Below are positions 1-64,000 of a DNA stretch of 64,000 nt, piece by piece. The notes under the pieces were generated by a model that saw only the letters and a program-made list of their open reading frames with translations, did not search any database and was not told the DNA's origin. Each line of letters begins with the position of its first letter. Position 1 is the stretch's first letter. The translations under genes and the position numbers were made by a program. Source of the stretch: a virus; the IMG/VR virus record IMGVR_UViG_3300043449_001732, positions 19,982 through 83,981 of that record. One strand, written 5' to 3'.

Positions 1-1
1 C

Positions 2-628
2 AATTACGGCCAGATCAGCGGCCCCAATACGCAACAATCGGTAGCGCCGATCTCGTATCTCAGCCAGGAATCCTCGCCCAACTATTCCCAAACTTCCTCC
101 AGTCCGTCCTTGGCGGAGATCGCGGATTACCTGGGGCTGAGCCAGGAAAGCCGGATGGTAATCGACGCGTACGGGGTGGAAGCTCCGGCTCTGCTGAACA
201 ACTACGCCCTGAATCTGGAAGGGATGCTGGACAGCGCCGTCGCGTGGGGAAACCGCGCCGCTGATGCGCTGACCGGTTACGCCAACTTTGCGGTCAACGA
301 GCACCAGGAGAACCTGGCGTACAACGAGATCCTGACCAACCCCGACGTGCTTAGCGATTACACGCTGAAGTTCTTTGGTCCCGAAGGTCCGTATCCCGTG
401 TACGAAAATGAAGCTCAATTAGAGACTCGTGGCTACCCGACCCAGGCCCTGGAACAACCCCAATTTGGTCAGTTCCCTGCACCTCCTGCGGCTGCTGCTC
501 CCCAAGCTCCTGAAAACTTCTGGGGTTCTTTCGGTGAGCAAATGGCTCGTGATCCCCAGAATGCTTGGCGCCTTCTGAACCAAGCTCAGCCTCAAGTTGT
601 TGCAAACAAACTGTTTGTGATGGAGTGA
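2..628 (+). CDS. Virion-region protein, C-terminal part (5' end outside window)
   Basis: The frame is open from base 2 to the TGA at 626-628, so the gene begins before the window; an internal TTG at 110 is not needed as a start. About 208 residues are visible. The first third is Ser/Gln/Asn rich, the middle is probably helical, and a Pro/Ala/Gln-rich linker precedes a short helical tail. It lies four bases before the next gene and 650 bases before the probable major capsid gene, so it is likely a portal-proximal, scaffold or other virion protein. I do not recognise the family. Confidence 0.6.
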   Translation, partial: NYGQISGPNTQQSVAPISYLSQESSPNYSQTSSSPSLAEIADYLGLSQESRMVIDAYGVEAPALLNNYALNLEGMLDSAVAWGNRAADALTGYANFAVNEHQENLAYNEILTNPDVLSDYTLKFFGPEGPYPVYENEAQLETRGYPTQALEQPQFGQFPAPPAAAAPQAPENFWGSFGEQMARDPQNAWRLLNQAQPQVVANKLFVME

Positions 629-632
629 GGCG

Positions 633-1169
633 ATGCGTCCACTCCTTAAATTAGGTGTACCTGCTGCAGCTGGCTTAGCCACGGGTGGGTACGCCCTTTC
701 TCAAGGTGAAGATCCCGGCACTGCTGCTCTTGCCGCAGGTACTGGTGCATTGGGTGGGGCAGCTGGCTTACTCGGCGCGCGTCTTGCTGGTAAATACATG
801 TCTCCTGCCTTGCTTAAAGCAGGCAAAGAAGGAAAAGTTGCTGCAGAAAAAGCTCTACTTGAATCTGCGGTCACCATGCCTGAAGGCTCCCGGCGCCAGA
901 ATGCAATTCTGGGTTTAATTGACCGTTCCGCTGGAATCAACATTCCTTCTGAAGAATCTTTTACTCGTGGTTTGGGTAAAGCAACGTCTGCTGGTCTTGT
1001 TCCTGCAGGAGCACTTACGGCAGGTTTAGGCGGTGTCGCCCTTGGCGCTATCCCGGCATCTATGGGTGTACCTGGTTTCCAGCAAGGTGGACCAGTTGAT
1101 CCTGAGTCCTATGGTTCCAGCAATTCCGCTGGTGCGCGTTACAAAACGCCTACAATGCAGTACATGTAA
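633..1169 (+). CDS. Gly/Ala-rich hydrophobic virion-region protein
   Basis: 178 residues starting with ATG four bases after the previous stop, so the two are co-transcribed. The N-terminal 55 residues and residues ~110-145 are Gly/Ala-rich hydrophobic stretches that look like glycine-zipper or membrane segments; the C-terminus is polar. Immediately upstream of the capsid gene, a membrane-active structural or ejection protein is possible, but this is inference from composition and position. Family not recognised. Confidence 0.6.
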   Translation: MRPLLKLGVPAAAGLATGGYALSQGEDPGTAALAAGTGALGGAAGLLGARLAGKYMSPALLKAGKEGKVAAEKALLESAVTMPEGSRRQNAILGLIDRSAGINIPSEESFTRGLGKATSAGLVPAGALTAGLGGVALGAIPASMGVPGFQQGGPVDPESYGSSNSAGARYKTPTMQYM

Positions 1170-1275
1170 TTTTTTTAAATTACCAACTGCTAAAATTTGT
1201 GTTAGATAAGACACACTGATGTCTGAATCTTTTACCCGATAAAACACTTCCTGCGATATTGGAGGATAAAACAAA
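1166..1275 (+). promoter_or_regulatory. Leader region of the capsid gene
   Basis: This 106-base gap separates the Gly/Ala-rich gene from the capsid gene. An AT-rich inverted repeat (GTAATTT 1166-1172, AAATTAC 1177-1183) overlaps the upstream stop codon. TAAAAT-like and TAGATA-like -10 candidates lie around 1190-1217. A clear Shine-Dalgarno GGAGG is at 1261-1265, ten bases before the GTG start. A separate promoter for the capsid transcript is inferred, not proven. Confidence 0.35.
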
Positions 1276-2442
1276 GTGTTTCTTGATACCGACTTTCCAA
1301 AGATCCTTGGTGCGGAACTTTACCGTCCCCACCCTGCCTACATTGCCGAGATGGCAGTGGAGCCCGTGGTTGTCCACGACTTCACTCGTCAGCCTGGTCA
1401 AACTGTTCAGTTAGACCGCTATAAGTTCTGGGGTACCCCTGGTACTAAGGACAGCCGTGAGCGTATTGCCGACCAAACCATCGGTACCGCTAACAGCCGT
1501 AACATCACCAAGGAGAAAGTCCTGGTGGTGCTTAAGGAATACACCGGTCCTGCAGACCCGGGTGATCCTACCCAGCCTTCGACCTTCAAGATTGCCCGTG
1601 AGACCCTGGTCACCGCTCAGCGCCTGCTGCTGGACACCGGCAACCTCAACATGTTCCACCAGTCCATCGGCAGCCTGACGCTGCTGGATGACTACCGTCG
1701 TTGGCGCGACCGCGTGTTCATTGATGAACTCGCCAAAGCCGAAGCCAATGGTGCCGCGTCTACCACCCAAGGTGGTTACTACTTCGCTGGTGGCAAGGTC
1801 AAGGATGCTTCTGGCCGTATTGCCTACACCTCCACCGAGTACGACAACGAAGTTCAACAGTTCCAGGTGCGTACCGACCTGCTGACCGTTGTTAAGGACC
1901 TGCGCAAGCGCAACGTTCCTACTTACGCTGATGGTCTGTATCGCTGCATCTGCGATCCTACCTTCATGATGCACCTGCGTCGTGATCCCGACTTCCGCGA
2001 GATCGCTCGTTACGCTGGTAATCCTGGCCAAGGCATGTACATGGGCAACCCCATGATGCCTAACAATGCTAGCTTCTTCCAGGGTCCCCAGGCTGGTCAA
2101 GCTTACTTCCTGGCTGGTGAACCTGTCATGCCTACCGGCGTGCAGTTTGAAGGCGTCAAGTTCTTCGAGTCGACCAACTTCCCGACCAAGAGCATCAGCA
2201 CCTCTTTCAGCGGCACCGGTGGTACCTACGCTTCCAAGGAAGTGGCTCAGGGTTATTTCTTCGGTCCTCAAGCCATTGGCGTGGGTATCGGCGGCCCGAA
2301 CGCTCAGGTGCTCATCAACAACAACGATGACTTCAGCCGTTTTATTATCTTAATTTGGCAACTGTACGCCGGTTTCGAAATCCTGAACAAGGACTTTGTG
2401 ACCACCGCGTTCAGCTATGTGCAAGATGACGGCACCATCTGA
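1276..2442 (+). CDS. Probable major capsid protein
   Basis: 388 residues with a GTG start served by GGAGG at 1261-1265, one of the strongest ribosome sites in the window. Codon use is biased toward GC-ending, host-like codons (for example GGT, GTC, ACC), as expected of the most highly expressed structural gene. It resembles cyanophage capsid proteins by memory: an N-terminal arm with PTF-like aromatic and charged stretches, a long central region, and a hydrophobic C-terminal segment (FIILIWQLYAGFEI). It sits between scaffold-like genes and a second abundant-looking structural gene. No other ORF here fits the capsid role as well. The assignment rests on position, size and composition. Confidence 0.7.
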   Translation: MFLDTDFPKILGAELYRPHPAYIAEMAVEPVVVHDFTRQPGQTVQLDRYKFWGTPGTKDSRERIADQTIGTANSRNITKEKVLVVLKEYTGPADPGDPTQPSTFKIARETLVTAQRLLLDTGNLNMFHQSIGSLTLLDDYRRWRDRVFIDELAKAEANGAASTTQGGYYFAGGKVKDASGRIAYTSTEYDNEVQQFQVRTDLLTVVKDLRKRNVPTYADGLYRCICDPTFMMHLRRDPDFREIARYAGNPGQGMYMGNPMMPNNASFFQGPQAGQAYFLAGEPVMPTGVQFEGVKFFESTNFPTKSISTSFSGTGGTYASKEVAQGYFFGPQAIGVGIGGPNAQVLINNNDDFSRFIILIWQLYAGFEILNKDFVTTAFSYVQDDGTI

Positions 2443-2476
2443 TCAATAAACAATAACTAAACTACAGGAAAAATAA

Positions 2477-3280
2477 ATGACTTATTTGTCCGCTAAGAAA
2501 ATCTATCCCGGCAACTGGGCTGAGCCCCTGAACGGCTGGTATAAGAACATTGACGCCGATTATGCCGGCACCAATGATGGCTCCAAGGGCGGCCCCACCT
2601 CTGTGCTGGCCCTCCCTGGTTACCGCTACTTCCAGCAGCGTGGTTACGTGGCAGTTACTGCTACCTCTGGTGTTGGCCCTGTTGCTTCTGCTGATGTGAT
2701 CGTTCCTTCCCCCTACCGGAATGACGACACCCGTACTGATATCACCGGTATGGTGATCTCTGGTTCCAGTACCCTGCCTGCTTACGTGTATCGCACTGCG
2801 ATCTCCGTGGCTTCCGGCTGGGGCGACGGTCGCGTTGCTTCCGGTGTGTATGCAGCTACTGGTAACGTGATCTCGTTCGGTCGCGTGAGCTCCAGCAACC
2901 CCACCGCCGCTTCTGGTGTGGGCGAAGGTGTGATTCAGGCCAACCTGACCTCCACCGTCTCCGGCTCCCAGGCAGGCGAAATCTACTTCGCTGGTGGTAC
3001 CGCTGGTTATGGCACCAACCCCTTCCTGACCATCACCGGCGCCACCGGTGTTGCTCCTGGCACTGTTAACTACGCCGCTACTGTTGCGACCACCCTCAAG
3101 GTGTTTGCCAAGGAAACCGCCAACAGCACCACCACTTCCGGTGGCTTCTACATCTCCAGTGGTGATGCAAACGCTGGCCGCACCGGTTACCTGGTTGTGG
3201 AAGTGTGCTACATCCAGCCCGATGAAGCTCCTGGTTACGAAGACATTGATGGCTACCTGACTGGTCGCACTGTTAGCTGA
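2477..3280 (+). CDS. Probable capsid decoration or second major structural protein
   Basis: 267 residues, rich in Gly, Thr, Ser, Ala and Tyr with a beta-sheet look and no charged coiled coil. Codon bias is as strong as in the capsid gene just upstream, implying high expression. AGGA at 2465 precedes the ATG. A gene of this composition next to the capsid gene is commonly a head-decoration or cement protein; a tail-tube protein is an alternative. No motif decides between them. Confidence 0.55.
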   Translation: MTYLSAKKIYPGNWAEPLNGWYKNIDADYAGTNDGSKGGPTSVLALPGYRYFQQRGYVAVTATSGVGPVASADVIVPSPYRNDDTRTDITGMVISGSSTLPAYVYRTAISVASGWGDGRVASGVYAATGNVISFGRVSSSNPTAASGVGEGVIQANLTSTVSGSQAGEIYFAGGTAGYGTNPFLTITGATGVAPGTVNYAATVATTLKVFAKETANSTTTSGGFYISSGDANAGRTGYLVVEVCYIQPDEAPGYEDIDGYLTGRTVS

Positions 3281-3292
3281 TTAGGGTAAACT

Positions 3293-3319
3293 AGGACCAG
3301 AGATTAACTCCCTGGTCCT
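3293..3319 (+). promoter_or_regulatory. Hairpin directly before the HhH gene start
   Basis: AGGACCAG at 3293-3300 pairs perfectly with CTGGTCCT at 3312-3319 around an 11-base loop, and the next gene's ATG begins at 3321. There is no T-run, so it is not an ordinary terminator. It occupies the place of the ribosome-binding site and may control translation of the downstream gene or mark a processing site. Confidence 0.5.
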
Positions 3320-3320
3320 T

Positions 3321-3731
3321 ATGTTGTATCAGCACAGAAAAACAGGCGCTCGCGTCAAAGTTGTAAGTGAGTTCGATAACGGTGATTGGTTCATGGTTGA
3401 AGACCAGGACGGACGCCTTTACACTGCCTACAAAAGCGAGTTACTGCCTGACGAGACAGCCACTAAAACGGTAAAAACTCTTCAGGTAAAAGATAAAGCC
3501 GCAAAAGAAGAGCCCCGTGCTTTTCCTCCTGACAATCGTTTGAATATTAATTCCGCTACCGCCCAAATGATCGCTGATCACATTAAGGGTATCGGTCTTA
3601 AAACTGCCCGAGAAATCAAGGATCTACAGATGTCTTTATCGGGTGAGCGATTCAATAACTTGGAGCAACTCAAACAGATTAAAAGAGTGGACTGGGGAGC
3701 AGTTCTTGCGGCTGATCTGATTCGAGTTTGA
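3321..3731 (+). CDS. Helix-hairpin-helix (ComEA-like) DNA-binding protein
   Basis: 136 residues. The N-terminal ~50 residues look like a small beta-barrel (SH3/KOW-like). Residues ~75-136 are a helix-hairpin-helix module: the phrase LNINSATAQMIADHIKGIG, then a second helix pair ending in a hydrophobic tail, as in ComEA-type domains that bind DNA non-specifically. Lying among head genes, it may contact genome ends, for instance as a head-completion protein. That role is inference; the HhH fold is well supported by the motif. The start is the ATG after a perfect hairpin, and no Shine-Dalgarno is seen. Confidence 0.65.
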   Translation: MLYQHRKTGARVKVVSEFDNGDWFMVEDQDGRLYTAYKSELLPDETATKTVKTLQVKDKAAKEEPRAFPPDNRLNINSATAQMIADHIKGIGLKTAREIKDLQMSLSGERFNNLEQLKQIKRVDWGAVLAADLIRV

Positions 3732-3741
3732 TAAACAAAGT

Positions 3742-3771
3742 AAACCCCTGGGAAACCAGGGGTTTTTATTT
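3742..3771 (+). terminator. Rho-independent terminator after the HhH gene
   Basis: CCCCTGG (3745-3751) pairs with CCAGGGG (3756-3762) across a GAAA tetraloop, extended by A-T pairs and followed by TTTTTATTTT. It ends the head-gene transcript that begins upstream of the capsid gene. Confidence 0.9.
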
Positions 3772-3797
3772 TAAAATTAATACAATGCTTAGTTGAT

Positions 3798-4496
3798 ATG
3801 GGCCAGAAATATTACTTTGGAACAATTGGTTCCACAGGGACTTCAACTGGTCCTCATGGGCACTTCTATGTCAAAGACTTGGCATCTAACAAATACATTG
3901 ACCCTGGCACCATCAAGAGTCGCCTGACGGGCTTTCGTGTAGGCGAAAAGGAAATCCCTTTAATCACTGCAAATCAACAAGGGCAATTAGATTTAAATCC
4001 CGCTGCTGGCTTAACACTTACTTCTAAGTATGGGCCAAGGGCTCAGCCAACGGCAGGGGCATCTACTTTTCACCAGGGCTGGGATCTCGCTGGACCCGAA
4101 GGAACACAGCTTAAGTATGTCTCTGACGGTGGTACGTATGCACCTAAACAAAACCAAGGTGGCTACGGTAATCTTGGCACTTTCATTACGCCTGATCAAC
4201 GATATGAGATTGGTGTTGGCCACTTAAAAGACTTGGGGCAGCAAGCTGCAGGCGCACGTTCTACTGCACCTAAGCCGACCGCAAGCACACCATCCAGTGA
4301 TGCGGCGCTTGAGATGCTTAAGTCTTTATTTTCAGGAGCACAGAAACCTGAAGAAAAGCAACAGAACCTTGCTGAGCAATTGCTAGGACAGACACTAGGT
4401 GATCTACTCACTGGCGCCGCCAAACGAAAAGCAAGTACGTTTGACCCATACGAAGGTTACACAATTGATTCAAGCGTCTTGGATCAGTTTGCGTGA
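3798..4496 (+). CDS. M23-type peptidase-like virion protein with motifs in unusual order
   Basis: 232 residues. The N-terminus carries GTSTGPHGHFYV, which looks like the C-terminal HxH element of M23 zinc peptidases (His20, His22). A second region (residues ~75-145) has the HxxxD zinc motif (His~92, Asp~96), a GYGN turn and GVGHLKDL with a further His at ~140. M23 enzymes cleave peptidoglycan cross-bridges; here the protein is probably virion-associated because it follows the head genes after a terminator. The first HxH lies before, not after, the HxxxD motif, suggesting a permuted or duplicated fold. The C-terminal third is Ala/Lys/Gln-rich linker. Activity is unproven. Confidence 0.6.
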   Translation: MGQKYYFGTIGSTGTSTGPHGHFYVKDLASNKYIDPGTIKSRLTGFRVGEKEIPLITANQQGQLDLNPAAGLTLTSKYGPRAQPTAGASTFHQGWDLAGPEGTQLKYVSDGGTYAPKQNQGGYGNLGTFITPDQRYEIGVGHLKDLGQQAAGARSTAPKPTASTPSSDAALEMLKSLFSGAQKPEEKQQNLAEQLLGQTLGDLLTGAAKRKASTFDPYEGYTIDSSVLDQFA

Positions 4497-4507
4497 TTTT
4501 ATGCATT

Positions 4508-4513
4508 TATAAT
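4508..4513 (+). promoter_or_regulatory. Candidate -10 element TATAAT
   Basis: A perfect TATAAT lies 22 bases before the GTG of the next gene, in the short gap after the M23-like gene. No good -35 at standard spacing is seen, so this is a weak promoter call. Confidence 0.35.
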
Positions 4514-4535
4514 TGAATAACAAAGGGAAGTAGAA

Positions 4536-4997
4536 GTGCAATTATCGGATTTCGATAAAAGCAAAGTCAGGTACCATTTGGGGTATTTCACCGTATCTGT
4601 TCCAGCGGGTGACTACGCTCGCCTGGAAGAGGCGATGAATACCATTCCCGACTCTTATTTCTACGATAAAATTTCTATTCAACTTGGTCGGTGCGACACA
4701 GCTGAAAAGAAAACAGAAGTAGCCACTTCGCCCTCTACGCGACTCGAAAGTATTGCGGGTGACGTGGATCGTACGATTCGCTCTAGCAATGCCAAAGAAG
4801 CGTTAAAGGTTTGGGATGAGATCTATCTCTACGAAACCAATAGGTTGGCGCAGATTCTTTATGTGCCCAACTATAAAGATCCGTTCCAGGCTCGTTATAG
4901 ATACGAACGCTCTGGCGCAGAATTCATCCAGGCTTTACCTGGACCTGCCGACGTTTCCGTAGGCACCCGTATTTACTTACATGAGGCTTGGCGCTAA
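4536..4997 (+). CDS. Conserved-looking virion-region protein
   Basis: 153 residues, GTG start with GGGAAG at 4525 as ribosome site. Mixed alpha/beta composition, no low-complexity tract, with an aromatic-rich C-terminal third. It overlaps the next gene by one base (TAATG), so the two are translationally coupled. Size and position would suit a head-completion, neck or tail-terminator protein, but no motif is recognised. Confidence 0.6.
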   Translation: MQLSDFDKSKVRYHLGYFTVSVPAGDYARLEEAMNTIPDSYFYDKISIQLGRCDTAEKKTEVATSPSTRLESIAGDVDRTIRSSNAKEALKVWDEIYLYETNRLAQILYVPNYKDPFQARYRYERSGAEFIQALPGPADVSVGTRIYLHEAWR

Positions 4998-5878
4998 TGT
5001 CTTTACTTAATAGGCTTCTTCCCCCGCCCTTAACAAATCCTCTCCTGCAAGGATTAGGTAATGAATTGCGCTATGCCGGTGGACAGCTGTTGCAAGGGCG
5101 CACTCCTTATGCAAAACCTGCAGTGGGCTCGATTCCTCCTAGTGCTAATGGGGAATCTTATCGTCGTGCCGAACTGCGCTTAGGTGACGCTGCCAAAGCA
5201 GGTGGTGGTGGCGGGGGCGGTGGAAACGCTGGATATTCAACGTCTTTTGGCGCCCAGCAAGGCGGTTACTCTCCTGCTGCAGAGCGTGCATATCAGCAGG
5301 AAGTCTCACGCGTTGCCCAGCTGACCGCACAAGATCCAGAACTTCAGCGTTACGAAAAGGCTCGCAAAGAGGCAGTTACTGCTGGCCCTGGTTCTGCCGC
5401 TGAGCAATCTGCAGAAGATATGGGAATGCAGATGTGGGCAAAAGCCAATCCCAAACTTGCAGCAAAAGTTAAACCTGGCCAAGCCGGTTACGATGCAATC
5501 CAACGTACTATTGGGGCGGGTCAAATGGGCTCTCCCATGAACTTCCCATTTGATAACAGCTCCCCCCTTGGTACGACACCTCCCGTTTCCCCAGAATCGT
5601 ATGGTGTTGCAAAGGTTGCCCAAGGTTTAGGTCTCTCACCTTTACCTGCAAATTCTTTTGCAGGAGCTTCTGCAGCACCTTATGCAGGGTTTAATCAAGG
5701 CCAAACTTTACAGAGTGCTCCCCTCGGCATGCCGACTGAGATGCCAAGTGCTTCTTATGCTGGTGCAACGGGCCTACAGCCTGTAGGGTCTGAGCTTCCG
5801 AAGTTTGATCCCAAGGGTGCAGAAGCTCAAAAGCTTCTTGAAATGTTTAAAGACTCTATCTTTTCTACTCAAAAGTAA
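4997..5878 (+). CDS. Low-complexity virion-region protein
   Basis: 293 residues from the ATG at 4997 that overlaps the previous stop; a TTG at 4988 is an alternative. The first 35 residues are hydrophobic and Leu/Pro-rich; a poly-Gly run lies near residue 75; the remainder is Ala/Gly/Pro/Gln-rich with a short Lys/Glu helix at the end. Such proteins in phage structural blocks are often internal virion or tail proteins. Function not recognised. Confidence 0.55.
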   Translation: MSLLNRLLPPPLTNPLLQGLGNELRYAGGQLLQGRTPYAKPAVGSIPPSANGESYRRAELRLGDAAKAGGGGGGGGNAGYSTSFGAQQGGYSPAAERAYQQEVSRVAQLTAQDPELQRYEKARKEAVTAGPGSAAEQSAEDMGMQMWAKANPKLAAKVKPGQAGYDAIQRTIGAGQMGSPMNFPFDNSSPLGTTPPVSPESYGVAKVAQGLGLSPLPANSFAGASAAPYAGFNQGQTLQSAPLGMPTEMPSASYAGATGLQPVGSELPKFDPKGAEAQKLLEMFKDSIFSTQK

Positions 5879-5963
5879 TTCTCTGGCATTGCAAGGCATG
5901 TAAGCCCAGCCAACTGGACACAGATCTTTGATCTACGGGGGCCAGTGTTGTTGCTTTAAAACC

Positions 5964-6080
5964 ATGATTCTTTGTCCTAAGTTTGTTAAACGTACTTTGA
6001 CCTATTTGGCTACGGCCCTTTCGCTGCAAACCGTATTCATTCCTGGTCTCAAAGCAAGTTCAAACTGGGTAGGAGAATAA
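5964..6080 (+). CDS. Small hydrophobic peptide upstream of GH104 lysozyme
   Basis: A 38-residue frame: a basic N-terminus (residues 5-11) followed by a hydrophobic stretch of about 20 residues ending in a signal-peptide-like Ala-Ser. It ends 10 bases before the lysozyme start in a different frame and fills most of a 210-base gap. It could be a membrane peptide or lipobox-less signal peptide; it may also be chance. The remaining gap (5879-5963) shows nothing clear. Confidence 0.4.
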   Translation: MILCPKFVKRTLTYLATALSLQTVFIPGLKASSNWVGE

Positions 6081-6090
6081 GAGCATCATC

Positions 6091-6786
6091 ATGAATGAAC
6101 GCCAGCTACTGGAACAAAAAGTCAAAAGCCCAAGCGTGCAGAATGCATTGCGAGTTCTTCGCTTTGCAGAAGGCACCGAAAGGAATGGTCCCGATTCCTA
6201 TCGGGTCATGTTTGGCGGTGGCTTGGCGCCAGACCTAAAGCGTCATCCCGACAGGGTTATTAACACCGGTGGGTATGCAAGTTCTGCCGCTGGTGCTTAT
6301 CAGTTCTTGACGCCAAGCTGGCAGTCACATGCCAGTGCTCTAGGGCTTCAAGACTTCAGTGCTGCCAACCAAGATATTGCGGCAACCCGTGCGATGCGTA
6401 ATCGCCTGATGCCCATTGGTGGCTTGGCTACCCTTGAGAAAGAAGGGTTTAGTCCTCGCGTATCAGCAGCCCTTGCTCCAGAGTGGGCATCTCTTCCTAC
6501 GGAAACTGGTAGAAGCTATTACGGGCAGCCTGTCAAAAAACTTTCTGAATTACAGAAAGTTTATGGTCAGACTGTACAACCGACTACACAAGCTTCAACC
6601 CCTTCACCGGAAACTGCAAAAGCAGTAGAGAAAGGCAATTCACTTGCCGATGCGTTGCTTGGGTATGTTCTCAAGAACAGTCTCAGTGCAGGCGTCACGA
6701 ATGCAACGATGTCTCCGGAAGATCTCCTAAAGGCGTCAAATCCATATAATCTGACTCCGCTTGACGCCATGAGGATGTTTGAGTAA
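6091..6786 (+). CDS. Lambda R-like lysozyme (GH104), probably virion-associated
   Basis: 231 residues. Residues ~18-145 match lambda R endolysin closely in order: the catalytic Glu in EGT (Glu27, equivalent to lambda Glu19), VMFGGG, HP followed by a basic residue, SSAAGAYQFL, then LGLQDFS and WASLP near the end of the domain. Enzymes of this family are lytic transglycosylases acting on the murein glycan. The extra 80-residue C-terminal tail and the location inside the structural block, far from the endolysin at 13.7 kb, suggest a tail-tip or injected lysin for entry. Overlaps the next gene start. Confidence 0.75.
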   Translation: MNERQLLEQKVKSPSVQNALRVLRFAEGTERNGPDSYRVMFGGGLAPDLKRHPDRVINTGGYASSAAGAYQFLTPSWQSHASALGLQDFSAANQDIAATRAMRNRLMPIGGLATLEKEGFSPRVSAALAPEWASLPTETGRSYYGQPVKKLSELQKVYGQTVQPTTQASTPSPETAKAVEKGNSLADALLGYVLKNSLSAGVTNATMSPEDLLKASNPYNLTPLDAMRMFE

Positions 6787-7112
6787 TGGCAAGTCTCAAA
6801 AACCGACAAACTTATCTCGGTGCAGATTACACCCCTGGGGAGGTATCTGAACTGCTTAAGGGAGAGCGCTACACATCCTTTGGTGATCTCCCTTATTCTT
6901 TTGGTGGCCTGATCGGCAAGGATCAGCCAACATACACAAGTGTTGGCTTTGATCGCTTGAGTAAGTTCAAGTCGGAACAGAAGGATCCTGGGAGCATGTT
7001 CCAGCGTTTCCTTGCGTTGCAAAATAACCCCACGTCTTTAGTTGAAAGCAAAATGCGCTTGCCGGCGGGTTTCAACCAGGCTTATAACTTAGCTGCATCG
7101 GCAAGTTTTTGA
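6786..7112 (+). CDS. Virion-region protein
   Basis: 108 residues, start codon overlapping the lysozyme stop by one base (TAATG), so the two are co-translated and may act together. Polar with several Tyr, Phe and Gly and no recognisable domain. Probably a minor structural or tail-tip protein. Confidence 0.55.
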   Translation: MASLKNRQTYLGADYTPGEVSELLKGERYTSFGDLPYSFGGLIGKDQPTYTSVGFDRLSKFKSEQKDPGSMFQRFLALQNNPTSLVESKMRLPAGFNQAYNLAASASF

Positions 7113-7138
7113 CCGTAGCACTTAAAAGTTGCTTGAGC

Positions 7139-7144
7139 TAGAAT
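7139..7144 (+). promoter_or_regulatory. Candidate -10 element in GCTAGAAT
   Basis: GCTAGAAT 40 bases before the next gene is repeated before the second tail-fibre gene (20614-20621). The recurrence in two intergenic gaps suggests a shared late promoter. Confidence 0.35.
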
Positions 7145-7183
7145 TCTTTTAACAAGGATTTTCAAGGCTGAAGGAGTAGGTAA

Positions 7184-7969
7184 TTGAGCTCGACATCCAC
7201 GAATAAGCAGCCCCTGCTTGTTGATCGTCCTTTATTTGATACCGTACGAGTCACGACTCAAACGGTAGGCAGTGCTGCAACCAATACTTTGTTTGTGCAA
7301 GGTGGTCAGGCACCGTCTATCCTCGTGGACATGGACGCCGAATTAAGCGAAGATAATAACAGTGGTGGTGTCGTTGACTCAATTACCATTACACGTAACG
7401 ACTTCTACCGTTCTCCCGATTACACAGTAAATACAACTACCTCTGGCACGCCCATTTCGCTTGTCAGTGGACAGATTGTTTTAATTACAGCAACCGGTTC
7501 CTTGACAGGTGGCGGTGCACCCTTCAGTGGCTATGGGTATTACACCTACACAGGGGCAGCTACCCTCACTGGAATCAACACTGCACTTAACTATTCCGGT
7601 GGCACTGCATCGGGCTTCGCCTACAACGGTGTTGCCTACGGTTATCAGCAAGCTGCAACCTTTGTGTTTTACCAGACGCGTGGCACAACGACTCCGATTC
7701 CTGGTTCTGGTGATTACAGAATTGTTTTTGCAAAAACGCTTCCTGCTGGCAGTGGCACGATTGATTGTTCTGACGTGATGCCTCAGCTTGCAGTGCCAAA
7801 TGTAAGCGCTGGTAACGCCAATGGGCTAGGCCCCACGGCTCCGCTGCGCAATAAAGGCATCTACCTGGAGCGGGGTGACCGACTTTACGTGGGTGTATTC
7901 CCTGATGGTCCCAATAGTTCTGGCTATATTCCTGGCGTGCACGTTGTTGCACAGGGTGGCTTTTTCTAA
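7184..7969 (+). CDS. Beta-rich structural protein (probable tail component)
   Basis: 261 residues with a TTG start chosen because AAGGAGTAGG ends nine bases upstream. Rich in Gly, Thr, Ser, Asn and Tyr, with alternating hydrophobic residues typical of beta-sandwich tail or spike proteins. Three bases separate it from the next gene. No family recognised. Confidence 0.6.
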   Translation: MSSTSTNKQPLLVDRPLFDTVRVTTQTVGSAATNTLFVQGGQAPSILVDMDAELSEDNNSGGVVDSITITRNDFYRSPDYTVNTTTSGTPISLVSGQIVLITATGSLTGGGAPFSGYGYYTYTGAATLTGINTALNYSGGTASGFAYNGVAYGYQQAATFVFYQTRGTTTPIPGSGDYRIVFAKTLPAGSGTIDCSDVMPQLAVPNVSAGNANGLGPTAPLRNKGIYLERGDRLYVGVFPDGPNSSGYIPGVHVVAQGGFF

Positions 7970-7972
7970 GGC

Positions 7973-9532
7973 ATGTCTCCCAAAGGGGGCGATAAATTTG
8001 GATCTTTTGTTAAAGCAAGTGACGCTGATCCTTTTCGCCTAAAACCAATTACAACAGAGTTTTCCGCTGGTGGCGTACCGAACTCACTCACGGTCGTCAA
8101 CAGAGAATCTGCATGGTCTAGATGGCGCCGTGGCTACGAAATTGCCACCGCATGTTTCTATGACAACGCATATGAATACCCGTTTAGCTACGTAATTCCA
8201 GTCCCAGCTGGGACACCTGCTTCTGTTGCTGCAGCACAACCGACAATCCCTGGCACATTCATCGGGTTTCCAACTACCAACAAAGAGTTTGGAATGCATT
8301 GGGCAGGGACCCGCTTGGCTGGATCTCTTAGGTGCGACAACCTGGTTGATCGAACTACTGGCACCAGGCTTTACATTGAAATGGTGACGGAGGATTCATC
8401 GTACTGGTACGTCAAGCTGGCCGGTAATTGGAGCACCAGCAATCCACTACCCCCGCCGTTCTACGTGGCCCTTCCAGGCGTTCCTAACGGCCTCAGAGCG
8501 ATCAACGGGGAGATCCTGGAGGACCGCGTCATCACCGTTAACGCGCCTCCAATTACCAAAGATACAATTGATCCCACAACTCAAAAGCGTTATGGCTATA
8601 TACAGGCAGTCATTGTTGAAACATTTCCATTCACTGGTATTTTGAAGCTTCGTAAGGCGGGTTCAGTTGAAGCAACCCCAGATGCAAACCTTGTTACTCC
8701 AGCGACCAAAGGACCAACGCCAAATAGATATCTAATTACAGGCGCAAGATACTGTTGCTCTTGTCAGGATTTTTCAAGGCGTGACTATACGTTTATGCAA
8801 ATGCTGGGTGATAAGCCAAAACGTTTATTTCCAAGGGTAAGTATTGCATCTGTTAAGCCTGGACGATATGAAAAAACAAAGCTAAATGGACGTTTGGACA
8901 ATAGCGCCATGACAAGTGCAACGGTAAATCGAAAGATGGATATTATTGCACCTAGTTCTCAGTATACGGTTCCTCCTGAAATCAACACCATATCAACAGT
9001 AGAGCCAGGTGCCACAAGGGATTTTCCTGGAGTATTCCGCGACTTTGGCGCTACCTACACAAGAAGCACAGCAGATCCTTTCATCCCTGGCTCCAGGGCA
9101 GAAGGCATGCCTTTATATAATGACTATTCTTCAAGCAATGGTCAGATAACATCAATCACTGACTTTTGGTCTCCATTGCTTGATGAGATGCGTTACTGCA
9201 AGCATATCTACGCCATGAAGTTTGGCGAAGGTAGCTTTCCGCCAGAGCCGTCGGACTTCCCTGTGGAACAAGGGAGTATGGCTGCATGGGAGCAAAAACT
9301 CGTTGACAAAACTGAAAACGAGCAGCAAGAGTTAATGGCAGCCGATCTTTCTCGTCGCTCTTTATCCATGATGGATGTGCCGCCATACAACTGTCAGTCA
9401 CCCATGATGATGCCAATGATGCAAAAGCTGTTTAATATTCCAGCCAACTTTGTAATGATGCAAGGTTTTACAATGTATGACAAGGATGGAACAGCATACA
9501 AGCCATCCCTGGGCCAATTACCAGCATCGTAA
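7973..9532 (+). CDS. Large structural protein with Cys-rich motif
   Basis: 519 residues. The N-terminal half is beta-rich with many Pro and aromatic residues; near residue 260 is RYCCSCQDFSRRDYTFMQM, a Cys-containing motif I recall from uncharacterised structural proteins of cyanophages; the C-terminus is Met/Pro-rich. It is sandwiched between two tail-like genes and overlaps the next one by one base. Likely a tail or baseplate component; no enzymatic motif. Confidence 0.6.
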   Translation: MSPKGGDKFGSFVKASDADPFRLKPITTEFSAGGVPNSLTVVNRESAWSRWRRGYEIATACFYDNAYEYPFSYVIPVPAGTPASVAAAQPTIPGTFIGFPTTNKEFGMHWAGTRLAGSLRCDNLVDRTTGTRLYIEMVTEDSSYWYVKLAGNWSTSNPLPPPFYVALPGVPNGLRAINGEILEDRVITVNAPPITKDTIDPTTQKRYGYIQAVIVETFPFTGILKLRKAGSVEATPDANLVTPATKGPTPNRYLITGARYCCSCQDFSRRDYTFMQMLGDKPKRLFPRVSIASVKPGRYEKTKLNGRLDNSAMTSATVNRKMDIIAPSSQYTVPPEINTISTVEPGATRDFPGVFRDFGATYTRSTADPFIPGSRAEGMPLYNDYSSSNGQITSITDFWSPLLDEMRYCKHIYAMKFGEGSFPPEPSDFPVEQGSMAAWEQKLVDKTENEQQELMAADLSRRSLSMMDVPPYNCQSPMMMPMMQKLFNIPANFVMMQGFTMYDKDGTAYKPSLGQLPAS

Positions 9533-9762
9533 TGACAACACCGAACTTTGGAGATGTTGTAGACAGTGCTTTTATTTACTCCGCAGAGCAAGATGATGTA
9601 CGTAAGTACGGCTTCAGTGATATCCAGGTAAGCGGTCGCCCTACCATCTATCACGCAGGAGATGTCGTACACCTGCCTTATGTGTCTGGTGAGATATCAA
9701 CAATAGAAGCTGTGGGTCTTGCCTGGTCTGGTTATGTGAATGGCATCCCACCAGAAGAATAG
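9532..9762 (+). CDS. Small protein ending the first structural block
   Basis: 76 residues, start overlapping the previous stop (TAATG). Acidic, with Gly/Val-rich strands resembling a small beta domain. It is the last rightward gene before a leftward HTH gene. Function not recognised. Confidence 0.5.
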   Translation: MTTPNFGDVVDSAFIYSAEQDDVRKYGFSDIQVSGRPTIYHAGDVVHLPYVSGEISTIEAVGLAWSGYVNGIPPEE

Positions 9763-9792
9763 ATAAAATAAAAGCCCCGTCAACGCGGGGCT
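9763..9792 (-). terminator. Terminator of the leftward HTH gene
   Basis: AGCCCCG (9773-9779) pairs with CGGGGCT (9786-9792). Read leftward, the hairpin is followed by TTTTATTTTA, so it serves the minus-strand HTH gene; rightward it lacks a T-run but may still end the structural transcript. Confidence 0.75.
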
Positions 9793-9812
9793 CATGTACT
9801 CAAGTGTGTTTA

Positions 9813-10031
9813 TCACACAGCCAGGGGTTGTTTTTCAAGCTTATCAAGGCGCTTGCGGACAGCAGCAACATTCCAACGATAGCTATCCCTGGAACGGGTT
9901 TCAGGAAAAGCAGCGTAGTGGGGGCCAAGCTTCAGAGTGCCGTCGTCGCGGTACTGGAAGAGGGTCTTGCGGTCAATACCGAGGAGTTCTTCCACACGTT
10001 GCGCGGAGACCCATCCAGGGTGCTTAGCCAT
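9813..10031 (-). CDS. Small HTH (excisionase/MerR-like) DNA-binding protein
   Basis: 72 residues. A winged-HTH-like core covers residues 6-40 (WVSAQRVEELLGIDRKTLFQYR), followed by a short wing and a basic C-terminal helix. Proteins of this size and motif are typically excisionase-type or AlpA/MerR-like regulators. It stands alone, leftward, between rightward late genes, with its own terminator and two helically phased direct repeats upstream (10066-10084) that could be its operator. Whether it regulates late genes or lysogeny functions cannot be told; no integrase is in the window. Confidence 0.65.
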   Translation of the reverse strand: MAKHPGWVSAQRVEELLGIDRKTLFQYRDDGTLKLGPHYAAFPETRSRDSYRWNVAAVRKRLDKLEKQPLAV

Positions 10032-10065
10032 GGCTCAAGAAGCTGTCTACGCCATAAGCTTATCA

Positions 10066-10084
10066 GCCGTCAAGAGGCCGTCAA
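10066..10084 (-). promoter_or_regulatory. Phased direct repeats upstream of the HTH gene
   Basis: GCCGTCAA occurs at 10066-10073 and 10077-10084 (TTGACGGC on the leftward strand), 11 bp apart and 35-53 bases before the HTH start. One-turn spacing of direct repeats is how excisionase-like proteins bind. TTGAC also resembles a -35 box, so the repeats may overlap the promoter. Confidence 0.4.
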
Positions 10085-10166
10085 CAGCTTTAATAAAGTC
10101 TTTATCTCTTTATTTTCTCTTTGAAAAGTGAGGTGAAATTAAAATAGATTAACAGCACACAAGAGC

Positions 10167-10529
10167 ATGTTCAATTGCGAACAGGAACCCCTCGCCCTGC
10201 TCATTGAATTAACTCCGAAGCTCGCTAAAAAACGTTACCGCCAATCCATATACGATGCCTGGGATTCAAAATGTGCTTATTGCGAAGAAGTTGCTACTTC
10301 CCTAGACCACATAATCCCAAGGTTTAAATCTGGGTCTAGCAATAGAAATAATCTTGTGCCTGCATGTAGCAGGTGCAACACTTCCAAGGCCAGTACTAAG
10401 GTGAATGAGTGGTTTGAAAAACAAGAATTTTTTACACAAGCTAAGATGGATAGAATCAACTCTTGGATTAAGCAAGAACCTATCGACGTTTTTGTTTACC
10501 AGGTAGATACTTTATCGGTGGCGGTTTGA
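10167..10529 (+). CDS. HNH endonuclease
   Basis: 120 residues with a classic HNH zinc-finger fold: CAYC at ~35-38, LDHIIPRF at ~46-53, then NNLVPACSRCN with the second Cys pair. These enzymes nick or cut DNA and, as freestanding genes in phages, often act as homing endonucleases. The gene ends one base before the 914-residue virion gene, an arrangement that suggests insertion next to its target. The upstream gap (10032-10166) is AT-rich and holds the HTH operator. Confidence 0.8.
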   Translation: MFNCEQEPLALLIELTPKLAKKRYRQSIYDAWDSKCAYCEEVATSLDHIIPRFKSGSSNRNNLVPACSRCNTSKASTKVNEWFEKQEFFTQAKMDRINSWIKQEPIDVFVYQVDTLSVAV

Positions 10530-10530
10530 C

Positions 10531-13275
10531 ATGGGACTTTCGTATGACCCTGTAGCTAAAAAGTGGAATATAAGCTATGAAAAAGTCGACAACAAAACAG
10601 ATTATCCTACAAACCTGCAAACCAATGCGCCTACAAATTTACCAACCAATTTACCCACCAGCGTAACCAAGCAGGTTTTTGTTACCAAGTCAAGGAATGT
10701 TCCCGCACAGGAAACGTATTCTCAATATGATTCTTGTGCAAGCAGGGATTATAAAGGTGCTTGTCAGCCAGGATTTGTTCAAAGGACAAGAATGGTAACC
10801 AAAACTGAATATTATAGTGAATGGGAAAATCAATATGACGCAGCAATGTCTCAGCAAAATCAAATGATAAATGAAAACAATGCAAAAACAAATGCTCAAA
10901 ATGCAAAAGCAAATGAAATAAATGCAGCCACAAATCAATCAAACATTAAATTAAACAAAGAAAATGCTAATACAAATTTAAATAACACAAAATTAAATCA
11001 AGCATATGACAAAACAATTAGTACCGCCACTGGTACCAAGGGGGGTGATTACGTGCAAATGCGTGATCAAATTCGAAAATTAGATGTAAACGCAACTACA
11101 AAAAGCGCACTAGAAAATTACTACAAAACCTTCTACCAGACTGAAAAACTACAAAAGTGGGACACAGCACTTGGTGCTAAACCTCAATATGGCACCTTTG
11201 ATCCCAACTACTACAAACAACAAAATCCAACAGTTGAGGCTGCGTGGAAGGCTGCTGTAGCCAATGACGACATTGATATCACTCAACGATATGGTGAGAA
11301 CGCTTATTATCTGCAGCACTACACAGCTCAGGGTAAACGGTCTGGTTTAAGGGGCAACGCTCCAGAGCAAACGTCTGCCGCCCAGGCCTATACAGAAAAG
11401 AAGCCTACAGATGCAGACTTGCAACAGGTTAGAAATCTTCAATTAGGCGTGGACACCAATACACAAACTCAACGCTTGCTCAATATCCCTGAGATTGCAG
11501 CTGAGTGGGAAAAGGCTAAAAACGGAGATCCCTACTGGGCACAACAGGCGAAGGATAAGTATCTAAATCCCGACAAGCCGGATGAATTTGCGGCGTTATT
11601 TAGATTGTCTGAGCGTCCAGAAGACAAGCAAGTAAGTTTGCAATACAACGTAAATGCAGGTTATGGCGTAACGGAATTAGAGGACGCAATCAATGAAGCT
11701 GTTGGTGATAAAGCAACAGTGGATGTCAAGCGGTTTGGTGCTTTAACGCAAGACGCCTTAAAAACAACTATTGCTGAAATGAAGAAAGCAAAAGGCAAAG
11801 AGCAAATGCTCAGTCTTTTGGGAGGATTTGGTGGCTTTAGCGAGGTCATGGACATCAATAAGGAGCTCACTAACAGCATCATGGGCGACTCTGGGGTTGG
11901 TGGCATGCTTTCCTTTATGTCAGGAGGCAAAGCCGAGGAGTCCCTGGAGAAAAGCCTTCAAAATATCACAGGCGTAAAGAACAATGTTACGTATAACTGG
12001 CAACAATGGTTTGATGAAACACTTAAGAAAAAATATGAACAAGATTTGGAACTTGGCTACACAACAGGGGAAGCCAAGGAAAACGTAAAGATACAAGCAG
12101 ATTTTGCTCGTAATTTTATTGATAAGTATTTAACACCGCGGTTCAACACCTCCCGTTCAATGGATGAGTTTGTTGAATACTTGGATGTGCGCCAAGAAGA
12201 GCAAAACCCATTCCAGACGCAAGACATCTTAAACGCAACGAATCAAGTTGCAAACTTAAGAGCGCAGATGTATTTGGACCAGTTAAAAGCATCTTCTGAT
12301 CGTTACTTTAACTCAGACTTTTACTTCAATCCAACCGGAGACAAGGCGAGGACTTCCAACTACGCAGAACAAGCAAAAACCGTAGCCTCTGACTGGGAAG
12401 CAGCTAAGAAAGGTAATGCATACTGGGCGCGGCAGGCATATCGTTTTGGCGTGAATATTAATGACAAGGACGCTTTTGCGCGCATGCATTTTCAGGTAAA
12501 GGGCCAGGGGCGTGGCTATGACGGGGCAGAAGACATTCTCAACGCCGGCAAGGTGCAAGATGAGATCTACTCAAAAATTCTTCCGGCTCTTAAAGAAGAA
12601 GCTTTGAAACAAGGCACTGTCTTTGGTCAGTTTGTGACCCCAGAAGAGTTTACCGACGAATTACTGAAGGGCCTGGATCCAGCAGACAAAGAGTCTTGGG
12701 ATGAGGTTCTTAAACGGTACGGTATTACAGACTTCAAGGGCACAATTGATGAGCTCAAAGAGTACGTAACGGAAACACTGCGCACTGGATCAGCGCAAAA
12801 AATTAGGGAAGAATTAAAGTACTTAAACGAAAAGCGCAAGAAACCAACGCAGCAAGTGCTTGGTTTGACTTATATTGAGCGACCCGAAGATTATAAGGAC
12901 CAGCAGGCAAAGCCATCTACCGAGCTGTATAAAACATTTCAATCTGCTGGTTACCAGGGTACAGAGGATGAATTTTATGAAAAGTTTTTCCCTGATCTAG
13001 ACCGCTCTGAGCAAACGTTACTAACGAAAGCAGGCTCTGATTCGGCACTCAAGATACAAGGATTAGACATGAGTGACCCCTTTGCATCCCTTGGAACTAT
13101 TGAAAGTTTCTTTGGTGAAGATTCTTCATCTGAAGAAGGAACTAAGACAACGCGAGATACTGATATGGATAGTTATTTTAAACTGGGATTAGATGACGAC
13201 GAAGATGAAGACTACAAGTCCAAAACAGGTAGTCAGATTCTCGGTGAGTTCACATCTATGTTTAAGGGTCTCTGA
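10531..13275 (+). CDS. Large virion protein with internal repeat (possible internal/ejection protein)
   Basis: 914 residues. Residues ~100-170 form an Asn/Lys/Ala/Gln heptad-like coiled coil. Two related segments follow: EWEKAKNGDPYWAQQA near residue 325 and DWEAAKKGNAYWARQA near residue 620, each followed by a similar D-x-F-A-x-x-F stretch, indicating an internal duplication of about 295 residues. The C-terminus is very acidic. Codon use is more AT-rich than in the capsid block. Length and coiled coil fit an internal virion, tape-measure or ejection protein. No transglycosylase motif seen. Confidence 0.6.
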   Translation: MGLSYDPVAKKWNISYEKVDNKTDYPTNLQTNAPTNLPTNLPTSVTKQVFVTKSRNVPAQETYSQYDSCASRDYKGACQPGFVQRTRMVTKTEYYSEWENQYDAAMSQQNQMINENNAKTNAQNAKANEINAATNQSNIKLNKENANTNLNNTKLNQAYDKTISTATGTKGGDYVQMRDQIRKLDVNATTKSALENYYKTFYQTEKLQKWDTALGAKPQYGTFDPNYYKQQNPTVEAAWKAAVANDDIDITQRYGENAYYLQHYTAQGKRSGLRGNAPEQTSAAQAYTEKKPTDADLQQVRNLQLGVDTNTQTQRLLNIPEIAAEWEKAKNGDPYWAQQAKDKYLNPDKPDEFAALFRLSERPEDKQVSLQYNVNAGYGVTELEDAINEAVGDKATVDVKRFGALTQDALKTTIAEMKKAKGKEQMLSLLGGFGGFSEVMDINKELTNSIMGDSGVGGMLSFMSGGKAEESLEKSLQNITGVKNNVTYNWQQWFDETLKKKYEQDLELGYTTGEAKENVKIQADFARNFIDKYLTPRFNTSRSMDEFVEYLDVRQEEQNPFQTQDILNATNQVANLRAQMYLDQLKASSDRYFNSDFYFNPTGDKARTSNYAEQAKTVASDWEAAKKGNAYWARQAYRFGVNINDKDAFARMHFQVKGQGRGYDGAEDILNAGKVQDEIYSKILPALKEEALKQGTVFGQFVTPEEFTDELLKGLDPADKESWDEVLKRYGITDFKGTIDELKEYVTETLRTGSAQKIREELKYLNEKRKKPTQQVLGLTYIERPEDYKDQQAKPSTELYKTFQSAGYQGTEDEFYEKFFPDLDRSEQTLLTKAGSDSALKIQGLDMSDPFASLGTIESFFGEDSSSEEGTKTTRDTDMDSYFKLGLDDDEDEDYKSKTGSQILGEFTSMFKGL

Positions 13276-13562
13276 TGTCAGACAAGCATAAAAAGGCAGC
13301 CTCTGCTGCAAACCGCTACCAAAAAGACAAGATGGCTTGCAACAAGCCTCAGCGTGCGCCCAAGGGTGATAAGCATAAGTATGTTGTCAAGGCTTGTCAA
13401 GATGGACGAGAGGGCATTGTGCGTTTTGGTTTGCGTGGATATTCAGATTATCTTTCGCACAAGGACGAGGGAAGGCGTGCTAACTTCAAGGCCAGGCACA
13501 ACTGTTCCGAGAAGAAGGACAAACTGACTCCCGGATGGTGGGCCTGTAATTACAACTGGTAA
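13275..13562 (+). CDS. Small basic Cys-containing protein (DUF5754-like)
   Basis: 95 residues, starting on the previous stop (TGATG). Very Lys/Arg-rich, with YVVKACQDGREGIVRFG near residue 35, a YSDYLSHKD box and a C-terminal KLTPGWWACNYNW. I recall this pattern from uncharacterised proteins of phages and large DNA viruses (DUF5754). Its role is unknown; it may bind nucleic acid. Confidence 0.65.
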   Translation: MSDKHKKAASAANRYQKDKMACNKPQRAPKGDKHKYVVKACQDGREGIVRFGLRGYSDYLSHKDEGRRANFKARHNCSEKKDKLTPGWWACNYNW

Positions 13563-13567
13563 CAACA

Positions 13568-13693
13568 ATGGCAAAACCAAAGTCCACTGCATTAGTTAAA
13601 ATTGAATCGCGTCCCAAACGCAGCAAACAGGGTGACGGCAAGCACTCCAAACCCAGCCATGGCCGCAAGCTAAGCAGGGGACAGGGCAAGTGA
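13568..13693 (+). CDS. Small highly basic protein
   Basis: A 41-residue frame five bases after the previous stop, composed largely of Lys, Arg, Ser, Gly and His. Spacing, codon use and placement between two real genes support it. Probably a nucleic-acid-binding virion peptide; function unknown. Confidence 0.55.
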   Translation: MAKPKSTALVKIESRPKRSKQGDGKHSKPSHGRKLSRGQGK

Positions 13694-13714
13694 TTTAAAT
13701 TATTGTGTATGATT

Positions 13715-13736
13715 GGGAGTAACAATAGTTGCTCCC
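13715..13736 (+). promoter_or_regulatory. Hairpin abutting the endolysin start
   Basis: GGGAGTAAC (13715-13723) pairs with GTTGCTCCC (13728-13736) over an AATA loop, nine pairs with one G-T, and the endolysin ATG follows at 13737. It would bury the only GGGAG ribosome site, suggesting translational control of lysis timing. Confidence 0.55.
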
Positions 13737-14396
13737 ATGTCAGATCTTTCTCGTGCGATTAACTTAATCCGCAAGTACGAAGGCTTTAACGAAAAAGCCT
13801 ACCCAGATCCGATTACGGGCGCAGAACCTTACACAATTGGATACGGAACTCAATTCTATCCAGATGGATCTGCCGTTAGACGCGGGCAGTTCTGCACCAT
13901 GGAAAAAGCACTGGAATATCTATTCAATGAAGTCAGTATTATCGAAACACAGTTAGATAAATTAAACCTTGGCCTTGACAACGTGATGCGTCAGGCGTTG
14001 ATCTCGTTCGTTCATTCGATTGGCTGGGAGCCTTTCCTTTATAGTCACGTAATTGACTGCGTTGAAAACGAAGACTTCTGTGCGGCAACAGAAGAGATGG
14101 GCCAATGGATTTTTGATGCCGACCATCACGTCGTTGGCAACCTCCTAGACCGACGCAGGGAAGAAATCAATTTGTTCCTGGAAGACTTGGATGAACACCC
14201 TTGGCCCTCCAGTGAAATCCTCCTTGGCGCCTTTAGGAATTATTCAGCTTCTCAGCATGAGATCAACGCGATTCGGAAGCTGGAAGAACGGATCAGTCCT
14301 TATATCCTTTCTGAATTTGCCAATGAGTTTTGCAGCGGTAACAACCAATGGTTAGACAATCCTGCAAAGGACTACGATTCCGTCTTTAGCAGCTAG
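13737..14396 (+). CDS. T4-type endolysin (GH24 lysozyme)
   Basis: 219 residues. The catalytic triad of phage lysozymes is visible: Glu15 (RKYEGF), Asp24 (AYPDP) and Thr33 (YTIGYGT), with the substrate loop GYGT. The enzyme hydrolyses murein for host lysis. The C-terminal half, longer than in T4 lysozyme, has no clear motif and may bind the wall. The ATG at 13737 is chosen because it follows a strong hairpin and starts the domain; a TTG at 13713 is possible. No holin with obvious features is adjacent. Confidence 0.8.
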   Translation: MSDLSRAINLIRKYEGFNEKAYPDPITGAEPYTIGYGTQFYPDGSAVRRGQFCTMEKALEYLFNEVSIIETQLDKLNLGLDNVMRQALISFVHSIGWEPFLYSHVIDCVENEDFCAATEEMGQWIFDADHHVVGNLLDRRREEINLFLEDLDEHPWPSSEILLGAFRNYSASQHEINAIRKLEERISPYILSEFANEFCSGNNQWLDNPAKDYDSVFSS

Positions 14397-14407
14397 GCTT
14401 AGAATAA

Positions 14408-14722
14408 ATGAAAGAAAGCATGAACAGCCGAATGGAGCGTTCAGTTGAACCACGGGAATTTGAACTTCCCTTAGAGCTTCAGTTCTCCATGCGTAAAGCT
14501 GAGCTTGCTGCTCAAGAAATGACATGGGATGATCTGTACGCAGCCCTGTTGAACCTCTACCATCAACGCCTGATGGAGTGGTATGCGGTCAAAGAGATCA
14601 TGGCGTCTGAAAATATTGAGATTGACTTTGACATCCCCACTGACTTGGAGCTAGCAGAACTCGCCGCCGCATGTGTATACGACGACGAGGATGAGGATGA
14701 AGACGATCTTCAGCCGTTCTGA
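14408..14722 (+). CDS. nblA: NblA-like phycobilisome degradation protein
   Basis: 104 residues. Residues ~17-60 match the NblA signature: FELPLELQFSMRKAELAAQ, then a second helix with LLNLYHQRLMEWYAVKEIM, like the FEL..EQQ...R and LM.KDN.I..L blocks of NblA. NblA bridges phycobilisomes to the Clp protease so the antenna is dismantled; in phage it would free amino acids and alter light capture. The extra C-terminal 35 residues are strongly acidic, unlike host NblA (about 60 residues). Its 3' end overlaps the convergent DUF3310 gene. Confidence 0.6.
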   Translation: MKESMNSRMERSVEPREFELPLELQFSMRKAELAAQEMTWDDLYAALLNLYHQRLMEWYAVKEIMASENIEIDFDIPTDLELAELAAACVYDDEDEDEDDLQPF

Positions 14723-15204
14723 GTTTCGTTGACAGTAATTAGGCGGTCCAAGTACCACTGTGCTTTCTTAAGGTCTTGCACACCGCCTTTGTTTCGCCAG
14801 CGCCACGTGTACTTGACGCAATTACCGCGCAGATAACCCTGGAACTCCTCTGCGGTTAGTTGTGCTTCAATCGCATCGATGCATTCAATAGCGGAATCTG
14901 CGTAGTGAGACGGATGGTTTACCAGATCCTCCTGGACCACAGGAGCAGTTTCTTTTGTTGCCCAGGGAACTGGGCAAACACCATCCTTACACTCAGTCAA
15001 GTCGCTAATTATCGGCGCAAACCACGGCGAAGACGAGACTGTTCCATCAGCTCCTCGTTCGGCTTCCCCAGATCCAGCACTAATGCTTTGGGTTTCGGTG
15101 ATGCTCCCATCTCCAGACCCTGTTCCATTGTTGGAATATAGCCCGTTGCTCCAGGCCGTCCCCCCTCGAGTGCCAAGTTTGTCCGTTCCCTTCCGTCCTG
15201 ACAT
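14710..15204 (-). CDS. DUF3310 protein (T7 gp1.7-like)
   Basis: 164 residues from ATG at 15204. Residues ~90-160 are a clear DUF3310 domain: VNHPSHY, then ECIDAI, GYLRGNCVKYTWR and a DLKKAQWYLDRLI helix. The family includes T7 gp1.7, a nucleotide kinase. The first ~70 residues are low-complexity and lie over another frame (15009-15350) that looks more protein-like, so the true start may be the TTG at 15000, eight bases after that frame's stop. A 12-base palindrome directly precedes the ATG. Confidence 0.7.
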   Translation of the reverse strand: MSGRKGTDKLGTRGGTAWSNGLYSNNGTGSGDGSITETQSISAGSGEAERGADGTVSSSPWFAPIISDLTECKDGVCPVPWATKETAPVVQEDLVNHPSHYADSAIECIDAIEAQLTAEEFQGYLRGNCVKYTWRWRNKGGVQDLKKAQWYLDRLITVNETQNG

Positions 15205-15350
15205 AGGGTTAACCCTCTGTTGTACATATCCATTAAGGGTACATCATTTTCTTCATTGGCGAGAGGTGCGCCAAAATCATCTTCATCAAGACAACGACAC
15301 TGCAGTTCGTCTTGAACAAAGCTATCTAAAAAACCAGCGGCTCCATGCAT
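15009..15350 (-). CDS. Hypothetical acidic protein overlapping the DUF3310 gene
   Basis: 113 residues, leftward, with balanced composition and a helical C-terminus (KALVLDLGKPNEELMEQ). Codon choice in the 15009-15204 overlap looks better in this frame than in the DUF3310 extension. If real, it is immediately upstream of and coupled to the DUF3310 domain gene. Function not recognised. Confidence 0.45.
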   Translation of the reverse strand: MHGAAGFLDSFVQDELQCRCLDEDDFGAPLANEENDVPLMDMYNRGLTLCQDGRERTNLALEGGRPGATGYIPTMEQGLEMGASPKPKALVLDLGKPNEELMEQSRLRRGLRR

Positions 15351-15391
15351 GGTAGTATCTGGGCTTGATTTATTCCTACTACAATCATACT

Positions 15392-15766
15392 ATGGCAGAT
15401 TTATTTAACTCTAATTACGATCCTCGCCAGCTATCAGGAACTTCAGGGGCTGAGGTATCAGACTTGCGTCCTGAGCAAGCTTATGACACTGACCTCAGGC
15501 GTGTAGACGCGAGTGAAAGGAGTTCAGCAGAATCTTTAAACGACAATCAAAATCGTGTAGCCAAGTACATGCGTGCTGCCAAAAGCGCAGGCAAGTTTCG
15601 GCAAAGTGCTGGTATTGATGAGCCAAGCATCCGAGGTAAAACGCCACGGTCAGAAGCGTCTATCAATGGGACAGTGCTGCCAAGCCTAGGAGATTCAGGT
15701 GGGCGCTCCGGAAGCACCGGATACGCCCGTAAGCCTCAACCACAGTTCGGCAAACCGTTTGTTTAA
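15392..15766 (+). CDS. Small polar protein, rightward among leftward genes
   Basis: 124 residues from the ATG at 15392 (an upstream ATG at 15365 is less likely). Ser, Arg, Gly and Asp-rich, probably disordered. It stands alone between two leftward genes and its stop overlaps that of the dCTP deaminase gene. No domain recognised. Confidence 0.5.
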   Translation: MADLFNSNYDPRQLSGTSGAEVSDLRPEQAYDTDLRRVDASERSSAESLNDNQNRVAKYMRAAKSAGKFRQSAGIDEPSIRGKTPRSEASINGTVLPSLGDSGGRSGSTGYARKPQPQFGKPFV

Positions 15767-16350
15767 ACCTGGCTGTACACAACCTCATAGGGTTGATTCT
15801 GGTACTTACCCTTGCGATCTTGATAGCTTGTCTCGCAGGGCTCGCCACGATAAAACAAAAGCTGCGTAATACCTTCGTTGGCGTAGATGCGGTTGAACAA
15901 ACCGGTACAGTTGCTGATCTCAAGTGTCAGGTGACCCTGCCAAGCAGCTTCTGCAGGCGTAATATTCACCAAGATACCCGATCGTGCATACGTAGATTTG
16001 CCGACTGCTACTACGGTCACGTCGCGAGGCAGCTTAATGTGCTCCATTGCCACACCCAAGCAATAGCCATAAGGAGGGAGAAGGAAATACTCGCCCTTCT
16101 CATCTTCTAGTAACTCGGCAGGTTTCAGGATGTTTTCGTCAAAATTTTTAGGGTCACAATCCCCCGCTTGAATTTTGCCAAAAATTAAACATTGCTTGGG
16201 AGACAGGCGAATGTCATACCCGTATGAACTCAGGCCATAGCTCAAAAGCTTCCTGCCCTCCTCTTTGCTGATCAAGCGATCAACAAACGGCGAAATCATG
16301 TCATGCTCTTCGGCAAGTTGTTTGATTTCCCAGTCAGCAAGGACGCTCAT
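15763..16350 (-). CDS. dcd: dCTP deaminase
   Basis: 195 residues from MSVLADW. The family signatures are present: GKSTYARSGI (~116-125) and ITPAEAAWQGHLTLEISN (~129-146) with the catalytic Glu in PAEAAW, and SYGYDIRL near residue 43. The enzyme deaminates dCTP to dUTP, feeding thymidylate synthesis; together with the window's ThyX it completes a phage dTMP route. Length equals that of bacterial Dcd (about 190). An upstream ATG at 16362 adds four residues. Convergent with the small rightward gene. Confidence 0.9.
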   Translation of the reverse strand: MSVLADWEIKQLAEEHDMISPFVDRLISKEEGRKLLSYGLSSYGYDIRLSPKQCLIFGKIQAGDCDPKNFDENILKPAELLEDEKGEYFLLPPYGYCLGVAMEHIKLPRDVTVVAVGKSTYARSGILVNITPAEAAWQGHLTLEISNCTGLFNRIYANEGITQLLFYRGEPCETSYQDRKGKYQNQPYEVVYSQV

Positions 16351-16383
16351 GGTGCTCAGCAATCGTTCTTTAGTATACGGAAC

Positions 16384-16971
16384 CTAAGAAAGGATATGAC
16401 CCTTTTCAGCGTACAAGTCAATAAACTTTTCTACGGCGGCACCAGAGCTGTCCACTGGAGGCAGGTATACAACAAGTGACGTGCACGTAGGTTGTTGCTT
16501 AACTTCATCACCAACGACTTTTAGCAGCTTTGGCGCGGTTCGCAAGATACATATCGGAAAGCTAAAGATTCGTGGGTCGTAACGAATCATGTCAGGGCAG
16601 TTGGTAAAATACAGGCCCTGCTTAATTTCCTTACTGAGCCAGGCATTGTACATGCGTTTAAACCAAACAGCATGTGACGATCTAAGAGTAGGGGAAGACC
16701 CTCGCGTAAACTTCCAGCGTTCGTTTGGTTTGTCCCAGTAATACGTGCCATTAGGTGGGAATAGATAGGCGTTCCCGTGCCATTGCTGGGCATTTAGTCC
16801 GTCATCGCTAGGAGTAAAAAACTGTGTTGCCCCCACATACTCATTTGCAATCTTGGAACTCGCCACATCAAGATCAATGCCACCCATAAGGGCATGTGCT
16901 GAAGCCACCAAGTCTGGGCTTGTGATCAGCTCATTGTTTTCTGTGTAGCCAGGGCGGAATGTTTTCCCCAT
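16384..16971 (-). CDS. Phage DNA N6-adenine methyltransferase (Dam-like)
   Basis: 195 residues resembling phage N6-adenine methyltransferases: SPDLVASAHALM, then IDLDVASS and YVGATQFFTPSDDGL, followed by W.GNAYLFPPNG in place of the catalytic (D/N)PPY box. The family methylates adenine to protect phage DNA. The FPPN variant lacks the usual aromatic residue, so activity is uncertain. Its stop is 33 bases before dcd and its start overlaps the next upstream gene. Confidence 0.6.
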   Translation of the reverse strand: MGKTFRPGYTENNELITSPDLVASAHALMGGIDLDVASSKIANEYVGATQFFTPSDDGLNAQQWHGNAYLFPPNGTYYWDKPNERWKFTRGSSPTLRSSHAVWFKRMYNAWLSKEIKQGLYFTNCPDMIRYDPRIFSFPICILRTAPKLLKVVGDEVKQQPTCTSLVVYLPPVDSSGAAVEKFIDLYAEKGHILS

Positions 16972-17357
16972 CAGCTCTCTGTAGTTTTCTGGTAATCAAC
17001 TTCAAAGTAACGCATGCCGTCCTTGTCATTAATGATGTAACCAGCTTTTTCTAATGGGTTGATTTTTTGCGCAGCGGCAAGAATGCGCCTAAAGCTTTCG
17101 GCCATGTCCCCATCATTCTCACGTTCGCACTCCTCCTGGGCAGAGTGAATCTCTTTGAGCGTCAAAAAGAACATAGAACGGGATTTGTCCTGGGGCTGGA
17201 ACACCATTACACCAGGACCCTCGGTATCCCAAAATTTGCAATATTGTTGCCCCAAGTCACCAAGAATCAGCTTTATGGTGGCATCAAGCATCTTGGCTTT
17301 TGTATCGTCAGCCTCCAGGCCAATGACTGAAGCAATTAATTTTTCACGACGATTCAT
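16971..17357 (-). CDS. Hypothetical protein of the dcd/methyltransferase operon
   Basis: 128 residues, mixed alpha/beta, coupled to both neighbours (one-base overlap downstream, four bases upstream), so it is part of the leftward operon 18228 to 15763. Helical N-terminus, central strand pair around residues 45-70. No motif recognised. Confidence 0.6.
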   Translation of the reverse strand: MNRREKLIASVIGLEADDTKAKMLDATIKLILGDLGQQYCKFWDTEGPGVMVFQPQDKSRSMFFLTLKEIHSAQEECERENDGDMAESFRRILAAAQKINPLEKAGYIINDKDGMRYFEVDYQKTTES

Positions 17358-17815
17358 GGTTTAATCAATCCTTGGCGAGAAAGTGCATCAATAAGCTTGG
17401 GCAAAGGCTTGTAAATTACGACAAGCTTTCCAAGGATGCCACGTTTTTTTACCAGCTTACCCCGTTCGTCACGTAATTTGTCAAATTCCCCTGAACGAAT
17501 GAGGTATTCAGCTACGCAGCGAAGCCTACGTTTCAAAGGCAGCTCAGCAAGCGGAAATTTACCACAAATTGTATCTGGAACCATGTCCTTAAACGCCATG
17601 CGCAAGCGATTGGCAAGTGTCATGTTTGAATTCTCATCTTCTTCTTCATAATTTTTTAAGATCTCCAGGTACCTTCTCAGGCACTTGTCATCAAATGAGC
17701 CTTCGGGTGGCAAGAAGATTGCAACCTGATTAACCAATGACTCCGGCAAAACCTCTACGTGGTTTGCAACCGTTACTTTCTTGATTTCAACATTGGCAAA
17801 GCGGTGTGACATCAC
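17354..17815 (-). CDS. Hypothetical protein, leftward operon
   Basis: 153 residues, helical, with a basic C-terminus (KLRDERGKLVKKRGILGKLV) that could contact DNA. Overlaps both neighbours by four bases (ATGA type). It follows the HTH gene, so the pair may be regulatory. Family not recognised. Confidence 0.6.
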   Translation of the reverse strand: MMSHRFANVEIKKVTVANHVEVLPESLVNQVAIFLPPEGSFDDKCLRRYLEILKNYEEEDENSNMTLANRLRMAFKDMVPDTICGKFPLAELPLKRRLRCVAEYLIRSGEFDKLRDERGKLVKKRGILGKLVVIYKPLPKLIDALSRQGLIKP

Positions 17816-18228
17816 TGAAACTCCTTAAACCGCTCGGGGATTTGGTATAAGCGTGCGTCTTTGCGGAGATCCAGGATATCAACTTTTTTATTCTTGGCAA
17901 ATGCTTGGATCAAATGGTTCCACGGGATACGAATCACCGGTTTTTTCATGTCGCCAGGGGCGATATTCACATAATGAATACCCTCTTCCCACCCTTTGTC
18001 CACATTTTTCTTGCCAACGGTAATCCAGTTTCTAATCGTTTGATCGGATATGTTTAGACGCCTTGCACACTCCTCTGTAGAAATGTATTCATCTGCGTAT
18101 GCCTCTGGATTTAGCATGTCCGTTTCTCCTTTGGAATAACGACTGTGCCATAGGGACGCAAGGATATTTCGAATCCCTTTCAGTTCCCATGCAATGTCTT
18201 CAAGACCTTTCCTAATACCGTGGGTCAT
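17812..18228 (-). CDS. HTH (HTH_17/MerR-like) DNA-binding protein
   Basis: 138 residues from 18228, or 101 from an internal ATG at 18117 that has an excellent AAGGAGA site. Residues ~49-70 are the HTH: YISTEECARRLNISDQTIRNW, as in excisionase-type regulators. The N-terminal 37 residues look like genuine protein, so both starts may be used. First gene of the leftward operon, divergent from the rightward gene at 18280, so it may regulate this junction. Confidence 0.65.
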   Translation of the reverse strand: MTHGIRKGLEDIAWELKGIRNILASLWHSRYSKGETDMLNPEAYADEYISTEECARRLNISDQTIRNWITVGKKNVDKGWEEGIHYVNIAPGDMKKPVIRIPWNHLIQAFAKNKKVDILDLRKDARLYQIPERFKEFQ

Positions 18229-18279
18229 ACGTCAATAATCTTTAAGTAGATGCTAGTGTGTGGAGAAAGCATTTGCATC

Positions 18280-18567
18280 ATGGAAGAGCAGGTAACTCCC
18301 AGTCAGCAACCTATGCCTAGTCAGATTACTGCCGAGCAATTGGCAGAGATGAAAGCAAGGGCTCGCGACATGGCCATACAGCAAACTATTACACAGCAAG
18401 CAGCTGTTCCCCAGCAAAGGCCCCAGGTTGTTTACGTGCGGCGCAATTTGACAGTGGCAGAGTTGTTGGTGGTATTCCTTATTTCATGTGGACTTGTCAC
18501 AGGAGTGCAAGCTGCATGGCACTTCGCCGCAACTACATTGCCTCGCCTTGAAATCAAGGTTAAGTAA
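18280..18567 (+). CDS. Single-pass membrane protein
   Basis: 95 residues: a Gln/Pro-rich soluble N-terminus of about 60 residues, then one membrane helix (~65-85, VAELLVVFLISCGLVTGVQA) and a short basic tail. Orientation and size would suit a holin-like or tail-associated membrane protein, but nothing proves it. It precedes the tail-fibre genes. Confidence 0.55.
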   Translation: MEEQVTPSQQPMPSQITAEQLAEMKARARDMAIQQTITQQAAVPQQRPQVVYVRRNLTVAELLVVFLISCGLVTGVQAAWHFAATTLPRLEIKVK

Positions 18568-18587
18568 CTGGCTAGGCTCAGAGAAAC

Positions 18588-18593
18588 TATAAT
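18588..18593 (+). promoter_or_regulatory. Candidate -10 element TATAAT before tail fibre
   Basis: TATAAT 27 bases before the GTG of the first tail-fibre gene, with AGGAG following at 18600. No strong -35 is seen. Confidence 0.4.
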
Positions 18594-18620
18594 TGATTTA
18601 GGAGTACCTGTGCGTATACA

Positions 18621-20597
18621 GTGGCCAATCGTCGTATTTCTGAACTTCCGCTCCTAGCTGGGGCGGATGTAGCCGAGCAGGATCTGCTGACGATGGTCCA
18701 CGTATTCGAAGTGGACCCTACCCTTAAAAATAAAAAGATCACAATCTCTGGTTTTGGAGATTACCTCTCAACTAAATACGTAACAACCACTGGTGGCACA
18801 GTAACCGGCAACGTCTTAGTACAAGGGGACTTAACTGTAACTGGCGTTACTGTTGTCAATGCATTCACTAGTAGTGGCCTTGGAACGTTTAGTGGCGTCT
18901 TAGTTCAAAACAACCTGACCACAAGTGGTACGATTAGTGGTCAAACAATTACGGGCCAGGCGCTTCAATCTGTAACACTCAACTCGGCAACAGGTACATT
19001 CACTACGGTTACTGGGGCAACTTCAAACTTTGTAAGTGGGAATTTTAGTACCCGACTCTCGGGTGCAACCATTACCGGTAACACGCTTCAAGCAACGTCC
19101 GGACAATTTAGTTACCTGAGTGGCGCCACAATTACAGGTGGTTTGGTCCAGGGTGTAAGTGGTGTTTTTGGCACGCTTGCTACGCCTGTTCTTGATGTAA
19201 GTGGTAACTTGTCCGTTGCGAGTGGACTGACCGTTACTGGCCTTGCTCAATTTGCATCAGGCGTACAAGTCACTGGCACGTTATCAGGAACAACCGTCAC
19301 TGGGACAGTGGCACGTTTTACTAGTGTTACTGGTGTAACGGGTGTATTTACAACTACGTTGTCAGGTGCATCCATTACTGGGACAATTGTTAATGCAACA
19401 TCAATCACTGGTGTATCTGGCACTTTTACATCAAGGGTATCGGGGGCAACCGTAACAGGTAACGTAGGGTCCTTTGGCTCAGTCAGTGGCATTTCAGGTG
19501 TATTTTCCCAGGTTCTTTCTGGTGCTGTAATTACCGGAGATGCTGGTCAGTTTGCGGTAATCACCGGTGTTTCTGGTGTATATACCAATTTATCTGGTGC
19601 CACGGTCACTGGTGATATTGTTGCAGCCACAAATGTATCGGGTGTTTCCGGTGTATTTACTAGCCGTATCTCAGGTAATACCGTTACCGGCACCACTGCA
19701 GCTTTTACAACCATTACAGGTGTCTTTGGTGTATTCACTACTCAGGTATCAGGAGCAACCATCACTGGTACCAGTGGTCAATTCACAAATGTAACGGCAG
19801 GCACTGGGGTATTTACTCTTGTTTCTGGTACTACTGTCACGGGTAATACAGGTGCGTTCACTAACCTCACTGGTATTGCAGGTGTCTTTACCACCAGTGT
19901 GTCAGGTGCAACCGTAATAGGTACAACAGTTACCGGTGCGACAGGCATCTTCACTTATGTAACTGGTACCACGATTACCGGCATAAACGTTAACGCTGCT
20001 ACTGGTGTATTTACCACTCTTCAAGCAACAAACCTTAGTTTTACTAACACCACAATCTCGGGTGACTTAAACGTTGTTGGCTCTGGTTTTATTGGTTCTG
20101 GTTTATCTGTAACCGGAACTATCAGCGGGCAAACGGTAACCGGTACAACGGCAGCTTTTACTTCAGTCACTGGAGTGTCCGGTGTCTTTACCACGCGTTT
20201 ATCGGGTGCAACAATTACGGGTAACACAGGATTATTTGCAAATGTAACAGGTGTTTCTGGTGTATACACTTATCTTTCAGGTGCAACCGTTACAGGTGAT
20301 ACGGCTAATTTCAGTAATGTAACTGGTGTTAGTGGCACATTTACAACACATTTGTCGGGTGCAACCATTACGGGTAACACTGGACAGTTCAGCAACATCA
20401 CAGGTGTTTCCGGCACGTTTACAAGCACTCTTTCAAGTGCAAATATTTCCGGAACCAACGCAACTATCACCAACATCACCGGCGGTACACTCGCGATTAC
20501 AACCCCGTCTGGCGATACTCCCGCCATTGTCTGCTCAGGTGTTGTTTCTGGTAGCGCCAGTGGTTTTATAATCAAAGGCCCCTTGATTATTCTTTGA
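18621..20597 (+). CDS. Repetitive tail fibre protein
   Basis: 658 residues, GTG start after AGGAG. The N-terminus (RRISELPLL) is typical of phage fibre adaptors. From residue ~50 to ~630 the protein is a repeat array of roughly 20-residue units of the form TGVSGVFTT.LSGATITG.T with Ser/Thr/Gly/Val and no charged residues, predicting a long trimeric beta-structure shaft. The DNA repeats are also similar, allowing length change by recombination. The C-terminus is a small hydrophobic cap. It should attach to the host with the S74 fibre encoded next. Confidence 0.8.
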   Translation: MANRRISELPLLAGADVAEQDLLTMVHVFEVDPTLKNKKITISGFGDYLSTKYVTTTGGTVTGNVLVQGDLTVTGVTVVNAFTSSGLGTFSGVLVQNNLTTSGTISGQTITGQALQSVTLNSATGTFTTVTGATSNFVSGNFSTRLSGATITGNTLQATSGQFSYLSGATITGGLVQGVSGVFGTLATPVLDVSGNLSVASGLTVTGLAQFASGVQVTGTLSGTTVTGTVARFTSVTGVTGVFTTTLSGASITGTIVNATSITGVSGTFTSRVSGATVTGNVGSFGSVSGISGVFSQVLSGAVITGDAGQFAVITGVSGVYTNLSGATVTGDIVAATNVSGVSGVFTSRISGNTVTGTTAAFTTITGVFGVFTTQVSGATITGTSGQFTNVTAGTGVFTLVSGTTVTGNTGAFTNLTGIAGVFTTSVSGATVIGTTVTGATGIFTYVTGTTITGINVNAATGVFTTLQATNLSFTNTTISGDLNVVGSGFIGSGLSVTGTISGQTVTGTTAAFTSVTGVSGVFTTRLSGATITGNTGLFANVTGVSGVYTYLSGATVTGDTANFSNVTGVSGTFTTHLSGATITGNTGQFSNITGVSGTFTSTLSSANISGTNATITNITGGTLAITTPSGDTPAIVCSGVVSGSASGFIIKGPLIIL

Positions 20598-20615
20598 ATA
20601 TAAGTTTTAAAAAGC

Positions 20616-20621
20616 TAGAAT
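20616..20621 (+). promoter_or_regulatory. Candidate -10 element in GCTAGAAT
   Basis: GCTAGAATCG 24 bases before the second fibre gene matches the sequence before the gene at 7184. AAAGGA follows as ribosome site. Confidence 0.35.
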
Positions 20622-20644
20622 CGTAAAAAGGATTTGTTAAAACA

Positions 20645-22234
20645 ATGCCATACGGTGAAATTCGGGTTGATACTATTACCTTTACCAACGCGGGCGTCGA
20701 TAAAAGCATTACCGTTTCTGGGTTATTTGCGTCTACTTCTGGTAATTTAACTGTTACTGGAACTATTTCAGGTACCACGTTTACTGGTACAACCGCAAAC
20801 TTTACCAGCGGTAACGTCACCACGTTTAGCGGTGGTACATGCACTATTACTTCAGGCGTATTTGCCTCTGGTACGGCAACAAATCCATCAATCAGTTTCA
20901 TTACAGATTCAAATACAGGTCTTTACTCCCCCGGCGCAGACCAGCTTGCCATCAGCACCGGCGGCACGGGGCGGTTGTTTGTTGACAGTGCCGGCAGAGT
21001 GTTGATCGGACAAACAACAACAGGACTGCAAGCCGTTAGATCGATGGCTTGGCAGGGAAGCGGCGAGGGAACGTTATACATCAGCCACTCCACCGCCGAC
21101 GGTAATGGCGATCCATTCATAAAGTTTGGCTATAACGCAGGCGAGATTGGTTCCCTGCGTCAAGCCGGCCTTACAGGTGTTGGCTTGTTTAGCGCTGATT
21201 ATTTGAATTTCGGCTCAAGTAATACCGAGCGCATGCGCCTGGACGCTAGTGGCAGCTTCCAGTTCAAAGGCGCTGGTACCGCAGGTGTCACCCAAGCCGT
21301 TAGTTTTAATGGCAGTGCACCTGTTAATAGCCTTGTCATCGACAGCTCTGGCAGGCTGTTGGTGGGGACGAGTACAGGGCGTAACATTGCCGATGCAGCG
21401 CAAGGCCGTATTCAAGTTGAAACTACTAATTATGGCGGTATTTCAATTACTAACAACATAGCAGACCCAAGTTGTGCAACTTTAGCGTTTGGCAAACAAA
21501 GATCTGGGGCGGTTGGTGGAAGCACGATTGTTCAGAATGGCGATTTGCTTGGTGCGATATTCTTTGGCGGCGCAGACGGTACTGATATTGAAACTCAAGG
21601 CGCAAGAATTGAAGCAGCTGTAGACGGCACCCCCGGCGCTAACGACATGCCGGGCCGCCTGGTTTTCAGCACCACCGCCGACGGAGCGAGCAGCCCGACG
21701 GAGCGGATGAGGATTACGAGTGGTGGGCGCTTCAATAATGTCTCCACAGAAGCCGGCATCTTTTCCGAGACAACACAAACAGCTGGCACTTCTTTTGTTG
21801 TCTTCCAAGGTAGGTACGGTGCTACGGCGGGCAACCCTCTTAGCGGTACTACATCGTTCCAGGTTTTTTCAAACGGAAATGTTCAAAACACCAACAACTC
21901 CTACGGCGCCATCTCTGACATCAAGCTGAAGGAGAACATCGTTGACGCCAACTCCCAATGGGACGATTTAAAAGCCCTGCAGGTTCGCAACTACAACTTC
22001 AAAGAAGGTCAGACCCACACCCAAATCGGCCTTGTCGCCCAGGAGGTTGAACTTGTCTCCCCCGGACTCGTCACCGAATCCCCCGACCGCGACGCAGAAG
22101 GCAACGACCTCGGGACCGTCACCAAAAGCGTCAACTATTCGGTGCTCTACATGAAGGCAGTCAAGGCGCTGCAGGAAGCAATGGAGCGCATCGAAACCCT
22201 CGAGGCCAAAGTTGCAGCCCTTGAGGGCGTGTAG
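20645..22234 (+). CDS. Tail fibre with C-terminal S74 chaperone domain
   Basis: 529 residues. Residues 1-80 repeat the TVTGTISGTTFTG style of the preceding fibre; the middle is a beta-rich receptor-binding region with repeated GR.L(I/V)GT turns; residues ~420-529 are a peptidase S74 intramolecular chaperone: SYGAISDIKLKENI (Ser-Lys), IGLVAQEVE, VNYSVLYMKAVKALQ and a terminal coiled coil. The S74 domain trimerises the fibre and cuts itself off. It is the likely host-range determinant. Confidence 0.85.
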   Translation: MPYGEIRVDTITFTNAGVDKSITVSGLFASTSGNLTVTGTISGTTFTGTTANFTSGNVTTFSGGTCTITSGVFASGTATNPSISFITDSNTGLYSPGADQLAISTGGTGRLFVDSAGRVLIGQTTTGLQAVRSMAWQGSGEGTLYISHSTADGNGDPFIKFGYNAGEIGSLRQAGLTGVGLFSADYLNFGSSNTERMRLDASGSFQFKGAGTAGVTQAVSFNGSAPVNSLVIDSSGRLLVGTSTGRNIADAAQGRIQVETTNYGGISITNNIADPSCATLAFGKQRSGAVGGSTIVQNGDLLGAIFFGGADGTDIETQGARIEAAVDGTPGANDMPGRLVFSTTADGASSPTERMRITSGGRFNNVSTEAGIFSETTQTAGTSFVVFQGRYGATAGNPLSGTTSFQVFSNGNVQNTNNSYGAISDIKLKENIVDANSQWDDLKALQVRNYNFKEGQTHTQIGLVAQEVELVSPGLVTESPDRDAEGNDLGTVTKSVNYSVLYMKAVKALQEAMERIETLEAKVAALEGV

Positions 22235-22280
22235 TCCTATTAATTATTCCCCCTGGTAAAATAAAAGAAAACTATTTGTT

Positions 22281-22604
22281 ATGGCTAACACTGTTTGGGA
22301 TATTGCCAACATGGAACGTCATCTTCCCGATGGCGAAATTTGTCCTGATGGCGCCATCTACACTGTCCACTGGACTGCATCCCTGGAAGAAGACGGCGAA
22401 ACAGCAGGTGCATACGGCAGCATTGGCCTTGGCGATCCCGACCCCGACTCCTTCGTTCCGTTTGATCAGCTGACCAAAGAAGAGGTCGTTGGTTGGGTGC
22501 TGTCGGCACTTGGTGTTGATCAGGTTGTTTCTATTGAAGAGGCACTGCACAACCAAATTCAACAAAAAATTCATCCCACTTCGGCCACTGGTGTTCCTTG
22601 GTAA
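22281..22604 (+). CDS. DUF7936-like small protein after tail fibre
   Basis: 107 residues starting MANTVWDIANMER, with TVHWTAS strands, GAYGSIGLG and a helical C-terminus. I recall this pattern from small proteins next to tail fibre genes of cyanophages (DUF7936). It may be a fibre-associated or assembly protein; the role is unknown. Confidence 0.6.
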   Translation: MANTVWDIANMERHLPDGEICPDGAIYTVHWTASLEEDGETAGAYGSIGLGDPDPDSFVPFDQLTKEEVVGWVLSALGVDQVVSIEEALHNQIQQKIHPTSATGVPW

Positions 22605-22612
22605 TTACTTGC

Positions 22613-22618
22613 TATACT
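22613..22618 (+). promoter_or_regulatory. Candidate -10 element in GCTATACTTT
   Basis: The ten-base GCTATACTTT occurs identically at 22611-22620 and 36732-36741, both in gaps before short transcripts. The shared box suggests a common phage promoter. Confidence 0.4.
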
Positions 22619-22639
22619 TTTTGAAGTCACTTGTTTAAC

Positions 22640-22816
22640 ATGGCTTGCAAAAAGTCTGATCTTATTTCGGCAATTAATTCCTTTGGTTCTGCCCGTGCTA
22701 CCGGCGATGGCAACCTCATTGCTTTTGCCGGTAACTTGATTGGTCAACTCCTGGATACCCTTGAGTTTGAGCCCGAAACCCCGGAAGAAACCACTGAAAC
22801 TGAAGTCGTAGAGTGA
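22640..22816 (+). CDS. Small conserved cyanophage protein
   Basis: 58 residues starting MACKKSDLISAINSF, with SARATGDGNLIAFA and an acidic Glu/Thr tail. By memory, similar short proteins occur in other cyanophages near fibre genes. Function unknown. Confidence 0.6.
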   Translation: MACKKSDLISAINSFGSARATGDGNLIAFAGNLIGQLLDTLEFEPETPEETTETEVVE

Positions 22817-22858
22817 TTTGGTACACCTGATTTAGAGTTAGTAAAAAGCTCTAGGTCG

Positions 22859-23971
22859 ATGTCCATAAAACTTGTTGAAGCGGCTCGGTACTTCAAAGAA
22901 CAACCACATCAAGTTGATGCGTGGAATTGGCTCCAGGCTCAGATACCCTCTGAGACCCTGGAGTCTTTTGCTATCAAATACCGCACAGCGCCAAAACCTG
23001 TGGAAACCTACCCCAATACTTGGGAAGGTGTGATGAAAGCAGGTAAGGACGCTGGTGCAAAATACCCTGAATGCGTTGCTGCTCAATGGGCACTTGAATC
23101 AAATTGGGGTAAGGACACCTCAGGTACTCATAACTACTACGGGCTTAAAGGGTCTGGCACTACGGTCAACACACAAGAATTCATCAACGGTCAATGGGTA
23201 ACAATCAAGGCTGGATTTATTGATTTTCCCGACCTTTACACCTGTACTTGTTACCTGGTTGACCGCTGGTACAAAGACTATGGCACATACAAAGGTGTGA
23301 ACCGTGCAACAAGCAGGAACAACTGCGCGCAATTATTGGTTACAGAAGGATACGCTACAGATCCTGGTTACAGCACCAAGCTGATCCAGATTATGGATAA
23401 ACAACTTGGTACGCCAGGAGGTAATACCACTGATGCGACAACATCTAAAACACTGTCCGTACCTTACTTTTATCAACTTGACAACCAGTCTGGTACGGGA
23501 TATCGCGAGTGTTTTTCTTCGAGTTGTGCTATGGTAGCCGGTTATTACAACTTGGTAAAATCGGATGACGAATACAATAAAATCCGCGCCAAATACGGAG
23601 ACACGACCAGCAAAGATGCTCAGCTTGCAGCTTTGCGTTCCCTGGGACTCAAGGCAACATTCATCACCAACGGTAATGCAGCCCTCCTAGAAAATGAAAT
23701 TCGCAACGGCAGGCCAGTAGCTGTTGGTTGGCTGCACCAGGGGAACATTAATTACCCGACTGGTGGTGGACATTGGACGTGCTGCATCGGGTTTACGCCA
23801 GATACATTTGTACACAACGATCCAAATGGAGAAGCCGATATGTTAAACGGTGGTTACGTCAGTAATTCTGCAGCGCGTGGCAAAGGTGTAAAGTACAGTA
23901 GAAAAAATTGGTTGCGTCGCTGGGAATGCGACGGTAATAATACAGGTTGGGCAATTCTTGTATCAAAGTGA
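22859..23971 (+). CDS. Two-domain lysin: GH73 glucosaminidase plus C39-like peptidase
   Basis: 370 residues. Residues ~60-180 match the GH73/FlgJ glucosaminidase fold: AAQWALESNWGKD with the catalytic Glu, then NYYGLKG and a YL.DRWY helix. Residues ~200-370 look like a C39_2 cysteine peptidase: VPYFYQLDNQ, YRECFSSSCAMVA with the catalytic Cys, and GGHWTCCIGF with His followed by FVHNDPNG with Asp. It would cut both glycan and peptide parts of murein. It may be the endolysin or an entry lysin; it follows the fibre genes. Confidence 0.75.
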   Translation: MSIKLVEAARYFKEQPHQVDAWNWLQAQIPSETLESFAIKYRTAPKPVETYPNTWEGVMKAGKDAGAKYPECVAAQWALESNWGKDTSGTHNYYGLKGSGTTVNTQEFINGQWVTIKAGFIDFPDLYTCTCYLVDRWYKDYGTYKGVNRATSRNNCAQLLVTEGYATDPGYSTKLIQIMDKQLGTPGGNTTDATTSKTLSVPYFYQLDNQSGTGYRECFSSSCAMVAGYYNLVKSDDEYNKIRAKYGDTTSKDAQLAALRSLGLKATFITNGNAALLENEIRNGRPVAVGWLHQGNINYPTGGGHWTCCIGFTPDTFVHNDPNGEADMLNGGYVSNSAARGKGVKYSRKNWLRRWECDGNNTGWAILVSK

Positions 23972-24129
23972 AACGTAATAAAGATTTAAAGATTCGAGTA
24001 AATATTTGTTGGGAGGTTGGCGACGAAAAAAAATGCGCAACCCTCAGTAAAGAAGAGGCTTACGCAACAAGAAAATGGGTTGAAGACAACAATGGTGTTG
24101 TGTTCTGGAGTCAGGTCTTGCCTGATTAA
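23968..24129 (+). CDS. Small protein coupled to the lysin gene
   Basis: 53 residues from GTG at 23968, which overlaps the lysin stop (GTGA); an in-frame TTG at 23947 is less likely. Mixed charged residues and one Cys pair. Its stop overlaps that of the convergent nuclease gene. Function unknown. Confidence 0.5.
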   Translation: MKRNKDLKIRVNICWEVGDEKKCATLSKEEAYATRKWVEDNNGVVFWSQVLPD

Positions 24130-24827
24130 TCAGCGTTCTTTAAATACTGAATAGCATTTTCCAAATTAGAAATATCATCAAAGAACAATCCCAGTCCTGT
24201 ATTGCAATGTGAACACAACAATCCCCTTACTTTATTTGTTTCGTGATCGTGATCAACACACAAGATGCCAGGAGAAGCTCCAACGCCAGGAGCCCGAGCT
24301 GCTGGTACGCCACAAATTTTACATTTATAATTTTGCTTATCTAACAAATCAAAATAACCATCAAGAGTTAGGCCGTACTTTTTAAGATTTGCACTTCGAA
24401 TTTTATCTTTGTATACAGTTTTATTTTTTAAACTACAACACTGTTTACACCAAGCTCCTACTTTTCCGATTTTTCTTCCATTAGGTTCAGGCGGAAAATT
24501 TTCAAACGGCTGAATTAAATTGCAGCTGCCACATATTTTGACATTGTCCTGAGCTAGTGCATATTGAGTCTTATACCTTACTGCATTAATTTGTTCTTTT
24601 GCGCATTTTCGACAGCCTTTGCCGGCAAGATGGTTTGTTGCCAACTGTTGAAATTCACCGTGCCTTGAACAAATGATCGTAACAGCGTTTTGCTGTCGAC
24701 TAAAAGTTGTGGGTACTAAAGAATAATCGTAAAGGTCACCGTGAATCCCCCTGGCCCTATCGATGAAATACTCGGCTCGCTGTTGCCGACTTGCACCCCT
24801 AGGGAGTTGTTGTTTATACTTGGTCAT
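24126..24827 (-). CDS. Endonuclease VII-type HNH nuclease with N-terminal module
   Basis: 233 residues from MTKYKQQL (an ATG at 24875 adds 16). The C-terminal ~80 residues are a recombination-endonuclease-VII HNH fold: CKICGVPA, CVDHDHETNKVRGLLC, SHCNTGLG. The N-terminal part contains CSRHGEF and C..C pairs in a DUF723-like arrangement. Freestanding copies in phages behave like homing nucleases. AT-rich codon use differs from the adjacent lysin, a sign of transfer. Confidence 0.75.
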   Translation of the reverse strand: MTKYKQQLPRGASRQQRAEYFIDRARGIHGDLYDYSLVPTTFSRQQNAVTIICSRHGEFQQLATNHLAGKGCRKCAKEQINAVRYKTQYALAQDNVKICGSCNLIQPFENFPPEPNGRKIGKVGAWCKQCCSLKNKTVYKDKIRSANLKKYGLTLDGYFDLLDKQNYKCKICGVPAARAPGVGASPGILCVDHDHETNKVRGLLCSHCNTGLGLFFDDISNLENAIQYLKNAD

Positions 24828-24893
24828 GGCCACACATGTCCTGTGGTTATTTGGCAGTGATGTTTGCGGCATCACTGCTTTTTATTTTAACAA

Positions 24894-25058
24894 TTAACGA
24901 TCCTTGGCGCGGCCCACAAGTAAACCGCCGATTTCAATAAGACGATAAACCTTGCGCAAAAACCGGTCATCACGCGGGTTGGGAGTCAAAGCGCAAATAG
25001 CAGAACATGCTGCATGAATGGCAAGAGCCACTTCAAGGTACTTGTTAAAATGTGCCAT
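24894..25058 (-). CDS. Small hypothetical phage protein
   Basis: 54 residues. A helical segment rich in Ala and Ile (LEVALAIHAACSAICALTP) is followed by NPRDD and a second helix ending in GRAKDR. I recall similar short proteins in phages; no function is known. It lies between nuclease and small genes in a leftward run. Confidence 0.55.
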   Translation of the reverse strand: MAHFNKYLEVALAIHAACSAICALTPNPRDDRFLRKVYRLIEIGGLLVGRAKDR

Positions 25059-25076
25059 GGATTTATCCTGTTTCTT

Positions 25077-25352
25077 TTATTCTACGAGACTTGATTTGTA
25101 AAAGAAAAAAGATTTGTGTTCATCAGAGATTTCCCACTTGGAATTCTCATGGCGCATAAACCATTTCTTCCACACTTGAAACTGTTTATCTGGCAACGCA
25201 CACTCACATTTCAAACATATTGAATCTCCTGCTGGCAACTCAATAATCCATTGACGAACTTGACGAATGGCTAAAGCTTGAGTCTTGGGGCCAAACTTAC
25301 CGGTCAAAGATGAATCCATCTGGCGCACTCGTTTGTTCTTGCGCCTGTTCAT
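25077..25352 (-). CDS. Hypothetical basic Cys-containing protein
   Basis: 91 residues from ATG 25352 (ATG 25318 gives 80 and less overlap). The C-terminal part has CLKCECALP and several Trp/Lys, suggesting a small zinc or nucleic-acid-binding domain. The overlap with the upstream gene makes the start uncertain. Confidence 0.45.
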   Translation of the reverse strand: MNRRKNKRVRQMDSSLTGKFGPKTQALAIRQVRQWIIELPAGDSICLKCECALPDKQFQVWKKWFMRHENSKWEISDEHKSFFFYKSSLVE

Positions 25353-25512
25353 CCAATCGTTGAGTTGCCTCCCAGAACGGGACACTGCCATGCTGGCTAA
25401 CCACACACAACCATTCGTCGTCTTGATCCAAGGGATCAAACGCAGTTTTAGGCGCATTTTCTGGGCTAAAAAAATCGTCCCAATCTTTTTGCGTCGCTTC
25501 ATAAATAGCCAT
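25297..25512 (-). CDS. Small acidic hypothetical protein
   Basis: 71 residues, starting at ATG 25512 that overlaps the previous stop (TAATG). Acidic, aromatic-rich (WDDFF, EWLCVV). Part of a leftward run of small genes below the structural gene at 26526. Function unknown. Confidence 0.5.
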   Translation of the reverse strand: MAIYEATQKDWDDFFSPENAPKTAFDPLDQDDEWLCVVSQHGSVPFWEATQRLDEQAQEQTSAPDGFIFDR

Positions 25513-25625
25513 TAGTCTTCGTAGATACGGCACTCTCGCGCCCAAGGATTATCTTGACAGTAAGTAGCAAAAGCTTTGGTGGGGTTGTGTTTTTTCTTCA
25601 GTAAGTGCAAAATAAATTTGAACAT
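25512..25625 (-). CDS. Very small basic protein
   Basis: 37 residues from MFKFILHLLKKK, with a hydrophobic N-terminus, a basic middle and two Cys in the acidic tail. Tight spacing on both sides (four bases up, one-base overlap down) argues that it is real. Function unknown. Confidence 0.5.
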   Translation of the reverse strand: MFKFILHLLKKKHNPTKAFATYCQDNPWARECRIYED

Positions 25626-25629
25626 TTTG

Positions 25630-26526
25630 TTACGGGCGGTCAACAAGAGGCAGGAAAATTTCAGGTAGACGTGCATCGGGATCTCTTTCGCGTTTCCATG
25701 CATCGGACCATTCCGCTAATGAATGTTCATGTTCTACATCTGTAGTGTAGCTGTCACTTGGCTCTAATTCAAATTTGTCATCAGCTTCTGGTGACATAAA
25801 ACCAATAAACCAAGTTGATGTGGCTGGTATTGTTACCGTTGCACCACTATCAATGGATGCTGCACTAAACGTATATGCATTAAACCCTATCGGTATTGAG
25901 TAGTTAACATTGAAGTTTGGTCCAATAACAATAGTATTGGACAAGTCAAGTGTAGTCTCTGCAACCAAGAAGCTTCCATCTAGGTCTTCCAGTAAAATAA
26001 AAGAATCCAGGGCGGGAAATTCAACAACTAACCCCAGGGAATAATCAAGCGGTTCGTTCCTAGTACTAGAAATACAGAGTAAATAACTGCCCGCTTCTAA
26101 GATGAAGTAAAGATCGTCTCCTTTATTTAACGTGTAAGAGTTAAAGGTGTTTGCCAGATCAGAACCGGCCCCCATTGTGTGGCCAAGATAGGGATAAAAC
26201 TTTTCTCCGTCCGCATTAGTTGTTGAAACGCTGTCCGCTTGAAAGATCATGCGGCCTTCAATTGGAGTCTTATTTAGGTCGTATGTAGAAACCTGGATAT
26301 AGTTAGGACGCGGTCCGCCTTTCTGTGTAATAATCCAGGCTGGGCTAGTAACGTTGAGCTGAAACCAATGGTTCATGGTGCCACCACCATAACCATTCAA
26401 ACCCACTATATTTTTAGGCCCTAGTTTTCCCGTTAGATAGCGAAGTGATGTTTCGCTGAACGTACCCAGAACAAGGGGATTATCTTGGGTACGTTGCCGC
26501 TGACTTGTATTAGATACTCTGCTCAC
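25630..26526 (-). CDS. Beta-rich structural protein, leftward
   Basis: 298 residues, GTG start. Long alternating hydrophobic strands, many Thr/Ser/Asn/Tyr and a polar C-terminal helix (EHEHSLAEWSDAWKRERD) suggest a virion or fibre-accessory protein. An inverted repeat CTCCG/CGGAG with TACAAT in its loop lies 15-39 bases upstream. No family recognised. Confidence 0.55.
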   Translation of the reverse strand: MSRVSNTSQRQRTQDNPLVLGTFSETSLRYLTGKLGPKNIVGLNGYGGGTMNHWFQLNVTSPAWIITQKGGPRPNYIQVSTYDLNKTPIEGRMIFQADSVSTTNADGEKFYPYLGHTMGAGSDLANTFNSYTLNKGDDLYFILEAGSYLLCISSTRNEPLDYSLGLVVEFPALDSFILLEDLDGSFLVAETTLDLSNTIVIGPNFNVNYSIPIGFNAYTFSAASIDSGATVTIPATSTWFIGFMSPEADDKFELEPSDSYTTDVEHEHSLAEWSDAWKRERDPDARLPEIFLPLVDRP

Positions 26527-26570
26527 TGCATGATACTAACTCCGTATATCCATTGTACTCGGAGCGTGTT

Positions 26571-27635
26571 TTAGGCATCCTCGTGGTAATCAGGGACATC
26601 ATTGACTTCACAAGGATGCGCAATAGAAGGTTTGTAATCACGTTCAATTAACTCCTGGGTTTTTTTCAGGCGTATCGCACTGCTTGCCGCCATTAGTTTT
26701 TGTGCATCAAAGTGTGTGTCAAAAGGTTCCAGGCGTTTTGGTGGCAGCCCGCGATTCCAACGAGAGAACATATGAAGGGGGTTGCCGCACCAAGGGTTAC
26801 CGCACAGTCTGGTCACTGACAAGAAGCCGACATCTCCCCATGCACACTGGTAGAGGAGCTTATGGAAGTTAACGTTCTCAGAAGTCTGGTCACTGTAAAA
26901 CGCCCTGTAGGAAGGGAAGCACACACGGCGGGGACTGACTTTCCCTGGGGCATTAATCTGCCAGCACTCGTCTGGATGGCCGATCTCAACTTTCTCCCAC
27001 AACCGAAAGTACTTGTACTTATACCGTTCGTTTAAAAAGTTAATGTCAAAGCCACATACGTTGGATTGAATTTTGATTGCACAGTGGTAGCACCAATGCT
27101 CTTGACTGTTTCTGATGGTATGCCCATGGGCACATGGATACCCCTTGTAGTAACCAAGTGTTTTTAACTCTTCTTCTGATAGGGAGTCAATGCCCTTGAC
27201 GTAAGTAAAGAGTCCAGACGCAGGTGGCTCGACGGAAGCGCCTATCAACTCGGGATCAATCATGGGCTCTAGCTCGACAATAGTAGTGTTTTTTGATTTC
27301 AGTAGGCATGACTTGAGTCCTAGGCGGTTGTCCTTGTCCTCATTGGCTGTCGTATGGACAACGGCATGCTCATCAGGGCATAGACCGGTACGTAGATAGT
27401 AGACGATCCGGTGAGCCTGGTACTCCTGCCCGTCAATACAGACAATGTAGTGACCGGTTTTCTTGTGGATGCGCCCCGCTGGATCCCCCTGGTTGTAGCC
27501 AGCTTTGTCAACGAGCCATTCAAGGCCACTAGGGTACCGGACGGAAAGCTTGTACAGGCTTTCCAGGTACTGGATGGGGGGCATTTCCTTGTAGTTGCGT
27601 GGCATGGGTGGGATGCGTACTCCGGAATCATACAC
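26571..27635 (-). CDS. HNH-type nuclease, large form
   Basis: 354 residues from GTG 27635 (ATG 27605 is an alternative). Residues ~75-108 carry an HNH_3-like motif: AHRIVYYLRTG, PDEHAVVH, then NEDKDNRLGLK. Further Cys/His clusters (GYPCAHGHT.., HWCYHC near residue 175, CGNPWCGNPLHM near residue 285) look like zinc sites and a second HNH-like half. Freestanding homing nuclease is likely. A copy of the 80 bp repeat ends 26 bases upstream of its start, so it may be driven by that element. Confidence 0.65.
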   Translation of the reverse strand: MYDSGVRIPPMPRNYKEMPPIQYLESLYKLSVRYPSGLEWLVDKAGYNQGDPAGRIHKKTGHYIVCIDGQEYQAHRIVYYLRTGLCPDEHAVVHTTANEDKDNRLGLKSCLLKSKNTTIVELEPMIDPELIGASVEPPASGLFTYVKGIDSLSEEELKTLGYYKGYPCAHGHTIRNSQEHWCYHCAIKIQSNVCGFDINFLNERYKYKYFRLWEKVEIGHPDECWQINAPGKVSPRRVCFPSYRAFYSDQTSENVNFHKLLYQCAWGDVGFLSVTRLCGNPWCGNPLHMFSRWNRGLPPKRLEPFDTHFDAQKLMAASSAIRLKKTQELIERDYKPSIAHPCEVNDVPDYHEDA

Positions 27636-27660
27636 GAGAAATGGTCCAAAATCCAGGGCT

Positions 27661-27735
27661 GCAAAAATCTTCAGAATAAGGTTAAATTCTTTTTGGTATA
27701 GGGAAAAATGACACTTTTGCCATCTTATACGGAAT
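27661..27735 (-). repeat. ~80 bp element, copy 1 (inverted)
   Basis: Leftward copy. It shares with the other two TTCCGTATAA, GCAAAAGTGTCATTTTTCCC, a CAAAAAGAA box, ACCTTAT and a TTTTTGCA end. It points toward the HNH gene starting at 27635. Confidence 0.85.
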
Positions 27736-27781
27736 CACTGGCTGCTTCTTTGTGCATCTGTCTTATTTGTATCTCACCATA

Positions 27782-27861
27782 AGACGTTCCGTATAAAAAG
27801 CAAAAAGTGTCATTAATCTCTACATCAAAAAGAAAACAACCTTATCCTGAATTTCTCTGCA
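27782..27861 (+). repeat. ~80 bp element, copy 2
   Basis: Rightward copy beginning AGACGTTCCGTATAAAAAGC and ending CTGAATTTCTCTGCA. It differs from copy 3 at few positions and starts 110 bp before it. Confidence 0.9.
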
Positions 27862-27891
27862 AGTCTTAGTCGTCTCAGCCATGTCTTACTT

Positions 27892-27972
27892 GAGACGTTC
27901 CGTATAAAAGCGCAAAAGTGTCATTTTTCCCTACATCAAAAAGAAAGCGACCTTATCCTGAATTTTTCTGCA
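27892..27972 (+). repeat. ~80 bp element, copy 3
   Basis: Rightward copy with GACGTTCCGTATAAAAGC, then CTACATCAAAAAGAAAG and ACCTTATCCTGAATTTTTCT. Its core is closest to copy 1 (identical AAAAGTGTCATTTTTCCCTA). Confidence 0.9.
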
Positions 27973-28020
27973 CGTACAAATACTCTCTCCTGGGTCTCAA
28001 CATGAGACATGGTTGCCAGT

Positions 28021-28045
28021 AAAAAGCCCCCGCCGAAGCGAGGGC
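28021..28045 (-). terminator. Terminator of the glycosyltransferase gene
   Basis: Read leftward: GCCCTCGC, TTCG tetraloop, GCGGGGGC, then TTTTT. Eight pairs with one G-T. It sits 16 bases after the glycosyltransferase stop and insulates it from the repeat region. Confidence 0.9.
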
Positions 28046-28060
28046 CTGATTCCACCCTGG

Positions 28061-29344
28061 TCAGGCTACTGCGCCTACCAGTCGCTTCTTGCGTTTTTCT
28101 TTTTTCTTCTCCTTCTTGCTTACCGGTTCTTCCGCCTGAGTCGAGTGCGCATCCCCATAGGCGCCCTCTAGGACCTCCTGGAACAGCCCTGCAAACTGAG
28201 GTGCGATGTTGTCCCAGTCGTAGCAGGGAGAGGTGGCACGCTCGTAGCAGAGGCGTGCAGTCTCATCAAGCTTCTCATGGTTCTCATATAGATCCGTCAA
28301 GATTTCGGCAAGGTGATCTGAGGACGGGCAGGGCATTTCCCGTGCGTAGTTCGTATCCACATCTACGTGATCACAACGGATCAGGCGACCAGCACCCTCA
28401 AAGATCTCCTTAGTACTGGTGTGGTCAGGCACCACCTGGGCAACACGGCAACCCGCATGCTCATGGTTGACCAACCCGTGGCCCTCACCCTTGCAAGTGT
28501 TGACGCCGACATCAGCCGCGTTATAGATCGCATTCAGGAAGTCCACCTCCACGTTCGGAGGTCCTTCTGTTTGCGCAGTAAGGATGATGCGTCCGTTGGG
28601 GTCTAGCCCTTCGCGATTCATTGCCCTGGCAAACAACGGCATCAAGTCCCAACCTTGATCTTTGAGTCCCATGTGTAAATACAGTTGCGTATCCGGTTTG
28701 TCTTTCGCAAACTTGGCAAAAGCCTCAACCGTAATGTCGATGCGTTTACGGAACTGGTTGCGGTTGCCGTTGAACACCACAAAGATGTCATCCGACAGAC
28801 CAAGCCGCTTACGAGCCTCGCTCTTATCCATGGGATAGAACTGACCCTTGGTGATACCGTGAGGAATCACAGCGATGGGCTTCTGGTAGCCAGCAGCCAC
28901 CACCTCTTTTGCACCAAATTCCGTATAGCAGATGGACGCATCCCACTCATTCATGGTGTCAAGGATGCACCCAGTCCAGCCGTAGCTGTCCATGGGGTAG
29001 TAGCCAATGAACTTGAAGGCACCAGTCTTATGGATGTCCTGGATCTGACGATACAACTCATTCAGAATCCACAGATCATTCATTATGAAAATGAGATCTG
29101 GCTTCTCTTTCTCCACAATTTCTCGAATGCGCTGCTCACCAAAGGGTGCGGTCTGGTAGCGGTTGGACGAGGGATAAATGAGGTACTTATCACAGAGTGG
29201 ATGCGGGTCTCCAAACCAGTTATTACCGAGCACTACAACTTCATACTCTTCACAGATGCGCTCAAGCACATTTTCCGTGACACGAGCAAACCCGGTCTTG
29301 GCAATGATGTCACCGGACCAGAGCAATTTAGGTTTTTTGGCCAT
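28061..29344 (-). CDS. Glycosyltransferase (GT4-like)
   Basis: 427 residues. N-terminal Rossmann start KPKLLWSGDIIAKTGFARVTE; middle motif VVFNGNRNQFRKRIDITVEAF, which fits the phosphate-binding start of the second Rossmann domain of GT-B enzymes; GEGHGLVNHEHAGCRVAQVV with the nucleotide-sugar Glu; a Lys-rich tail of ~25 residues. It transfers a sugar to an unknown acceptor, perhaps phage DNA, virion or host surface polysaccharide. Starts just downstream of speD on the leftward strand. Confidence 0.8.
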   Translation of the reverse strand: MAKKPKLLWSGDIIAKTGFARVTENVLERICEEYEVVVLGNNWFGDPHPLCDKYLIYPSSNRYQTAPFGEQRIREIVEKEKPDLIFIMNDLWILNELYRQIQDIHKTGAFKFIGYYPMDSYGWTGCILDTMNEWDASICYTEFGAKEVVAAGYQKPIAVIPHGITKGQFYPMDKSEARKRLGLSDDIFVVFNGNRNQFRKRIDITVEAFAKFAKDKPDTQLYLHMGLKDQGWDLMPLFARAMNREGLDPNGRIILTAQTEGPPNVEVDFLNAIYNAADVGVNTCKGEGHGLVNHEHAGCRVAQVVPDHTSTKEIFEGAGRLIRCDHVDVDTNYAREMPCPSSDHLAEILTDLYENHEKLDETARLCYERATSPCYDWDNIAPQFAGLFQEVLEGAYGDAHSTQAEEPVSKKEKKKEKRKKRLVGAVA

Positions 29345-29367
29345 TTAATAGAGAACGTCTTGATCAA

Positions 29368-29727
29368 CTATACAGAAACACAAGGAGTTGTTGATCGTAC
29401 TAATTCTTTTTGTTCGGCTATTTCTGCTTTGAGTTTTGTTTTTAAAAACTCAGCTGCCTTATGTGTTTGCGTGGTATCCCCACAGGTGTATAAATCGATG
29501 GCACAATAACCAATCTGAGGCCAGGTATGGATAGACGCATGGGACTCAGACAGTAATGCAAGTAGTGTGACGCCTTGCGGTTCAAATTTTTTTCCTACAA
29601 TCCGCAGGATATTGGCTTTTGCTAGAACTAAAGAAGCCTCAAGCAACCGTTGAAGCTCCTCATAGTTATCTAACAACTCTGGGTCACACCCATAGAGATC
29701 TAAAATTAAATGCCGACCGTCACTCAA
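29368..29727 (-). CDS. speD: S-adenosylmethionine decarboxylase proenzyme
   Basis: 119 residues, full length for the prokaryotic class. The self-cleavage site is Glu61-Ser62 in LLSESHASIHTWP, giving the pyruvoyl group; His67 and Cys82 (YTCGD) match the catalytic His and Cys of Thermotoga SpeD, one position lower. It makes decarboxylated SAM for spermidine synthesis. speD is known in several cyanophages. The start is TTG overlapping the primase stop (TTGA). Confidence 0.9.
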   Translation of the reverse strand: MSDGRHLILDLYGCDPELLDNYEELQRLLEASLVLAKANILRIVGKKFEPQGVTLLALLSESHASIHTWPQIGYCAIDLYTCGDTTQTHKAAEFLKTKLKAEIAEQKELVRSTTPCVSV

Positions 29728-32360
29728 AGCTCTGCCTCTGCAGATTCCATTGTCGCATCAGTCTTCTTATCTATGACATCTCCATAGTGAATACGCCATT
29801 CTTTTTTGTTCATGCCCACTTCAATAATGGACGGGAACTTTGCGTACTTTTGGTCTGATGCCCTGCAGGCAACGTTGACTACACGCATGCCACGTGGATT
29901 CTTGAACTTGTAGACGTTCAAGCCAAGCTGGTGGATACACACGTCCATCAACAAGGTTTCAAAACGGCTACGCCCAAGGATGTTGCTGTTGGATGCACGT
30001 GCAAATTCACAGTAACTGGCATATAACCACGTATCCCAAGACACGTACACGTTTGAAGAACCAGCAGAAGAAGGCTTAGCCAGACCAATAGGAGTAGACA
30101 CCCCTGGGTCAAATACCACACAATGATCAAGCCAATCCATGATCTGGTTGGACTTAAGGATTTGTTCACGGTGATGCTTAGCAAAGAAGCCAACTTTCTC
30201 ATTGGTCTCCATCAGATACTCACGCATCTCAGCCTCACTCATATCCAAGACCCAGTTGACAAGCCCTGGGAGCAAGGACGCAAATTCACCAAAGGGACGA
30301 CCACGGTCATCCATATCAATCAACGTGCGCTGCTCAGCAGAGTTACCAGTGAACGGTTTGTCGAAAGGAATAGTGAGGCGACGACGTGCAAGACCTGAGG
30401 TTGGGTCAGTCGTCTGGATGGGTTCGTTAGCCGTGATCATGACAAGGCCATTGAACTTAAACGGCTTCTGGGACCCCGTCTGAAACTTATGTTCGTTACG
30501 GATCAAGTCCCGACCGGTAATAGCTTTTAACACAGAGACCGAACCGCCATAGCGTTCAACGTCGTTGAAGAGCAATAATTTTTTCTTATATAGGTTGGCG
30601 GTTTCAAATCGGTTTTTCTCAAGGTGCTCAAGGGATGAGATCATTGCGTTGTCATCCCCAACCAAGGCATGTGCCAGGTTCGAGTACGTTGACTTACCAG
30701 ATTTACCAGGCCCAACAATTTCAACAAACTTCTGAATATCAGAGTGACTTAAAAGGACGGCACGCAACCAAGCCCTCAGCACCTGGACGCGACCCCAGTT
30801 ATCATCTTGTGTGTTCTTCAGCCACTTGACAATAGGCTCACAAGTTGCCCCTGGGTCATAGTCATAGGGCAGTTGTTGCGTGATGTGCATGCTCCTGTTG
30901 AAAGGCAGCAGTTCACGCGTGTTGACGTTAAGAATACCGTTGGTAAACAGTAGGTGGTCGTTGCCTTCATACCAGTCATCAAAGATGAGGCTGATGCGTA
31001 GCTGCTCGTATACATCGTTGACCAGCGTCATGCTGTAGCCATTCTTAAGGAAGCCCTCCTTGATCAGGTCGAGCTGAGACTTGATCTCACTCTTCATCTC
31101 AGTCTCAGACAGACGAGACCACAAGCCTTTTGACCTGTGGTGCTCATAGATGAAGAATGCGTTGTGGGCTTGACTAAACTGCAGCCTTCCTCTATAAACC
31201 TGCAGGAGTACGTCAGCGACTGCGTCAGATGAAGGTCCTCTTGTTTGTTGTTCTTTTCCTTGCCCCCGTCCCTGCCTTTTCAAAGACTTACGATTCCCCT
31301 GAGGAAGCTGCACAGTATCTTCAAGAGATAACTCAGTCTCAATGGTCGGCATCAGTTCAGCCTCAATTTCTTCCAGTTGTTTGGACATGTGCTCAAGTGT
31401 CGCATCATCAACACTCATCGCACGATGGTTCTGGGACATCTCCCAGCCATGCTCACGGGCAATGTGAATAAGGGAACCTAGCCCACGGCCACCGCCTTTA
31501 CTAAAGGACAACCAACGGCGGTGGCACTCGCCATCTCGATACTTATCTGATTGCTTGGACCACTCATCCCATTGATCCAGCAACGATTCATCCAGTGAGT
31601 GAAGCGATTGTCCAATCGTGATCCAGATGTCGTAATCGTCACAGGCCTCTGGTGGCAGTGCCCACATTGCTTCTGTTGCTAGCTGCATATCCCGCTCTAG
31701 CGAGATCTCTGTGTTCACAGCAAATGTGGGACCAATTACCCTGGAGATCTCCTTTGCTGGGACACCCTGCTTGACATTTTTGTTAATGATTGCATTCATT
31801 AACCAATCAGGGAACTCAGGCAGGGCGTCAATCCACTCAAACCCCTGGTTAACGCCTGTATAGTAACCTTCGGTCTCAGGGTGAGTGCCCATGAGAACAC
31901 CCTGGTGCTTACGCCACAAGATCTCAAGCTTTTCTTTATTTTTTTCTGCGTGCCAAGTGTACTTGTTCCTTACGAAATGCTTATGTTTTTCCCGGTCTAC
32001 ACGATAAAGTTTCCGTTCACGCCCTTCTTTACCACTACAAATGGTCAGCGTATCTGGCAGAGCAGTCGCGAAGGTTTGGTCTGACAGTTCTTCGATAAGG
32101 TTGTAGACGCTCGGTCCATCAACATCAACCCACACCAAACCATAAGGAAGGTTGTAGACAGGACCGCTGAGAAGACCGATGGCCTTACATGATCCCGTGA
32201 TGATCTCCTCCTCGATCTCACAAATACCAAATGGTTTGTTCTGCCAACTCGAGACGTACGGGTCTTTGTTTGCGCCCAACGGCGTGAGCGGCCAATCTTT
32301 AGGGATGTAGTCAAGACGTACTTCACCGGGTTTTAGGGTTTGTTGTTGCTTGCTTGTCAT
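29724..32360 (-). CDS. Primase-helicase (prim-pol plus D5/SF3-type)
   Basis: 878 residues. The N-terminus (residues ~15-190) has a bifunctional primase-polymerase look with VWVDVDG (~75-80) as the metal site; a linker and a D5_N-like region follow; the SF3 helicase has Walker A GPGKSGKST (~550), Walker B LLLFNDVE (~595), and VMITANEP with the sensor Asn. It should unwind and prime phage DNA. Last-gene coupling to speD by TTGA, and its start overlaps the small upstream gene. Confidence 0.85.
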   Translation of the reverse strand: MTSKQQQTLKPGEVRLDYIPKDWPLTPLGANKDPYVSSWQNKPFGICEIEEEIITGSCKAIGLLSGPVYNLPYGLVWVDVDGPSVYNLIEELSDQTFATALPDTLTICSGKEGRERKLYRVDREKHKHFVRNKYTWHAEKNKEKLEILWRKHQGVLMGTHPETEGYYTGVNQGFEWIDALPEFPDWLMNAIINKNVKQGVPAKEISRVIGPTFAVNTEISLERDMQLATEAMWALPPEACDDYDIWITIGQSLHSLDESLLDQWDEWSKQSDKYRDGECHRRWLSFSKGGGRGLGSLIHIAREHGWEMSQNHRAMSVDDATLEHMSKQLEEIEAELMPTIETELSLEDTVQLPQGNRKSLKRQGRGQGKEQQTRGPSSDAVADVLLQVYRGRLQFSQAHNAFFIYEHHRSKGLWSRLSETEMKSEIKSQLDLIKEGFLKNGYSMTLVNDVYEQLRISLIFDDWYEGNDHLLFTNGILNVNTRELLPFNRSMHITQQLPYDYDPGATCEPIVKWLKNTQDDNWGRVQVLRAWLRAVLLSHSDIQKFVEIVGPGKSGKSTYSNLAHALVGDDNAMISSLEHLEKNRFETANLYKKKLLLFNDVERYGGSVSVLKAITGRDLIRNEHKFQTGSQKPFKFNGLVMITANEPIQTTDPTSGLARRRLTIPFDKPFTGNSAEQRTLIDMDDRGRPFGEFASLLPGLVNWVLDMSEAEMREYLMETNEKVGFFAKHHREQILKSNQIMDWLDHCVVFDPGVSTPIGLAKPSSAGSSNVYVSWDTWLYASYCEFARASNSNILGRSRFETLLMDVCIHQLGLNVYKFKNPRGMRVVNVACRASDQKYAKFPSIIEVGMNKKEWRIHYGDVIDKKTDATMESAEAEL

Positions 32361-32545
32361 GCTTCTGTTTGCTGCTTGATCTCCACTTTAAAGTCCCGCT
32401 CAGGGAATACCGTATCCTTAACCAATATATATGCATGAAAATGCATGTCGGTAGGCAGACAAAAACAATCCCCATCCGCCGCATTCATCATGAGGCTCTG
32501 GAGCGTATTCATCCACTCACCAACGGAAATAACATGGATTTCCAT
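32357..32545 (-). CDS. Small protein upstream of the primase
   Basis: 62 residues, overlapping the primase start by four bases (ATGA). Mixed composition with a His-rich centre (DMHFHAYILVK). Translationally coupled to primase; function unknown. Confidence 0.55.
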   Translation of the reverse strand: MEIHVISVGEWMNTLQSLMMNAADGDCFCLPTDMHFHAYILVKDTVFPERDFKVEIKQQTEA

Positions 32546-32619
32546 CGGGGGGTTGGGTTGTGTGTTTTCTTATCCTAGGCTGCCCAATCCGAGGGGACCA
32601 TCAAAATTTTGTTAAATCA

Positions 32620-32802
32620 CTAAGTCTTATTGGACTCATACGAAAAATTCCACGGATTTTTTTCATCGACTTCATCCCACTCGTCCATCAGTCTGTTGTA
32701 AACATCTACAGGATCCTGCCTAGTCTTAATGCAAGACGAAGTTGCGACAGACCAGGCAATACGCTTGCGTCTCTCCATGGGATCATCAGTATTCCAGGGC
32801 AT
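32620..32802 (-). CDS. Small acidic hypothetical protein
   Basis: 60 residues, Trp/Asp/Glu-rich (PWNTDDPMERRKR, MDEWDEVDEKNPWNF). Located upstream of the primase operon. No motif recognised. Confidence 0.5.
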   Translation of the reverse strand: MPWNTDDPMERRKRIAWSVATSSCIKTRQDPVDVYNRLMDEWDEVDEKNPWNFSYESNKT

Positions 32803-32832
32803 AACACTGCTGCTTATGTGTTAATATCATAC

Positions 32833-32844
32833 ACAGCTAGCTGT
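32833..32844 (+). promoter_or_regulatory. Palindrome before the GIY-YIG gene
   Basis: ACAGCTAGCTGT, a perfect 12-base palindrome eight bases before the GTG start, between divergent genes. Possible operator. Confidence 0.3.
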
Positions 32845-32851
32845 TGTATTT

Positions 32852-33568
32852 GTGTATCATTACACTTATATGAGTATTGATTCCACCGATGGCCGCATGT
32901 ATATTGGCAGTCGAACATCGAAAAACAAACCCGAAGAAGACGTTAATTATTTTGGAAGTTTTTGCGACAAAACTTTTAAACCAGATACGAAGAAAATTTT
33001 AAAAATATTTAAAACTCGTGCAGAAGCTTTTAAGCATGAAGCATATTTGCATTTTGTATTAGATGTTGCTGTAAATCCAATATTTGCAAATAGGTCAAGA
33101 GTGACCACTACAGGTTTTACATGGCTTGGACAAAAACATTCTCCTGAAACAATTGAAAAAATTCGACAAACAACAAAAGAAAATATGACACCAGAACGAA
33201 AAGAAAAACTTAAGGAAGCAAGCAAAAATAAAAAACTAAGCAAAGAACATATTGAAAAACTTCGTCAATCAAACTTAGGCTTAAAACGAAGTTTTGAAAC
33301 ATGTGAAAAAATTAGATCAAAAGCACTTGGCAGACAAGTATCCAGTGCAGCACGCAAAAAAATCAGCGTAAGCAACAAAGGCAAGTGGATCAATAGAAAA
33401 GATCAAAGCAAACCAATAACATTAAAAAATAAAAATACCGGACAAGTTTTATGTTTTGTTTCACAAAAAGAAGCTGTTCGTTCTCTTGGTTTACATCAAG
33501 CAGCATTGAACAGAGTGGCAACAGGCAAGCAGCACTCCACTAATGGATGGATTCTTTTTGTAAATTAA
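32852..33568 (+). CDS. GIY-YIG homing endonuclease (Seg-like)
   Basis: 238 residues from GTG. The nuclease domain begins at once: YHYTYMSIDSTDGRMYIGS gives the GIY-YIG signature. A Lys-rich middle carries NUMOD-like helices (WLGQKHSPETIEKIR, then several K/E repeats), and a C-terminal NUMOD1-like DNA-binding helix (QKEAVRSLGLHQAALNRV). Very AT-rich codon use and a rightward position between two leftward replication genes mark it as a recent mobile gene. Confidence 0.85.
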   Translation: MYHYTYMSIDSTDGRMYIGSRTSKNKPEEDVNYFGSFCDKTFKPDTKKILKIFKTRAEAFKHEAYLHFVLDVAVNPIFANRSRVTTTGFTWLGQKHSPETIEKIRQTTKENMTPERKEKLKEASKNKKLSKEHIEKLRQSNLGLKRSFETCEKIRSKALGRQVSSAARKKISVSNKGKWINRKDQSKPITLKNKNTGQVLCFVSQKEAVRSLGLHQAALNRVATGKQHSTNGWILFVN

Positions 33569-34419
33569 ATTAAGTCTGCATCATAAACTCCACAGCGTTC
33601 TATTTGCGAGTAATATTCGGAAACCAACTTTAACCAATCAGTTTCAAGAGAGTCTAAAAATTTCCTGGAAATTTTAAATACTTGAGTTCTAATAGGAGTA
33701 GAAACAATAATGGCACCTTGTTGCACACGCATTCCCAAGCTTTGTTCAATTGCAATTGAATACGCACAAATTTGTTTACATGCTTTTTTAAACTTGAGGT
33801 GTCCCCCAAGCAAGTCCCTCCATTCAGGAGAACCTTTTTCCAAGTCTTTTGGCCACTTGCGGCTGTAAGGTTTGACACTGGTCTTAAGGTCGGCAAGCGT
33901 CAGCTTGTTCCCTACAACACCGATAATGTCAGGTGAACCAACCCATGCTCGTCCCTCCTCATCATGCGCCCATACCCTACCAACACCATCGTCTGACAAT
34001 GCAAACTGATGCTTGTCTAGTAAAGGAGTTTCAGCCCACAGTACCTCGTCAAACTGATCAAGAATCCCTGGCATACCCGACCAAAAATCTTGGTAGTCAG
34101 GCGGGATTTTAGGGTTTTTATCCCCTTTCAGGTAGCACTCCATGCCATAGTGGATAGCTGTACCACGTTCGGCAGCAGCTTCTTTTACACCTGGATTGTT
34201 CTTACTCCACATCTCCAGCTTCCGTTTGTTTGCTTCGGAGGCTGTTTCACTAAGAATAGTTGTTACACTGGGCGCCGGCCCTGTTACAAACGGTGTATGG
34301 TAGTGTCGCTTTCCGTTAATTGTAATACGGGCGGGGCGGCTGTTCAGCTCCCGCATCAACTCTGGTTGCTCTTGATATTTCAGCGACCATGGATCGCTTG
34401 TTTCAATTCTAGCAACCAT
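33565..34419 (-). CDS. PD-(D/E)XK exonuclease
   Basis: 284 residues. Motifs of RecB/MGME1-like exonucleases: ERGTAIHYGMECYL, GSPDIIGVV with the metal Asp, LADLKTS as the (D/E)XK box, and KQICAYSIAIEQ as the Q-x-x-x-Y helix. Similar exonucleases in cyanophages process host DNA or replication ends. Convergent with the GIY-YIG gene (stops overlap). Confidence 0.75.
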   Translation of the reverse strand: MVARIETSDPWSLKYQEQPELMRELNSRPARITINGKRHYHTPFVTGPAPSVTTILSETASEANKRKLEMWSKNNPGVKEAAAERGTAIHYGMECYLKGDKNPKIPPDYQDFWSGMPGILDQFDEVLWAETPLLDKHQFALSDDGVGRVWAHDEEGRAWVGSPDIIGVVGNKLTLADLKTSVKPYSRKWPKDLEKGSPEWRDLLGGHLKFKKACKQICAYSIAIEQSLGMRVQQGAIIVSTPIRTQVFKISRKFLDSLETDWLKLVSEYYSQIERCGVYDADLI

Positions 34420-34433
34420 TGAAGGTTTTGTAT

Positions 34434-34466
34434 ATTGCTGTTATCCTAACGTATATGCCTAGCAAT
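34434..34466 (+). promoter_or_regulatory. Inverted repeat before the HLIP operon
   Basis: ATTGCT (34434-34439) and AGCAAT (34461-34466) flank a 21-base loop and end five bases before the ATG of the first operon gene. Confidence 0.3.
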
Positions 34467-34471
34467 TGACA

Positions 34472-34576
34472 ATGGAAAACCAAAGGCGAACAATTATGTG
34501 GCTGATTGCCGCTATTGTTCTTGTCGTAGGGCTTGACGCCTACCTGTTTGCTGCCGAAGTTTTTAAAAACCAATGA
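34472..34576 (+). CDS. Small single-pass membrane protein
   Basis: 34 residues with one membrane helix (MWLIAAIVLVVGLDAYLFAA). It overlaps the HLIP gene by four bases (ATGA), so the two are co-translated and probably act at the thylakoid together. No family known to me. Confidence 0.6.
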   Translation: MENQRRTIMWLIAAIVLVVGLDAYLFAAEVFKNQ

Positions 34577-34812
34577 ACAAAGCAGTGCTTTGGATCCAAG
34601 GTTGGTACAACTGCCTGTCCTGGATCATCCAAGAAATTGTCAGCCGCTACTGCCCAGACCTCAATATCGCAACCTTGCCGACCCACCCTGAGGATTACCT
34701 CTGGTACGCCGAGCGTTTTAATGGTCGCGCCGCCATGCTTGCCGTAATTTTTATCCTGCAATGGGAGTTTGTAACCCACAAATCCATTTGGGAGTTTGTA
34801 GGTGTCTATTAA
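34573..34812 (+). CDS. hli: High-light-inducible protein (HLIP)
   Basis: 79 residues. The chlorophyll-binding signature ERFNGRAAM (Glu47 to Met55) starts a membrane helix ending LQWEF. HLIPs bind chlorophyll and protect photosystem II; cyanophages carry them to keep photosynthesis running during infection. The N-terminal ~40 residues are longer than in host HLIPs. Coupled to both neighbours by overlapping starts. Confidence 0.85.
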   Translation: MNKAVLWIQGWYNCLSWIIQEIVSRYCPDLNIATLPTHPEDYLWYAERFNGRAAMLAVIFILQWEFVTHKSIWEFVGVY

Positions 34813-34963
34813 TCTCACCAGGTTTTATTACGACGTTGACGACGAAGAGCGCACTGGGCTTTTGAATCAATGCGCGGTTGACGACGTTGAAACAATTGAG
34901 GCCGATGCGTTTGAATTGGAGTTACAATCCAAGAATATTGAATACATCCGAGTCGACCTGTGA
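34802..34963 (+). CDS. Small acidic protein of the HLIP operon
   Basis: 53 residues from GTG inside the HLIP 3' end. Acidic (DVDDEERTG) with a helix and strand. Overlaps the methyltransferase start (GTGA). Function unknown. Confidence 0.5.
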   Translation: MSINLTRFYYDVDDEERTGLLNQCAVDDVETIEADAFELELQSKNIEYIRVDL

Positions 34964-35556
34964 CGCAAGCAACTGACTGGAACACGTATTTTTCCACGAT
35001 CAAACCTAGGCTTGGCGCTCGGGCTGACGGATTCCAAAAAATTTTCCAACACCTAAATGGGGTCCAAAACCCCATCATTATTGAGACGGGTACGTACCGA
35101 GAGGAAGACAACTACACAGGCGACGGTTGCTCCACTCTCCTTTTTGACGAATACGTTAGTGCCCATGGTGGCCAGCTGATTTCTGTTGACATTGACCCGA
35201 ATGCTTGCGAGCTAGCCAGTTCAAGTACCAGCAGCAACACTGAGGTTATTGAGTCGGACTCTGTTGAATTTCTTGGCACCCTGGAGGGGCGCTGCGATCT
35301 GTTGTACCTAGACTCGTACAACATCACCGATTGGAACAATGATTGGGCACCGGCTGCTCACCACCTCAAAGAGTTGTTTGCCGCCAAGAACATCATCAAT
35401 CCTGGCACTTTAATCATTGTTGATGACAACAGAAAATCTTCACAAGGCAAACGGTTGGGTAAAGGACGTTTGATTTACGAACTTATGGAATCCCTTGGCA
35501 TCCCTAGTTTTATTGATGACTATCAAGTGGGTTGGATCTGGGAAGAATTACAGTAA
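34960..35556 (+). CDS. Class I SAM-dependent methyltransferase (Methyltransf_24-like)
   Basis: 198 residues from GTG. The SAM-binding elements are visible: IIIETGTY as motif I, LISVDIDPNA as the acidic loop, VIESDSVEF, and LLYLDSYN as motif IV. Substrate unknown; such enzymes often modify sugars or peptides. Fourth gene of a tightly overlapping rightward operon with HLIP. Confidence 0.75.
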   Translation: MTQATDWNTYFSTIKPRLGARADGFQKIFQHLNGVQNPIIIETGTYREEDNYTGDGCSTLLFDEYVSAHGGQLISVDIDPNACELASSSTSSNTEVIESDSVEFLGTLEGRCDLLYLDSYNITDWNNDWAPAAHHLKELFAAKNIINPGTLIIVDDNRKSSQGKRLGKGRLIYELMESLGIPSFIDDYQVGWIWEELQ

Positions 35557-35565
35557 TCCCTACCA

Positions 35566-35635
35566 TTTTTCTTAACTTATCCACTAGATATGTTAAGAAA
35601 AACATGACATACTTAACATATTAGTTATGTGGATA
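35566..35635 (+). promoter_or_regulatory. Mutually exclusive hairpins between methyltransferase and next gene
   Basis: Hairpin A: TTTTTCTTAAC (35566-35576) with GTTAAGAAAAA (35592-35602), 11 perfect pairs. Hairpin B: ATATGTTAAG (35588-35597) with CTTAACATAT (35612-35621), 10 perfect pairs, enclosed by TATCCAC (35578-35584) with GTGGATA (35629-35635). A and B share GTTAAG and cannot form together. This is the layout of an attenuator or of an overlapping operator set, three bases before the ATG at 35638. Confidence 0.65.
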
Positions 35636-35637
35636 GA

Positions 35638-35889
35638 ATGCCAGAAGTAATTCTTTTACCACGAAACCCCAAAGGTTCTGAAATGACTCTTTCCAACCAG
35701 GTCAAACAATCCATTGATGATGCCACGGCAAATCTGCGTGAAGCCCTTGCGTTTGCTGCCCGTACCGAGCATCCTGTAACGATCAGCACACTGACCGACA
35801 TCCTGGTACGCCTAGAGTCCCTTGAGTCCATCGAGGAAATCATGCACAAGTTTGGTAAACAGCACGACATCCCCACCAACTTTGGCTAA
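35638..35889 (+). CDS. Small helical protein
   Basis: 83 residues from ATG 35638 (a GTG at 35629 lies inside the upstream stem). Helical, with Glu/Leu-rich stretches (VRLESLESIEEIMHKFG). First gene after the alternate hairpins. Function unknown. Confidence 0.55.
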   Translation: MPEVILLPRNPKGSEMTLSNQVKQSIDDATANLREALAFAARTEHPVTISTLTDILVRLESLESIEEIMHKFGKQHDIPTNFG

Positions 35890-36052
35890 GTATCAACTTC
35901 CAACGGAGGCTGAACGCCTTCAAAATTATTTTTGGGAACTCGAATCAAAGATCCCAAATCCTGGTAAGGACTGGGCACGGTCTGCCAAGGAATGTAAGTG
36001 GCTTAAAATATTAAAAGAAAGAGAACTAAAGTCGAGTGGCGCAGGACAATAG
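35882..36052 (+). CDS. Small basic helical protein
   Basis: 56 residues from TTG 35882, overlapping the previous stop. Contains ERLQNYFWELESKIP and KECKWLKILKERELK. Overlaps the next start by 17 bases. Function unknown. Confidence 0.45.
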   Translation: MAKYQLPTEAERLQNYFWELESKIPNPGKDWARSAKECKWLKILKERELKSSGAGQ

Positions 36053-36320
36053 CAGATATACAAAACCGGAATTACGTGAGCGCATCAAAGATCGCATCAT
36101 GGAAAGTTCCAAGGGAGGCAAGCCAGGCCAATGGAGCGCAAGACGCTCACAACTATTGGCCCAAGAATACGAAAGAGCCGGTGGTGGATATAAAGGTGGC
36201 AAGAGTGAAAAACAAAAAGCTTTAAGTAAGTGGACTGACGAAAAATGGTCCACAAAAGACGAGTACGAGAAACGTTCTAAAGCTAAAGCTGCGGCCAAGA
36301 GGTATAAAGATGGCGGCTGA
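36036..36320 (+). CDS. Basic protein, N-terminal half of a DUF5872-like unit
   Basis: 94 residues from GTG. Lys/Arg-rich; RRSQLLAQEYERAGGGY and SKWTDEKWSTKDEYEK recall the first half of DUF5872 proteins. It overlaps the next gene, which resembles the second half. Probably nucleic-acid-binding. Confidence 0.55.
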   Translation: MAQDNSRYTKPELRERIKDRIMESSKGGKPGQWSARRSQLLAQEYERAGGGYKGGKSEKQKALSKWTDEKWSTKDEYEKRSKAKAAAKRYKDGG

Positions 36321-36519
36321 TAAAGCAATTCAACCTGGCTACACCAAGCGTTACTTGCCGGAAAAAGCATGGGCCTCTTTATCCAAGGAGGAAAGAGAGG
36401 AGACTGACCGCAAGAAACGCGCTGCCAGTAAGGAAGGAAAACAATTTGTACCTAACACAGAGACAGCAAAAAAAGCTGGCAAAGCAGCCCGTGCATCCAA
36501 ACGTTACAAAGATAAATAA
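36310..36519 (+). CDS. Basic protein, C-terminal half of a DUF5872-like unit
   Basis: 69 residues. TKRYLPEKAWASLSKEE, then TDRKKRAASKEGKQFVPNT and a Lys/Ala tail, as in the C-terminal part of DUF5872 proteins recalled from phages and algal viruses. Its ATG lies in the previous gene's last codons, so the two polypeptides are coupled. Confidence 0.55.
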   Translation: MAADKAIQPGYTKRYLPEKAWASLSKEEREETDRKKRAASKEGKQFVPNTETAKKAGKAARASKRYKDK

Positions 36520-36525
36520 CTCGCG

Positions 36526-36531
36526 TATACT
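36526..36531 (+). promoter_or_regulatory. Candidate -10 element TATACT
   Basis: CGCGTATACTT lies 22 bases before a small basic gene and resembles the CGCGCTATACTT box 208 bases downstream. Confidence 0.35.
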
Positions 36532-36552
36532 TAATAAAGATTCCTGATTAGC

Positions 36553-36723
36553 ATGGAAAAGAAAAAGGCTATTCCCCCCAAAAAAGCTGTGCCGCCCGCA
36601 AAAGGCAAGGCTGCTCCCCCTGTTAAAGGCAAAGGTGGTGCATCTGCCAAGCAAACTGAAGCCCGCGACAAGTTTAAAGAAATGATTGCGAAGAAAAAAG
36701 AGGCTGCTGCCAAAAAGAAATAA
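36553..36723 (+). CDS. Very basic small protein
   Basis: 56 residues, about one third Lys, with Pro/Ala repeats (KKAVPPAKGKAAPP) and a basic helix at the end. It resembles histone-H1-like tails and may bind DNA. It lies between two TATACT boxes. Confidence 0.55.
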   Translation: MEKKKAIPPKKAVPPAKGKAAPPVKGKGGASAKQTEARDKFKEMIAKKKEAAAKKK

Positions 36724-36733
36724 GGTATCGCGC

Positions 36734-36739
36734 TATACT
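36734..36739 (+). promoter_or_regulatory. Candidate -10 element of a small RNA
   Basis: GCTATACTTT, identical to the box at 22611-22620. No reading frame follows before a terminator. Confidence 0.4.
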
Positions 36740-36745
36740 TTCAGT

Positions 36746-36827
36746 GCTCAATACACACGTCTCGTCCCGTAGGTATTGGCGGTAAGTAATTAGTTTTAGT
36801 CCTGGTCTGAGCAACCAGGATTTTTTA
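36746..36827 (+). ncRNA. Candidate phage small RNA
   Basis: From the predicted start about seven bases after TATACT to the terminator there is no ORF. A stem CAATAC (36749-36754) with GTATTG (36773-36778) forms the 5' domain; a short single-stranded AT-rich linker follows; the terminator is the 3' domain. Promoter, compact fold and terminator together look like a trans-acting sRNA of ~80 bases. It may instead be only the 3' UTR of the preceding small gene. Confidence 0.4.
36798..36827 (+). terminator. Rho-independent terminator
   Basis: TCCTGGT (36800-36806) pairs with ACCAGGA (36814-36820) and is followed by TTTTTT. Ends the 34.5-36.8 kb rightward transcripts. Confidence 0.9.
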
Positions 36828-36830
36828 TGC

Positions 36831-36848
36831 GCCATAAAATTTTATGGC
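36831..36848. promoter_or_regulatory. 18-base perfect palindrome
   Basis: GCCATAAAATTTTATGGC reads the same on both strands. It lies between the terminator and the TATAAT of the next gene, where an operator would sit. Confidence 0.45.
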
Positions 36849-36884
36849 AGCAAAAATAAAAATACTGGAAATATAGACACAAGT

Positions 36885-36890
36885 TATAAT
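36885..36890 (+). promoter_or_regulatory. Candidate -10 element TATAAT
   Basis: TATAAT 40 bases before the gene at 36930; an AATCG/CGATT hairpin (36906-36923) lies between them in the leader. Confidence 0.4.
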
Positions 36891-36929
36891 TGACTTATGT
36901 GTTTTAATCGTTAGGTTGCGATTTTAAAT

Positions 36930-37577
36930 ATGTCAACTAGTAAGGCTGCTGAATACGAAAAAGCCAAGGCGGCTGTTGCAAAAGCAGCTGCTTATAAAGC
37001 CACTGCAGCACAAAAACCCGCTGCACCTGCATCAAAACCTACTGCAGAAAAACCTTCTGCACCCACAGCAAAACCCGCTGCACCTGCAAAGAAACCTTGG
37101 GTTCATCCTGGGGTTTCATCGGGTTACGTTCAAGATCCTAAAGTTCAGTTAAAACAATTTATGGCTAAATCAGGAGCTAAAACTCCAGATGAAGCTTATA
37201 GACTTGAAGTAGCTGCAAGATTAAAGGACCCTGCTGCTGCACATTACTTAGCAGGTGGTGAAGGGATATATCCTGAACGCAATTCAAACACCAGGATGTA
37301 TTTAGAAGAGTTAACACAAGCAGAAAGAGACAAATACGAAAAAGATAAATATAAAACCGATAGGTACGTTGTGCCTCGTGATTACTGGTATGGCATTCCA
37401 GAGAAATATCGACCTACTGATTGGGAAACACCAGAAGGGAAAACGTGGTTTGAGCCTCAACTTAAAGAATATGCAATGACAAAAGGCAATACTATTCCAT
37501 TGCCTGCCAGAGGATCTCAAGAGTTTAAGGACGCGGCAAAGAAAGTTAGATACAGTGCTGGCAGGTGGACGTGGTAG
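36930..37577 (+). CDS. Hypothetical protein with Ala/Pro/Lys linker
   Basis: 215 residues. Residues 1-55 are an Ala/Lys/Pro repeat linker (KPAAPASKPTAEKPSAP style); the remaining 160 residues are an aromatic, charged domain (PRDYWYGIPEKYRPTDWETP). AT-rich codons. Linker plus domain suggests a virion-surface or DNA-associated protein. Family not recognised. Confidence 0.55.
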   Translation: MSTSKAAEYEKAKAAVAKAAAYKATAAQKPAAPASKPTAEKPSAPTAKPAAPAKKPWVHPGVSSGYVQDPKVQLKQFMAKSGAKTPDEAYRLEVAARLKDPAAAHYLAGGEGIYPERNSNTRMYLEELTQAERDKYEKDKYKTDRYVVPRDYWYGIPEKYRPTDWETPEGKTWFEPQLKEYAMTKGNTIPLPARGSQEFKDAAKKVRYSAGRWTW

Positions 37578-37620
37578 TACAATTAATGCCCTTAAAGTTT
37601 TAACTTTTAACTTTTTTGTG

Positions 37621-37626
37621 TATAAT
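37621..37626 (+). promoter_or_regulatory. Candidate -10 element before the structured non-coding region
   Basis: TATAAT in TGTGTATAATTAAATCGA immediately upstream of the GC-rich non-coding stretch; predicted start about 37633. Confidence 0.4.
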
Positions 37627-37632
37627 TAAATC

Positions 37633-37910
37633 GATAGAGGTCAGGTCCCTGCCTGCACACCTGATCCATCTACCTTGCGGTAACCTTGCCGTCCCGCGTT
37701 CTTTGATCGCCCCAGGGAGAAATAGGATTTAAGTCCTGGGTTTCCAGGCCAGGGGGATGGCCTTCCCTGCCCGTTTGATTCTCGGGTGCGCCCTCGACCC
37801 AAAAAGCGTGGCCGGAAATTCCGTCTACGCTTAGGCAAGCGCAACGAATCAGCAACACCCCCTATGCTTAGCTCCGGGACGCCGGATGATGCACAAACCT
37901 GGGGGTCACT
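37633..37910 (+). ncRNA. GC-rich structured non-coding region
   Basis: No convincing frame on either strand and a GC content well above its AT-rich flanks. Many local stems: CCCAGG/CCTGGG (around 37712-37741), AGGCC/GGCCT (37747-37764), AAGCGT/ACGCTT enclosing CGGAA/TTCCG (around 37803-37832), TCCGG-GACG-CCGGA (around 37872-37885), and a long-range ACCCCC/GGGGGT pairing that encloses the last one. It is preceded by a TATAAT and runs directly into a tRNA-like module. Best explained as a structured RNA of unknown class. Confidence 0.45.
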
Positions 37911-37981
37911 CAACCGGTAGTCCAGTGGCAGGACACCCCGACAAGGGAGTTAGATAGCTGGTTCGATTCCAGCACGGTTGA
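37911..37981 (+). tRNA. tRNA-like gene with defective anticodon arm (1)
   Basis: Acceptor CAACCGG with ACGGTTG (six of seven pairs), D stem GTCC/GGAC around AGTGGCA, and T arm GCTGG-TTCGATT-CCAGC are all present in the right order. Between the D and T arms only 22 bases remain, and the only stem is CCC-GACAA-GGG; no seven-base loop with U33 can be drawn, so there is no anticodon. No CCA is encoded. Either a decayed tRNA or a tRNA mimic. Confidence 0.5.
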
Positions 37982-37997
37982 TTTTCAGTTAAATTTA

Positions 37998-38818
37998 TTA
38001 GTTGCCTAACGCGGATATAAAGTCTTCAGGAGAATCTACGGTAGCGTACACGTATTGTTTAGGATCTATTGGTGTTTTAATTTTTTGAAGTCTGGACAAA
38101 CCTTGTTTTGCAATATCTAAAGCCATTTGAGGGTCTGTCATTAAAAAATCAGCAACTGCCCCCTGGTATATTTGCGCTTCTTCTTTTAACCCAGCCGCAT
38201 GTAATCCGTCAGCTACTGCGCGAGAAATGTTAGCAGCTTTTTGTCTATCTGATCTAATTGGTTCCGATAAACCAAAATCAAGTTGAATAGGTCTTCCCGT
38301 CATTTTATGAAACATAATATTTCCAGGATGTCGATCAGACAAAGAAACATTATTTAAAGCCAATACACTCATTTGTTTAGCTTGATTTAAATACTGTTGT
38401 TTGTTCAATTGGTCGTTTAAAGAAATATCAGCAGTTCCAGCTGGCGTGTAATTAGTCCTTAGGTCTTGCATTGTTATTTCTCCACGCATTGATGGATTGA
38501 TACCAGGCTCTAACGGAACAACAGTTTGTCCAATCCTTGGAGGCGCTAAAACAACAGACTCAATTGCAGGAGCAATTCCCAACTCAGCAGCTTTAGCCTG
38601 TAAGTTAATTTCATTTAATAGTTTTTGTTTTTTTTCTAGTGCAATTTCTTTGGTTACTAAACCAGGCGAAGTTGCATATACCTCACTAAATTGGCCACTT
38701 CCAATTTTTTTTGTGCTCTCTTAGCTGCTTCAGCAGCCATTGCACGGACTTCTTCAGGACCAACTCCTGGGCGGACAGGCGGTTTTTTATTTAAAATATT
38801 TTTTATTAAATTTAACAC
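37998..38818 (-). CDS. Protein-kinase-like gene split by a -1 frameshift at an A8 run
   Basis: Two frames together make one kinase-like protein of about 270 residues. The 5' part (GTG 38818 to about 38705) reads LNLIKNILNKKPPVRPGV, then EEVRAMAAEAAKRAQKK. After a run of eight A (38705-38712) the -1 frame continues IGSGQFSEVYATSPGLVTK, the glycine-rich ATP loop plus Lys, then SLSDRHPGNIMFH with catalytic Asp and Asn, and IQLDFGLS with the DFG Asp. In the -1 frame a stop lies just upstream of the run, so expression needs slippage, or the run is a sequencing error or real mutation. Substrate unknown. Confidence 0.6.
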
Positions 38819-38853
38819 TTTATTGCTGCACTTGTTACAATTATAAACTAACC

Positions 38854-38929
38854 CACCTGGTCCGAGACAATTGGATAGTACGGTCACTGCCGCTGCAGGA
38901 CGATGTAGGTTCGAATCCTACCCAGGTGC
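38854..38929 (+). tRNA. tRNA-like gene with defective anticodon arm (2)
   Basis: Acceptor CACCTGG/CCAGGTG (seven perfect pairs) and T arm GTAGG-TTCGAAT-CCTAC (perfect) are intact; the D arm CGAG/TACG with a TTGG loop is acceptable. The anticodon region folds as GTC-(A)-CTGC-CGCT-GCAG-GAC, a stem with a four-base loop, so no normal anticodon is exposed. No CCA is encoded. It overlaps the 5' flank of the kinase gene on the other strand. Confidence 0.5.
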
Positions 38930-38958
38930 TTTATATTAAGAAGACTTGAGATGCTCAG

Positions 38959-39624
38959 ATGACAACACTGGTAGCCAACGTTCCACCAGTAAAGGTATGG
39001 GTGCGTCGTGAATACTTGCGTGACTTACATGACGGCCACGGTGAATACACCCCTGGCTATTGGGTAACATGCAAATCACTCACAGGTAGGGCTTTGTATT
39101 TTGAGACGTACCTTACCGAGTATGGTGCACTGTATGACAAGCTTCCCATCAGTGCTTTTCTTGCTTGGGACCCAGATCATCCCACCAAACCACAAGCACC
39201 TACACCCGACTTACCTTTGACAGATCTTCAATTTTGGAACGGGTTCGACCACGGGCTTACCGTAGTCGAAAAGAACTTAATCTTTAACATGCACTTTGAG
39301 GTCTTGACACGCAGCGCAGGTGTAATAGGTGGCACATATTTGTTTACTATTGACAACTACCATCCTCATCGAAACGAACCCGACTTTTATTTCTCAGAAT
39401 TTCCTGATGAACATAAATCACATAACATTGTGGCTTTGGACAATGGTCAAATTGGTGCTTATCCCAACAATCGCTGCCGGATGGTCGATCCATCTTTAAC
39501 CAACCATGAATTAAAGACACCAGACTTTAAGGTATCTACGCGTTACTTTGATGTTGAACATGCACCTAAGTGGGGAAGGCTTGGTGAATCAGACGAATAC
39601 TTCTGGAAAACGCCTAACGAATAG
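38959..39624 (+). CDS. Conserved-looking hypothetical phage protein
   Basis: 221 residues. Starts with VKVWVRREYLRDLHDG and GRALYFETYLTEYGALYDKLP, a pattern I recall from uncharacterised phage proteins; the rest is aromatic and His/Asp-rich. A small TGAG/CTCA hairpin ends two bases before the ATG. Function unknown. Confidence 0.6.
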   Translation: MTTLVANVPPVKVWVRREYLRDLHDGHGEYTPGYWVTCKSLTGRALYFETYLTEYGALYDKLPISAFLAWDPDHPTKPQAPTPDLPLTDLQFWNGFDHGLTVVEKNLIFNMHFEVLTRSAGVIGGTYLFTIDNYHPHRNEPDFYFSEFPDEHKSHNIVALDNGQIGAYPNNRCRMVDPSLTNHELKTPDFKVSTRYFDVEHAPKWGRLGESDEYFWKTPNE

Positions 39625-39654
39625 TTAGATCAGTTATATTTACTGCAGTAATGC

Positions 39655-39912
39655 TTGGCTTTGGTGCCAACTTCCAAGGAAATACTCCAGCGCAATAGAC
39701 AAAAGTTTCTTGAGTACAAGAAGACTTTGAATTGCCAGCACTGTGGGTTGAATGATCATCGTGTCCTTGAGTTTCACCACGTTGGTGACAAGGACCATAA
39801 CATATCAAATATGGTTAATCACGGATACGGCTGGCGCCGCATCGAAGAAGAAATAAAGAAATGCATTCCGCTATGCTGCAACTGCCACAGGCTTGAGCAC
39901 TGGAGTGATTAA
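39655..39912 (+). CDS. HNH endonuclease, small
   Basis: 85 residues from TTG. Zinc/HNH pattern CQHCG, then VLEFHHVGDKDHN and PLCCNCHRLEHW. This is a compact nuclease of the HNH superfamily; freestanding copies in phages are usually homing enzymes. Its stop overlaps that of the convergent Dps-like gene. Confidence 0.75.
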   Translation: MALVPTSKEILQRNRQKFLEYKKTLNCQHCGLNDHRVLEFHHVGDKDHNISNMVNHGYGWRRIEEEIKKCIPLCCNCHRLEHWSD

Positions 39913-40463
39913 TTATTTCTAAGAGTAGCCTTAATTTGCCAAGCAGCTTTAAATGCTTGACCCGTTAAGTCGGCAAGGAAGTTTTGAATATCAATAGCTC
40001 CAACTTTAGAAGCAATAGGCTCTAGTTTTTTGGCTTTCATACCAAGTTCCTCAAGATTTTTGTAGTACACGCCAAGCATGTCAGCGCCCTTGTATGAAGT
40101 TACAGCTTGCATGGGAGGAGCAGCATCCTTAAGTCCACAACCACACATGGGCATCAGATAATCCATGCTGCGAACAAACTCAGCAAGGGTATCAAATTGC
40201 TCCAGGTGCGCCTCATACTGATCTTTTAGGAAGGCATGGACGCCTAAGAAGTTACCGCCCTCGTAGTTCAGGTGGATTAAATGTGACTGGGTCTCCAGTT
40301 CCTTGAGGTAAGCACACAGAGAGATGCACTGCTGGATGAATGCACCCACATCACCACCAGCCTTGGATTTGGCAGGGGCTTTTGGCTTGTCCTGGGGCTG
40401 AGGAACAGCTTGAACCTGGGGCGTTTCAGCAGGTTGATACTGTTGCGGAGCGGGAGCGTACAT
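39909..40463 (-). CDS. Dps/ferritin-like protein
   Basis: 184 residues. A Pro/Gln/Ala-rich N-terminal tail of ~35 residues precedes a four-helix domain with the Dps core: HLIHLNYEGGNFLGVHAFL, then a D..AEFVR helix with the family's second metal Asp, a region containing two Cys, and a long C-terminal helix pair. Dps proteins bind DNA or iron and guard against oxidative damage; a phage copy could protect DNA in a high-light host. The ferroxidase residues are only partly conserved. Confidence 0.55.
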   Translation of the reverse strand: MYAPAPQQYQPAETPQVQAVPQPQDKPKAPAKSKAGGDVGAFIQQCISLCAYLKELETQSHLIHLNYEGGNFLGVHAFLKDQYEAHLEQFDTLAEFVRSMDYLMPMCGCGLKDAAPPMQAVTSYKGADMLGVYYKNLEELGMKAKKLEPIASKVGAIDIQNFLADLTGQAFKAAWQIKATLRNN

Positions 40464-40504
40464 AAGTCTTGACCAATAGTTCTAGTTTATCAGTCATTAA
40501 CACG

Positions 40505-41824
40505 TCATCTTGATACCTCTTCCCAGTCCATAGCAGCTAACACTTGAGCACCGTTATCTTCACTGCTGCAAACCAAAGTTAATTCAGTTGTTGCACCCGT
40601 AAAACTATTACGTTCCAGCTGGAATTTAAACAATGCTTCCTTAAGGATGTCAACCACAGCGGATCCTTGGTTGGAGCCATTGGTAAAACCACTGGCAAGC
40701 ACACGCCCAGTTCCGAGCGTAAAGGAAGAAGCATCAATTTTGTATTCAACGGATGAGTCGTCGCCTAAGTTTGACCAGGTGCCACCAGTCGTTGTGCCAC
40801 CAACAATAACTTTCCAGTTATAGCTAGCGTTATTGGTAATACCCATCAAAGATATTGCAGTTAAAATAACAATTGCATCTAGTCGAGTTGATTTAAGGCA
40901 AAGCGAAACAATTGGATAAACAGTAGGTGCAGTCGTTAATGTATACGGCGTATCGACTGGGGTTCCGACTGCGTTTTGAGCACCCCTTAGCTCATAGCCA
41001 CCTTCTGAAATAACTGTTGAACACACTTGTTTTAATGTGCTACTACTTGCAGTAGTACCAAGGTTTTCAATCTCATAACGAACCGGCAGTGATGCCGTTG
41101 TCATGTAAGTAGATGTAATTAAATTTGCGTGGTGGAATGAATGGCAGTGTACAAATTGCCCATTAATTACAAACCCAGTACGCACAGTGCCAAGACCTAG
41201 CCATTCAATATCAGTCCAATGAATTTGAGCCTTGGTGATATCAAGAGTAAAACCAGAAGGACCTTGTCCATCCAACGTATCAATATTCCAGTTTGCTTGA
41301 GACACTCGAGTCTCATTAACAGAACCAGAAACTGAATTACGTTCAACAAAAGATGGCGCACTGGTACCGCTAACTTCTACGTAGATACCATTATCTGTTC
41401 CAAAATACCCAACGCGTTGACGCAAGTTAGCTTTGCCAGAAGCCATGACAAACGTGTTCATAACCTGCAGGCTTTTCCCTGGCTGGTAAGAACATACCTT
41501 TGTCGTTTCCCTTAAAACTTTTGCACCAGATGCAGTGGTTACATTGAGATTAACTAATCCTTCGCCACTGCTAAATACGTAGGTGCCACCAGTTCCTGTT
41601 GAGGTAGCCCACAGACCATTGTCTCGATACCGATGACTTGAGTCAAAGAGTGTTAATGGGGAGGATGTACGCAACCTACCAAATGCGTCACCAGCCGTAC
41701 CCCCTGCTTGTACATATACATTAGTACCGCTAACCGTAGTTACTTCAAGCGGTTGACCACTGCAAGTTTGAACCTTAACTACTTCGTATAACGTGCTCGC
41801 ATTTACTTCTCTATATACAGGCAT
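40505..41824 (-). CDS. Phage structural protein
   Basis: 439 residues. The motif GDAFGRLRTSSPLTLFDSSH near residue 45 is typical of a structural protein family of cyanophages and pelagiphages; the rest is Ser/Thr/Gly/Val beta-structure. Likely a tail or capsid-surface component despite lying on the strand of replication genes. Confidence 0.7.
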   Translation of the reverse strand: MPVYREVNASTLYEVVKVQTCSGQPLEVTTVSGTNVYVQAGGTAGDAFGRLRTSSPLTLFDSSHRYRDNGLWATSTGTGGTYVFSSGEGLVNLNVTTASGAKVLRETTKVCSYQPGKSLQVMNTFVMASGKANLRQRVGYFGTDNGIYVEVSGTSAPSFVERNSVSGSVNETRVSQANWNIDTLDGQGPSGFTLDITKAQIHWTDIEWLGLGTVRTGFVINGQFVHCHSFHHANLITSTYMTTASLPVRYEIENLGTTASSSTLKQVCSTVISEGGYELRGAQNAVGTPVDTPYTLTTAPTVYPIVSLCLKSTRLDAIVILTAISLMGITNNASYNWKVIVGGTTTGGTWSNLGDDSSVEYKIDASSFTLGTGRVLASGFTNGSNQGSAVVDILKEALFKFQLERNSFTGATTELTLVCSSEDNGAQVLAAMDWEEVSR

Positions 41825-41843
41825 TGAACTATTGAGTAGATAA

Positions 41844-42095
41844 TTACATTTTAGAACACGTAGTTCCCTTCTTTTTTTGTATATGTAACTTGCGCATTTC
41901 TTTATGACTCAAGCCACCGTAGTCCCGTGGTTCTGTCACAGGCAAACTTTTCATACCACATACGCCACAGTTACCTATGTGATAAGTGGCATAGTGACTT
42001 GGAGGACCGACGTAAGAACTACCCTTGTACCAAAGACCGTGAGTCATCCCACAGTTATCACAAATCCATTCAGGGTAATACTCCTGCATCTTCAT
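41844..42095 (-). CDS. Small zinc-ribbon-like protein
   Basis: 83 residues with two Cys pairs, CDNCG and CGVCG, about 28 residues apart, fitting a zinc ribbon, and a basic C-terminus. Overlaps the upstream gene by four bases. Probably binds nucleic acid or a protein partner. Confidence 0.6.
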   Translation of the reverse strand: MKMQEYYPEWICDNCGMTHGLWYKGSSYVGPPSHYATYHIGNCGVCGMKSLPVTEPRDYGGLSHKEMRKLHIQKKKGTTCSKM

Positions 42096-42481
42096 TGTTT
42101 TTTACACCGCAGAAGATCAACCAATTCTTGAGCTTTGTCATATTCTTTTTTGACCAGCTCAGCATTGTTATGTGCAGCAGTCAAGAAACATTCGAAGAGT
42201 TCAGCCCCTGACAGCTCATTAAAAAATTCAGCAATTGTGTCAGCAAAATACTCAGTTGCTTTCTTTTTAAATTCAGTGGCATCTAGCTGCATTGAAGTAA
42301 GTTTCATCATGGTATCCCGCCATTCTGGCATGACGCTTGTGACATTGCTTGTATCATGAAGAGACTCACGTGAGTCTTTGGAGACACCCGGAGTATCCAT
42401 CTCAGCAATCACGCGATTAGATCGATACCATTCTTGCCATTTGTTAATGGCGTCCATAGGTTCATCCACTTGGTTGTCCAT
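42092..42481 (-). CDS. Hypothetical helical protein
   Basis: 129 residues, largely helical and acidic, with EFFNELSGAELFECFL and a C-terminal Lys/Glu helix. Its ATG is in the T-run of the terminator just upstream. Function unknown. Confidence 0.55.
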   Translation of the reverse strand: MDNQVDEPMDAINKWQEWYRSNRVIAEMDTPGVSKDSRESLHDTSNVTSVMPEWRDTMMKLTSMQLDATEFKKKATEYFADTIAEFFNELSGAELFECFLTAAHNNAELVKKEYDKAQELVDLLRCKKQ

Positions 42482-42482
42482 A

Positions 42483-42516
42483 ATAAAAAAGAACGTACCA
42501 CTAGTGTGGCACGTTC
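42483..42516 (-). terminator. Terminator abutting a start codon
   Basis: Leftward: GAACGT, mismatch, CCAC, ACTA loop, GTGG, ACGTTC, then TTTTTTATT; the ATG of the next gene starts within this tail (42481). Ten pairs with one mismatch. Readthrough would be needed to express the next gene from upstream. Confidence 0.8.
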
Positions 42517-42544
42517 AATAAGTATAAATTGTTCAACTTGAACT

Positions 42545-42838
42545 TCAGGCAGTTGCCTCAAGTTTTTTTTGTTTTTCTATCAGTTCTTCGTATTCTTTGA
42601 CTGCGGCAAGCATTTCAAAGTACCGTTCACGCATCGTGGTACCTGCTTCGGTCATACAGAAACGCTGCCACAAACCTGTGTAGCAATGGTTGGTTGGTTT
42701 GTAGACCTGGTACAGGCGTTCCATGAAGTCAGCCTTCTTCTGTTCTTCAACCACGTCCCAGTTACGCAGTTGTTCCTTCAACCAAGGTGTATCGAATGCA
42801 CCAGTGGTGTTCAGTTTCTTAAGAAGTTCTTCAGTCAT
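42545..42838 (-). CDS. Hypothetical helical protein
   Basis: 97 residues from MTEELLKKL (longer frame to 42895 possible). Charged helices, Trp and Tyr in the middle, C-terminal Glu/Lys coiled coil. Overlaps the upstream gene by eight bases. Function unknown. Confidence 0.55.
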   Translation of the reverse strand: MTEELLKKLNTTGAFDTPWLKEQLRNWDVVEEQKKADFMERLYQVYKPTNHCYTGLWQRFCMTEAGTTMRERYFEMLAAVKEYEELIEKQKKLEATA

Positions 42839-43028
42839 TGGAATCAATTGCGGTGATGGAAGTGAAGACACCTTTGACGGCAGGGCTAGTTTCAAAGAGG
42901 AGATCGTCTAGCTCATCCTGGAGAGCGATGGCAATATCCTGTGCAGTACGACCGCCAAAGCTGTCGTATTCAACCTCAAGATCAACCGCAAACGATACGG
43001 TTAGCCGAGGAACAATAACGGGTTCCAT
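42831..43028 (-). CDS. Small hypothetical protein
   Basis: 65 residues from MEPVIVPRL. One beta strand series then an acidic helix (QDIAIALQDELDDLLF). Part of a leftward set of overlapping small genes. Function unknown. Confidence 0.5.
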   Translation of the reverse strand: MEPVIVPRLTVSFAVDLEVEYDSFGGRTAQDIAIALQDELDDLLFETSPAVKGVFTSITAIDSND

Positions 43029-43053
43029 TACTGGTAGTAAAGACTGAATTACT

Positions 43054-43311
43054 TTACAGCAACTTCTCCAAAGAGTGCACTTGATTTTGCTGATAGTAAC
43101 CAAGACGCTCTTGGATCAAATGCGTGTAATTGATGGCAGCATCAACCATCTCAGTTGCGTCCATTGATGCAGCAAGGTTTTCATTTGCTAACATCCCTGC
43201 TGTTAACGCAGTAACTTGCCACTCAAGCTTGGTACCCACCAATGCGGGAAGAGGTGTCCCTGCCTGAGTGAAACCCGCCAGTAAATCAACCAGCTTACTT
43301 TCATCAGACAT
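43054..43311 (-). CDS. Small hypothetical protein
   Basis: 85 residues, Ala/Leu/Thr-rich helices (WQVTALTAGMLANENLA). Same leftward group. No motif recognised. Confidence 0.5.
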   Translation of the reverse strand: MSDESKLVDLLAGFTQAGTPLPALVGTKLEWQVTALTAGMLANENLAASMDATEMVDAAINYTHLIQERLGYYQQNQVHSLEKLL

Positions 43312-43346
43312 GGAACACCTCTTGTATCTATTTATTGTATGGCAAC

Positions 43347-43565
43347 TTATTTATCGCCACGTGCCAGGTAGTACCAGTAGGCACGGGCTGCGTTTTGGTG
43401 GAAGCGTTTACCAAGCAAAAGTTTAAGTTTCTTTTGCTCAAGCTCATCGACCTTATCGTTGTGATAAGGCACGGGCTCATCACCGTCACACAACATCGAC
43501 ATCTCCAGTTCATTCATTTGGATCTGGAGATTGAAGTCATCAACACTATGGTTGTGACATGACAT
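43347..43565 (-). CDS. Small hypothetical protein
   Basis: 72 residues from MSCHNHSVDDF; acidic middle (CDGDEPVPYHNDKVDELE) then a basic, Tyr-rich C-terminus. Starts 22 bases after the Gp157-like gene's stop; the longer same-frame extension is the shadow of that gene. Confidence 0.5.
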   Translation of the reverse strand: MSCHNHSVDDFNLQIQMNELEMSMLCDGDEPVPYHNDKVDELEQKKLKLLLGKRFHQNAARAYWYYLARGDK

Positions 43566-43587
43566 GCGGATGTGTGCATCCTCGAGA

Positions 43588-44301
43588 TCAGTCGGGGGTT
43601 CCAGCTTCTGGTAGAAGTTCTCCGAGATGTTTGGATGCCTCCAGATCCACTGACTTGTTTGAGAAGATGCGCTGGGAACGGACCGAGTATTCTTGGACAA
43701 CTTTGACTCCGTGTGGTAGGTGCTGACCGGCTTGGTAGGCGTTGCGGATGGCATCGAGGTTTGGGAGAACTTCTTGTTTGGTTCGGGGTTCAGTCCTTTC
43801 GTCAAGGACTTCTCCTGACATTGAACGTACCACGATTCGTTTGGTTGTGGTTGTTTCTTGCTCAATGCAGAATTTGCTGCGTTCTTCAGTGTCCCAAAAC
43901 TCTGGGTCTGACGTGATCTCAACAGTTAACTCCTTCTTACGTATGAGGGTGAATTGATAATTGCGCCCACTGATCTTGTTGGAATCAGATGGCAGTGCAC
44001 GCCGTAACCAATTTAGCAAACCCTTGAGGGATCGCAGTTGGGACTCATGATGACGCTTGGCTTGGGTGATGAGATCCCCTTCTTTTTTGATGCGTTCAAG
44101 AGCATCCTCATGGGCCGCCATAGAGTAATGCAAACGGTCGATCTTCTCTGAACGGAGATAGGCACAGGCCTCCAGCTCAGCTTGCGCCAGTTCCTGGGAC
44201 TCAGGAGTAAGTAGAGGCAGTGATTTTTCAATAGCACGGTAGTGCTCGTAGAGTTTGAGGATGTTTAGATCCTTGAGTTTAGCTTGAGTGAGTTGAGTCA
44301 T
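43588..44301 (-). CDS. Siphovirus Gp157-like protein
   Basis: 237 residues. A long N-terminal coiled coil (EKSLPLLTPESQELAQ onward) with CAYLRSEKIDRLHY, then strands QFTLIRKKELTVEITSD and C-terminal beta regions, as in the Gp157 family of phage proteins implicated in resistance to phage or in recombination. Start coupled to a small membrane gene upstream. Confidence 0.6.
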   Translation of the reverse strand: MTQLTQAKLKDLNILKLYEHYRAIEKSLPLLTPESQELAQAELEACAYLRSEKIDRLHYSMAAHEDALERIKKEGDLITQAKRHHESQLRSLKGLLNWLRRALPSDSNKISGRNYQFTLIRKKELTVEITSDPEFWDTEERSKFCIEQETTTTKRIVVRSMSGEVLDERTEPRTKQEVLPNLDAIRNAYQAGQHLPHGVKVVQEYSVRSQRIFSNKSVDLEASKHLGELLPEAGTPD

Positions 44302-44304
44302 TGC

Positions 44305-44424
44305 TCAGATGTTTTGGAGATGGGATTGAAGTTTGTTTAGTGCATAGGCCAGCAGCGCTGCGGCTGCTGTCCAAAGAATATCTTTGAGAACAGGAAGAAC
44401 AAAAGATGCAATGGTTTCGAACAT
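44305..44424 (-). CDS. Small membrane protein
   Basis: 39 residues with a hydrophobic segment (FVLPVLKDILWTAAAALLAY) and a polar C-terminus. Ends three bases before the Gp157-like start. The covarying hairpin element lies 26 bases upstream. Possibly holin-like, unproven. Confidence 0.5.
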   Translation of the reverse strand: MFETIASFVLPVLKDILWTAAAALLAYALNKLQSHLQNI

Positions 44425-44449
44425 GAGTTGGTTGTATATGGGGTGGTCA

Positions 44450-44472
44450 GTTTTACGTCATGACCAGGACGA
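44450..44472 (-). promoter_or_regulatory. Covarying leader hairpin, copy 1
   Basis: On the plus strand AGTTTTA, stem CGTC (44456-44459), loop ATGACCAG, stem GACG (44468-44471). Lies 26 bases before the small membrane gene start. Confidence 0.55.
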
Positions 44473-44476
44473 TTGA

Positions 44477-44803
44477 TCACTCTGGTTTTGCCAGAAGCTC
44501 CTTAATAGATTTGATTTCATCCATCAAATCCTGACGAGTAAAAACTGTGATGCCGTCATAGGAACGTTCCGCAATTTTCTCAGGGTCTTCAGTCTTCTGG
44601 ATCACACGAGCATCATCGTTTGCATCATACGTAACACTCTCGTACATTCTCCAGATAACATCATGAGGCCAGCCATTAAGATCTACGTTCTGCTCTTGTG
44701 CTACACAGATAAGTGCACGCATTGTTTTAAAAAGAAACGTAGCTTTTTCTTCAAAGATCTCAAGGTAGCGATCTTCATCAAGTCCGTAGGTGTCAATTGA
44801 CAT
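44477..44803 (-). CDS. Hypothetical acidic protein
   Basis: 108 residues from MSIDTYG. Helical, acidic, one Cys; C-terminal DEIKSIKELLAK helix. Overlaps the next upstream gene. Function unknown. Confidence 0.55.
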   Translation of the reverse strand: MSIDTYGLDEDRYLEIFEEKATFLFKTMRALICVAQEQNVDLNGWPHDVIWRMYESVTYDANDDARVIQKTEDPEKIAERSYDGITVFTRQDLMDEIKSIKELLAKPE

Positions 44804-44993
44804 AGCAATCAAGTGCGTTGGTTAATGCTTCGATGATAAAGGATTTTTGTCCTTCTTCACCAAGGCTTGTCCAGTATTCAAGCTCTGGATCTTCATCATC
44901 CCAATGAATGCGGATGGTGCAACCACCATCTTCTTCATCAATTACTTCAACCTCCAGCTTCTCAACCCATGTCATAGTTAGTTTTTTAGTCAC
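44793..44993 (-). CDS. Small acidic protein
   Basis: 66 residues from GTG that overlaps the previous stop (GTGA). Strand-rich with EEDGGCTIRIHWDDEDPE. Function unknown. Confidence 0.5.
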   Translation of the reverse strand: MTKKLTMTWVEKLEVEVIDEEDGGCTIRIHWDDEDPELEYWTSLGEEGQKSFIIEALTNALDCYVN

Positions 44994-45199
44994 AGGCCCT
45001 CCAGTTCGGCGGCAATGGCGAGGAGTTCATCTGCATCGCACTCCCACACGTCATGGCCATGGTGTTGCTGGGTGTGAGCAACTGCAGCACGGAGAGCGGC
45101 GGCGATCATTTCCGTTTCGGTGACATCACGGTCAAGGTTGTCGGCCAGTGTGAAGGCGGCATCCAGCACCGCCTGCGCGGCGGGGGAGAGGTCAGTCAT
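44990..45199 (-). CDS. SPAAQAVLDA-family small protein, copy 1
   Basis: 69 residues. MTDLSPAAQAVLDAAF, then an AAALRAAVAH helix and ELLAIAAELEGL. A second member is at 55292. Such proteins recur in Synechococcus-type genomes and phages by memory; function unknown. It overlaps a tiny membrane gene by ATGA. Confidence 0.6.
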   Translation of the reverse strand: MTDLSPAAQAVLDAAFTLADNLDRDVTETEMIAAALRAAVAHTQQHHGHDVWECDADELLAIAAELEGL

Positions 45200-45282
45200 T
45201 TTCTGTCAAGACAAACTAAAAACAGCAAAAGCCAAAGTGATGGTCCAATCTGTAGCGCAAAGGTGTATACTACCTCGCGCAT
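45196..45282 (-). CDS. Tiny membrane protein
   Basis: 28 residues with one hydrophobic helix (SLWLLLFLVCL). Its ATG overlaps the region of the upstream stop and its stop overlaps the downstream ATG (ATGA), so it is translationally chained. Could be chance, but the coupling supports it. Confidence 0.4.
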   Translation of the reverse strand: MREVVYTFALQIGPSLWLLLFLVCLDRK

Positions 45283-45283
45283 A

Positions 45284-45628
45284 TCAGTCATCGGGCAGCT
45301 CCTCAATGGCGCGGCGGATTTGAGACAGGTCGCAGCCCATGCCGTGCATTGCCAGATCCGCGTTGAGCGTGTCCAGCTGCAGTAGCGCCTGCTCCTTCAA
45401 GCTCGGCGGCTTGGGGCGGCGGGCGGCGCGGAGTTGCAGCGTCAGATCGCCAACACCATCCAACCACTCACAACACGCCTCCAGCTCCTGGTCACTGGCC
45501 CATTGGGCGGCGCGGGTGGCGATGTGCTCATCGCTGAGTGAGACGCGGACGGGTGTGCCTTCATGCCAGATTTCGGCAACCCACTGCTGCACCAGCTCCG
45601 GCGGTGGGATAAGGTTATTGTCAGTCAT
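45284..45628 (-). CDS. PELVQQW-family paralogue 1
   Basis: 114 residues from MTDNNLI (coupled ATG at 45703 adds 25). Family landmarks in order: IPPPELVQQW, AAQWASDQELEACCEWL, LRAARRPKPPSLKEQAL, then IRRAIEELPDD. Middle and C-terminal cassettes differ from other copies. Cyanobacterial-type family of unknown function. Confidence 0.6.
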   Translation of the reverse strand: MTDNNLIPPPELVQQWVAEIWHEGTPVRVSLSDEHIATRAAQWASDQELEACCEWLDGVGDLTLQLRAARRPKPPSLKEQALLQLDTLNADLAMHGMGCDLSQIRRAIEELPDD

Positions 45629-45695
45629 TGGGTTACTGTGTGCGGTGAATCGTTCGTAATCGGCTAGTATCCTCGCCAGTCGTTGCGCTCGATAA

Positions 45696-46049
45696 TCAGC
45701 CATCGGGAAGCGCCTCCAGTGCTTTACGAATAAACTCAAGTTCACGCATTTGGTCCGAGAAAAACTCACCGCTCTTCTCAAATCGTTTCACACTTTCCAA
45801 GGCCAGCTCCTTCAAACTCAGTGGCCTCGGGCGGCGATAGTTATAGAACTCAGTCACATCTTCTTCTTCCCATGCAGCGCACTGTTTAAGGTAGTTGCCA
45901 CAAGCCAAAAGCTCCTGGTCGGCGCCCCATTGGGCGGCTACTTCCGCAATGTATTCATCAAACTCAAGAGACACGTACTGTCGATTTGCTGCTTCTACTC
46001 GCCACTGCTGCACCAGCTCCGGCGGTGGGGTGATGTGGTAGTTAGTCAT
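45696..46049 (-). CDS. PELVQQW-family paralogue 2
   Basis: 117 residues. ITPPPELVQQWR, AAQWGADQELLACGNYLKQC, AAWEEEDVTEFYNYRRP, then a distinct C-terminal cassette ending IRKALEALPDG. The centre is nearly identical to the copy at 57171. Confidence 0.65.
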   Translation of the reverse strand: MTNYHITPPPELVQQWRVEAANRQYVSLEFDEYIAEVAAQWGADQELLACGNYLKQCAAWEEEDVTEFYNYRRPRPLSLKELALESVKRFEKSGEFFSDQMRELEFIRKALEALPDG

Positions 46050-46993
46050 TTCTTTTTGATTGCAGATTGGAGTTGTGGTAGTGCAGTACCAGGGAATGGA
46101 ACGTAGCCAGCTTCCATCATACTGAAGAACAGATCCCAGGCATGACCCTGGTTGAATACCTCATTAGGTTTGTACGTACGCCAGTGGGTCAGTGGAGCCT
46201 GAGCGCCAGACTTGGTATGCAGCAGGACAAACTTACCCTCGCTGATGTGGTCAACAGGAGGTGCATACCACCAGGCAACACACTTATCAGGCGTACCACT
46301 GGGCAGTGCATTACGTACTTCAGTGCGTTTGCACAGAAGCTCACGGTACTTATGGAACCAAGTCAGGTGGATGCACCAGGGTTTGAATCCTTCAACCTCC
46401 TGTTGGAATAACGAAACATTAAGAAGCTGACGCTGAAAGGACCCACATGAGCAGTAAGGTTCAGGAGTGCCGGCCTGAATACCTGAGGTGTTTTCCTCCA
46501 GCTCAGACTCCAAGTCAATTGGCCGATTCGGGCTCCGAAGCCCATCCGGCGCAACCAAATGTCCCAGATCTGTCTGCTCATTCTGAAGGAGAGCGACGAC
46601 TTTGGCGGGGTCTGATAGGTGTATAAATTTGTCGGCCCAGTGCTGTTGAAGTTTTGCATTGGATGTCAGGTGTCCAAGTGCATGAGTATAGTTCCAACCT
46701 TTGAACATGACATAAGCATTGTTATGCCACACACTTGGCCCCCTGTAGTTGGGGCCAAGATAAGCAAAGAAATCTTTAAGGCGATGCGTGTACTGCTGGA
46801 AGGAACCCTTGATCAGCTGCCGGTCATAAGCCTGCTCACTACCATCGCGACGCACCACAATACAATGATCACCTCGCAGATAAATACCAGCGATTTCGGT
46901 GTCATCAAAGTCCTGGTACGCACGCCTGATGTTGGTGCGTGTGTAGATCGCAGCCTGCGCCGCGTTGAGTTCCTGCTGAGTTTGGTTGGACAT
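46046..46993 (-). CDS. Protein with SWIM-like zinc motif
   Basis: 315 residues. An alpha/beta N-terminal half; residues ~180-215 hold CSCGSF, ~25 residues, then CIHLTWF, fitting the CxC-xn-CxH SWIM zinc finger; an aromatic C-terminal half (WDLFFSMMEAGYVPFPG). SWIM domains bind DNA or proteins. Coupled to the PELVQQW gene downstream (ATGA). Confidence 0.5.
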   Translation of the reverse strand: MSNQTQQELNAAQAAIYTRTNIRRAYQDFDDTEIAGIYLRGDHCIVVRRDGSEQAYDRQLIKGSFQQYTHRLKDFFAYLGPNYRGPSVWHNNAYVMFKGWNYTHALGHLTSNAKLQQHWADKFIHLSDPAKVVALLQNEQTDLGHLVAPDGLRSPNRPIDLESELEENTSGIQAGTPEPYCSCGSFQRQLLNVSLFQQEVEGFKPWCIHLTWFHKYRELLCKRTEVRNALPSGTPDKCVAWWYAPPVDHISEGKFVLLHTKSGAQAPLTHWRTYKPNEVFNQGHAWDLFFSMMEAGYVPFPGTALPQLQSAIKKK

Positions 46994-47017
46994 GAGTTGA
47001 GTTTGAGTTGAGTTTGA

Positions 47018-47215
47018 TCAGACGTGCCAGGAGCTGTCGTCTTCCCGGATGGTAGCACGGTCCTTGGCATCCTGGTACGCTGCCCGCGATACACGGTACG
47101 TTCCGTAAGCAAGCGCAGCCCATGCCACAGGAGTGCCCACAAGAGCAAGGGCACCCGCACCAAGTAGGCCAAAGGAACCTCCGACTTTTAGAACAGCTTT
47201 GTGCTCAGGCTTCAT
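47018..47215 (-). CDS. Small membrane protein
   Basis: 65 residues. One or two hydrophobic Gly/Ala-rich segments (FGLLGAGALALVGTPVAWAALAYG, residues ~15-38) and a charged C-terminus. Upstream gap to 47297 is an AT-rich divergent promoter region with TAGAAT at 47270-47275 for the rightward gene. Confidence 0.55.
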   Translation of the reverse strand: MKPEHKAVLKVGGSFGLLGAGALALVGTPVAWAALAYGTYRVSRAAYQDAKDRATIREDDSSWHV

Positions 47216-47296
47216 GGTGGTAATCCTTAATACAATCGATTGGTTTCAAATCAGTTTAAATGCAACAAGTAGAATGAACTTAAACAATTTAATCTC

Positions 47297-47524
47297 ATGT
47301 TGAAATTCGAATCATCTGCAGAGGATTTGTTTTGGCAAGAGAAGATGTTCAGAACAATAAATGAATGTACATCACTTAGTGAGTTAAAAGAAATTGCCGT
47401 GCTGTTAACAAAGATTGCAACAACACGGCAGATAGCTATCAAAGGTTTAGTTAATGATGCCCTTGATCTAATGCAGGAGAATTACTCAAGCAAGATCAAG
47501 GACACCACTGATTCCATCAGCTAA
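47297..47524 (+). CDS. Small helical protein, rightward
   Basis: 75 residues, helical (LSELKEIAVLLTKIATTRQ, then GLVNDALDLMQEN). The only rightward gene between 40 and 64 kb, with its own TAGAAT. Its stop overlaps the convergent gene. Similar small proteins occur in cyanophages by memory; function unknown. Confidence 0.6.
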   Translation: MLKFESSAEDLFWQEKMFRTINECTSLSELKEIAVLLTKIATTRQIAIKGLVNDALDLMQENYSSKIKDTTDSIS

Positions 47525-48536
47525 GGCTGCTGTCCTCACCAGTGATTTCATCACGAGCAGGCAGTGCCTTCACCTCTACCGTATCCATGGTACGAGACAC
47601 AGGAAGAATCTCGACACCATCCTTGATGCCATAGGCACCACCAAGTTTCTGTGCATCCTGCTTGGCATGGATGTTGATGTAATCATTGAACAGCTCTTGG
47701 TACTTCCAAGTAGATTCACGATCTTCATCAGGAATCGACAGGCGATTCAATGATTCGACTGCTTCTTCTTGGGTGCTGTAACCAGGAATGTCAAAAGATT
47801 CAATTGCACAGATCTCAACGTTGTTGGCTCCGCGCATCTCGTTGGCAAGTACCGGAGTAAATACGGTAGTTGCATAGAACTTTTCATTGAAGCTCAGAGG
47901 TACTTCAGCATCCAGTGCCTTACTCAGGCACTTGGACATTTCCTTTTCGTACATCTTGACTTTTTCGGAAACGTCTGTGCCATTCAATCCCTTCAGGGTC
48001 AGAACCATCGGGATCTTATGGGCACGCTTGTTGTCCTGGGTCAGGATGTAAACCAGGTACTTGGTGCGTACGCTGTACTTACGCTTGTAGAGATTGCCTT
48101 TGCTACCTTCCAGGTCAGCAGCAATCTTGTCAGCTTCCCACAGTTCCTTAACATCAGGGTTGTCAAAGGTACCAATCGTCTGCCTCATCCCCGTGGTTTC
48201 CTCAACCATGAGGGGAGAACGAAGAAGGATTTGAATTCGAGGCTCAACAAAATTGAGTCCTTCTTCCACTGAAGTGTTGGGAGCCATACCAAAAGTTTGC
48301 TTGTAGTTCCAGATAACTGAACCTTTAGCAAACTGATCTTCAGTGGCACTCCAGCCGCAAGTGTCCAGGTCTGAGTTCCGCACGAACCAACCTCGTGTCT
48401 TGGACTTGTTGAGGGGCTGGATAGTGACGAGGTTTTGGTACCCCGAAACAAATTCTTTGGATTGAAAAAGTTTGAAAGAATCGAGTCCACGTGTTGCAAG
48501 CGCAGAAGTTTTCTTAGTAGTCATGGAAGCGGTCAT
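47517..48536 (-). CDS. Hypothetical protein of the replication region
   Basis: 339 residues. Strands and helices with RTKYLVYILTQDNKRAHKIP and YATTVFTPVLANEMRG; I recall DUF5895-type cyanobacterial proteins with similar phrases but cannot confirm. Lies next to SSB and preceded by the covarying hairpin, suggesting a DNA-metabolism role. Confidence 0.55.
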   Translation of the reverse strand: MTASMTTKKTSALATRGLDSFKLFQSKEFVSGYQNLVTIQPLNKSKTRGWFVRNSDLDTCGWSATEDQFAKGSVIWNYKQTFGMAPNTSVEEGLNFVEPRIQILLRSPLMVEETTGMRQTIGTFDNPDVKELWEADKIAADLEGSKGNLYKRKYSVRTKYLVYILTQDNKRAHKIPMVLTLKGLNGTDVSEKVKMYEKEMSKCLSKALDAEVPLSFNEKFYATTVFTPVLANEMRGANNVEICAIESFDIPGYSTQEEAVESLNRLSIPDEDRESTWKYQELFNDYINIHAKQDAQKLGGAYGIKDGVEILPVSRTMDTVEVKALPARDEITGEDSSLS

Positions 48537-48564
48537 GGTTTGTTCAGGGTTTGGACGTGGACGC

Positions 48565-48586
48565 TTTTAACGCCATCCCGAGGCGG
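48565..48586 (-). promoter_or_regulatory. Covarying leader hairpin, copy 2
   Basis: Plus strand TTTTAA, stem CGCC (48571-48574), loop ATCCCGA, stem GGCG (48582-48585). Twenty-nine bases before the gene at 48536. T-to-C plus A-to-G changes keep pairing relative to other copies. Confidence 0.55.
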
Positions 48587-48590
48587 TGAC

Positions 48591-48830
48591 CTATATTAGG
48601 TCCTTGCAAGCATCCTTGTCATAAAGCGCAGCTGCCTTTGACAAAGCTTCACGTTCATCCAGTGATTCCTGGAGCGCAGCGTAAACACTGTCTTCGTTGT
48701 ACCCGCAGCCCTTCATAAACATGATGAAGTGCTCAAGGATTTCATCAGTAGTAACACCAGCGCTTTGAAATACGACGGTGTACTCTTCTTCCTCAAGAGT
48801 GAACTTCATGCGTTGATCAGTCTTCGTCAT
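48591..48830 (-). CDS. Small acidic protein
   Basis: 79 residues from MTKTDQRMK. Acidic helices (SVYAALQESLDEREALSKAA). Start lies inside the upstream gene (overlap 14). Function unknown. Confidence 0.55.
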   Translation of the reverse strand: MTKTDQRMKFTLEEEEYTVVFQSAGVTTDEILEHFIMFMKGCGYNEDSVYAALQESLDEREALSKAAALYDKDACKDLI

Positions 48831-49053
48831 TGGTGTCCTCAATGTGATGAGCTGTGTGCGCTTCGCGAGCAGAAGAAAAAATTTCAGCAATCAAATAAGA
48901 AGCTTTTGCCATTTCTGTAATTGCTTCAAAAATTTCATCTCCTGTTGTTTCATTTCCATCAAATAATTTACCTACGTTTTCCATAAAGAACTCATAGGCA
49001 ATTGCATCTTTCAAAGAGAAGTCTGTGTCAACGCCCGTAATTTGAATTGACAT
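48817..49053 (-). CDS. Small acidic protein
   Basis: 78 residues, helical, acidic with a His-rich C-terminus (REAHTAHHIEDTNDED). Ends the SSB operon together with its overlapping neighbour. Function unknown. Confidence 0.55.
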   Translation of the reverse strand: MSIQITGVDTDFSLKDAIAYEFFMENVGKLFDGNETTGDEIFEAITEMAKASYLIAEIFSSAREAHTAHHIEDTNDED

Positions 49054-49058
49054 AACAA

Positions 49059-49868
49059 TCAGAAGGGAACTTCTTCAAGGTCAGGTGCAGAACCATACTG
49101 ACCGGGGAGATCAGGCAGTCCACCACCAGAGCTTTGTGTCCAGGGGTCAGAGCCTTCCTCAGCGGTACGGCCACCCCACAGACTAGTGACATTCTCACCA
49201 GAAGCAACAGTTGTCTGCGGTGTAATCGGCTTCACTTCCCCTTGGCCCTTAGGTGCCAGGGTCATCGACACCAATTGGATCTTGGTATTAGAACGCTTCT
49301 CACCTGTGTTGGCATCCTTCCACGCATCAGTAATCAAACGACCCTGGATCGTAAGACCAGTTCCTTTACGTGTGAAGTTAACCAGTAGTTCTGCATTGTT
49401 CAACTTATCTTCTGCCGAGTTCATGGCAAAGAAGTTAAACAGATCTGCCTGATTCCTTCCCGTGTTAACAGAAAGAGTTTGGTTACAGATCATCAAGCCA
49501 TCGGCAGTTGTCTTGAAGGCTCGTGCATCTTCTTGATCAATGTCTTTGACGCAGCGACCGCTGAGGATAACTGTGTTGAAGATCGGGAACTGATCGTTAG
49601 CCGGAGCAATAATTCCTCCATGTAACGAAAACGTTCTGGACTCAAGGTCGAAACGTAGCTTGGCGCCGTGAATGTAGACCTGTGCACCCTTGGGTACTCG
49701 GGAAAAACGCTCGGCATTCTTACCGTACACATTAAGTTCAATTGGCGTTGGAGCTTTCTTGCCTACAGGAGGCAGCATTACCATGCAACGCATGGCTGTA
49801 GAACTTGCGCTGATGAATACCTCACGCGGTACTTCAGTGGTCTGAGCGCAAACAGAAACAAAGTTCAT
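49059..49868 (-). CDS. ssb: Single-stranded DNA-binding protein with two OB-like halves
   Basis: 269 residues. The second half (residues ~95-205) reads like a bacterial SSB OB-fold: FNTVILSGRC, LFNFFAM, FTRKGTGLTIQGRL, TKIQLVSMTL. The first ~90 residues look like a further, diverged OB-fold. A Gly/Ser/Pro linker leads to an acidic, Phe-terminated tip (DLEEVPF) as in SSB partner-binding tails. It coats replication ssDNA and recruits partners. Preceded by the covarying hairpin. Confidence 0.75.
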   Translation of the reverse strand: MNFVSVCAQTTEVPREVFISASSTAMRCMVMLPPVGKKAPTPIELNVYGKNAERFSRVPKGAQVYIHGAKLRFDLESRTFSLHGGIIAPANDQFPIFNTVILSGRCVKDIDQEDARAFKTTADGLMICNQTLSVNTGRNQADLFNFFAMNSAEDKLNNAELLVNFTRKGTGLTIQGRLITDAWKDANTGEKRSNTKIQLVSMTLAPKGQGEVKPITPQTTVASGENVTSLWGGRTAEEGSDPWTQSSGGGLPDLPGQYGSAPDLEEVPF

Positions 49869-49895
49869 GTGTTCGAGAAGTTAGTTGTTAAGGCA

Positions 49896-49919
49896 GTTTA
49901 ACGTCTTACCTGGGACGAG
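49896..49919 (-). promoter_or_regulatory. Covarying leader hairpin, copy 3
   Basis: Plus strand AGTTTAA, stem CGTC (49902-49905), loop TTACCTGG, stem GACG (49914-49917). Lies 28 bases before the SSB start. Confidence 0.55.
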
Positions 49920-49922
49920 CAG

Positions 49923-50096
49923 TCATTCTTTTAGGGTAGGCAAAGGATCACCAAGGCTTTCTAGCCAACACAACATGCACCAGTGTCCGGCGTGTTCTGG
50001 AATAGTGCTTTGTATATATTGAGTATGCGTGCCATGCCTGGGGCAAATCACTTTTAATTCAGGCAGCTTGTCAATAAAAAATTCACTGGAGTCCAT
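49923..50096 (-). CDS. Small zinc-ribbon-like protein
   Basis: 57 residues between DNA polymerase and SSB. CPRHG and CMLCW form two Cys/His pairs about 20 residues apart, as in small phage zinc proteins. It starts two bases after the polymerase stop. Function unknown. Confidence 0.6.
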   Translation of the reverse strand: MDSSEFFIDKLPELKVICPRHGTHTQYIQSTIPEHAGHWCMLCWLESLGDPLPTLKE

Positions 50097-50098
50097 GG

Positions 50099-51949
50099 TC
50101 AGTGGGTATCCGCCCAGGTGCAGCCCACCTTAGCATCACCTTGAATTGGACAGCGGAACCCAAAGAATTGTTGCGCTTGCGGGAACGCAGCCAATGCTTG
50201 TTCCTTGATTAGCTCAGTGTGCCGCGGATCACATGCAACTTGAATCTCATCGTGGACAAACAAGAGTTGTTCCCAATCCTTGCCGTGCACCAAGCCAAGG
50301 TTCTGTTCAATGTTGTTGTGCGTGGTGACAACAACTTGTTTCATGATTGCTGCACCACTTGCTTGCAACAAAACATTCAAGCCTTTAAAAGCGGAACGAC
50401 AATGTAACGTCCGACGATCAAGGCCGATAAGATAACCGCGTAAGCCAATGGTTTCATCAATAAGTTGTTTGAGTTTTCGGAGTGCAGGCACCCCGTCCAT
50501 GAATGAGTTAATTGCAGTAGCTCCTAGTTTCCTAAGAACTACTTCATCTTTTTCATTCGGATCAATAATTGTACCAGCCTTGAATGCACCAGCACCATAC
50601 AAAACCCCATATAGTAAACGCTTAGCAATATCCCTGGTCTCTACACCAAACATCTTTTGGTTGTACACGTGAATGTCAACCTCAGGGTTTGTAACCATTG
50701 CTGAGTATTCACCATCATCCCAGATAGCTAGATACCCGGCAAGACACCTAAGCTCCAAAGCTTTAGCATCGATCCCAATAAGATCCCAACCATCAGGAGC
50801 ATGGAACAACGAACGACATTCATGACCGTAAGGTGAATAACCTGCTGGCACTTGCGCCATGTTGGGATTGCGATGACTCGCGCGGCCCGTAATACATCCA
50901 TTGGTAATGAGATCACCGTGCATGCGGCCATCATCATTATTGACAAGCTTTAACCAAGCATTGTTGCCATCAGCAATCTGACCAAGACGTTTCTTGATCA
51001 GCATATATTCAGCCAATGGTTTGGCTTCCGGGTACGGCAAGGCATCGAGTACATCATCATCAAGAACTGGATTACCCTTCTCAGTATTCTTCTCTGGTAC
51101 CCAACCGTACTTTTGTTGTAGACGTTCAACAATTTGCGTACGAGATCCAGGATTAAATTCCTGATACGTGACTTTAGTAAACGGCTGGCCCTTGACATAA
51201 CCACGTTTCGAATTGTTTACCTTTGGAACAAAGATTGATTCAATCTTGTTAGGTGGAAAGATCTCCTTTAGGTGTGCCTCAAGTTCTGCTTCTTTTGCTC
51301 TGAGACTATCCACCAAATCAAGACATGCATCCACATCAAAAGGAATGCCTGCTCTAATTTGTTTTTCAATTGCCAAGGCAAGATCATGCTCAAGCTTGAG
51401 CGCAGGCTGCGGGTAGTTTTCTTTTGTGATGTGCTGCCAAAGCTTCTTAGTAACAGCAACGTCCTGCTGACAGTATGCCAACATTTCTTCACTGTATTCA
51501 CTGAAGTCTTTGAAGTCGATCTTGTGATCGGCCAACCTCCATCCCCATGCCTTGAGAGATGCAGAACCCTTGAGTCCCTTTGGAACCTGCGTATATTGTT
51601 CATCGTCAATTGTGTAGAGGATTTCTTTGGGCCAGATGAGTCTGGTGCAGATGAGTGTGTCAATGATTCTTCCGTTGAGTTGTACAGATGGATACAGTTT
51701 GTTTAGGACTGGAATGTCATAAAACAAAATGTTGTGGCCAATCAAAACATCAGCGGTTGCCAGATGAGCAAGAGCAGCAGCAATGCGATCAGGCCCATAA
51801 CTAAAAGTTTGTTGGAGTCCAATGTCATATACAACAATGCAATGGATTACCGTCACATTATCGTAGAGACCATCGGACTCCAGGTCAAACACAAGAAAAA
51901 CTTCACCTTCTTGTGGGTACATTGAAAATTTTGAATTACGTACATTCAT
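50099..51949 (-). CDS. polA: T7-like family A DNA polymerase
   Basis: 616 residues. N-terminal 3'-5' exonuclease: FDLESDGLYD, IGHNILFYDIP and YCQQDVAVT. Polymerase motif A: LIGIDAKALELRCLAGY (T7 has a similar ELR); motif B: RDIAKRLLYGVLYGAG, where Tyr fills the Pol I Phe762 position; motif C: FVHDEIQV. Tyr at this site is associated with virulent T7-like phages. It has no 5'-3' exonuclease domain. The start overlaps the HNH gene stop upstream. Confidence 0.9.
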   Translation of the reverse strand: MNVRNSKFSMYPQEGEVFLVFDLESDGLYDNVTVIHCIVVYDIGLQQTFSYGPDRIAAALAHLATADVLIGHNILFYDIPVLNKLYPSVQLNGRIIDTLICTRLIWPKEILYTIDDEQYTQVPKGLKGSASLKAWGWRLADHKIDFKDFSEYSEEMLAYCQQDVAVTKKLWQHITKENYPQPALKLEHDLALAIEKQIRAGIPFDVDACLDLVDSLRAKEAELEAHLKEIFPPNKIESIFVPKVNNSKRGYVKGQPFTKVTYQEFNPGSRTQIVERLQQKYGWVPEKNTEKGNPVLDDDVLDALPYPEAKPLAEYMLIKKRLGQIADGNNAWLKLVNNDDGRMHGDLITNGCITGRASHRNPNMAQVPAGYSPYGHECRSLFHAPDGWDLIGIDAKALELRCLAGYLAIWDDGEYSAMVTNPEVDIHVYNQKMFGVETRDIAKRLLYGVLYGAGAFKAGTIIDPNEKDEVVLRKLGATAINSFMDGVPALRKLKQLIDETIGLRGYLIGLDRRTLHCRSAFKGLNVLLQASGAAIMKQVVVTTHNNIEQNLGLVHGKDWEQLLFVHDEIQVACDPRHTELIKEQALAAFPQAQQFFGFRCPIQGDAKVGCTWADTH

Positions 51950-52427
51950 ATAGTTTTTTTAAATCTTCAAGAACAAGTTCAAGTTCAGAGATTGTAGCGT
52001 CATTTTTTAACAAGTTTGCTCTTGCACTAATAACACGCACATTCCCTTTGACATAACCAAGCTCTGGAATAATTCGATCAATAGAAGCCGCGTTAGGATG
52101 GTAACCTCTTTTAGGTTCTTCTTCTAAAGAAAATTGTCGTATAGGTATATTTAAAACAGGGCAAATAGATGGAATAACAATATCCTCTATTGTTAAATTA
52201 AATGGAATACCATTTGTTTTAGCTCTGTGCTTGCAACGCGAAAGCATACTTGACTCGCGATGAGTAATTCGCGTGCGTTTGTATCTTTCTTTTATTCTCT
52301 CTGGACTTTTATAGTAATGGGTCCTGTTCCTTCTTTTGCTACCACAGGACATAGAACACCACTTGGCATCTTTTCTTGTGGCAACAAAAATAACACCACA
52401 ATATTGACAGACAAGATCAATATTCAT
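51936..52427 (-). CDS. HNH homing-type endonuclease next to polA
   Basis: 163 residues. N-terminal zinc finger CQYCG..CSMSC, a basic middle, and the HNH core ASIDRIIPELGYVKGNVRVIS, then RANLLKNDA, typical of small phage HNH enzymes. AT-rich codons compared with polA. Overlaps the polA start, a classic homing insertion site. Confidence 0.75.
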   Translation of the reverse strand: MNIDLVCQYCGVIFVATRKDAKWCSMSCGSKRRNRTHYYKSPERIKERYKRTRITHRESSMLSRCKHRAKTNGIPFNLTIEDIVIPSICPVLNIPIRQFSLEEEPKRGYHPNAASIDRIIPELGYVKGNVRVISARANLLKNDATISELELVLEDLKKLYECT

Positions 52428-52657
52428 CGCTGGAACCTGGCAACATCTTGAATTGAGAGTTCTTCACCGTTGATGCTGTCGTCATTCTCTTTAATCCAGC
52501 TCAAGATTTTCTGTGCACCCGAGCGGTACGGATGACTGAAGACCTTGGATAATGCAGAGTCTGAGTCTAGCGGAATCAGTTCAAATTGATTAGAAGAACT
52601 GGAGGCAGTTACACCGTAAGGTTTGTTCCACCTCCAGCAGGCCAGCATGTAAGACAT
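52424..52657 (-). CDS. Small hypothetical protein
   Basis: 77 residues, Ser-rich middle, C-terminal helix (AQKILSWIKENDDS). Overlaps the HNH start by four bases. Function unknown. Confidence 0.55.
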   Translation of the reverse strand: MSYMLACWRWNKPYGVTASSSSNQFELIPLDSDSALSKVFSHPYRSGAQKILSWIKENDDSINGEELSIQDVARFQR

Positions 52658-52692
52658 CGATCAATCAAGAAGACTGACAGATGTTACCTCAT

Positions 52693-53481
52693 CTATTTAG
52701 CAAGACAAGGTTCTACAGATTCTTTTTGGAATGTTTTGCCATACCCAACGAATCCACCATCCTTCTTGCGTTGTGTGACAGCTTGCATCGCTTCAGATCC
52801 AGCACGCTGGCTCCCATGCACAAGGAGTGCAAACGGTTTGTCACCTAGGCAGTGGCTGTCATCATGATCCACAGCAAGTCCACGTGCAGCCGCTTCCTCT
52901 TCTGTGTACACAACGTAGGCCACCCGCTGGAACACATCGGGATACTTGGGGATCAAGTAATCGAGTGTCCCACCGCAAGACGCGGTGAGATAAAAGTTGG
53001 ATGGGATCTGATCACGCAAGTTGTACCACATACCAAGGGACTTAGTATATGCATAGAACTTTTGCTTGGGTCGCTGGGCAGCAACCATAAGCCAAGCCCG
53101 CATGTAGTTCTCAGTCCAGAAGTCACCCGACTCATGGACCCGCACCAGTTCTTTGGGTGCTTGCATACTGAGTGACAGATCGATCAGATCACGCAGCAAC
53201 ACAGCCTGGTTCCCATTGCGATGCATGGTCTCGCGGATAATATCCCAGTTATGCCAGCGGGCAACACGCACGTTAGGCCGTACCTCGGCCATGGCAGCAA
53301 AGCAGCGGAACTCATCTGCTTCTGTGCCTGTGTACTGGGGCAGGTCAGTAATGAGTCCGGTGACCCGGTCAGCAAATGTCTTGCAGACACCAGCATGTGG
53401 GCATGAGTGACCAGCTGGCAACGAGAAGATCAGACGATTTTTGAGCTTGCCGTTGCCGTTGGAAAATTTGAGTAATTGCAT
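52693..53481 (-). CDS. Gene product 88-family protein
   Basis: 262 residues from MQLLKFSNGNGKL. GP88-type pattern: FSLPAGHSCPHAGVCKTFADR, DEFRCFAAMAEVRP, RWHNWDIIRETM, VRVHESGDFWTENY, FYAYTKSLGMW. The family is widespread in phages with unknown role; the Cys and HESGDF residues suggest a metal or catalytic site. Preceded by the covarying hairpin. Confidence 0.75.
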   Translation of the reverse strand: MQLLKFSNGNGKLKNRLIFSLPAGHSCPHAGVCKTFADRVTGLITDLPQYTGTEADEFRCFAAMAEVRPNVRVARWHNWDIIRETMHRNGNQAVLLRDLIDLSLSMQAPKELVRVHESGDFWTENYMRAWLMVAAQRPKQKFYAYTKSLGMWYNLRDQIPSNFYLTASCGGTLDYLIPKYPDVFQRVAYVVYTEEEAAARGLAVDHDDSHCLGDKPFALLVHGSQRAGSEAMQAVTQRKKDGGFVGYGKTFQKESVEPCLAK

Positions 53482-53529
53482 TGGTGTTGAATGTGATTGA
53501 TTAGTAAAACTAATGTAACCAGTGGATAA

Positions 53530-53551
53530 GTTTAGGGTCATTCCAGGACCA
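53530..53551 (-). promoter_or_regulatory. Covarying leader hairpin, copy 4
   Basis: Plus strand GTTTAG, stem GGTC (53536-53539), loop ATTCCAG, stem GACC (53547-53550). Fifty bases before the GP88 gene start. The outer G-C pair replaces C-G of other copies. Confidence 0.55.
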
Positions 53552-53592
53552 TTGAATCTTACCAGATCCCCTGCGGTGCAAGGGTTTTGGTG

Positions 53593-53829
53593 CTACGATT
53601 CGTTCGTAGTTTTTTCGGAGTCACTAGGCATTCCGTCGCCGGTGGACGGCGGGTAGGTCAGTACGCGAGAGTACTCACCATCCACCACCTCACTCATTAA
53701 ATCATCTGGAACAAACTCCAAAGCGTTGCGGATGTACAACATTGCATGTACGTACTCCCGTGTATCTAAACCGCCAAGAGCAAGTGCTTCCCATGATTCA
53801 ATAGCTATTTGCTTAACGGAGTAATCCAT
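53593..53829 (-). CDS. Small hypothetical protein
   Basis: 78 residues from MDYSVKQIAIE. Helical N-terminus, Ser/Thr-rich acidic C-terminus. Downstream member of the ThyX group. Function unknown. Confidence 0.55.
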   Translation of the reverse strand: MDYSVKQIAIESWEALALGGLDTREYVHAMLYIRNALEFVPDDLMSEVVDGEYSRVLTYPPSTGDGMPSDSEKTTNES

Positions 53830-53831
53830 AT

Positions 53832-54047
53832 TCAAATAGGTTGGTACGGTGGCATTAAGTTACCATCCGCATCAATGATCCCGGCATCCATAAGGAACTG
53901 CCTAGCTTTCTCTGGTTCTTTGTAGTCTTCAATTAGTTTTTCAATCTGCTGAGAACACAGCCTCTCCGATGATGGGGAACTGCTCACAGAAGATGTCTTT
54001 GATTTGTTCTGCAATTTGTCGGTGTTCAAGTTGGGTTCCTGCATCAC
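53832..54047 (-). CDS. Small protein overlapping the thyX 3' end
   Basis: 71 residues if started at ATG 54047, which overlaps thyX by 107 bases; the C-terminal part (EKLIEDYKEPEKARQFLMD) beyond the ThyX stop looks genuine. The true start may be a non-ATG codon near 53941. Confidence 0.45.
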   Translation of the reverse strand: MMQEPNLNTDKLQNKSKTSSVSSSPSSERLCSQQIEKLIEDYKEPEKARQFLMDAGIIDADGNLMPPYQPI

Positions 54048-54582
54048 AGCGAAGTTGTAGGTAATGAATCCAAGAACGGAGCGTGCCGTTCATGTACATT
54101 CTGGTTTGTGTTGCAATGGGCAGCACTGAGCGTGCACATTCCTTGGCAACACCTGCACTAACCATCTCCCTGTATAGATGCTCAGCATCTTCAAAGAGAT
54201 GACCAATGCGGCGGTAGTAACCAGCAATTACATCAGATGACAGATCATCGATGCTGTTCTGACGGTTCTTAGTATCTTGCCGACGTAGGTGAGGGATGAC
54301 CGATGAGCCAAGCTCACCCACATCTGCATACCGCTGACTGAATTCCTGGAACGAAAACGAACGATGCCTAAGGATCTGCGCTGAAATACCACGAGTTGTT
54401 TCAATTTCAACACAGAGATTAGCCATTTCAAACGGAGAGTAGTGCTTATGCTTTAACAAATAACGCAATAGCCTAGGGGCTGTCTCCGTGTTGTTGGCGT
54501 TCTTGGGATTTGATACCCTGGCCATTTCCACAACCAGGTTTTCTGCGTTCTGGGTGGCCCACACTAATTTGACCTGAGACAT
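53941..54582 (-). CDS. thyX: FAD-dependent thymidylate synthase
   Basis: 213 residues from MSQVKLVW. Carries the ThyX signature RHRx7S: RHRSFSFQEFSQR at residues 72-84, with HKHYSPFEMANL before it and SVLPIATQTRMYMNGTLRSW after it. It converts dUMP to dTMP with folate and NADPH. Completes a dTMP route with phage dCTP deaminase. Upstream frames to 54699 are read-through of the neighbouring nuclease zone. Confidence 0.9.
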   Translation of the reverse strand: MSQVKLVWATQNAENLVVEMARVSNPKNANNTETAPRLLRYLLKHKHYSPFEMANLCVEIETTRGISAQILRHRSFSFQEFSQRYADVGELGSSVIPHLRRQDTKNRQNSIDDLSSDVIAGYYRRIGHLFEDAEHLYREMVSAGVAKECARSVLPIATQTRMYMNGTLRSWIHYLQLRCDAGTQLEHRQIAEQIKDIFCEQFPIIGEAVFSAD

Positions 54583-55018
54583 AGTCTGCTGCTTGTTGTA
54601 AGAGGAAGTAGTTGTCATTAAATTTACCAATTGCTTGGTTGCATCGCAAACAAAGAAGTCCACGTATTCTACCGGTTGCGTGGCAGTGGTCAACTGCAAA
54701 TCTTCTGCCGGATGAACATTTGTTTACTCCGCAGATTGCGCACTGGTTATTTTGTGCTAATAACATATTGTCGTAATCATTAATTGTCAATCCAAATGTT
54801 TTAAGATTAGCTTTCCTTTTATGAATGCCTTTGTACTTAGCTCTTCGTTTTTTAACATATGCCTGATATTGATTTGGTTTAGCTGCATAATATTTTCTTT
54901 GCGCGGCAGCGCAGCAAGTTTTGCATTTTGATCTTGGTTGTTTATTTGTTTTTGAAACAGTGGGAAATGAATCAATTGTTTTTAATTGATTGCACCCTGT
55001 GCAAAGTTTTAAATTCAT
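54473..55018 (-). CDS. Endonuclease VII-like HNH nuclease overlapping thyX
   Basis: 181 residues. Zinc pair CTGCNQL and CKTCC, then the HNH core CAICGVNK, FAVDHCHATGRIRGLLC, LRCNQAIG. The expected end is near residue 145; the frame reads through a further ~35 residues into the thyX 5' region. The insertion beside thyX is typical of homing. AT-rich codons. Confidence 0.7.
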   Translation of the reverse strand: MNLKLCTGCNQLKTIDSFPTVSKTNKQPRSKCKTCCAAAQRKYYAAKPNQYQAYVKKRRAKYKGIHKRKANLKTFGLTINDYDNMLLAQNNQCAICGVNKCSSGRRFAVDHCHATGRIRGLLCLRCNQAIGKFNDNYFLLQQAADYVSGQISVGHPERRKPGCGNGQGIKSQERQQHGDSP

Positions 55019-55299
55019 AAACTTTTGGATTCTTCTGGTAGTTCATTGATTAAAGCATAGTCACCAATGATTGCAAGCGCTGCCTTGTTGTAGGCACGTG
55101 CTGCGTCTAGTTCATCTTCATAGTTGCCAAGGTAATAACGCTTGCCTTTGAAGGTCAACACGGCACGATACATACCTTTATTGCCTTTACTTACGCCACG
55201 GTATTTGCTGAATGCATTAGCTGGCCGTGGTCTTGATGCTTGGGACAGATAGAAGTCTTTATCAGACATCTTCCTGGTGAGGTAACTGACTTTAGACAT
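55015..55299 (-). CDS. AP2-domain DNA-binding protein
   Basis: 94 residues. AP2 module: SKYRGVSKGNKGMYRAVLT, KRYYLGNYEDELDAARAYN, KAALAIIGDYALINEL. AP2 domains usually form the DNA-binding half of HNH homing enzymes; here it is separate but its stop overlaps the endonuclease VII gene, so the two may act as a pair. Confidence 0.75.
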   Translation of the reverse strand: MSKVSYLTRKMSDKDFYLSQASRPRPANAFSKYRGVSKGNKGMYRAVLTFKGKRYYLGNYEDELDAARAYNKAALAIIGDYALINELPEESKSL

Positions 55300-55543
55300 G
55301 GGTGTTTTCTAGTTCGTTAGCAATAGCAAGTAGCTGATGGCGAATCTCCACAGCTTTTTGTAAAGTCAAACTTGGATTACGGTCATACAACTCCGTCTCA
55401 AGGTGAGGTGGCACCACCTGATCCGCAGCAGCGCAGAGGGCGGCGGCGATGGCAATCAGGTCATCGTCCACATGGCTTTGCCCCATGGGCGCCTTGAGGA
55501 ACGCATCCAGCACTGCTTGCGCGGCAGGGGAAAGGTCAGTCAT
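55292..55543 (-). CDS. SPAAQAVLDA-family small protein, copy 2
   Basis: 83 residues. MTDLSPAAQAVLDAF with an AIAAALCAAADQ helix and HQLLAIANELE near the end; same family as 44990. Overlaps neighbours on both sides. Function unknown. Confidence 0.6.
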   Translation of the reverse strand: MTDLSPAAQAVLDAFLKAPMGQSHVDDDLIAIAAALCAAADQVVPPHLETELYDRNPSLTLQKAVEIRHQLLAIANELENTHV

Positions 55544-55800
55544 CGTAACTCCAGTACAGAACGAGCAATGTCAAGGAAAGTTTCTGGGCTGATGTAGTTC
55601 CAGTCATTCTCATTAAAGAGTTCAACTAGCTCCTCATCCGTCGGCCCCTGCGGCTCGGGCTGAGATAAGGCAGCATCAGCGCGATCTAGTAGAGCCTCCA
55701 GTTCGTCAATGCCGTAGCCATTGTCCTCGATGTACCAGCATTGGTAGCGCTCTAGATTCTCAAATAGTTCAGCGCAAAGCGCACGAAAGCCAGTAGTCAT
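55540..55800 (-). CDS. RALCAEL-family small protein, copy 1
   Basis: 86 residues. MTTGFRALCAELFENLE, DRADAALSQPEPQGPTDEE and SPETFLDIARSVLEL. Its first half is related to the gene at 55828. The PEPQGPTDEE phrase recurs in cyanobacterial proteins by memory. Function unknown. Confidence 0.6.
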   Translation of the reverse strand: MTTGFRALCAELFENLERYQCWYIEDNGYGIDELEALLDRADAALSQPEPQGPTDEELVELFNENDWNYISPETFLDIARSVLELR

Positions 55801-55827
55801 TGATCTCCTGGTGTAGATGAATTGGAA

Positions 55828-56175
55828 TTAGGCACCGGCAGCGTCCAGTGGTGAAAGTTGTTCGGGAATTGAAACTGACTCAAGGATTTCGTTGTTTGGA
55901 TCAAGGGCAGACCAGATAACATGCATCCTGGTGTCAATTGCGCTGTCGTGTGTACTAACAATGACAGACATTCTGTAACGCGGCGTGTTCTTCCTGATGA
56001 ACTTAAGAGTTTCATCGCTTTGTTCCAGTAAGGGCTGGGTCAAAGCGGCTTGGGCGCGGGTCATTGCATCCGAGCAATACCCCTCCTTTAACTCCCAGGA
56101 TCTGTAATGGCAACAAAGCTCTTGTAACAATTCAGCGCACAACGCTCGCCAGTCAACGGGGGAGAGGTCAGTCAT
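55828..56175 (-). CDS. RALCAEL-family protein, copy 2
   Basis: 115 residues from MTDLSPVDWRALCAELLQEL. First 55 residues like the previous gene, then a distinct C-terminal beta region (MSVIVSTHDSAIDTRMHVIW). Overlaps PELVQQW paralogue 3 by eight bases. Confidence 0.6.
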   Translation of the reverse strand: MTDLSPVDWRALCAELLQELCCHYRSWELKEGYCSDAMTRAQAALTQPLLEQSDETLKFIRKNTPRYRMSVIVSTHDSAIDTRMHVIWSALDPNNEILESVSIPEQLSPLDAAGA

Positions 56176-56512
56176 CAAGTTGCTCCAGGGCGCGGCGGAT
56201 GATGTGTTGGTCATTGGCAGTAGGAAATTGATCCATGCGGTCTAGTGCCTCCAGTGCCTGCTCCTTCAAGCTTGGCGGCTTGGGGCGCATTGCTTCTTTT
56301 AACGCTTCACCCAATGGAATAATCTTTAGATGCACGTCATTCAATGCATTGTGATCTAGCCATTCTGCATCTTCCGCAAGTTGTTGATCAGCACCCCATT
56401 GGGCAGCGCGTGTTGCAATATGAAACTCATAAAGCCAATCACGTTCGTCATAACTCTTTTCAGAAGCCCATTGCTCCATGAGTTCACGAGGTGGGGTAAT
56501 AGAGTCAGTCAT
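56168..56512 (-). CDS. PELVQQW-family paralogue 3
   Basis: 114 residues. ITPPRELMEQW, ATRAAQWGADQQLAEDAEWL, unique middle (LNDVHLKIIPLGEALKEAM), RPKPPSLKEQALEALD, IIRRALEQLDD. The CCEWL-type centre is replaced. Confidence 0.65.
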   Translation of the reverse strand: MTDSITPPRELMEQWASEKSYDERDWLYEFHIATRAAQWGADQQLAEDAEWLDHNALNDVHLKIIPLGEALKEAMRPKPPSLKEQALEALDRMDQFPTANDQHIIRRALEQLDD

Positions 56513-56687
56513 TAAGCAATCCTCCGTCAACAAGAATATCGCACCATTCTTTGAATGGCGCTTCAATTTGAGCCATAGTTTTGTTGTCAACAGTTTCTGG
56601 TTTACGAATCATGGCAATAGCTAGACCAAGAGCATTGCCAAGGCGGTTCTCAAGGTTGTTAAGTGGCACAAACTTGTAGTCAGTCAT
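56505..56687 (-). CDS. Small hypothetical protein
   Basis: 60 residues. MTDYKFVPLNNLENRLGNA, then APFKEWCDILVDGG. Starts on the stop of the next gene upstream (TAATG). Function unknown. Confidence 0.55.
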   Translation of the reverse strand: MTDYKFVPLNNLENRLGNALGLAIAMIRKPETVDNKTMAQIEAPFKEWCDILVDGGLLND

Positions 56688-57178
56688 TACTCAATCTCCT
56701 GTTCAAAAGCAAAAACAAGTGCTGGCGGAAAGTAAACATCGGGATTGCTGGTCATCCACGATGCCACCTCGCGGATTGCGGCGCGGGCCATGGAACCTTG
56801 TTCCTTGATGCTTTCCATTAGAGCGCCTTCGACCCGTTCTACCAGCGAACTCCCAATTTGGGAGGAATTAAGAGATGGCTTGGAGCTAGGTCGTAGCAAT
56901 GCGTTCAACTCCTCCTGTTGTTTTGCTGTGAGTTTTAGCGGTTTACTGATTTCGTAAACCTTTGAGGCTTGGCGTTCAGCAGCTTCCAATGACTCGACTC
57001 GGCTTGCCAAAGCCAAAATGTTGGCGCTGGTTTCAACGATGTGTTTGTGAGCAGCATTCTCTAGTGTTTCAATCCTGGCGCGGAGTTCAAGAATTGCAGA
57101 GCAATCAGAGCTGCCAACTACATCGGCGCATTTCTGAACTTGATTCCATTGATCAGACGTTGCTTTGTAATCAGTCAT
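56687..57178 (-). CDS. Coiled-coil protein
   Basis: 163 residues. MTDYKATSDQWNQVQKCADV, a coiled coil (ILELRARIETLENAAHK, then ALASRVESLEAAERQ), then AAIREVASWM. Similar ELRARIE proteins occur near such arrays in Synechococcus by memory. Function unknown. Confidence 0.6.
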   Translation of the reverse strand: MTDYKATSDQWNQVQKCADVVGSSDCSAILELRARIETLENAAHKHIVETSANILALASRVESLEAAERQASKVYEISKPLKLTAKQQEELNALLRPSSKPSLNSSQIGSSLVERVEGALMESIKEQGSMARAAIREVASWMTSNPDVYFPPALVFAFEQEIE

Positions 57179-57515
57179 TGAGAGCCTCCAGGGCGCGGCG
57201 GATAATTTTTACTTGGTCCACGTCAAACACAATAAGTTCTTTAGCGTCTTCAGGTTCTTCTTCAAGAACTGCCAGCGCCTGCTCCTTCAAGCTCGGCGGC
57301 TTGGGGCGGCGGTAATTATAAAACTCAATTACATCTTCTTCTTCCCACGCAGCGCACTGCTTGAGGTAATTTCCACAAGCTAGTAACTCTTGGTCGGCAC
57401 CGTATCGGGCGGCTTCAATCAACAGTTCATTGATTCCTTTGTTGTAATCATCATGCTGCTCAAACCAAAGCTGCAATAGCTCTGACGGTGGAGTAATGGG
57501 ATGTTGGTCAGTCAT
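57171..57515 (-). CDS. PELVQQW-family paralogue 4 (mosaic)
   Basis: 114 residues. ITPPSELLQLW, then GADQELLACGNYLKQC and AAWEEEDVIEFYNYRRP as in paralogue 2, then SLKEQALAVLEEEPEDAKEL as in paralogue 7. Its DNA at about 57228-57266 is identical to paralogue 7 for ~37 bases. A mosaic of two other copies. Confidence 0.7.
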   Translation of the reverse strand: MTDQHPITPPSELLQLWFEQHDDYNKGINELLIEAARYGADQELLACGNYLKQCAAWEEEDVIEFYNYRRPKPPSLKEQALAVLEEEPEDAKELIVFDVDQVKIIRRALEALND

Positions 57516-57858
57516 CGAGTTGCTCCAGTGCGCGGCGGATGATGTCAACTTCGTTGGATGTCAAGGAAGCACCAGGACCAGTGTCGCCATCCTCCAGTGC
57601 CTCCAGCGCCTGCTCCTTCAAGCTCGGCGGCTTGGGTAATGGGCGGCGGGCGGCGCGGATGTAGCGAGCAAAGTCATAAGCATCCTCACCTGCGTCAATC
57701 TCAACCAGCCTTAGGCACGCCTCCAGCTCCTGGTCGGCGCCCCATTGGGCGGCTTGGGTGGCAATGTGGCACTCGTAAGCATTGTTGATGGCAGCGTCTG
57801 CGGGGCCGCTCTCTCGCCACTGCTGCACCAGCTCTGGCGGTGGGGTGATATCAGTCAT
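57508..57858 (-). CDS. PELVQQW-family paralogue 5
   Basis: 116 residues. ITPPPELVQQWRESG, AAQWGADQELEACLRL, unique middle (IDAGEDAYDFARYIRAARR), PKPPSLKEQALEALED, then VDIIRRALEQLDD. Overlaps both neighbours by eight bases (GATGACTGA joints). Confidence 0.65.
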   Translation of the reverse strand: MTDITPPPELVQQWRESGPADAAINNAYECHIATQAAQWGADQELEACLRLVEIDAGEDAYDFARYIRAARRPLPKPPSLKEQALEALEDGDTGPGASLTSNEVDIIRRALEQLDD

Positions 57859-58207
57859 TGGGCAGAGCCTCCAGGGCGCGGCGAATAATGTCGATTTGAT
57901 CCATGTCAAACACGATGAGTTCTTTAGCATCTTCTGGCTCCGTTTCAAGAGCTGCTAACGCCTGCTCTTTCAAAGTCGGCGGCTTGGAGCGGCGGGCAGC
58001 GCGGAGTTTGTCAGTCTTAATATTGTCCCAGCCTTGTATCAGCCACTCACAACACGCCTCTAGCTCCTGGTCGGCGCCATATTGGGCGGCCATCAAGACG
58101 ACGTGTTCCTCTGCCTCTGAGCTTGTGTACTGCCGGTGGGCGGTTTCTTCCCGCCACTGCTGCACCAGCTCTGGCGGTGGGGTGATGGGATGATTAGTCA
58201 TTGTCAT
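57851..58207 (-). CDS. PELVQQW-family paralogue 6
   Basis: 118 residues (116 from ATG 58201). ITPPPELVQQWREET, AAQYGADQELEACCEWL, LRAARRSKPPTLKEQAL, then EPEDAKELIVFDMDQ and IIRRALEALPND. Shares the C-terminal cassette with copies 4 and 7. Confidence 0.65.
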   Translation of the reverse strand: MTMTNHPITPPPELVQQWREETAHRQYTSSEAEEHVVLMAAQYGADQELEACCEWLIQGWDNIKTDKLRAARRSKPPTLKEQALAALETEPEDAKELIVFDMDQIDIIRRALEALPND

Positions 58208-58506
58208 TCTCCAAGTAATGCACAGGTTTGATCCATGAGTTGAGGGAATACTTCAACAGGACAGATGCGACATTGCGCATGTTCTGTTGGTGTCTTGAGG
58301 TGATCCCATTGAACACGCAACATCTTCATGGTGCGCTTACTCTTCAATTGCTTGGTAACCACCTCAACCACAGTGCCGTATCGCTGGTTGCGGTACTGAG
58401 CAATACGATCCTTAACCTCTTGCCTGATTGCAATCAAGCCATGGGTCTTGGGTCGTTCGGCAACACGGTCGCCAACTTGATAGGTGAATTGAGCTTTGGT
58501 TGTCAT
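58204..58506 (-). CDS. SH3/KOW-like hypothetical protein
   Basis: 100 residues from MTTKAQFTYQVGDRVAERPK; the VGDRVA and YGTVVEVV strands look like a small beta-barrel. C-terminus has two Cys. Coupled to both neighbours. Function unknown. Confidence 0.55.
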   Translation of the reverse strand: MTTKAQFTYQVGDRVAERPKTHGLIAIRQEVKDRIAQYRNQRYGTVVEVVTKQLKSKRTMKMLRVQWDHLKTPTEHAQCRICPVEVFPQLMDQTCALLGE

Positions 58507-58844
58507 CAGATGTGAGTCCAAACTTTGCGGTTGACGATACGTGAGACATGCCCACGGTTGATGCCGTAGATAACAGAGATTGCAAAATTAGTTTTGCCCT
58601 CCTGTTTCAATTTACGAATGTCCAAGATGTTCTGCTCGGTCAACACAGAGAATCCATTCCTGGATCCTTGTGTATCCGCAAGCTTACCGCCTTTCTTGGG
58701 ACCACGGCGGTAATGTTCATAACGCTCAATGGTACGAAACTTAAAACCGCAGTCAAGACAGCGGCAGTAACGTTTGCTAAATGTTTCGCTGTGATCAGTG
58801 CAAGTAACACGTGTGTTCTTGCTGTTGCATGATTCACATTTCAT
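58506..58844 (-). CDS. Zinc-ribbon plus HTH DNA-binding protein
   Basis: 112 residues. N-terminal ribbon MKCESCNSKNTRV and CRCLDCGFKFRT, as in NrdR-like or phage zinc factors. The C-terminal half (LTEQNILDIRKLKQEG, FAISVIYGINRGHVSRIV) is an HTH that often accompanies HNH enzymes. Likely DNA-binding regulator or remnant of a homing protein. Confidence 0.65.
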   Translation of the reverse strand: MKCESCNSKNTRVTCTDHSETFSKRYCRCLDCGFKFRTIERYEHYRRGPKKGGKLADTQGSRNGFSVLTEQNILDIRKLKQEGKTNFAISVIYGINRGHVSRIVNRKVWTHI

Positions 58845-59182
58845 TGTGGATCAATAGAACAAGGTGCATTGTCTTGTGGTTCAGCAACCTTATCTAATTG
58901 CAATGCATCAAGAATATACAGAGTGGTTTCATCACCCAGTATCTTGAATGCATCGATAATCAAATCACGGTTGCGTTCAGTTGGGTTGTAGTAATCCAAT
59001 AGGATTTCTTCTGCTCGATCAAAGTTGTCATAGTCACCAGTGAGTTGTTCAACCACTGCACCAGGCATCGCATCCACTAGGTTTGCTACCAGTGAGTCAC
59101 GCACTGCAGCCCATGTCCAACTTGGGACACGGGAGACTACTTCATCAACGAGATCAAGATTAATGAGATTAGGTTGTGTCAT
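58841..59182 (-). CDS. Hypothetical acidic protein
   Basis: 113 residues from MTQPNLINLD. Acidic helices, Trp pair (SWTWAAVRDSL), Cys in the tail. An 8-base-spaced hairpin precedes its ATG. Function unknown. Confidence 0.55.
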   Translation of the reverse strand: MTQPNLINLDLVDEVVSRVPSWTWAAVRDSLVANLVDAMPGAVVEQLTGDYDNFDRAEEILLDYYNPTERNRDLIIDAFKILGDETTLYILDALQLDKVAEPQDNAPCSIDPQ

Positions 59183-59186
59183 AGAG

Positions 59187-59212
59187 AAAGACCCCGACTT
59201 GCGCCGGGGTCC
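59187..59212 (-). terminator. Hairpin before the gene at 59182
   Basis: GACCCCG (59190-59196) with CGGGGTC (59205-59211), loop of eight; leftward it is followed by TTTCTC. Weak terminator or a start-proximal leader hairpin. Confidence 0.5.
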
Positions 59213-59230
59213 GAACATTCCGCATGAATA

Positions 59231-59593
59231 CTAGACGGGTTCAGCGCTGGTGTCTAGTGCATCACCCATTACACCAGAGGATCTTAATTTTTCCAGCATG
59301 TCGCACATGATAGTGGCATGAGCATGGGTCTGATCCATGAAGTGCTTGGCACGTTCTGCGCTGATGGTGTGGATGTTCCCATTGGGCTCCACATATTTCC
59401 AGCTCCCATCAGGCTGAGGATCCCCCTGGAGAGCCAGCCGCTCTGAGTTGTGTACGTAGCGAAGCTCTAGGTTATGGAAGTCTTGCAGGCCATCCTGAGC
59501 GGTCCAGGTAGCACCAATGTTGTAACGCTTGTCATGATCTGAGTACGCATGGAACTCAGGAACGATGTGCTTGAAACAGGCAAAAATGTTCAT
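59231..59593 (-). CDS. Hypothetical protein
   Basis: 120 residues from MNIFACFKHIVPEFH. Mixed strands with several Trp and His; C-terminal helix (HATIMCDMLEKLRSS). Lies downstream of the tRNA gene. Function unknown. Confidence 0.55.
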   Translation of the reverse strand: MNIFACFKHIVPEFHAYSDHDKRYNIGATWTAQDGLQDFHNLELRYVHNSERLALQGDPQPDGSWKYVEPNGNIHTISAERAKHFMDQTHAHATIMCDMLEKLRSSGVMGDALDTSAEPV

Positions 59594-59616
59594 TGTGTTT
59601 GAGTTGAATGAAAGGT

Positions 59617-59692
59617 TGGTACCCGAGGTGAGATTCGAACTCACGCTGTAGCGATTTTAAGTCGCTTGCCTCTTCCGCTGGGCTACTCGGGC
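59617..59692 (-). tRNA. tRNA-Leu (UAA anticodon), short variable loop
   Basis: Full cloverleaf on the minus strand: acceptor GCCCGAG/CTCGGGT (first pair G-T), D stem GCC/GGC, anticodon arm AGCGA-CTTAAAA-TCGCT with anticodon UAA, five-base variable loop, T arm GTGAG-TTCGAAT-CTCAC, and encoded CCA. UAA reads UUA leucine codons, yet cellular tRNA-Leu has a long variable arm; this one is class I in shape. It may aid AT-rich phage codons. Ten bases overlap the end of the upstream gene. Confidence 0.85.
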
Positions 59693-59901
59693 TCACTTGG
59701 ACTTACATCAATTGATGTTGACTGCCAAGTGTGGTCTCGTGGTAATACCTCTAAACCGTATTGCCAACTGTCGTAGTCATCTTCATTACGAGGATCCTGC
59801 TCATCAATCAATACATAATCAGGTGTGCCATGAGTATGTATGTACTCACCAATGTTGGCAAGTGCTTGTGCCAGGAGTTGGTCGTCGGTGTACTCAGTCA
59901 T
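59683..59901 (-). CDS. Small acidic protein overlapping the tRNA
   Basis: 72 residues, acidic (LIDEQDPRNEDDYDSW). Its TAG stop is inside the tRNA acceptor region. An 11-pair hairpin (59910-59939) lies eight bases before its ATG. Function unknown. Confidence 0.55.
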   Translation of the reverse strand: MTEYTDDQLLAQALANIGEYIHTHGTPDYVLIDEQDPRNEDDYDSWQYGLEVLPRDHTWQSTSIDVSPSEPE

Positions 59902-59909
59902 AGGTGAAT

Positions 59910-59939
59910 GCCAGCCCTAGTATCGAGGCTAAGGCCGGC
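59910..59939 (-). promoter_or_regulatory. Intergenic hairpin, 11 pairs
   Basis: GCCAGCCCTAG (59910-59920) with CTAAGGCCGGC (59929-59939), two G-T pairs, no T-run. Lies between the PcfJ-like gene's stop and the next start, so it may be a processing or coupling site. Confidence 0.45.
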
Positions 59940-59952
59940 AAGCCTGTGCGGG

Positions 59953-61695
59953 CTAGACAGACTCTAGCGCATCTGCTTGAAGTTTCAACGCTTTGCCAAA
60001 GGCTTCTGTGTAGGAATCCTTTTGCTCTTGCGTCAACCGCTGGTTGGATGTACCAACGATCTGGCTAACACTCATCATGCCCATCTCAACTTTGAGTTGG
60101 ACAGTGAACTGAGGTTTGCCGTCAACCATACAGAGCACAATGAAATGTTTCTTCTTGCGTACACCAGTGGCATACTCACTGGCATTGCCGACGCAATTAC
60201 GTACGGCCTGGCCCCATGCTGACAGTTGATGTGTGTCATGAGGCTGGAAGAATGACCAACGTTCATCACCCACTTCAACCTTTATAGGTGAGGGGAATAG
60301 ATCCTGAGGCAGGCTAGCGTTTGGATGCTTGATCTTCCATGCTTCTGCTTGCACATGATCATGGAACTCAGTCAGGCGCCAACGCTTTGGCGGATCAATG
60401 GTCATGTCATTGTTAAGCACATCATCAAGCATTGATAGTGTGTCATTCCATTCAGTTAAATAGAATGTAAGCTTGCCTGTCTCAGTGCTTGTGTAGTAAG
60501 ACAAGCTATTGGGTTTGTCATTGATCTGATCTTCGTAGTTTTTCTTGAGGATATGAAAGAAGGAAGCTGGTTGCATATGTGTGCGCAACCAGGTCTTTGC
60601 CTTTTCACCTACGCAACGATCAAGGCGTGTGCCAATTAGATATTCAATATGGTTCTGATAGAAATCAACAGGGCAGTCCGGCCAAATATTATTAACGTAA
60701 TCAATAGCCTGCACTAGTTTTTCAATACGATTCCAAGGTTGAGTTATCTTACGGAATAGATTATTCTCAGGATTATTAAACATTGCAATAGCTTCATCAC
60801 ATTGCGATTGAATCCACTTGCGGAAGAATGGTGTACCAACTATATGTAATACGCGATCAATAATGCAATATACCTGGCTGTGATAATCATTATGATTCTT
60901 CTTATATACATCAGCTAATGCATAAAACAAATCTGCAGATGGAACCAAGTCACGTTTAGCTTGCTCTGGATCAGCAAAAGTATTCCAATACTTACTGCGA
61001 TCTTTTAATCCAAGAATCGCAGCCCAGTTATTGGTAACAATGCGATCAAAGAATCCACGTGCGTCATCCCATTTAGGAATGGTTTGACCAAGTGCAGATT
61101 CAAATGCTGATATAGCTGTCCTGATGTTACAGCCTTTGCCATATGATACGTAACAAGGGCACCACCAATGGGTTGTATTGCCGTTAGCAATATCTTCCTT
61201 GGTTAAGTTCTGACGTACAACGCAGAACTCACTGCGTCCGTACTTAACATATTCAACTGAAACTTTACTGTTGTTTTGAAGCAAGGTACTTGGAAGAGAC
61301 TTGCGTACCGATTCAAGATTCTTGTATGCATATGCGTAGCCATATACATAATCATTCTCTTGTCCTTTGGGTGGCAGCCATGCTGCATACCACACCTTCT
61401 CGTAGTGATAAATGATGGCACGAGTAATGGTGCGTGCTCTTGGCGTAGCAACATCTACCACCTTGGTAAACTGAGCATGGCGATGTTCTACACCCCTGGC
61501 ATTGAGATCAGTTACTACTTCCTCAAGCTTTGTAGGTGTAACAACATCAGCAGGTATCAGATCAAAGACTGCGCCAAGTGGAAACTTAGCTTTAGCCTTG
61601 GTTGACGTAGGATTCTGCTCACGTTGTAGCTGCTTGAGCTTGGGATCGTAAGCCAGGAGTTCTGTTTGAAGGTTCGAAGGTAATTGAAACTGCAT
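59953..61695 (-). CDS. PcfJ-like protein
   Basis: 580 residues. The C-terminal ~130 residues resemble the PcfJ domain: a long helix with LTEFHDHVQAEAW, then HQLSAWGQAVRNCVGNASEYATG and HFIVLCMVDGKPQFTVQLK, VSQIVGTSN. The N-terminal 450 residues are helical with Trp-rich stretches and two Cys. PcfJ-like proteins occur on plasmids and phages with unknown role. Preceded by the covarying hairpin. Confidence 0.6.
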   Translation of the reverse strand: MQFQLPSNLQTELLAYDPKLKQLQREQNPTSTKAKAKFPLGAVFDLIPADVVTPTKLEEVVTDLNARGVEHRHAQFTKVVDVATPRARTITRAIIYHYEKVWYAAWLPPKGQENDYVYGYAYAYKNLESVRKSLPSTLLQNNSKVSVEYVKYGRSEFCVVRQNLTKEDIANGNTTHWWCPCYVSYGKGCNIRTAISAFESALGQTIPKWDDARGFFDRIVTNNWAAILGLKDRSKYWNTFADPEQAKRDLVPSADLFYALADVYKKNHNDYHSQVYCIIDRVLHIVGTPFFRKWIQSQCDEAIAMFNNPENNLFRKITQPWNRIEKLVQAIDYVNNIWPDCPVDFYQNHIEYLIGTRLDRCVGEKAKTWLRTHMQPASFFHILKKNYEDQINDKPNSLSYYTSTETGKLTFYLTEWNDTLSMLDDVLNNDMTIDPPKRWRLTEFHDHVQAEAWKIKHPNASLPQDLFPSPIKVEVGDERWSFFQPHDTHQLSAWGQAVRNCVGNASEYATGVRKKKHFIVLCMVDGKPQFTVQLKVEMGMMSVSQIVGTSNQRLTQEQKDSYTEAFGKALKLQADALESV

Positions 61696-61728
61696 GGTGA
61701 GTTCGGAGTAGGTTCGGAGTAAGTGGAC

Positions 61729-61753
61729 AGTTTAGCGTCATGTCCAGGACGTA
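61729..61753 (-). promoter_or_regulatory. Covarying leader hairpin, copy 5
   Basis: Plus strand AGTTTAG, stem CGTC (61736-61739), loop ATGTCCAG, stem GACG (61748-61751). Forty-one bases before the PcfJ-like start. Confidence 0.55.
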
Positions 61754-61758
61754 TGGTG

Positions 61759-62007
61759 TCAGTCGTTATCTACTGGGAGTAGTTCCCAGTCAGGGTTGAG
61801 CAGAGCAAGATAATCGCAGAAGCCATCTTCGTCAAGAGGGATTTGTTCTCCCTCATCCAGTTCGAAGCTTGTTCTGCATAGTGCAGGAGCGTACTCATCA
61901 GGGTCGAGGTAAGTCGACTTACGAATGAGACGCATTTCGTCAACCACTGCTGTAACTGTAACATCGTTGCCGTCAATGAATGTTTCTTCGATTGCTAGGA
62001 CTTGCAT
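61759..62007 (-). CDS. Small acidic protein
   Basis: 82 residues, beta-rich start (MQVLAIEETFIDGND), acidic C-terminal half. Three bases after the upstream gene. Function unknown. Confidence 0.55.
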   Translation of the reverse strand: MQVLAIEETFIDGNDVTVTAVVDEMRLIRKSTYLDPDEYAPALCRTSFELDEGEQIPLDEDGFCDYLALLNPDWELLPVDND

Positions 62008-62010
62008 GGG

Positions 62011-62208
62011 TTATACCTGTGTGAGTTGCTTGGCTTGGGCAAACTGACCTTGAGGTCCATACTTCTGGACAAGGTCAGGGAATGCATCAAGCAAACGCTG
62101 CCGATTCTTTGGATCAGCAAAGCGTAGTGCTTGTGCAATTGAGGATACGAATGATCCGCCATAGCTGTCCATGCGGGCAATCATGGCGTGGAGTTCGGTT
62201 GAGTTCAT
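62011..62208 (-). CDS. Small helical protein
   Basis: 65 residues from MNSTELHAMIARM. Helical with FVSSIAQALRFADP and QRLLDAFPDLVQKYG. Coupled to the covarying hairpin 28 bases upstream. Function unknown. Confidence 0.55.
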   Translation of the reverse strand: MNSTELHAMIARMDSYGGSFVSSIAQALRFADPKNRQRLLDAFPDLVQKYGPQGQFAQAKQLTQV

Positions 62209-62235
62209 GAGATGAGGTTGAGTTGGACTGGATGA

Positions 62236-62258
62236 GTTTAAGGACATCCCAGGTCCTT
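62236..62258 (-). promoter_or_regulatory. Covarying leader hairpin, copy 6
   Basis: Plus strand AGTTTA, stem AAGGAC (62240-62245), loop ATCCCAG, stem GTCCTT (62253-62258). Longest stem of the set and different bases from copies 1, 3 and 5, a clear compensatory change. Confidence 0.6.
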
Positions 62259-62261
62259 GGA

Positions 62262-62459
62262 TCAGAGCAAACGTATGTTTCGTTTGCTCAAGCCTGTGCC
62301 AGGCAATGAGATAGATCCACGTACACCAGATTCTCTGGCGTTAAGTGTTACCTGGAACGGACCAAGTTGAATTGATTTGGTGAATGATTTAATGCCCCGT
62401 TCCGTCACATTAAACCCAGCGATTGTCTTATCAAAGTTGATGGGTGATTTGTCAATCAT
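62262..62459 (-). CDS. DUF4236-like small protein
   Basis: 65 residues from MIDKSPINFD. C-terminal phrases FTKSIQLGPFQVTLN and SGVRGSISLPGTGLSKR resemble the DUF4236 beta-hairpin pattern. Role unknown. Its start overlaps paralogue 7. Confidence 0.5.
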   Translation of the reverse strand: MIDKSPINFDKTIAGFNVTERGIKSFTKSIQLGPFQVTLNARESGVRGSISLPGTGLSKRNIRLL

Positions 62460-62796
62460 TAGGCAGAGCCTGCAGGGCACGGCGGATGAGATTAACTTGA
62501 TCTGTGTCAAACACAATAAGTTCTTTAGCGTCTTCAGGTTCTTCTTCAAGTACTGCTAACGCCTGTTCCTTCAGGCTAAGAGGCCTGGGGCGACGGTTAG
62601 TACGAAGATTTACAAGACATGCGCCAGATGGTCCATGCCATTGGTGTGCTACAAGCCACTCACAACAGGCTTCTAGCTCTTGATCGGCGCCCCATTGAGC
62701 GGCGCGTATCATGTCTGTGAAGTAATCTGTTTTATCGTCATACCATTCTTGCAGTAACTCTGGATCTGGAACGACAGGATGTTGTCGGTTAGTCAT
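62452..62796 (-). CDS. PELVQQW-family paralogue 7
   Basis: 114 residues. VVPDPELLQEW, AAQWGADQELEACCEWLV, unique middle (HQWHGPSGACLVNLRTNRR), PRPLSLKEQALAVLEEEPED, IRRALQALPND. The last part shares an identical ~37-base stretch with paralogue 4, about 5 kb away. Confidence 0.65.
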   Translation of the reverse strand: MTNRQHPVVPDPELLQEWYDDKTDYFTDMIRAAQWGADQELEACCEWLVAHQWHGPSGACLVNLRTNRRPRPLSLKEQALAVLEEEPEDAKELIVFDTDQVNLIRRALQALPND

Positions 62797-63091
62797 CGTA
62801 AGAATCTGCGTGATGGAGTACAAACTTCAAGTCAAAATACTCAGAAGTATCTTTGCTTTTGGGATGGTAAGTGGCTACAAATCCACCACTGCCAACTTGT
62901 TTATCAGCAACGGATTCACGTAGTAAGTGACGTGCCATTGCCTTGAGTTTGGCTAGTGTTGGAACTGCATGTCCATTACCTTCTGTTGTTAACCATTGCC
63001 AGTCAAGTGCTGTCATGACAAAGTGCACTCTTTCAAAGTTGAACTTATCAATGATTTCATCAATCATTAATTCGTGTACTGACTTAGTCAT
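62789..63091 (-). CDS. Hypothetical protein
   Basis: 100 residues. Mixed alpha/beta: FNFERVHFVMTALDWQW and AKLKAMARHLLRES, then strands GGFVATYHP and DLKFVLHHAD. Overlaps paralogue 7. Function unknown. Confidence 0.55.
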   Translation of the reverse strand: MTKSVHELMIDEIIDKFNFERVHFVMTALDWQWLTTEGNGHAVPTLAKLKAMARHLLRESVADKQVGSGGFVATYHPKSKDTSEYFDLKFVLHHADSYDD

Positions 63092-63291
63092 TTGAGGTTG
63101 TCAGGTAGCAGGGCTTGGGAATCTTCATCATTTAAATTTGTCATGATGAATTTCTCTCCATCGGGGGAGATGAATCCCCCAATAAAACCAACCCCATGTT
63201 TATCAGCTGATTCTTTCATCTTGGCTACAAGCTGCATAGCTTGTAGACGCTGAAGATCAATTGAGTCTGGGATGCGAATGCTGTCGGACAT
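63088..63291 (-). CDS. Small hypothetical protein
   Basis: 67 residues. Helix MQLVAKMKESADKHG then strands GFIGGFISPDGEKFIM. Overlaps the next gene (ATGA). Function unknown. Confidence 0.55.
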   Translation of the reverse strand: MSDSIRIPDSIDLQRLQAMQLVAKMKESADKHGVGFIGGFISPDGEKFIMTNLNDEDSQALLPDNLK

Positions 63292-63396
63292 GGTGTGGTG
63301 TCAAGTGGTATCTAAGTGTGGTCACGGCAAGTCTACCAGGTGGCAGCAAGCCATGACCAGTGGTCTTAATGATTCCTTAATGTTTCGGTAGGGCCG

Positions 63397-63684
63397 TTAA
63401 CTATGCAGTTCCTGGTGCTGACGCCATGCAGCAGTGTGCATTTCATCAGCAGTCATAGGTGGTTCACTGCCATAGCCAAGGTCTGCATCTGATGGTTCCC
63501 ATTCAAGTTCATTCTCAAGCATGGGAATGATTTCGTTATCCAGTAGAGCAAGCATGGATGGAGTCAGGTGTTGATCCATTTCATGTCTTCTACTCTCACG
63601 TATGACAATAGCTTGAAGTTCTTCAAGAATATCTGTGAGTTTGTGGTACTCATTAAGTTTGGGTTGACGATAGGTAGGTGTCAT
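63397..63684 (-). CDS. Small acidic helical protein
   Basis: 95 residues. Helices LTDILEELQAIVIRESRRHE and MLALLDNEIIPMLENELE, then an acidic tail. First complete gene of the leftward run at the right edge. The gap to the left (63292-63396) holds two CATTAAG repeats (leftward strand) and nothing else clear. Confidence 0.55.
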   Translation of the reverse strand: MTPTYRQPKLNEYHKLTDILEELQAIVIRESRRHEMDQHLTPSMLALLDNEIIPMLENELEWEPSDADLGYGSEPPMTADEMHTAAWRQHQELHS

Positions 63685-63825
63685 GTCTTGGGTTGGTAAG
63701 TTAATGAATGGTGTGTAGCACAGAGGTATTCCCTAATAGATTAAAGGTGCACCTCTGGTACTTCTTGCGGGGGTGCAGGGGGTAGGCCAATAGTTATCTG
63801 GCAATACCCTTGGTACCTACTGTTC

Positions 63826-63841
63826 GCTATTTGCAAATAGC
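63826..63841. promoter_or_regulatory. 16-base perfect palindrome
   Basis: GCTATTTGCAAATAGC, with a second inverted repeat CATAAC/GTTATG at 63851-63868 nearby, in the 190-base gap before the leftward run that starts at 63684. Possible operator or terminator pair. Confidence 0.45.
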
Positions 63842-63877
63842 AAATGTCATCATAACGCTAGTGTTATGTGATGTAGT

Positions 63878-64000
63878 TTAGATCAAGCCGAGAATCCTAA
63901 GCCAGGAGTCGGGATGATCTGGTTCGACTTCGTCTCCACAGGGAGTAAGGCAACAGCTGTCGAACGTCCACTCTTCGATCTCTTCGTTGGTTGGGATGTC
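63878..64000 (-). CDS. Partial gene, C-terminal end of an acidic protein
   Basis: Leftward frame open from the window edge to TAA at 63878-63880, 40 residues: acidic start (DIPTNEEIEEW), two Cys, a Trp and Ile-rich end. The start is outside the window. Function unknown. Confidence 0.5.
   Translation of the reverse strand, partial: DIPTNEEIEEWTFDSCCLTPCGDEVEPDHPDSWLRILGLI

What the first reader, a model, noticed from the sequence alone, without database searches (positions are those of the whole stretch)
44450..62258. Covarying hairpin in front of six leftward transcription units
Six gaps (44450, 48565, 49896, 53530, 61729, 62236) contain, read on the plus strand, (A)GTTTA then a 4-6 bp stem, a 7-8 base loop ATnnCCAG, and the matching stem. 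Stems are CGTC/GACG, CGCC/GGCG, GGTC/GACC and AAGGAC/GTCCTT: sequence changes but pairing is kept, so selection acts on structure. Each lies about 26-55 bases before a start (small membrane gene, 47517 gene, SSB, GP88, PcfJ-like, 62011 gene). It may be a 5' leader element of middle transcripts or a hairpin promoter. A degenerate seventh may exist near 47005.
Basis: partly seen in the sequence, partly recalled or inferred. Interest (0 to 1): 0.75.

Follow-up and report, generated by a model that had tools for sequence, protein, structure and literature searches.

The report
Phage-wide intercistronic RNA pseudoknot
The six hairpins are copies of a 28-base RNA pseudoknot that phages of very different bacteria (cyanobacteria, Staphylococcus, Streptococcus, mycobacteria, tiny DNA phages) place in the gaps between genes, often before capsid, SSB or tRNA genes; it is in no RNA family database searched here and probably shields the RNA that follows it.

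Summary
Read on the transcribed (minus) strand, each site is an H-type pseudoknot: P1 (about 4 bp), L1 = C, P2 (about 5 bp), L2 = A(U/A), L3 = nUAAACU. The hairpin loop pairs with bases just downstream. On 47 elements every pair shows changes on both sides (covariation 0.80; shuffled 0.25; slid at most 0.18). Synechococcus phage S-EIV1 keeps the element before all six orthologous genes, with different stem sequences. A seventh copy lies outside the window.

Rfam matched none of the elements scanned; E. coli genomes gave none. It sits between genes, never closer than about 6 nt to the stop codon before it, and rarely closer than 19-20 nt to the start codon after it (S-EIV1-like phages): it fits between terminating and initiating ribosomes. 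It recurs before scaffold/capsid genes and before or between tRNAs. The hairpin-promoter idea fails. Best mechanism (about 0.42): a folded roadblock that shields the downstream RNA. A ribosome-recruiting leader (0.25) is the main rival.

The parts
44444..44471 (-). Pseudoknot 1: CGTC C TGGTC AT GACG TAAAACT GACCA; 5 nt after TGA of the upstream ORF, 19 nt before the ATG of a 39-aa small membrane gene (44305-44424)
   Evidence: ortholog in S-EIV1 at 25893-25920 with P1 AGTC/GACT and P2 TGAGC/ACTCA
48559..48585 (-). Pseudoknot 2: CGCC loop TCGGGAT GGCG TTAAAAGCG TCC; P2 reduced to about 3 bp (GGA/TCC); 5 nt after TAG, 22 nt before gene 47517-48536
   Evidence: S-EIV1 ortholog (84% protein identity) also has a 3-bp P2 (GGC/GCC)
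49890..49917 (-). Pseudoknot 3: CGTC C CAGGT AA GACG TTAAACT GCCTT; 5 nt after TGA, 21 nt before SSB (49059-49868)
   Evidence: S-EIV1 SSB site has P2 CAAGC/GCTTT, compensatory changes
53523..53550 (-).
   Evidence: S-EIV1 ortholog TGTC/GACA with P2 CAAGC/GCTTG
61724..61751 (-).
   Evidence: S-EIV1 ortholog TGTC/GACA with P2 TGAGT/GCTCA
62229..62256 (-). Pseudoknot 6: (AA)GGAC C TGGG AT GTCC(TT) TTAAACTCA TCCA; 5 nt after TGA (P1 counted as 4 bp), 20 nt before the ATG at 62208 (65 aa; gene listed as 62011-62247)
   Evidence: S-EIV1 ortholog GGTC/GACC with P2 TGAGT/ACTCA
49059..49868 (-). SSB gene downstream of pseudoknot 3, used to find relatives
   Evidence: phrog_44 E=9.7e-27; 72.5% identical to S-EIV1 SSB

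Best explanation
Each site is a cis-acting 28-nt H-type RNA pseudoknot (shown by covariation). It sits in the gap between two cistrons and is sized to stay folded while a ribosome terminates upstream and another initiates downstream (geometry shown, reading inferred). The most likely function is a structural roadblock or insulator. [quoted passage not shown] The downstream cistron or tRNA (scaffold-capsid, SSB, tRNA precursors) would then outlive and out-produce the upstream one. The triple-stabilised fold (C in L1, A-rich L3) and all decay steps are inference.
For: Structure: P2 pair 4 Watson-Crick in 106/108 with all four pair types, shuffle mean 42.6; P1 and P2 co-occur when only loops are selected. 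Geometry: in 34 downstream gene families of S-EIV1-like phages, family medians for pseudoknot end to AUG are 20 or more in all but one, with a pile-up at 20-22; for stop to P1 they are 6 or more, with a pile-up at 6-8; over all elements the commonest stop offset is 6, with almost nothing below. Intergenic: 6 of 137 non-cyano elements lie in an ORF of at least 80 aa versus 62% of random positions. Context: directly before scaffold + major capsid in Staphylococcus B166, Streptococcus Javan407, Lactobacillus phiEF-1.1 and Geobacillus D6E; before glutaredoxin after ribonucleotide reductase in CRP-13; 3-11 nt before tRNAs and between tRNAs in S-CRM01, Molivia, NMeng1 and others, which a purely translational role does not explain.
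Against: No transcript or decay data were available. A version aimed only at RNase J is not supported: most bacterial carriers, including all the Omnitrophota tested, have no RNase J over the curated cut-off. In bacteria the constant partner is a tiny ORF upstream (...VAHCKEGC), and some copies are followed by a terminator or by no close downstream gene, so there it acts at or after the end of an ORF.
Confidence: 0.42

Rival explanations
1. Translation-initiation element: the pseudoknot plus an unstructured, G-poor leader recruits the 30S subunit (for example through ribosomal protein S1) as a standby or enhancer site in place of a Shine-Dalgarno sequence.
For: In S-EIV1-like phages only 4 of 124 non-redundant sites have an SD-like motif and the leader is 10% G; in S-EIV1 none of 6 pseudoknot genes has an SD and G is 3% in the last 20 nt. 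AUG lies 20-22 nt from the pseudoknot in many unrelated genes. The tisB mRNA uses an H-type pseudoknot to bind S1 and 30S (PMC7708055).
Against: Elements lie before and between tRNA genes, where no translation follows. Half of the non-cyano sites have a normal SD (47/92). SD use is low in S-EIV1 as a whole (26/128). Distances look like a lower limit with a tail.
Confidence: 0.25
2. 3'-end element of the upstream cistron: a folded cap placed just beyond the terminating ribosome that protects the upstream mRNA from 3'-5' exonucleases or acts on termination.
For: Sharp limit and pile-up 6 nt after stop codons; fixed position after the VAHCKEGC mini-ORF in bacteria, in some cases followed by a terminator; RNase P cleavage of a following tRNA would leave it at a 3' end.
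Against: In several phages it lies just beyond an intrinsic terminator (L188, L259, L267, L274; also L294 and L295), so the terminated upstream RNA would lack it. Downstream gene type (scaffold-capsid) recurs more clearly than upstream type.
Confidence: 0.13
3. Ligand- or protein-binding regulator (riboswitch, ribozyme, or operator of a phage protein, like the T4 gene 32 operator).
For: Seven loop positions are invariant in 47 elements selected partly by their loops; one copy precedes SSB, as in T4, where SSB binds a pseudoknot in its own mRNA (PMC535899).
Against: Copies precede many unrelated genes and tRNAs in unrelated phages and hosts; no common pathway was found in PHROGs searches of 74 downstream and 74 upstream proteins. 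The invariant loops are also what a compact triple-stabilised pseudoknot would need.
Confidence: 0.12
4. Hairpin promoter or DNA-level element.
For: One contig group has a -10-like TATAAT downstream of the element; BPROM called a promoter over the copy in Staphylococcus B166.
Against: No conserved promoter columns at fixed distance upstream; both helices of a pseudoknot covary; tRNA, Microviridae and mini-ORF contexts share no promoter layout.
Confidence: 0.03

Closest known systems
T4/RB69 gene 32 translational operator pseudoknot (PMC535899, PMC3014915)
   Same: H-type pseudoknot of about 28 nt in the leader of a phage SSB gene, followed by a less structured leader; gene 32 mRNA is reported as the most stable T4 mRNA.
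   Different: Reported for one gene in T-even phages and bound by that gene's product; here one element recurs before many unrelated genes and tRNAs in unrelated phages. Stem and loop lengths of the T2 pseudoknot (from memory: 7-bp S2, different loops) also differ.
tisB standby pseudoknot of E. coli (PMC7708055)
   Same: H-type pseudoknot next to a single-stranded region upstream of a start codon; binds S1 and 30S.
   Different: S1 = 9 nt, S2 = 5 nt, L1 = 0, L2 = 2, L3 = 3; about 100 nt from the start site; host toxin mRNA; no UAAACU loop.
Exonuclease-resistant RNAs (xrRNA) of eukaryotic viruses (PMC5760640 and others)
   Same: Works-like analogy: a viral RNA fold at the boundary of a transcript piece that would survive decay.
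   Different: Xrn1-specific and larger; no resistance assay was done here; some bacterial carriers lack RNase J.
preQ1-I riboswitch (from memory)
   Same: Very small H-type pseudoknot with an A-rich third loop in a leader.
   Different: Not matched by Rfam at the window sites or in 18 annotated phage loci; many copies per genome before unrelated genes; no queuosine genes seen.

Membership tests
H-type RNA pseudoknot | Helix 1 supported by covariation | tested here: met
   4 of 4 pairs with changes on both sides, 92.6% of cells paired
H-type RNA pseudoknot | Helix 2 between hairpin loop and 3' flank supported by covariation | tested here: met
   5 of 5 pairs with changes on both sides, 92.8% paired; 106/108 Watson-Crick at one pair with four pair types
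H-type RNA pseudoknot | Folds as such in solution | not testable with these tools
   needs SHAPE, NMR or a crystal structure
Known Rfam family | Match to any of 4227 Rfam models at the elements | tested here: not met
   no match at element positions; matches elsewhere were tRNAs, one abiF RNA and weak chance hits
T4 gene 32-type SSB operator | Restricted to the SSB leader and bound by SSB | tested here: not met
   present before many unrelated genes; SSB binding not testable
S1/30S standby or enhancer pseudoknot | Upstream of a start codon with an unstructured leader | tested here: inconclusive
   met in S-EIV1-like phages, not for copies before tRNAs
S1/30S standby or enhancer pseudoknot | Binds S1 or 30S | not testable with these tools
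   biochemistry needed
RNase J-resistant (xrRNA-like) element | Every carrier has a 5'-3' exonuclease (RNase J) | tested here: not met
   only 9 of 23 bacterial carriers have RNase J over the curated cut-off; several are incomplete MAGs
Sigma-type or hairpin promoter | Conserved hexamers at fixed spacing from the element | tested here: not met
   no upstream column above 0.15 bits in 110 non-redundant non-S-EIV1 sites
Recoding (readthrough) pseudoknot after a stop codon | Open frame continuing after the stop through the pseudoknot into the next ORF | tested here: not met
   reading the element sequences, the frame after the stop often meets a stop inside or just after the element

The most novel reading that the evidence does not exclude
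A general prokaryotic RNA roadblock: a mobile 28-nt pseudoknot, spread over tailed phages, Microviridae and some bacterial mini-ORFs, that marks RNA boundaries so that the following cistron or tRNA survives when the preceding RNA decays. It would be a bacterial counterpart of viral exonuclease-resistant RNAs, used to set protein ratios such as scaffold/capsid over portal.
Probability: 0.28. Interest if true: 0.92.

Novelty: new variant of a known kind. Interest (0 to 1): 0.78.

Why it matters
It looks like a very widespread structured RNA element of bacteriophages that has been missed, probably because it is 28 nt long and needs a pseudoknot to be recognised. It gives a sharp hypothesis, testable in ordinary laboratory phage-host pairs, for how phages obtain very different amounts of protein from one operon (portal versus capsid). 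If it works as a roadblock it would also be a compact genetic part for tuning cistron ratios.

Tried and rejected
Hairpin promoter: rejected. Stop-codon readthrough or frameshift stimulator: considered because of the fixed 5-6 nt spacing after stops; rejected because the downstream frame is often closed and stop identity and frame vary. Bacterial SECIS: rejected, since TAA and TAG occur at the same place. RNase J-specific xrRNA: tested and not supported as a general rule. Known Rfam RNA: none. Pistol-like ribozyme: P1, the loop-3' pairing and UUAAA look similar from memory, but no further helices or conserved cleavage flank were seen. Common target pathway: PHROGs on 74 downstream and 74 upstream proteins gave no single pathway; head scaffolding recurs downstream, portal/minor head and ribonucleotide reductase upstream. 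Literature searches for such an element found none. The P1-free exact scan found 13 stretches, four of which keep pairing with new P1 stems. The seventh site near 47005 has no P2 partner and was dropped.

Full report
What was checked. The window is bases 19,982-83,981 of an 83,981-base virus record whose first 60 bases recur near its end. The nearest isolate found is the freshwater Synechococcus phage S-EIV1 (SSB 72.5% identical). All six hairpins are present. Read on the minus strand, the strand of the genes concerned, they have the form P1 - C - TGGnn - AT - P1' - nTAAACT - nnCCA. The loop bases TGGnn are complementary to nnCCA beyond the TAAACT stretch, so the element is an H-type pseudoknot and not a hairpin. 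Another copy was found at G000:754-781(-), outside the window. The extra site suspected near 47005 has no such partner.

Chance. A scan for P1 and P2 together with a TAAA third loop found four of the six window sites and the copy at 781 with 8/8 Watson-Crick pairs. Thirty dinucleotide shuffles of the genome gave on average 0.17 hits containing TAAACT, at most 1. Of the two other window sites, 49890-49917 pairs with a G-U in P2, and 48559-48585 has only a 3-bp P2, as does its S-EIV1 ortholog.

Covariation. S-EIV1 has the element at seven sites, six of them before orthologs of the window's six genes (44-84% protein identity). The stems differ and remain paired, for example SSB P2 CAGGT/GCCTT versus CAAGC/GCTTT, and the phrog_1392 gene P1 GGTC/GACC versus TGTC/GACA. 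In 108 non-identical elements from it, P2 pair 4 is Watson-Crick in 106 with all four pair types, against a shuffled mean of 42.6 and maximum of 60. A loop-only regular expression on all fetched DNA found 323 unique 28-mers. Among those whose P1 core is not GTC/GAC, 30 of the 33 with a complete P1 also have P2 of at least 4/5 pairs, with more than twelve different P1 sequences, and P2 is rare without P1. On 47 such sequences, nine of nine pairs show changes on both sides, 121 cells against 40 shuffled, covariation score 0.80 against 0.245 shuffled and at most 0.18 slid. Those 47 are a chosen set: 36 with P2 of at least 4/5 pairs (six of them without a complete P1) plus representative elements, so P2 is partly selected; the test is not.

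Distribution. The same element was found in phages of cyanobacteria (S-EIV1, S-CRM01, S-SM2, Ma-LMM01, NMeng1), Firmicutes (Staphylococcus, Streptococcus, Lactobacillus, Geobacillus, Moorella), Actinobacteria (Corynebacterium, Mycobacterium, Arthrobacter, Microbacterium), alphaproteobacteria (Paracoccus, Roseobacter) and Microviridae. It was also found in 36 bacterial genome contigs, one copy in each of the 23 genomes checked. 5,426 complete E. coli genomes gave no match, and the enteric phage hits at this sensitivity were short or poor. Counts in viral contigs are lower bounds. No Rfam family matches at the element positions examined, and text searches found no description of it.

Position. 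The element is intergenic: 6 of 137 non-cyano and 18 of 197 S-EIV1-like copies lie within a same-strand ORF of at least 80 aa, versus 62-68% of random positions. Counting P1 as 3 bp, the stop codon of the upstream ORF ends 6 nt before it in the commonest case (94 of 341), 7 in 34, and almost never less. In S-EIV1-like phages, 34 unrelated downstream gene families show the same floor upstream and a floor of 19-20 nt, with a pile-up at 20-22, between the end of the pseudoknot and the AUG; one site lies at 13. In the window these distances are 19, 22, 21, 41, 28 and 20 nt. My reading is that the pseudoknot must stay folded and is packed as closely as possible between a terminating and an initiating ribosome. 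In other phages it lies between portal or head-morphogenesis genes and scaffold plus major capsid, sometimes just after an intrinsic terminator, between ribonucleotide reductase and glutaredoxin, 3-11 nt before tRNAs, and between consecutive tRNAs. In bacteria it usually follows a tiny ORF ending ...VAHCKEGC, starting exactly 8 nt after that last codon.

Mechanism. Shown: structure, sites, spacing and contexts. Inferred: function. The set of contexts (ORF-ORF, ORF-tRNA, tRNA-tRNA) and the two-sided spacing limits fit a roadblock or insulator that shields the following RNA better than a purely translational device, which does not explain the tRNA sites. In cyanophages, however, the pseudoknot genes almost always lack a Shine-Dalgarno sequence and have G-poor leaders, and E. 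coli tisB shows that an H-type pseudoknot can recruit S1 and 30S (PMC7708055), so a ribosome-recruiting leader remains a serious rival. A narrow RNase J-barrier version is not supported, because the Omnitrophota carriers lack RNase J. Terminator-before-element cases argue against a pure 3'-end cap, while the bacterial mini-ORF cases argue for a link to the end of an ORF there. No transcript data were available to decide.

Relation to known systems. It resembles the T4 gene 32 pseudoknot in size and type (PMC535899, PMC3014915) but is not restricted to SSB genes, and it differs from the tisB pseudoknot in its stem and loop lengths. I class it as a new variant of a known kind (cis-acting mRNA pseudoknots), with the possibility that the function is new.

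Noticed in passing
L147, L150, L152, L156, L163, L164, L169, L171, L173 and other bacterial loci: A conserved mini-ORF of roughly 17-25 aa ending ...M(L)(R/P)(P/R)VAHC(K/S)(E/D)GC directly precedes the pseudoknot in Omnitrophota, deltaproteobacteria, Clostridia, Myxococcota and a Cytophagales MAG, often next to Rrf2 regulators or redox/metal genes. It looks like a leader peptide or small protein of unknown function.
   Followed up: partly
L302 (S-CRM01 149,420-149,550): Pseudoknots sit between consecutive tRNA genes of a phage tRNA array.
   Followed up: partly
L077:3037-3073(+): An abiF RNA (RF03085, 49.7 bits) lies in a contig that also carries the pseudoknot.
   Followed up: no
window 59620-59692(-): A tRNA gene lies among the leftward genes (Rfam tRNA 58.5 bits).
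   Followed up: no
L029, L044, L060, L065, L087, L094, L116, L140: One contig family has the pseudoknot 7 nt after a gene ending ...KTITIK*, followed by a strong extended -10 (TGGTATAAT) 6-8 nt before the next ATG, suggesting a leaderless downstream mRNA.
   Followed up: no
L144/L145, upstream of S-EIV1 genes at 40427-40711 and 41277-41408: A repeated motif (aagTCCCAGGA) lies upstream of some S-EIV1 genes that lack the pseudoknot; it may be a degenerate relative.
   Followed up: no
L004 (IMGVR_UViG_3300042503_000838) and L005: Contigs with an SSB 99% identical to the window's, close relatives of this phage.
   Followed up: no
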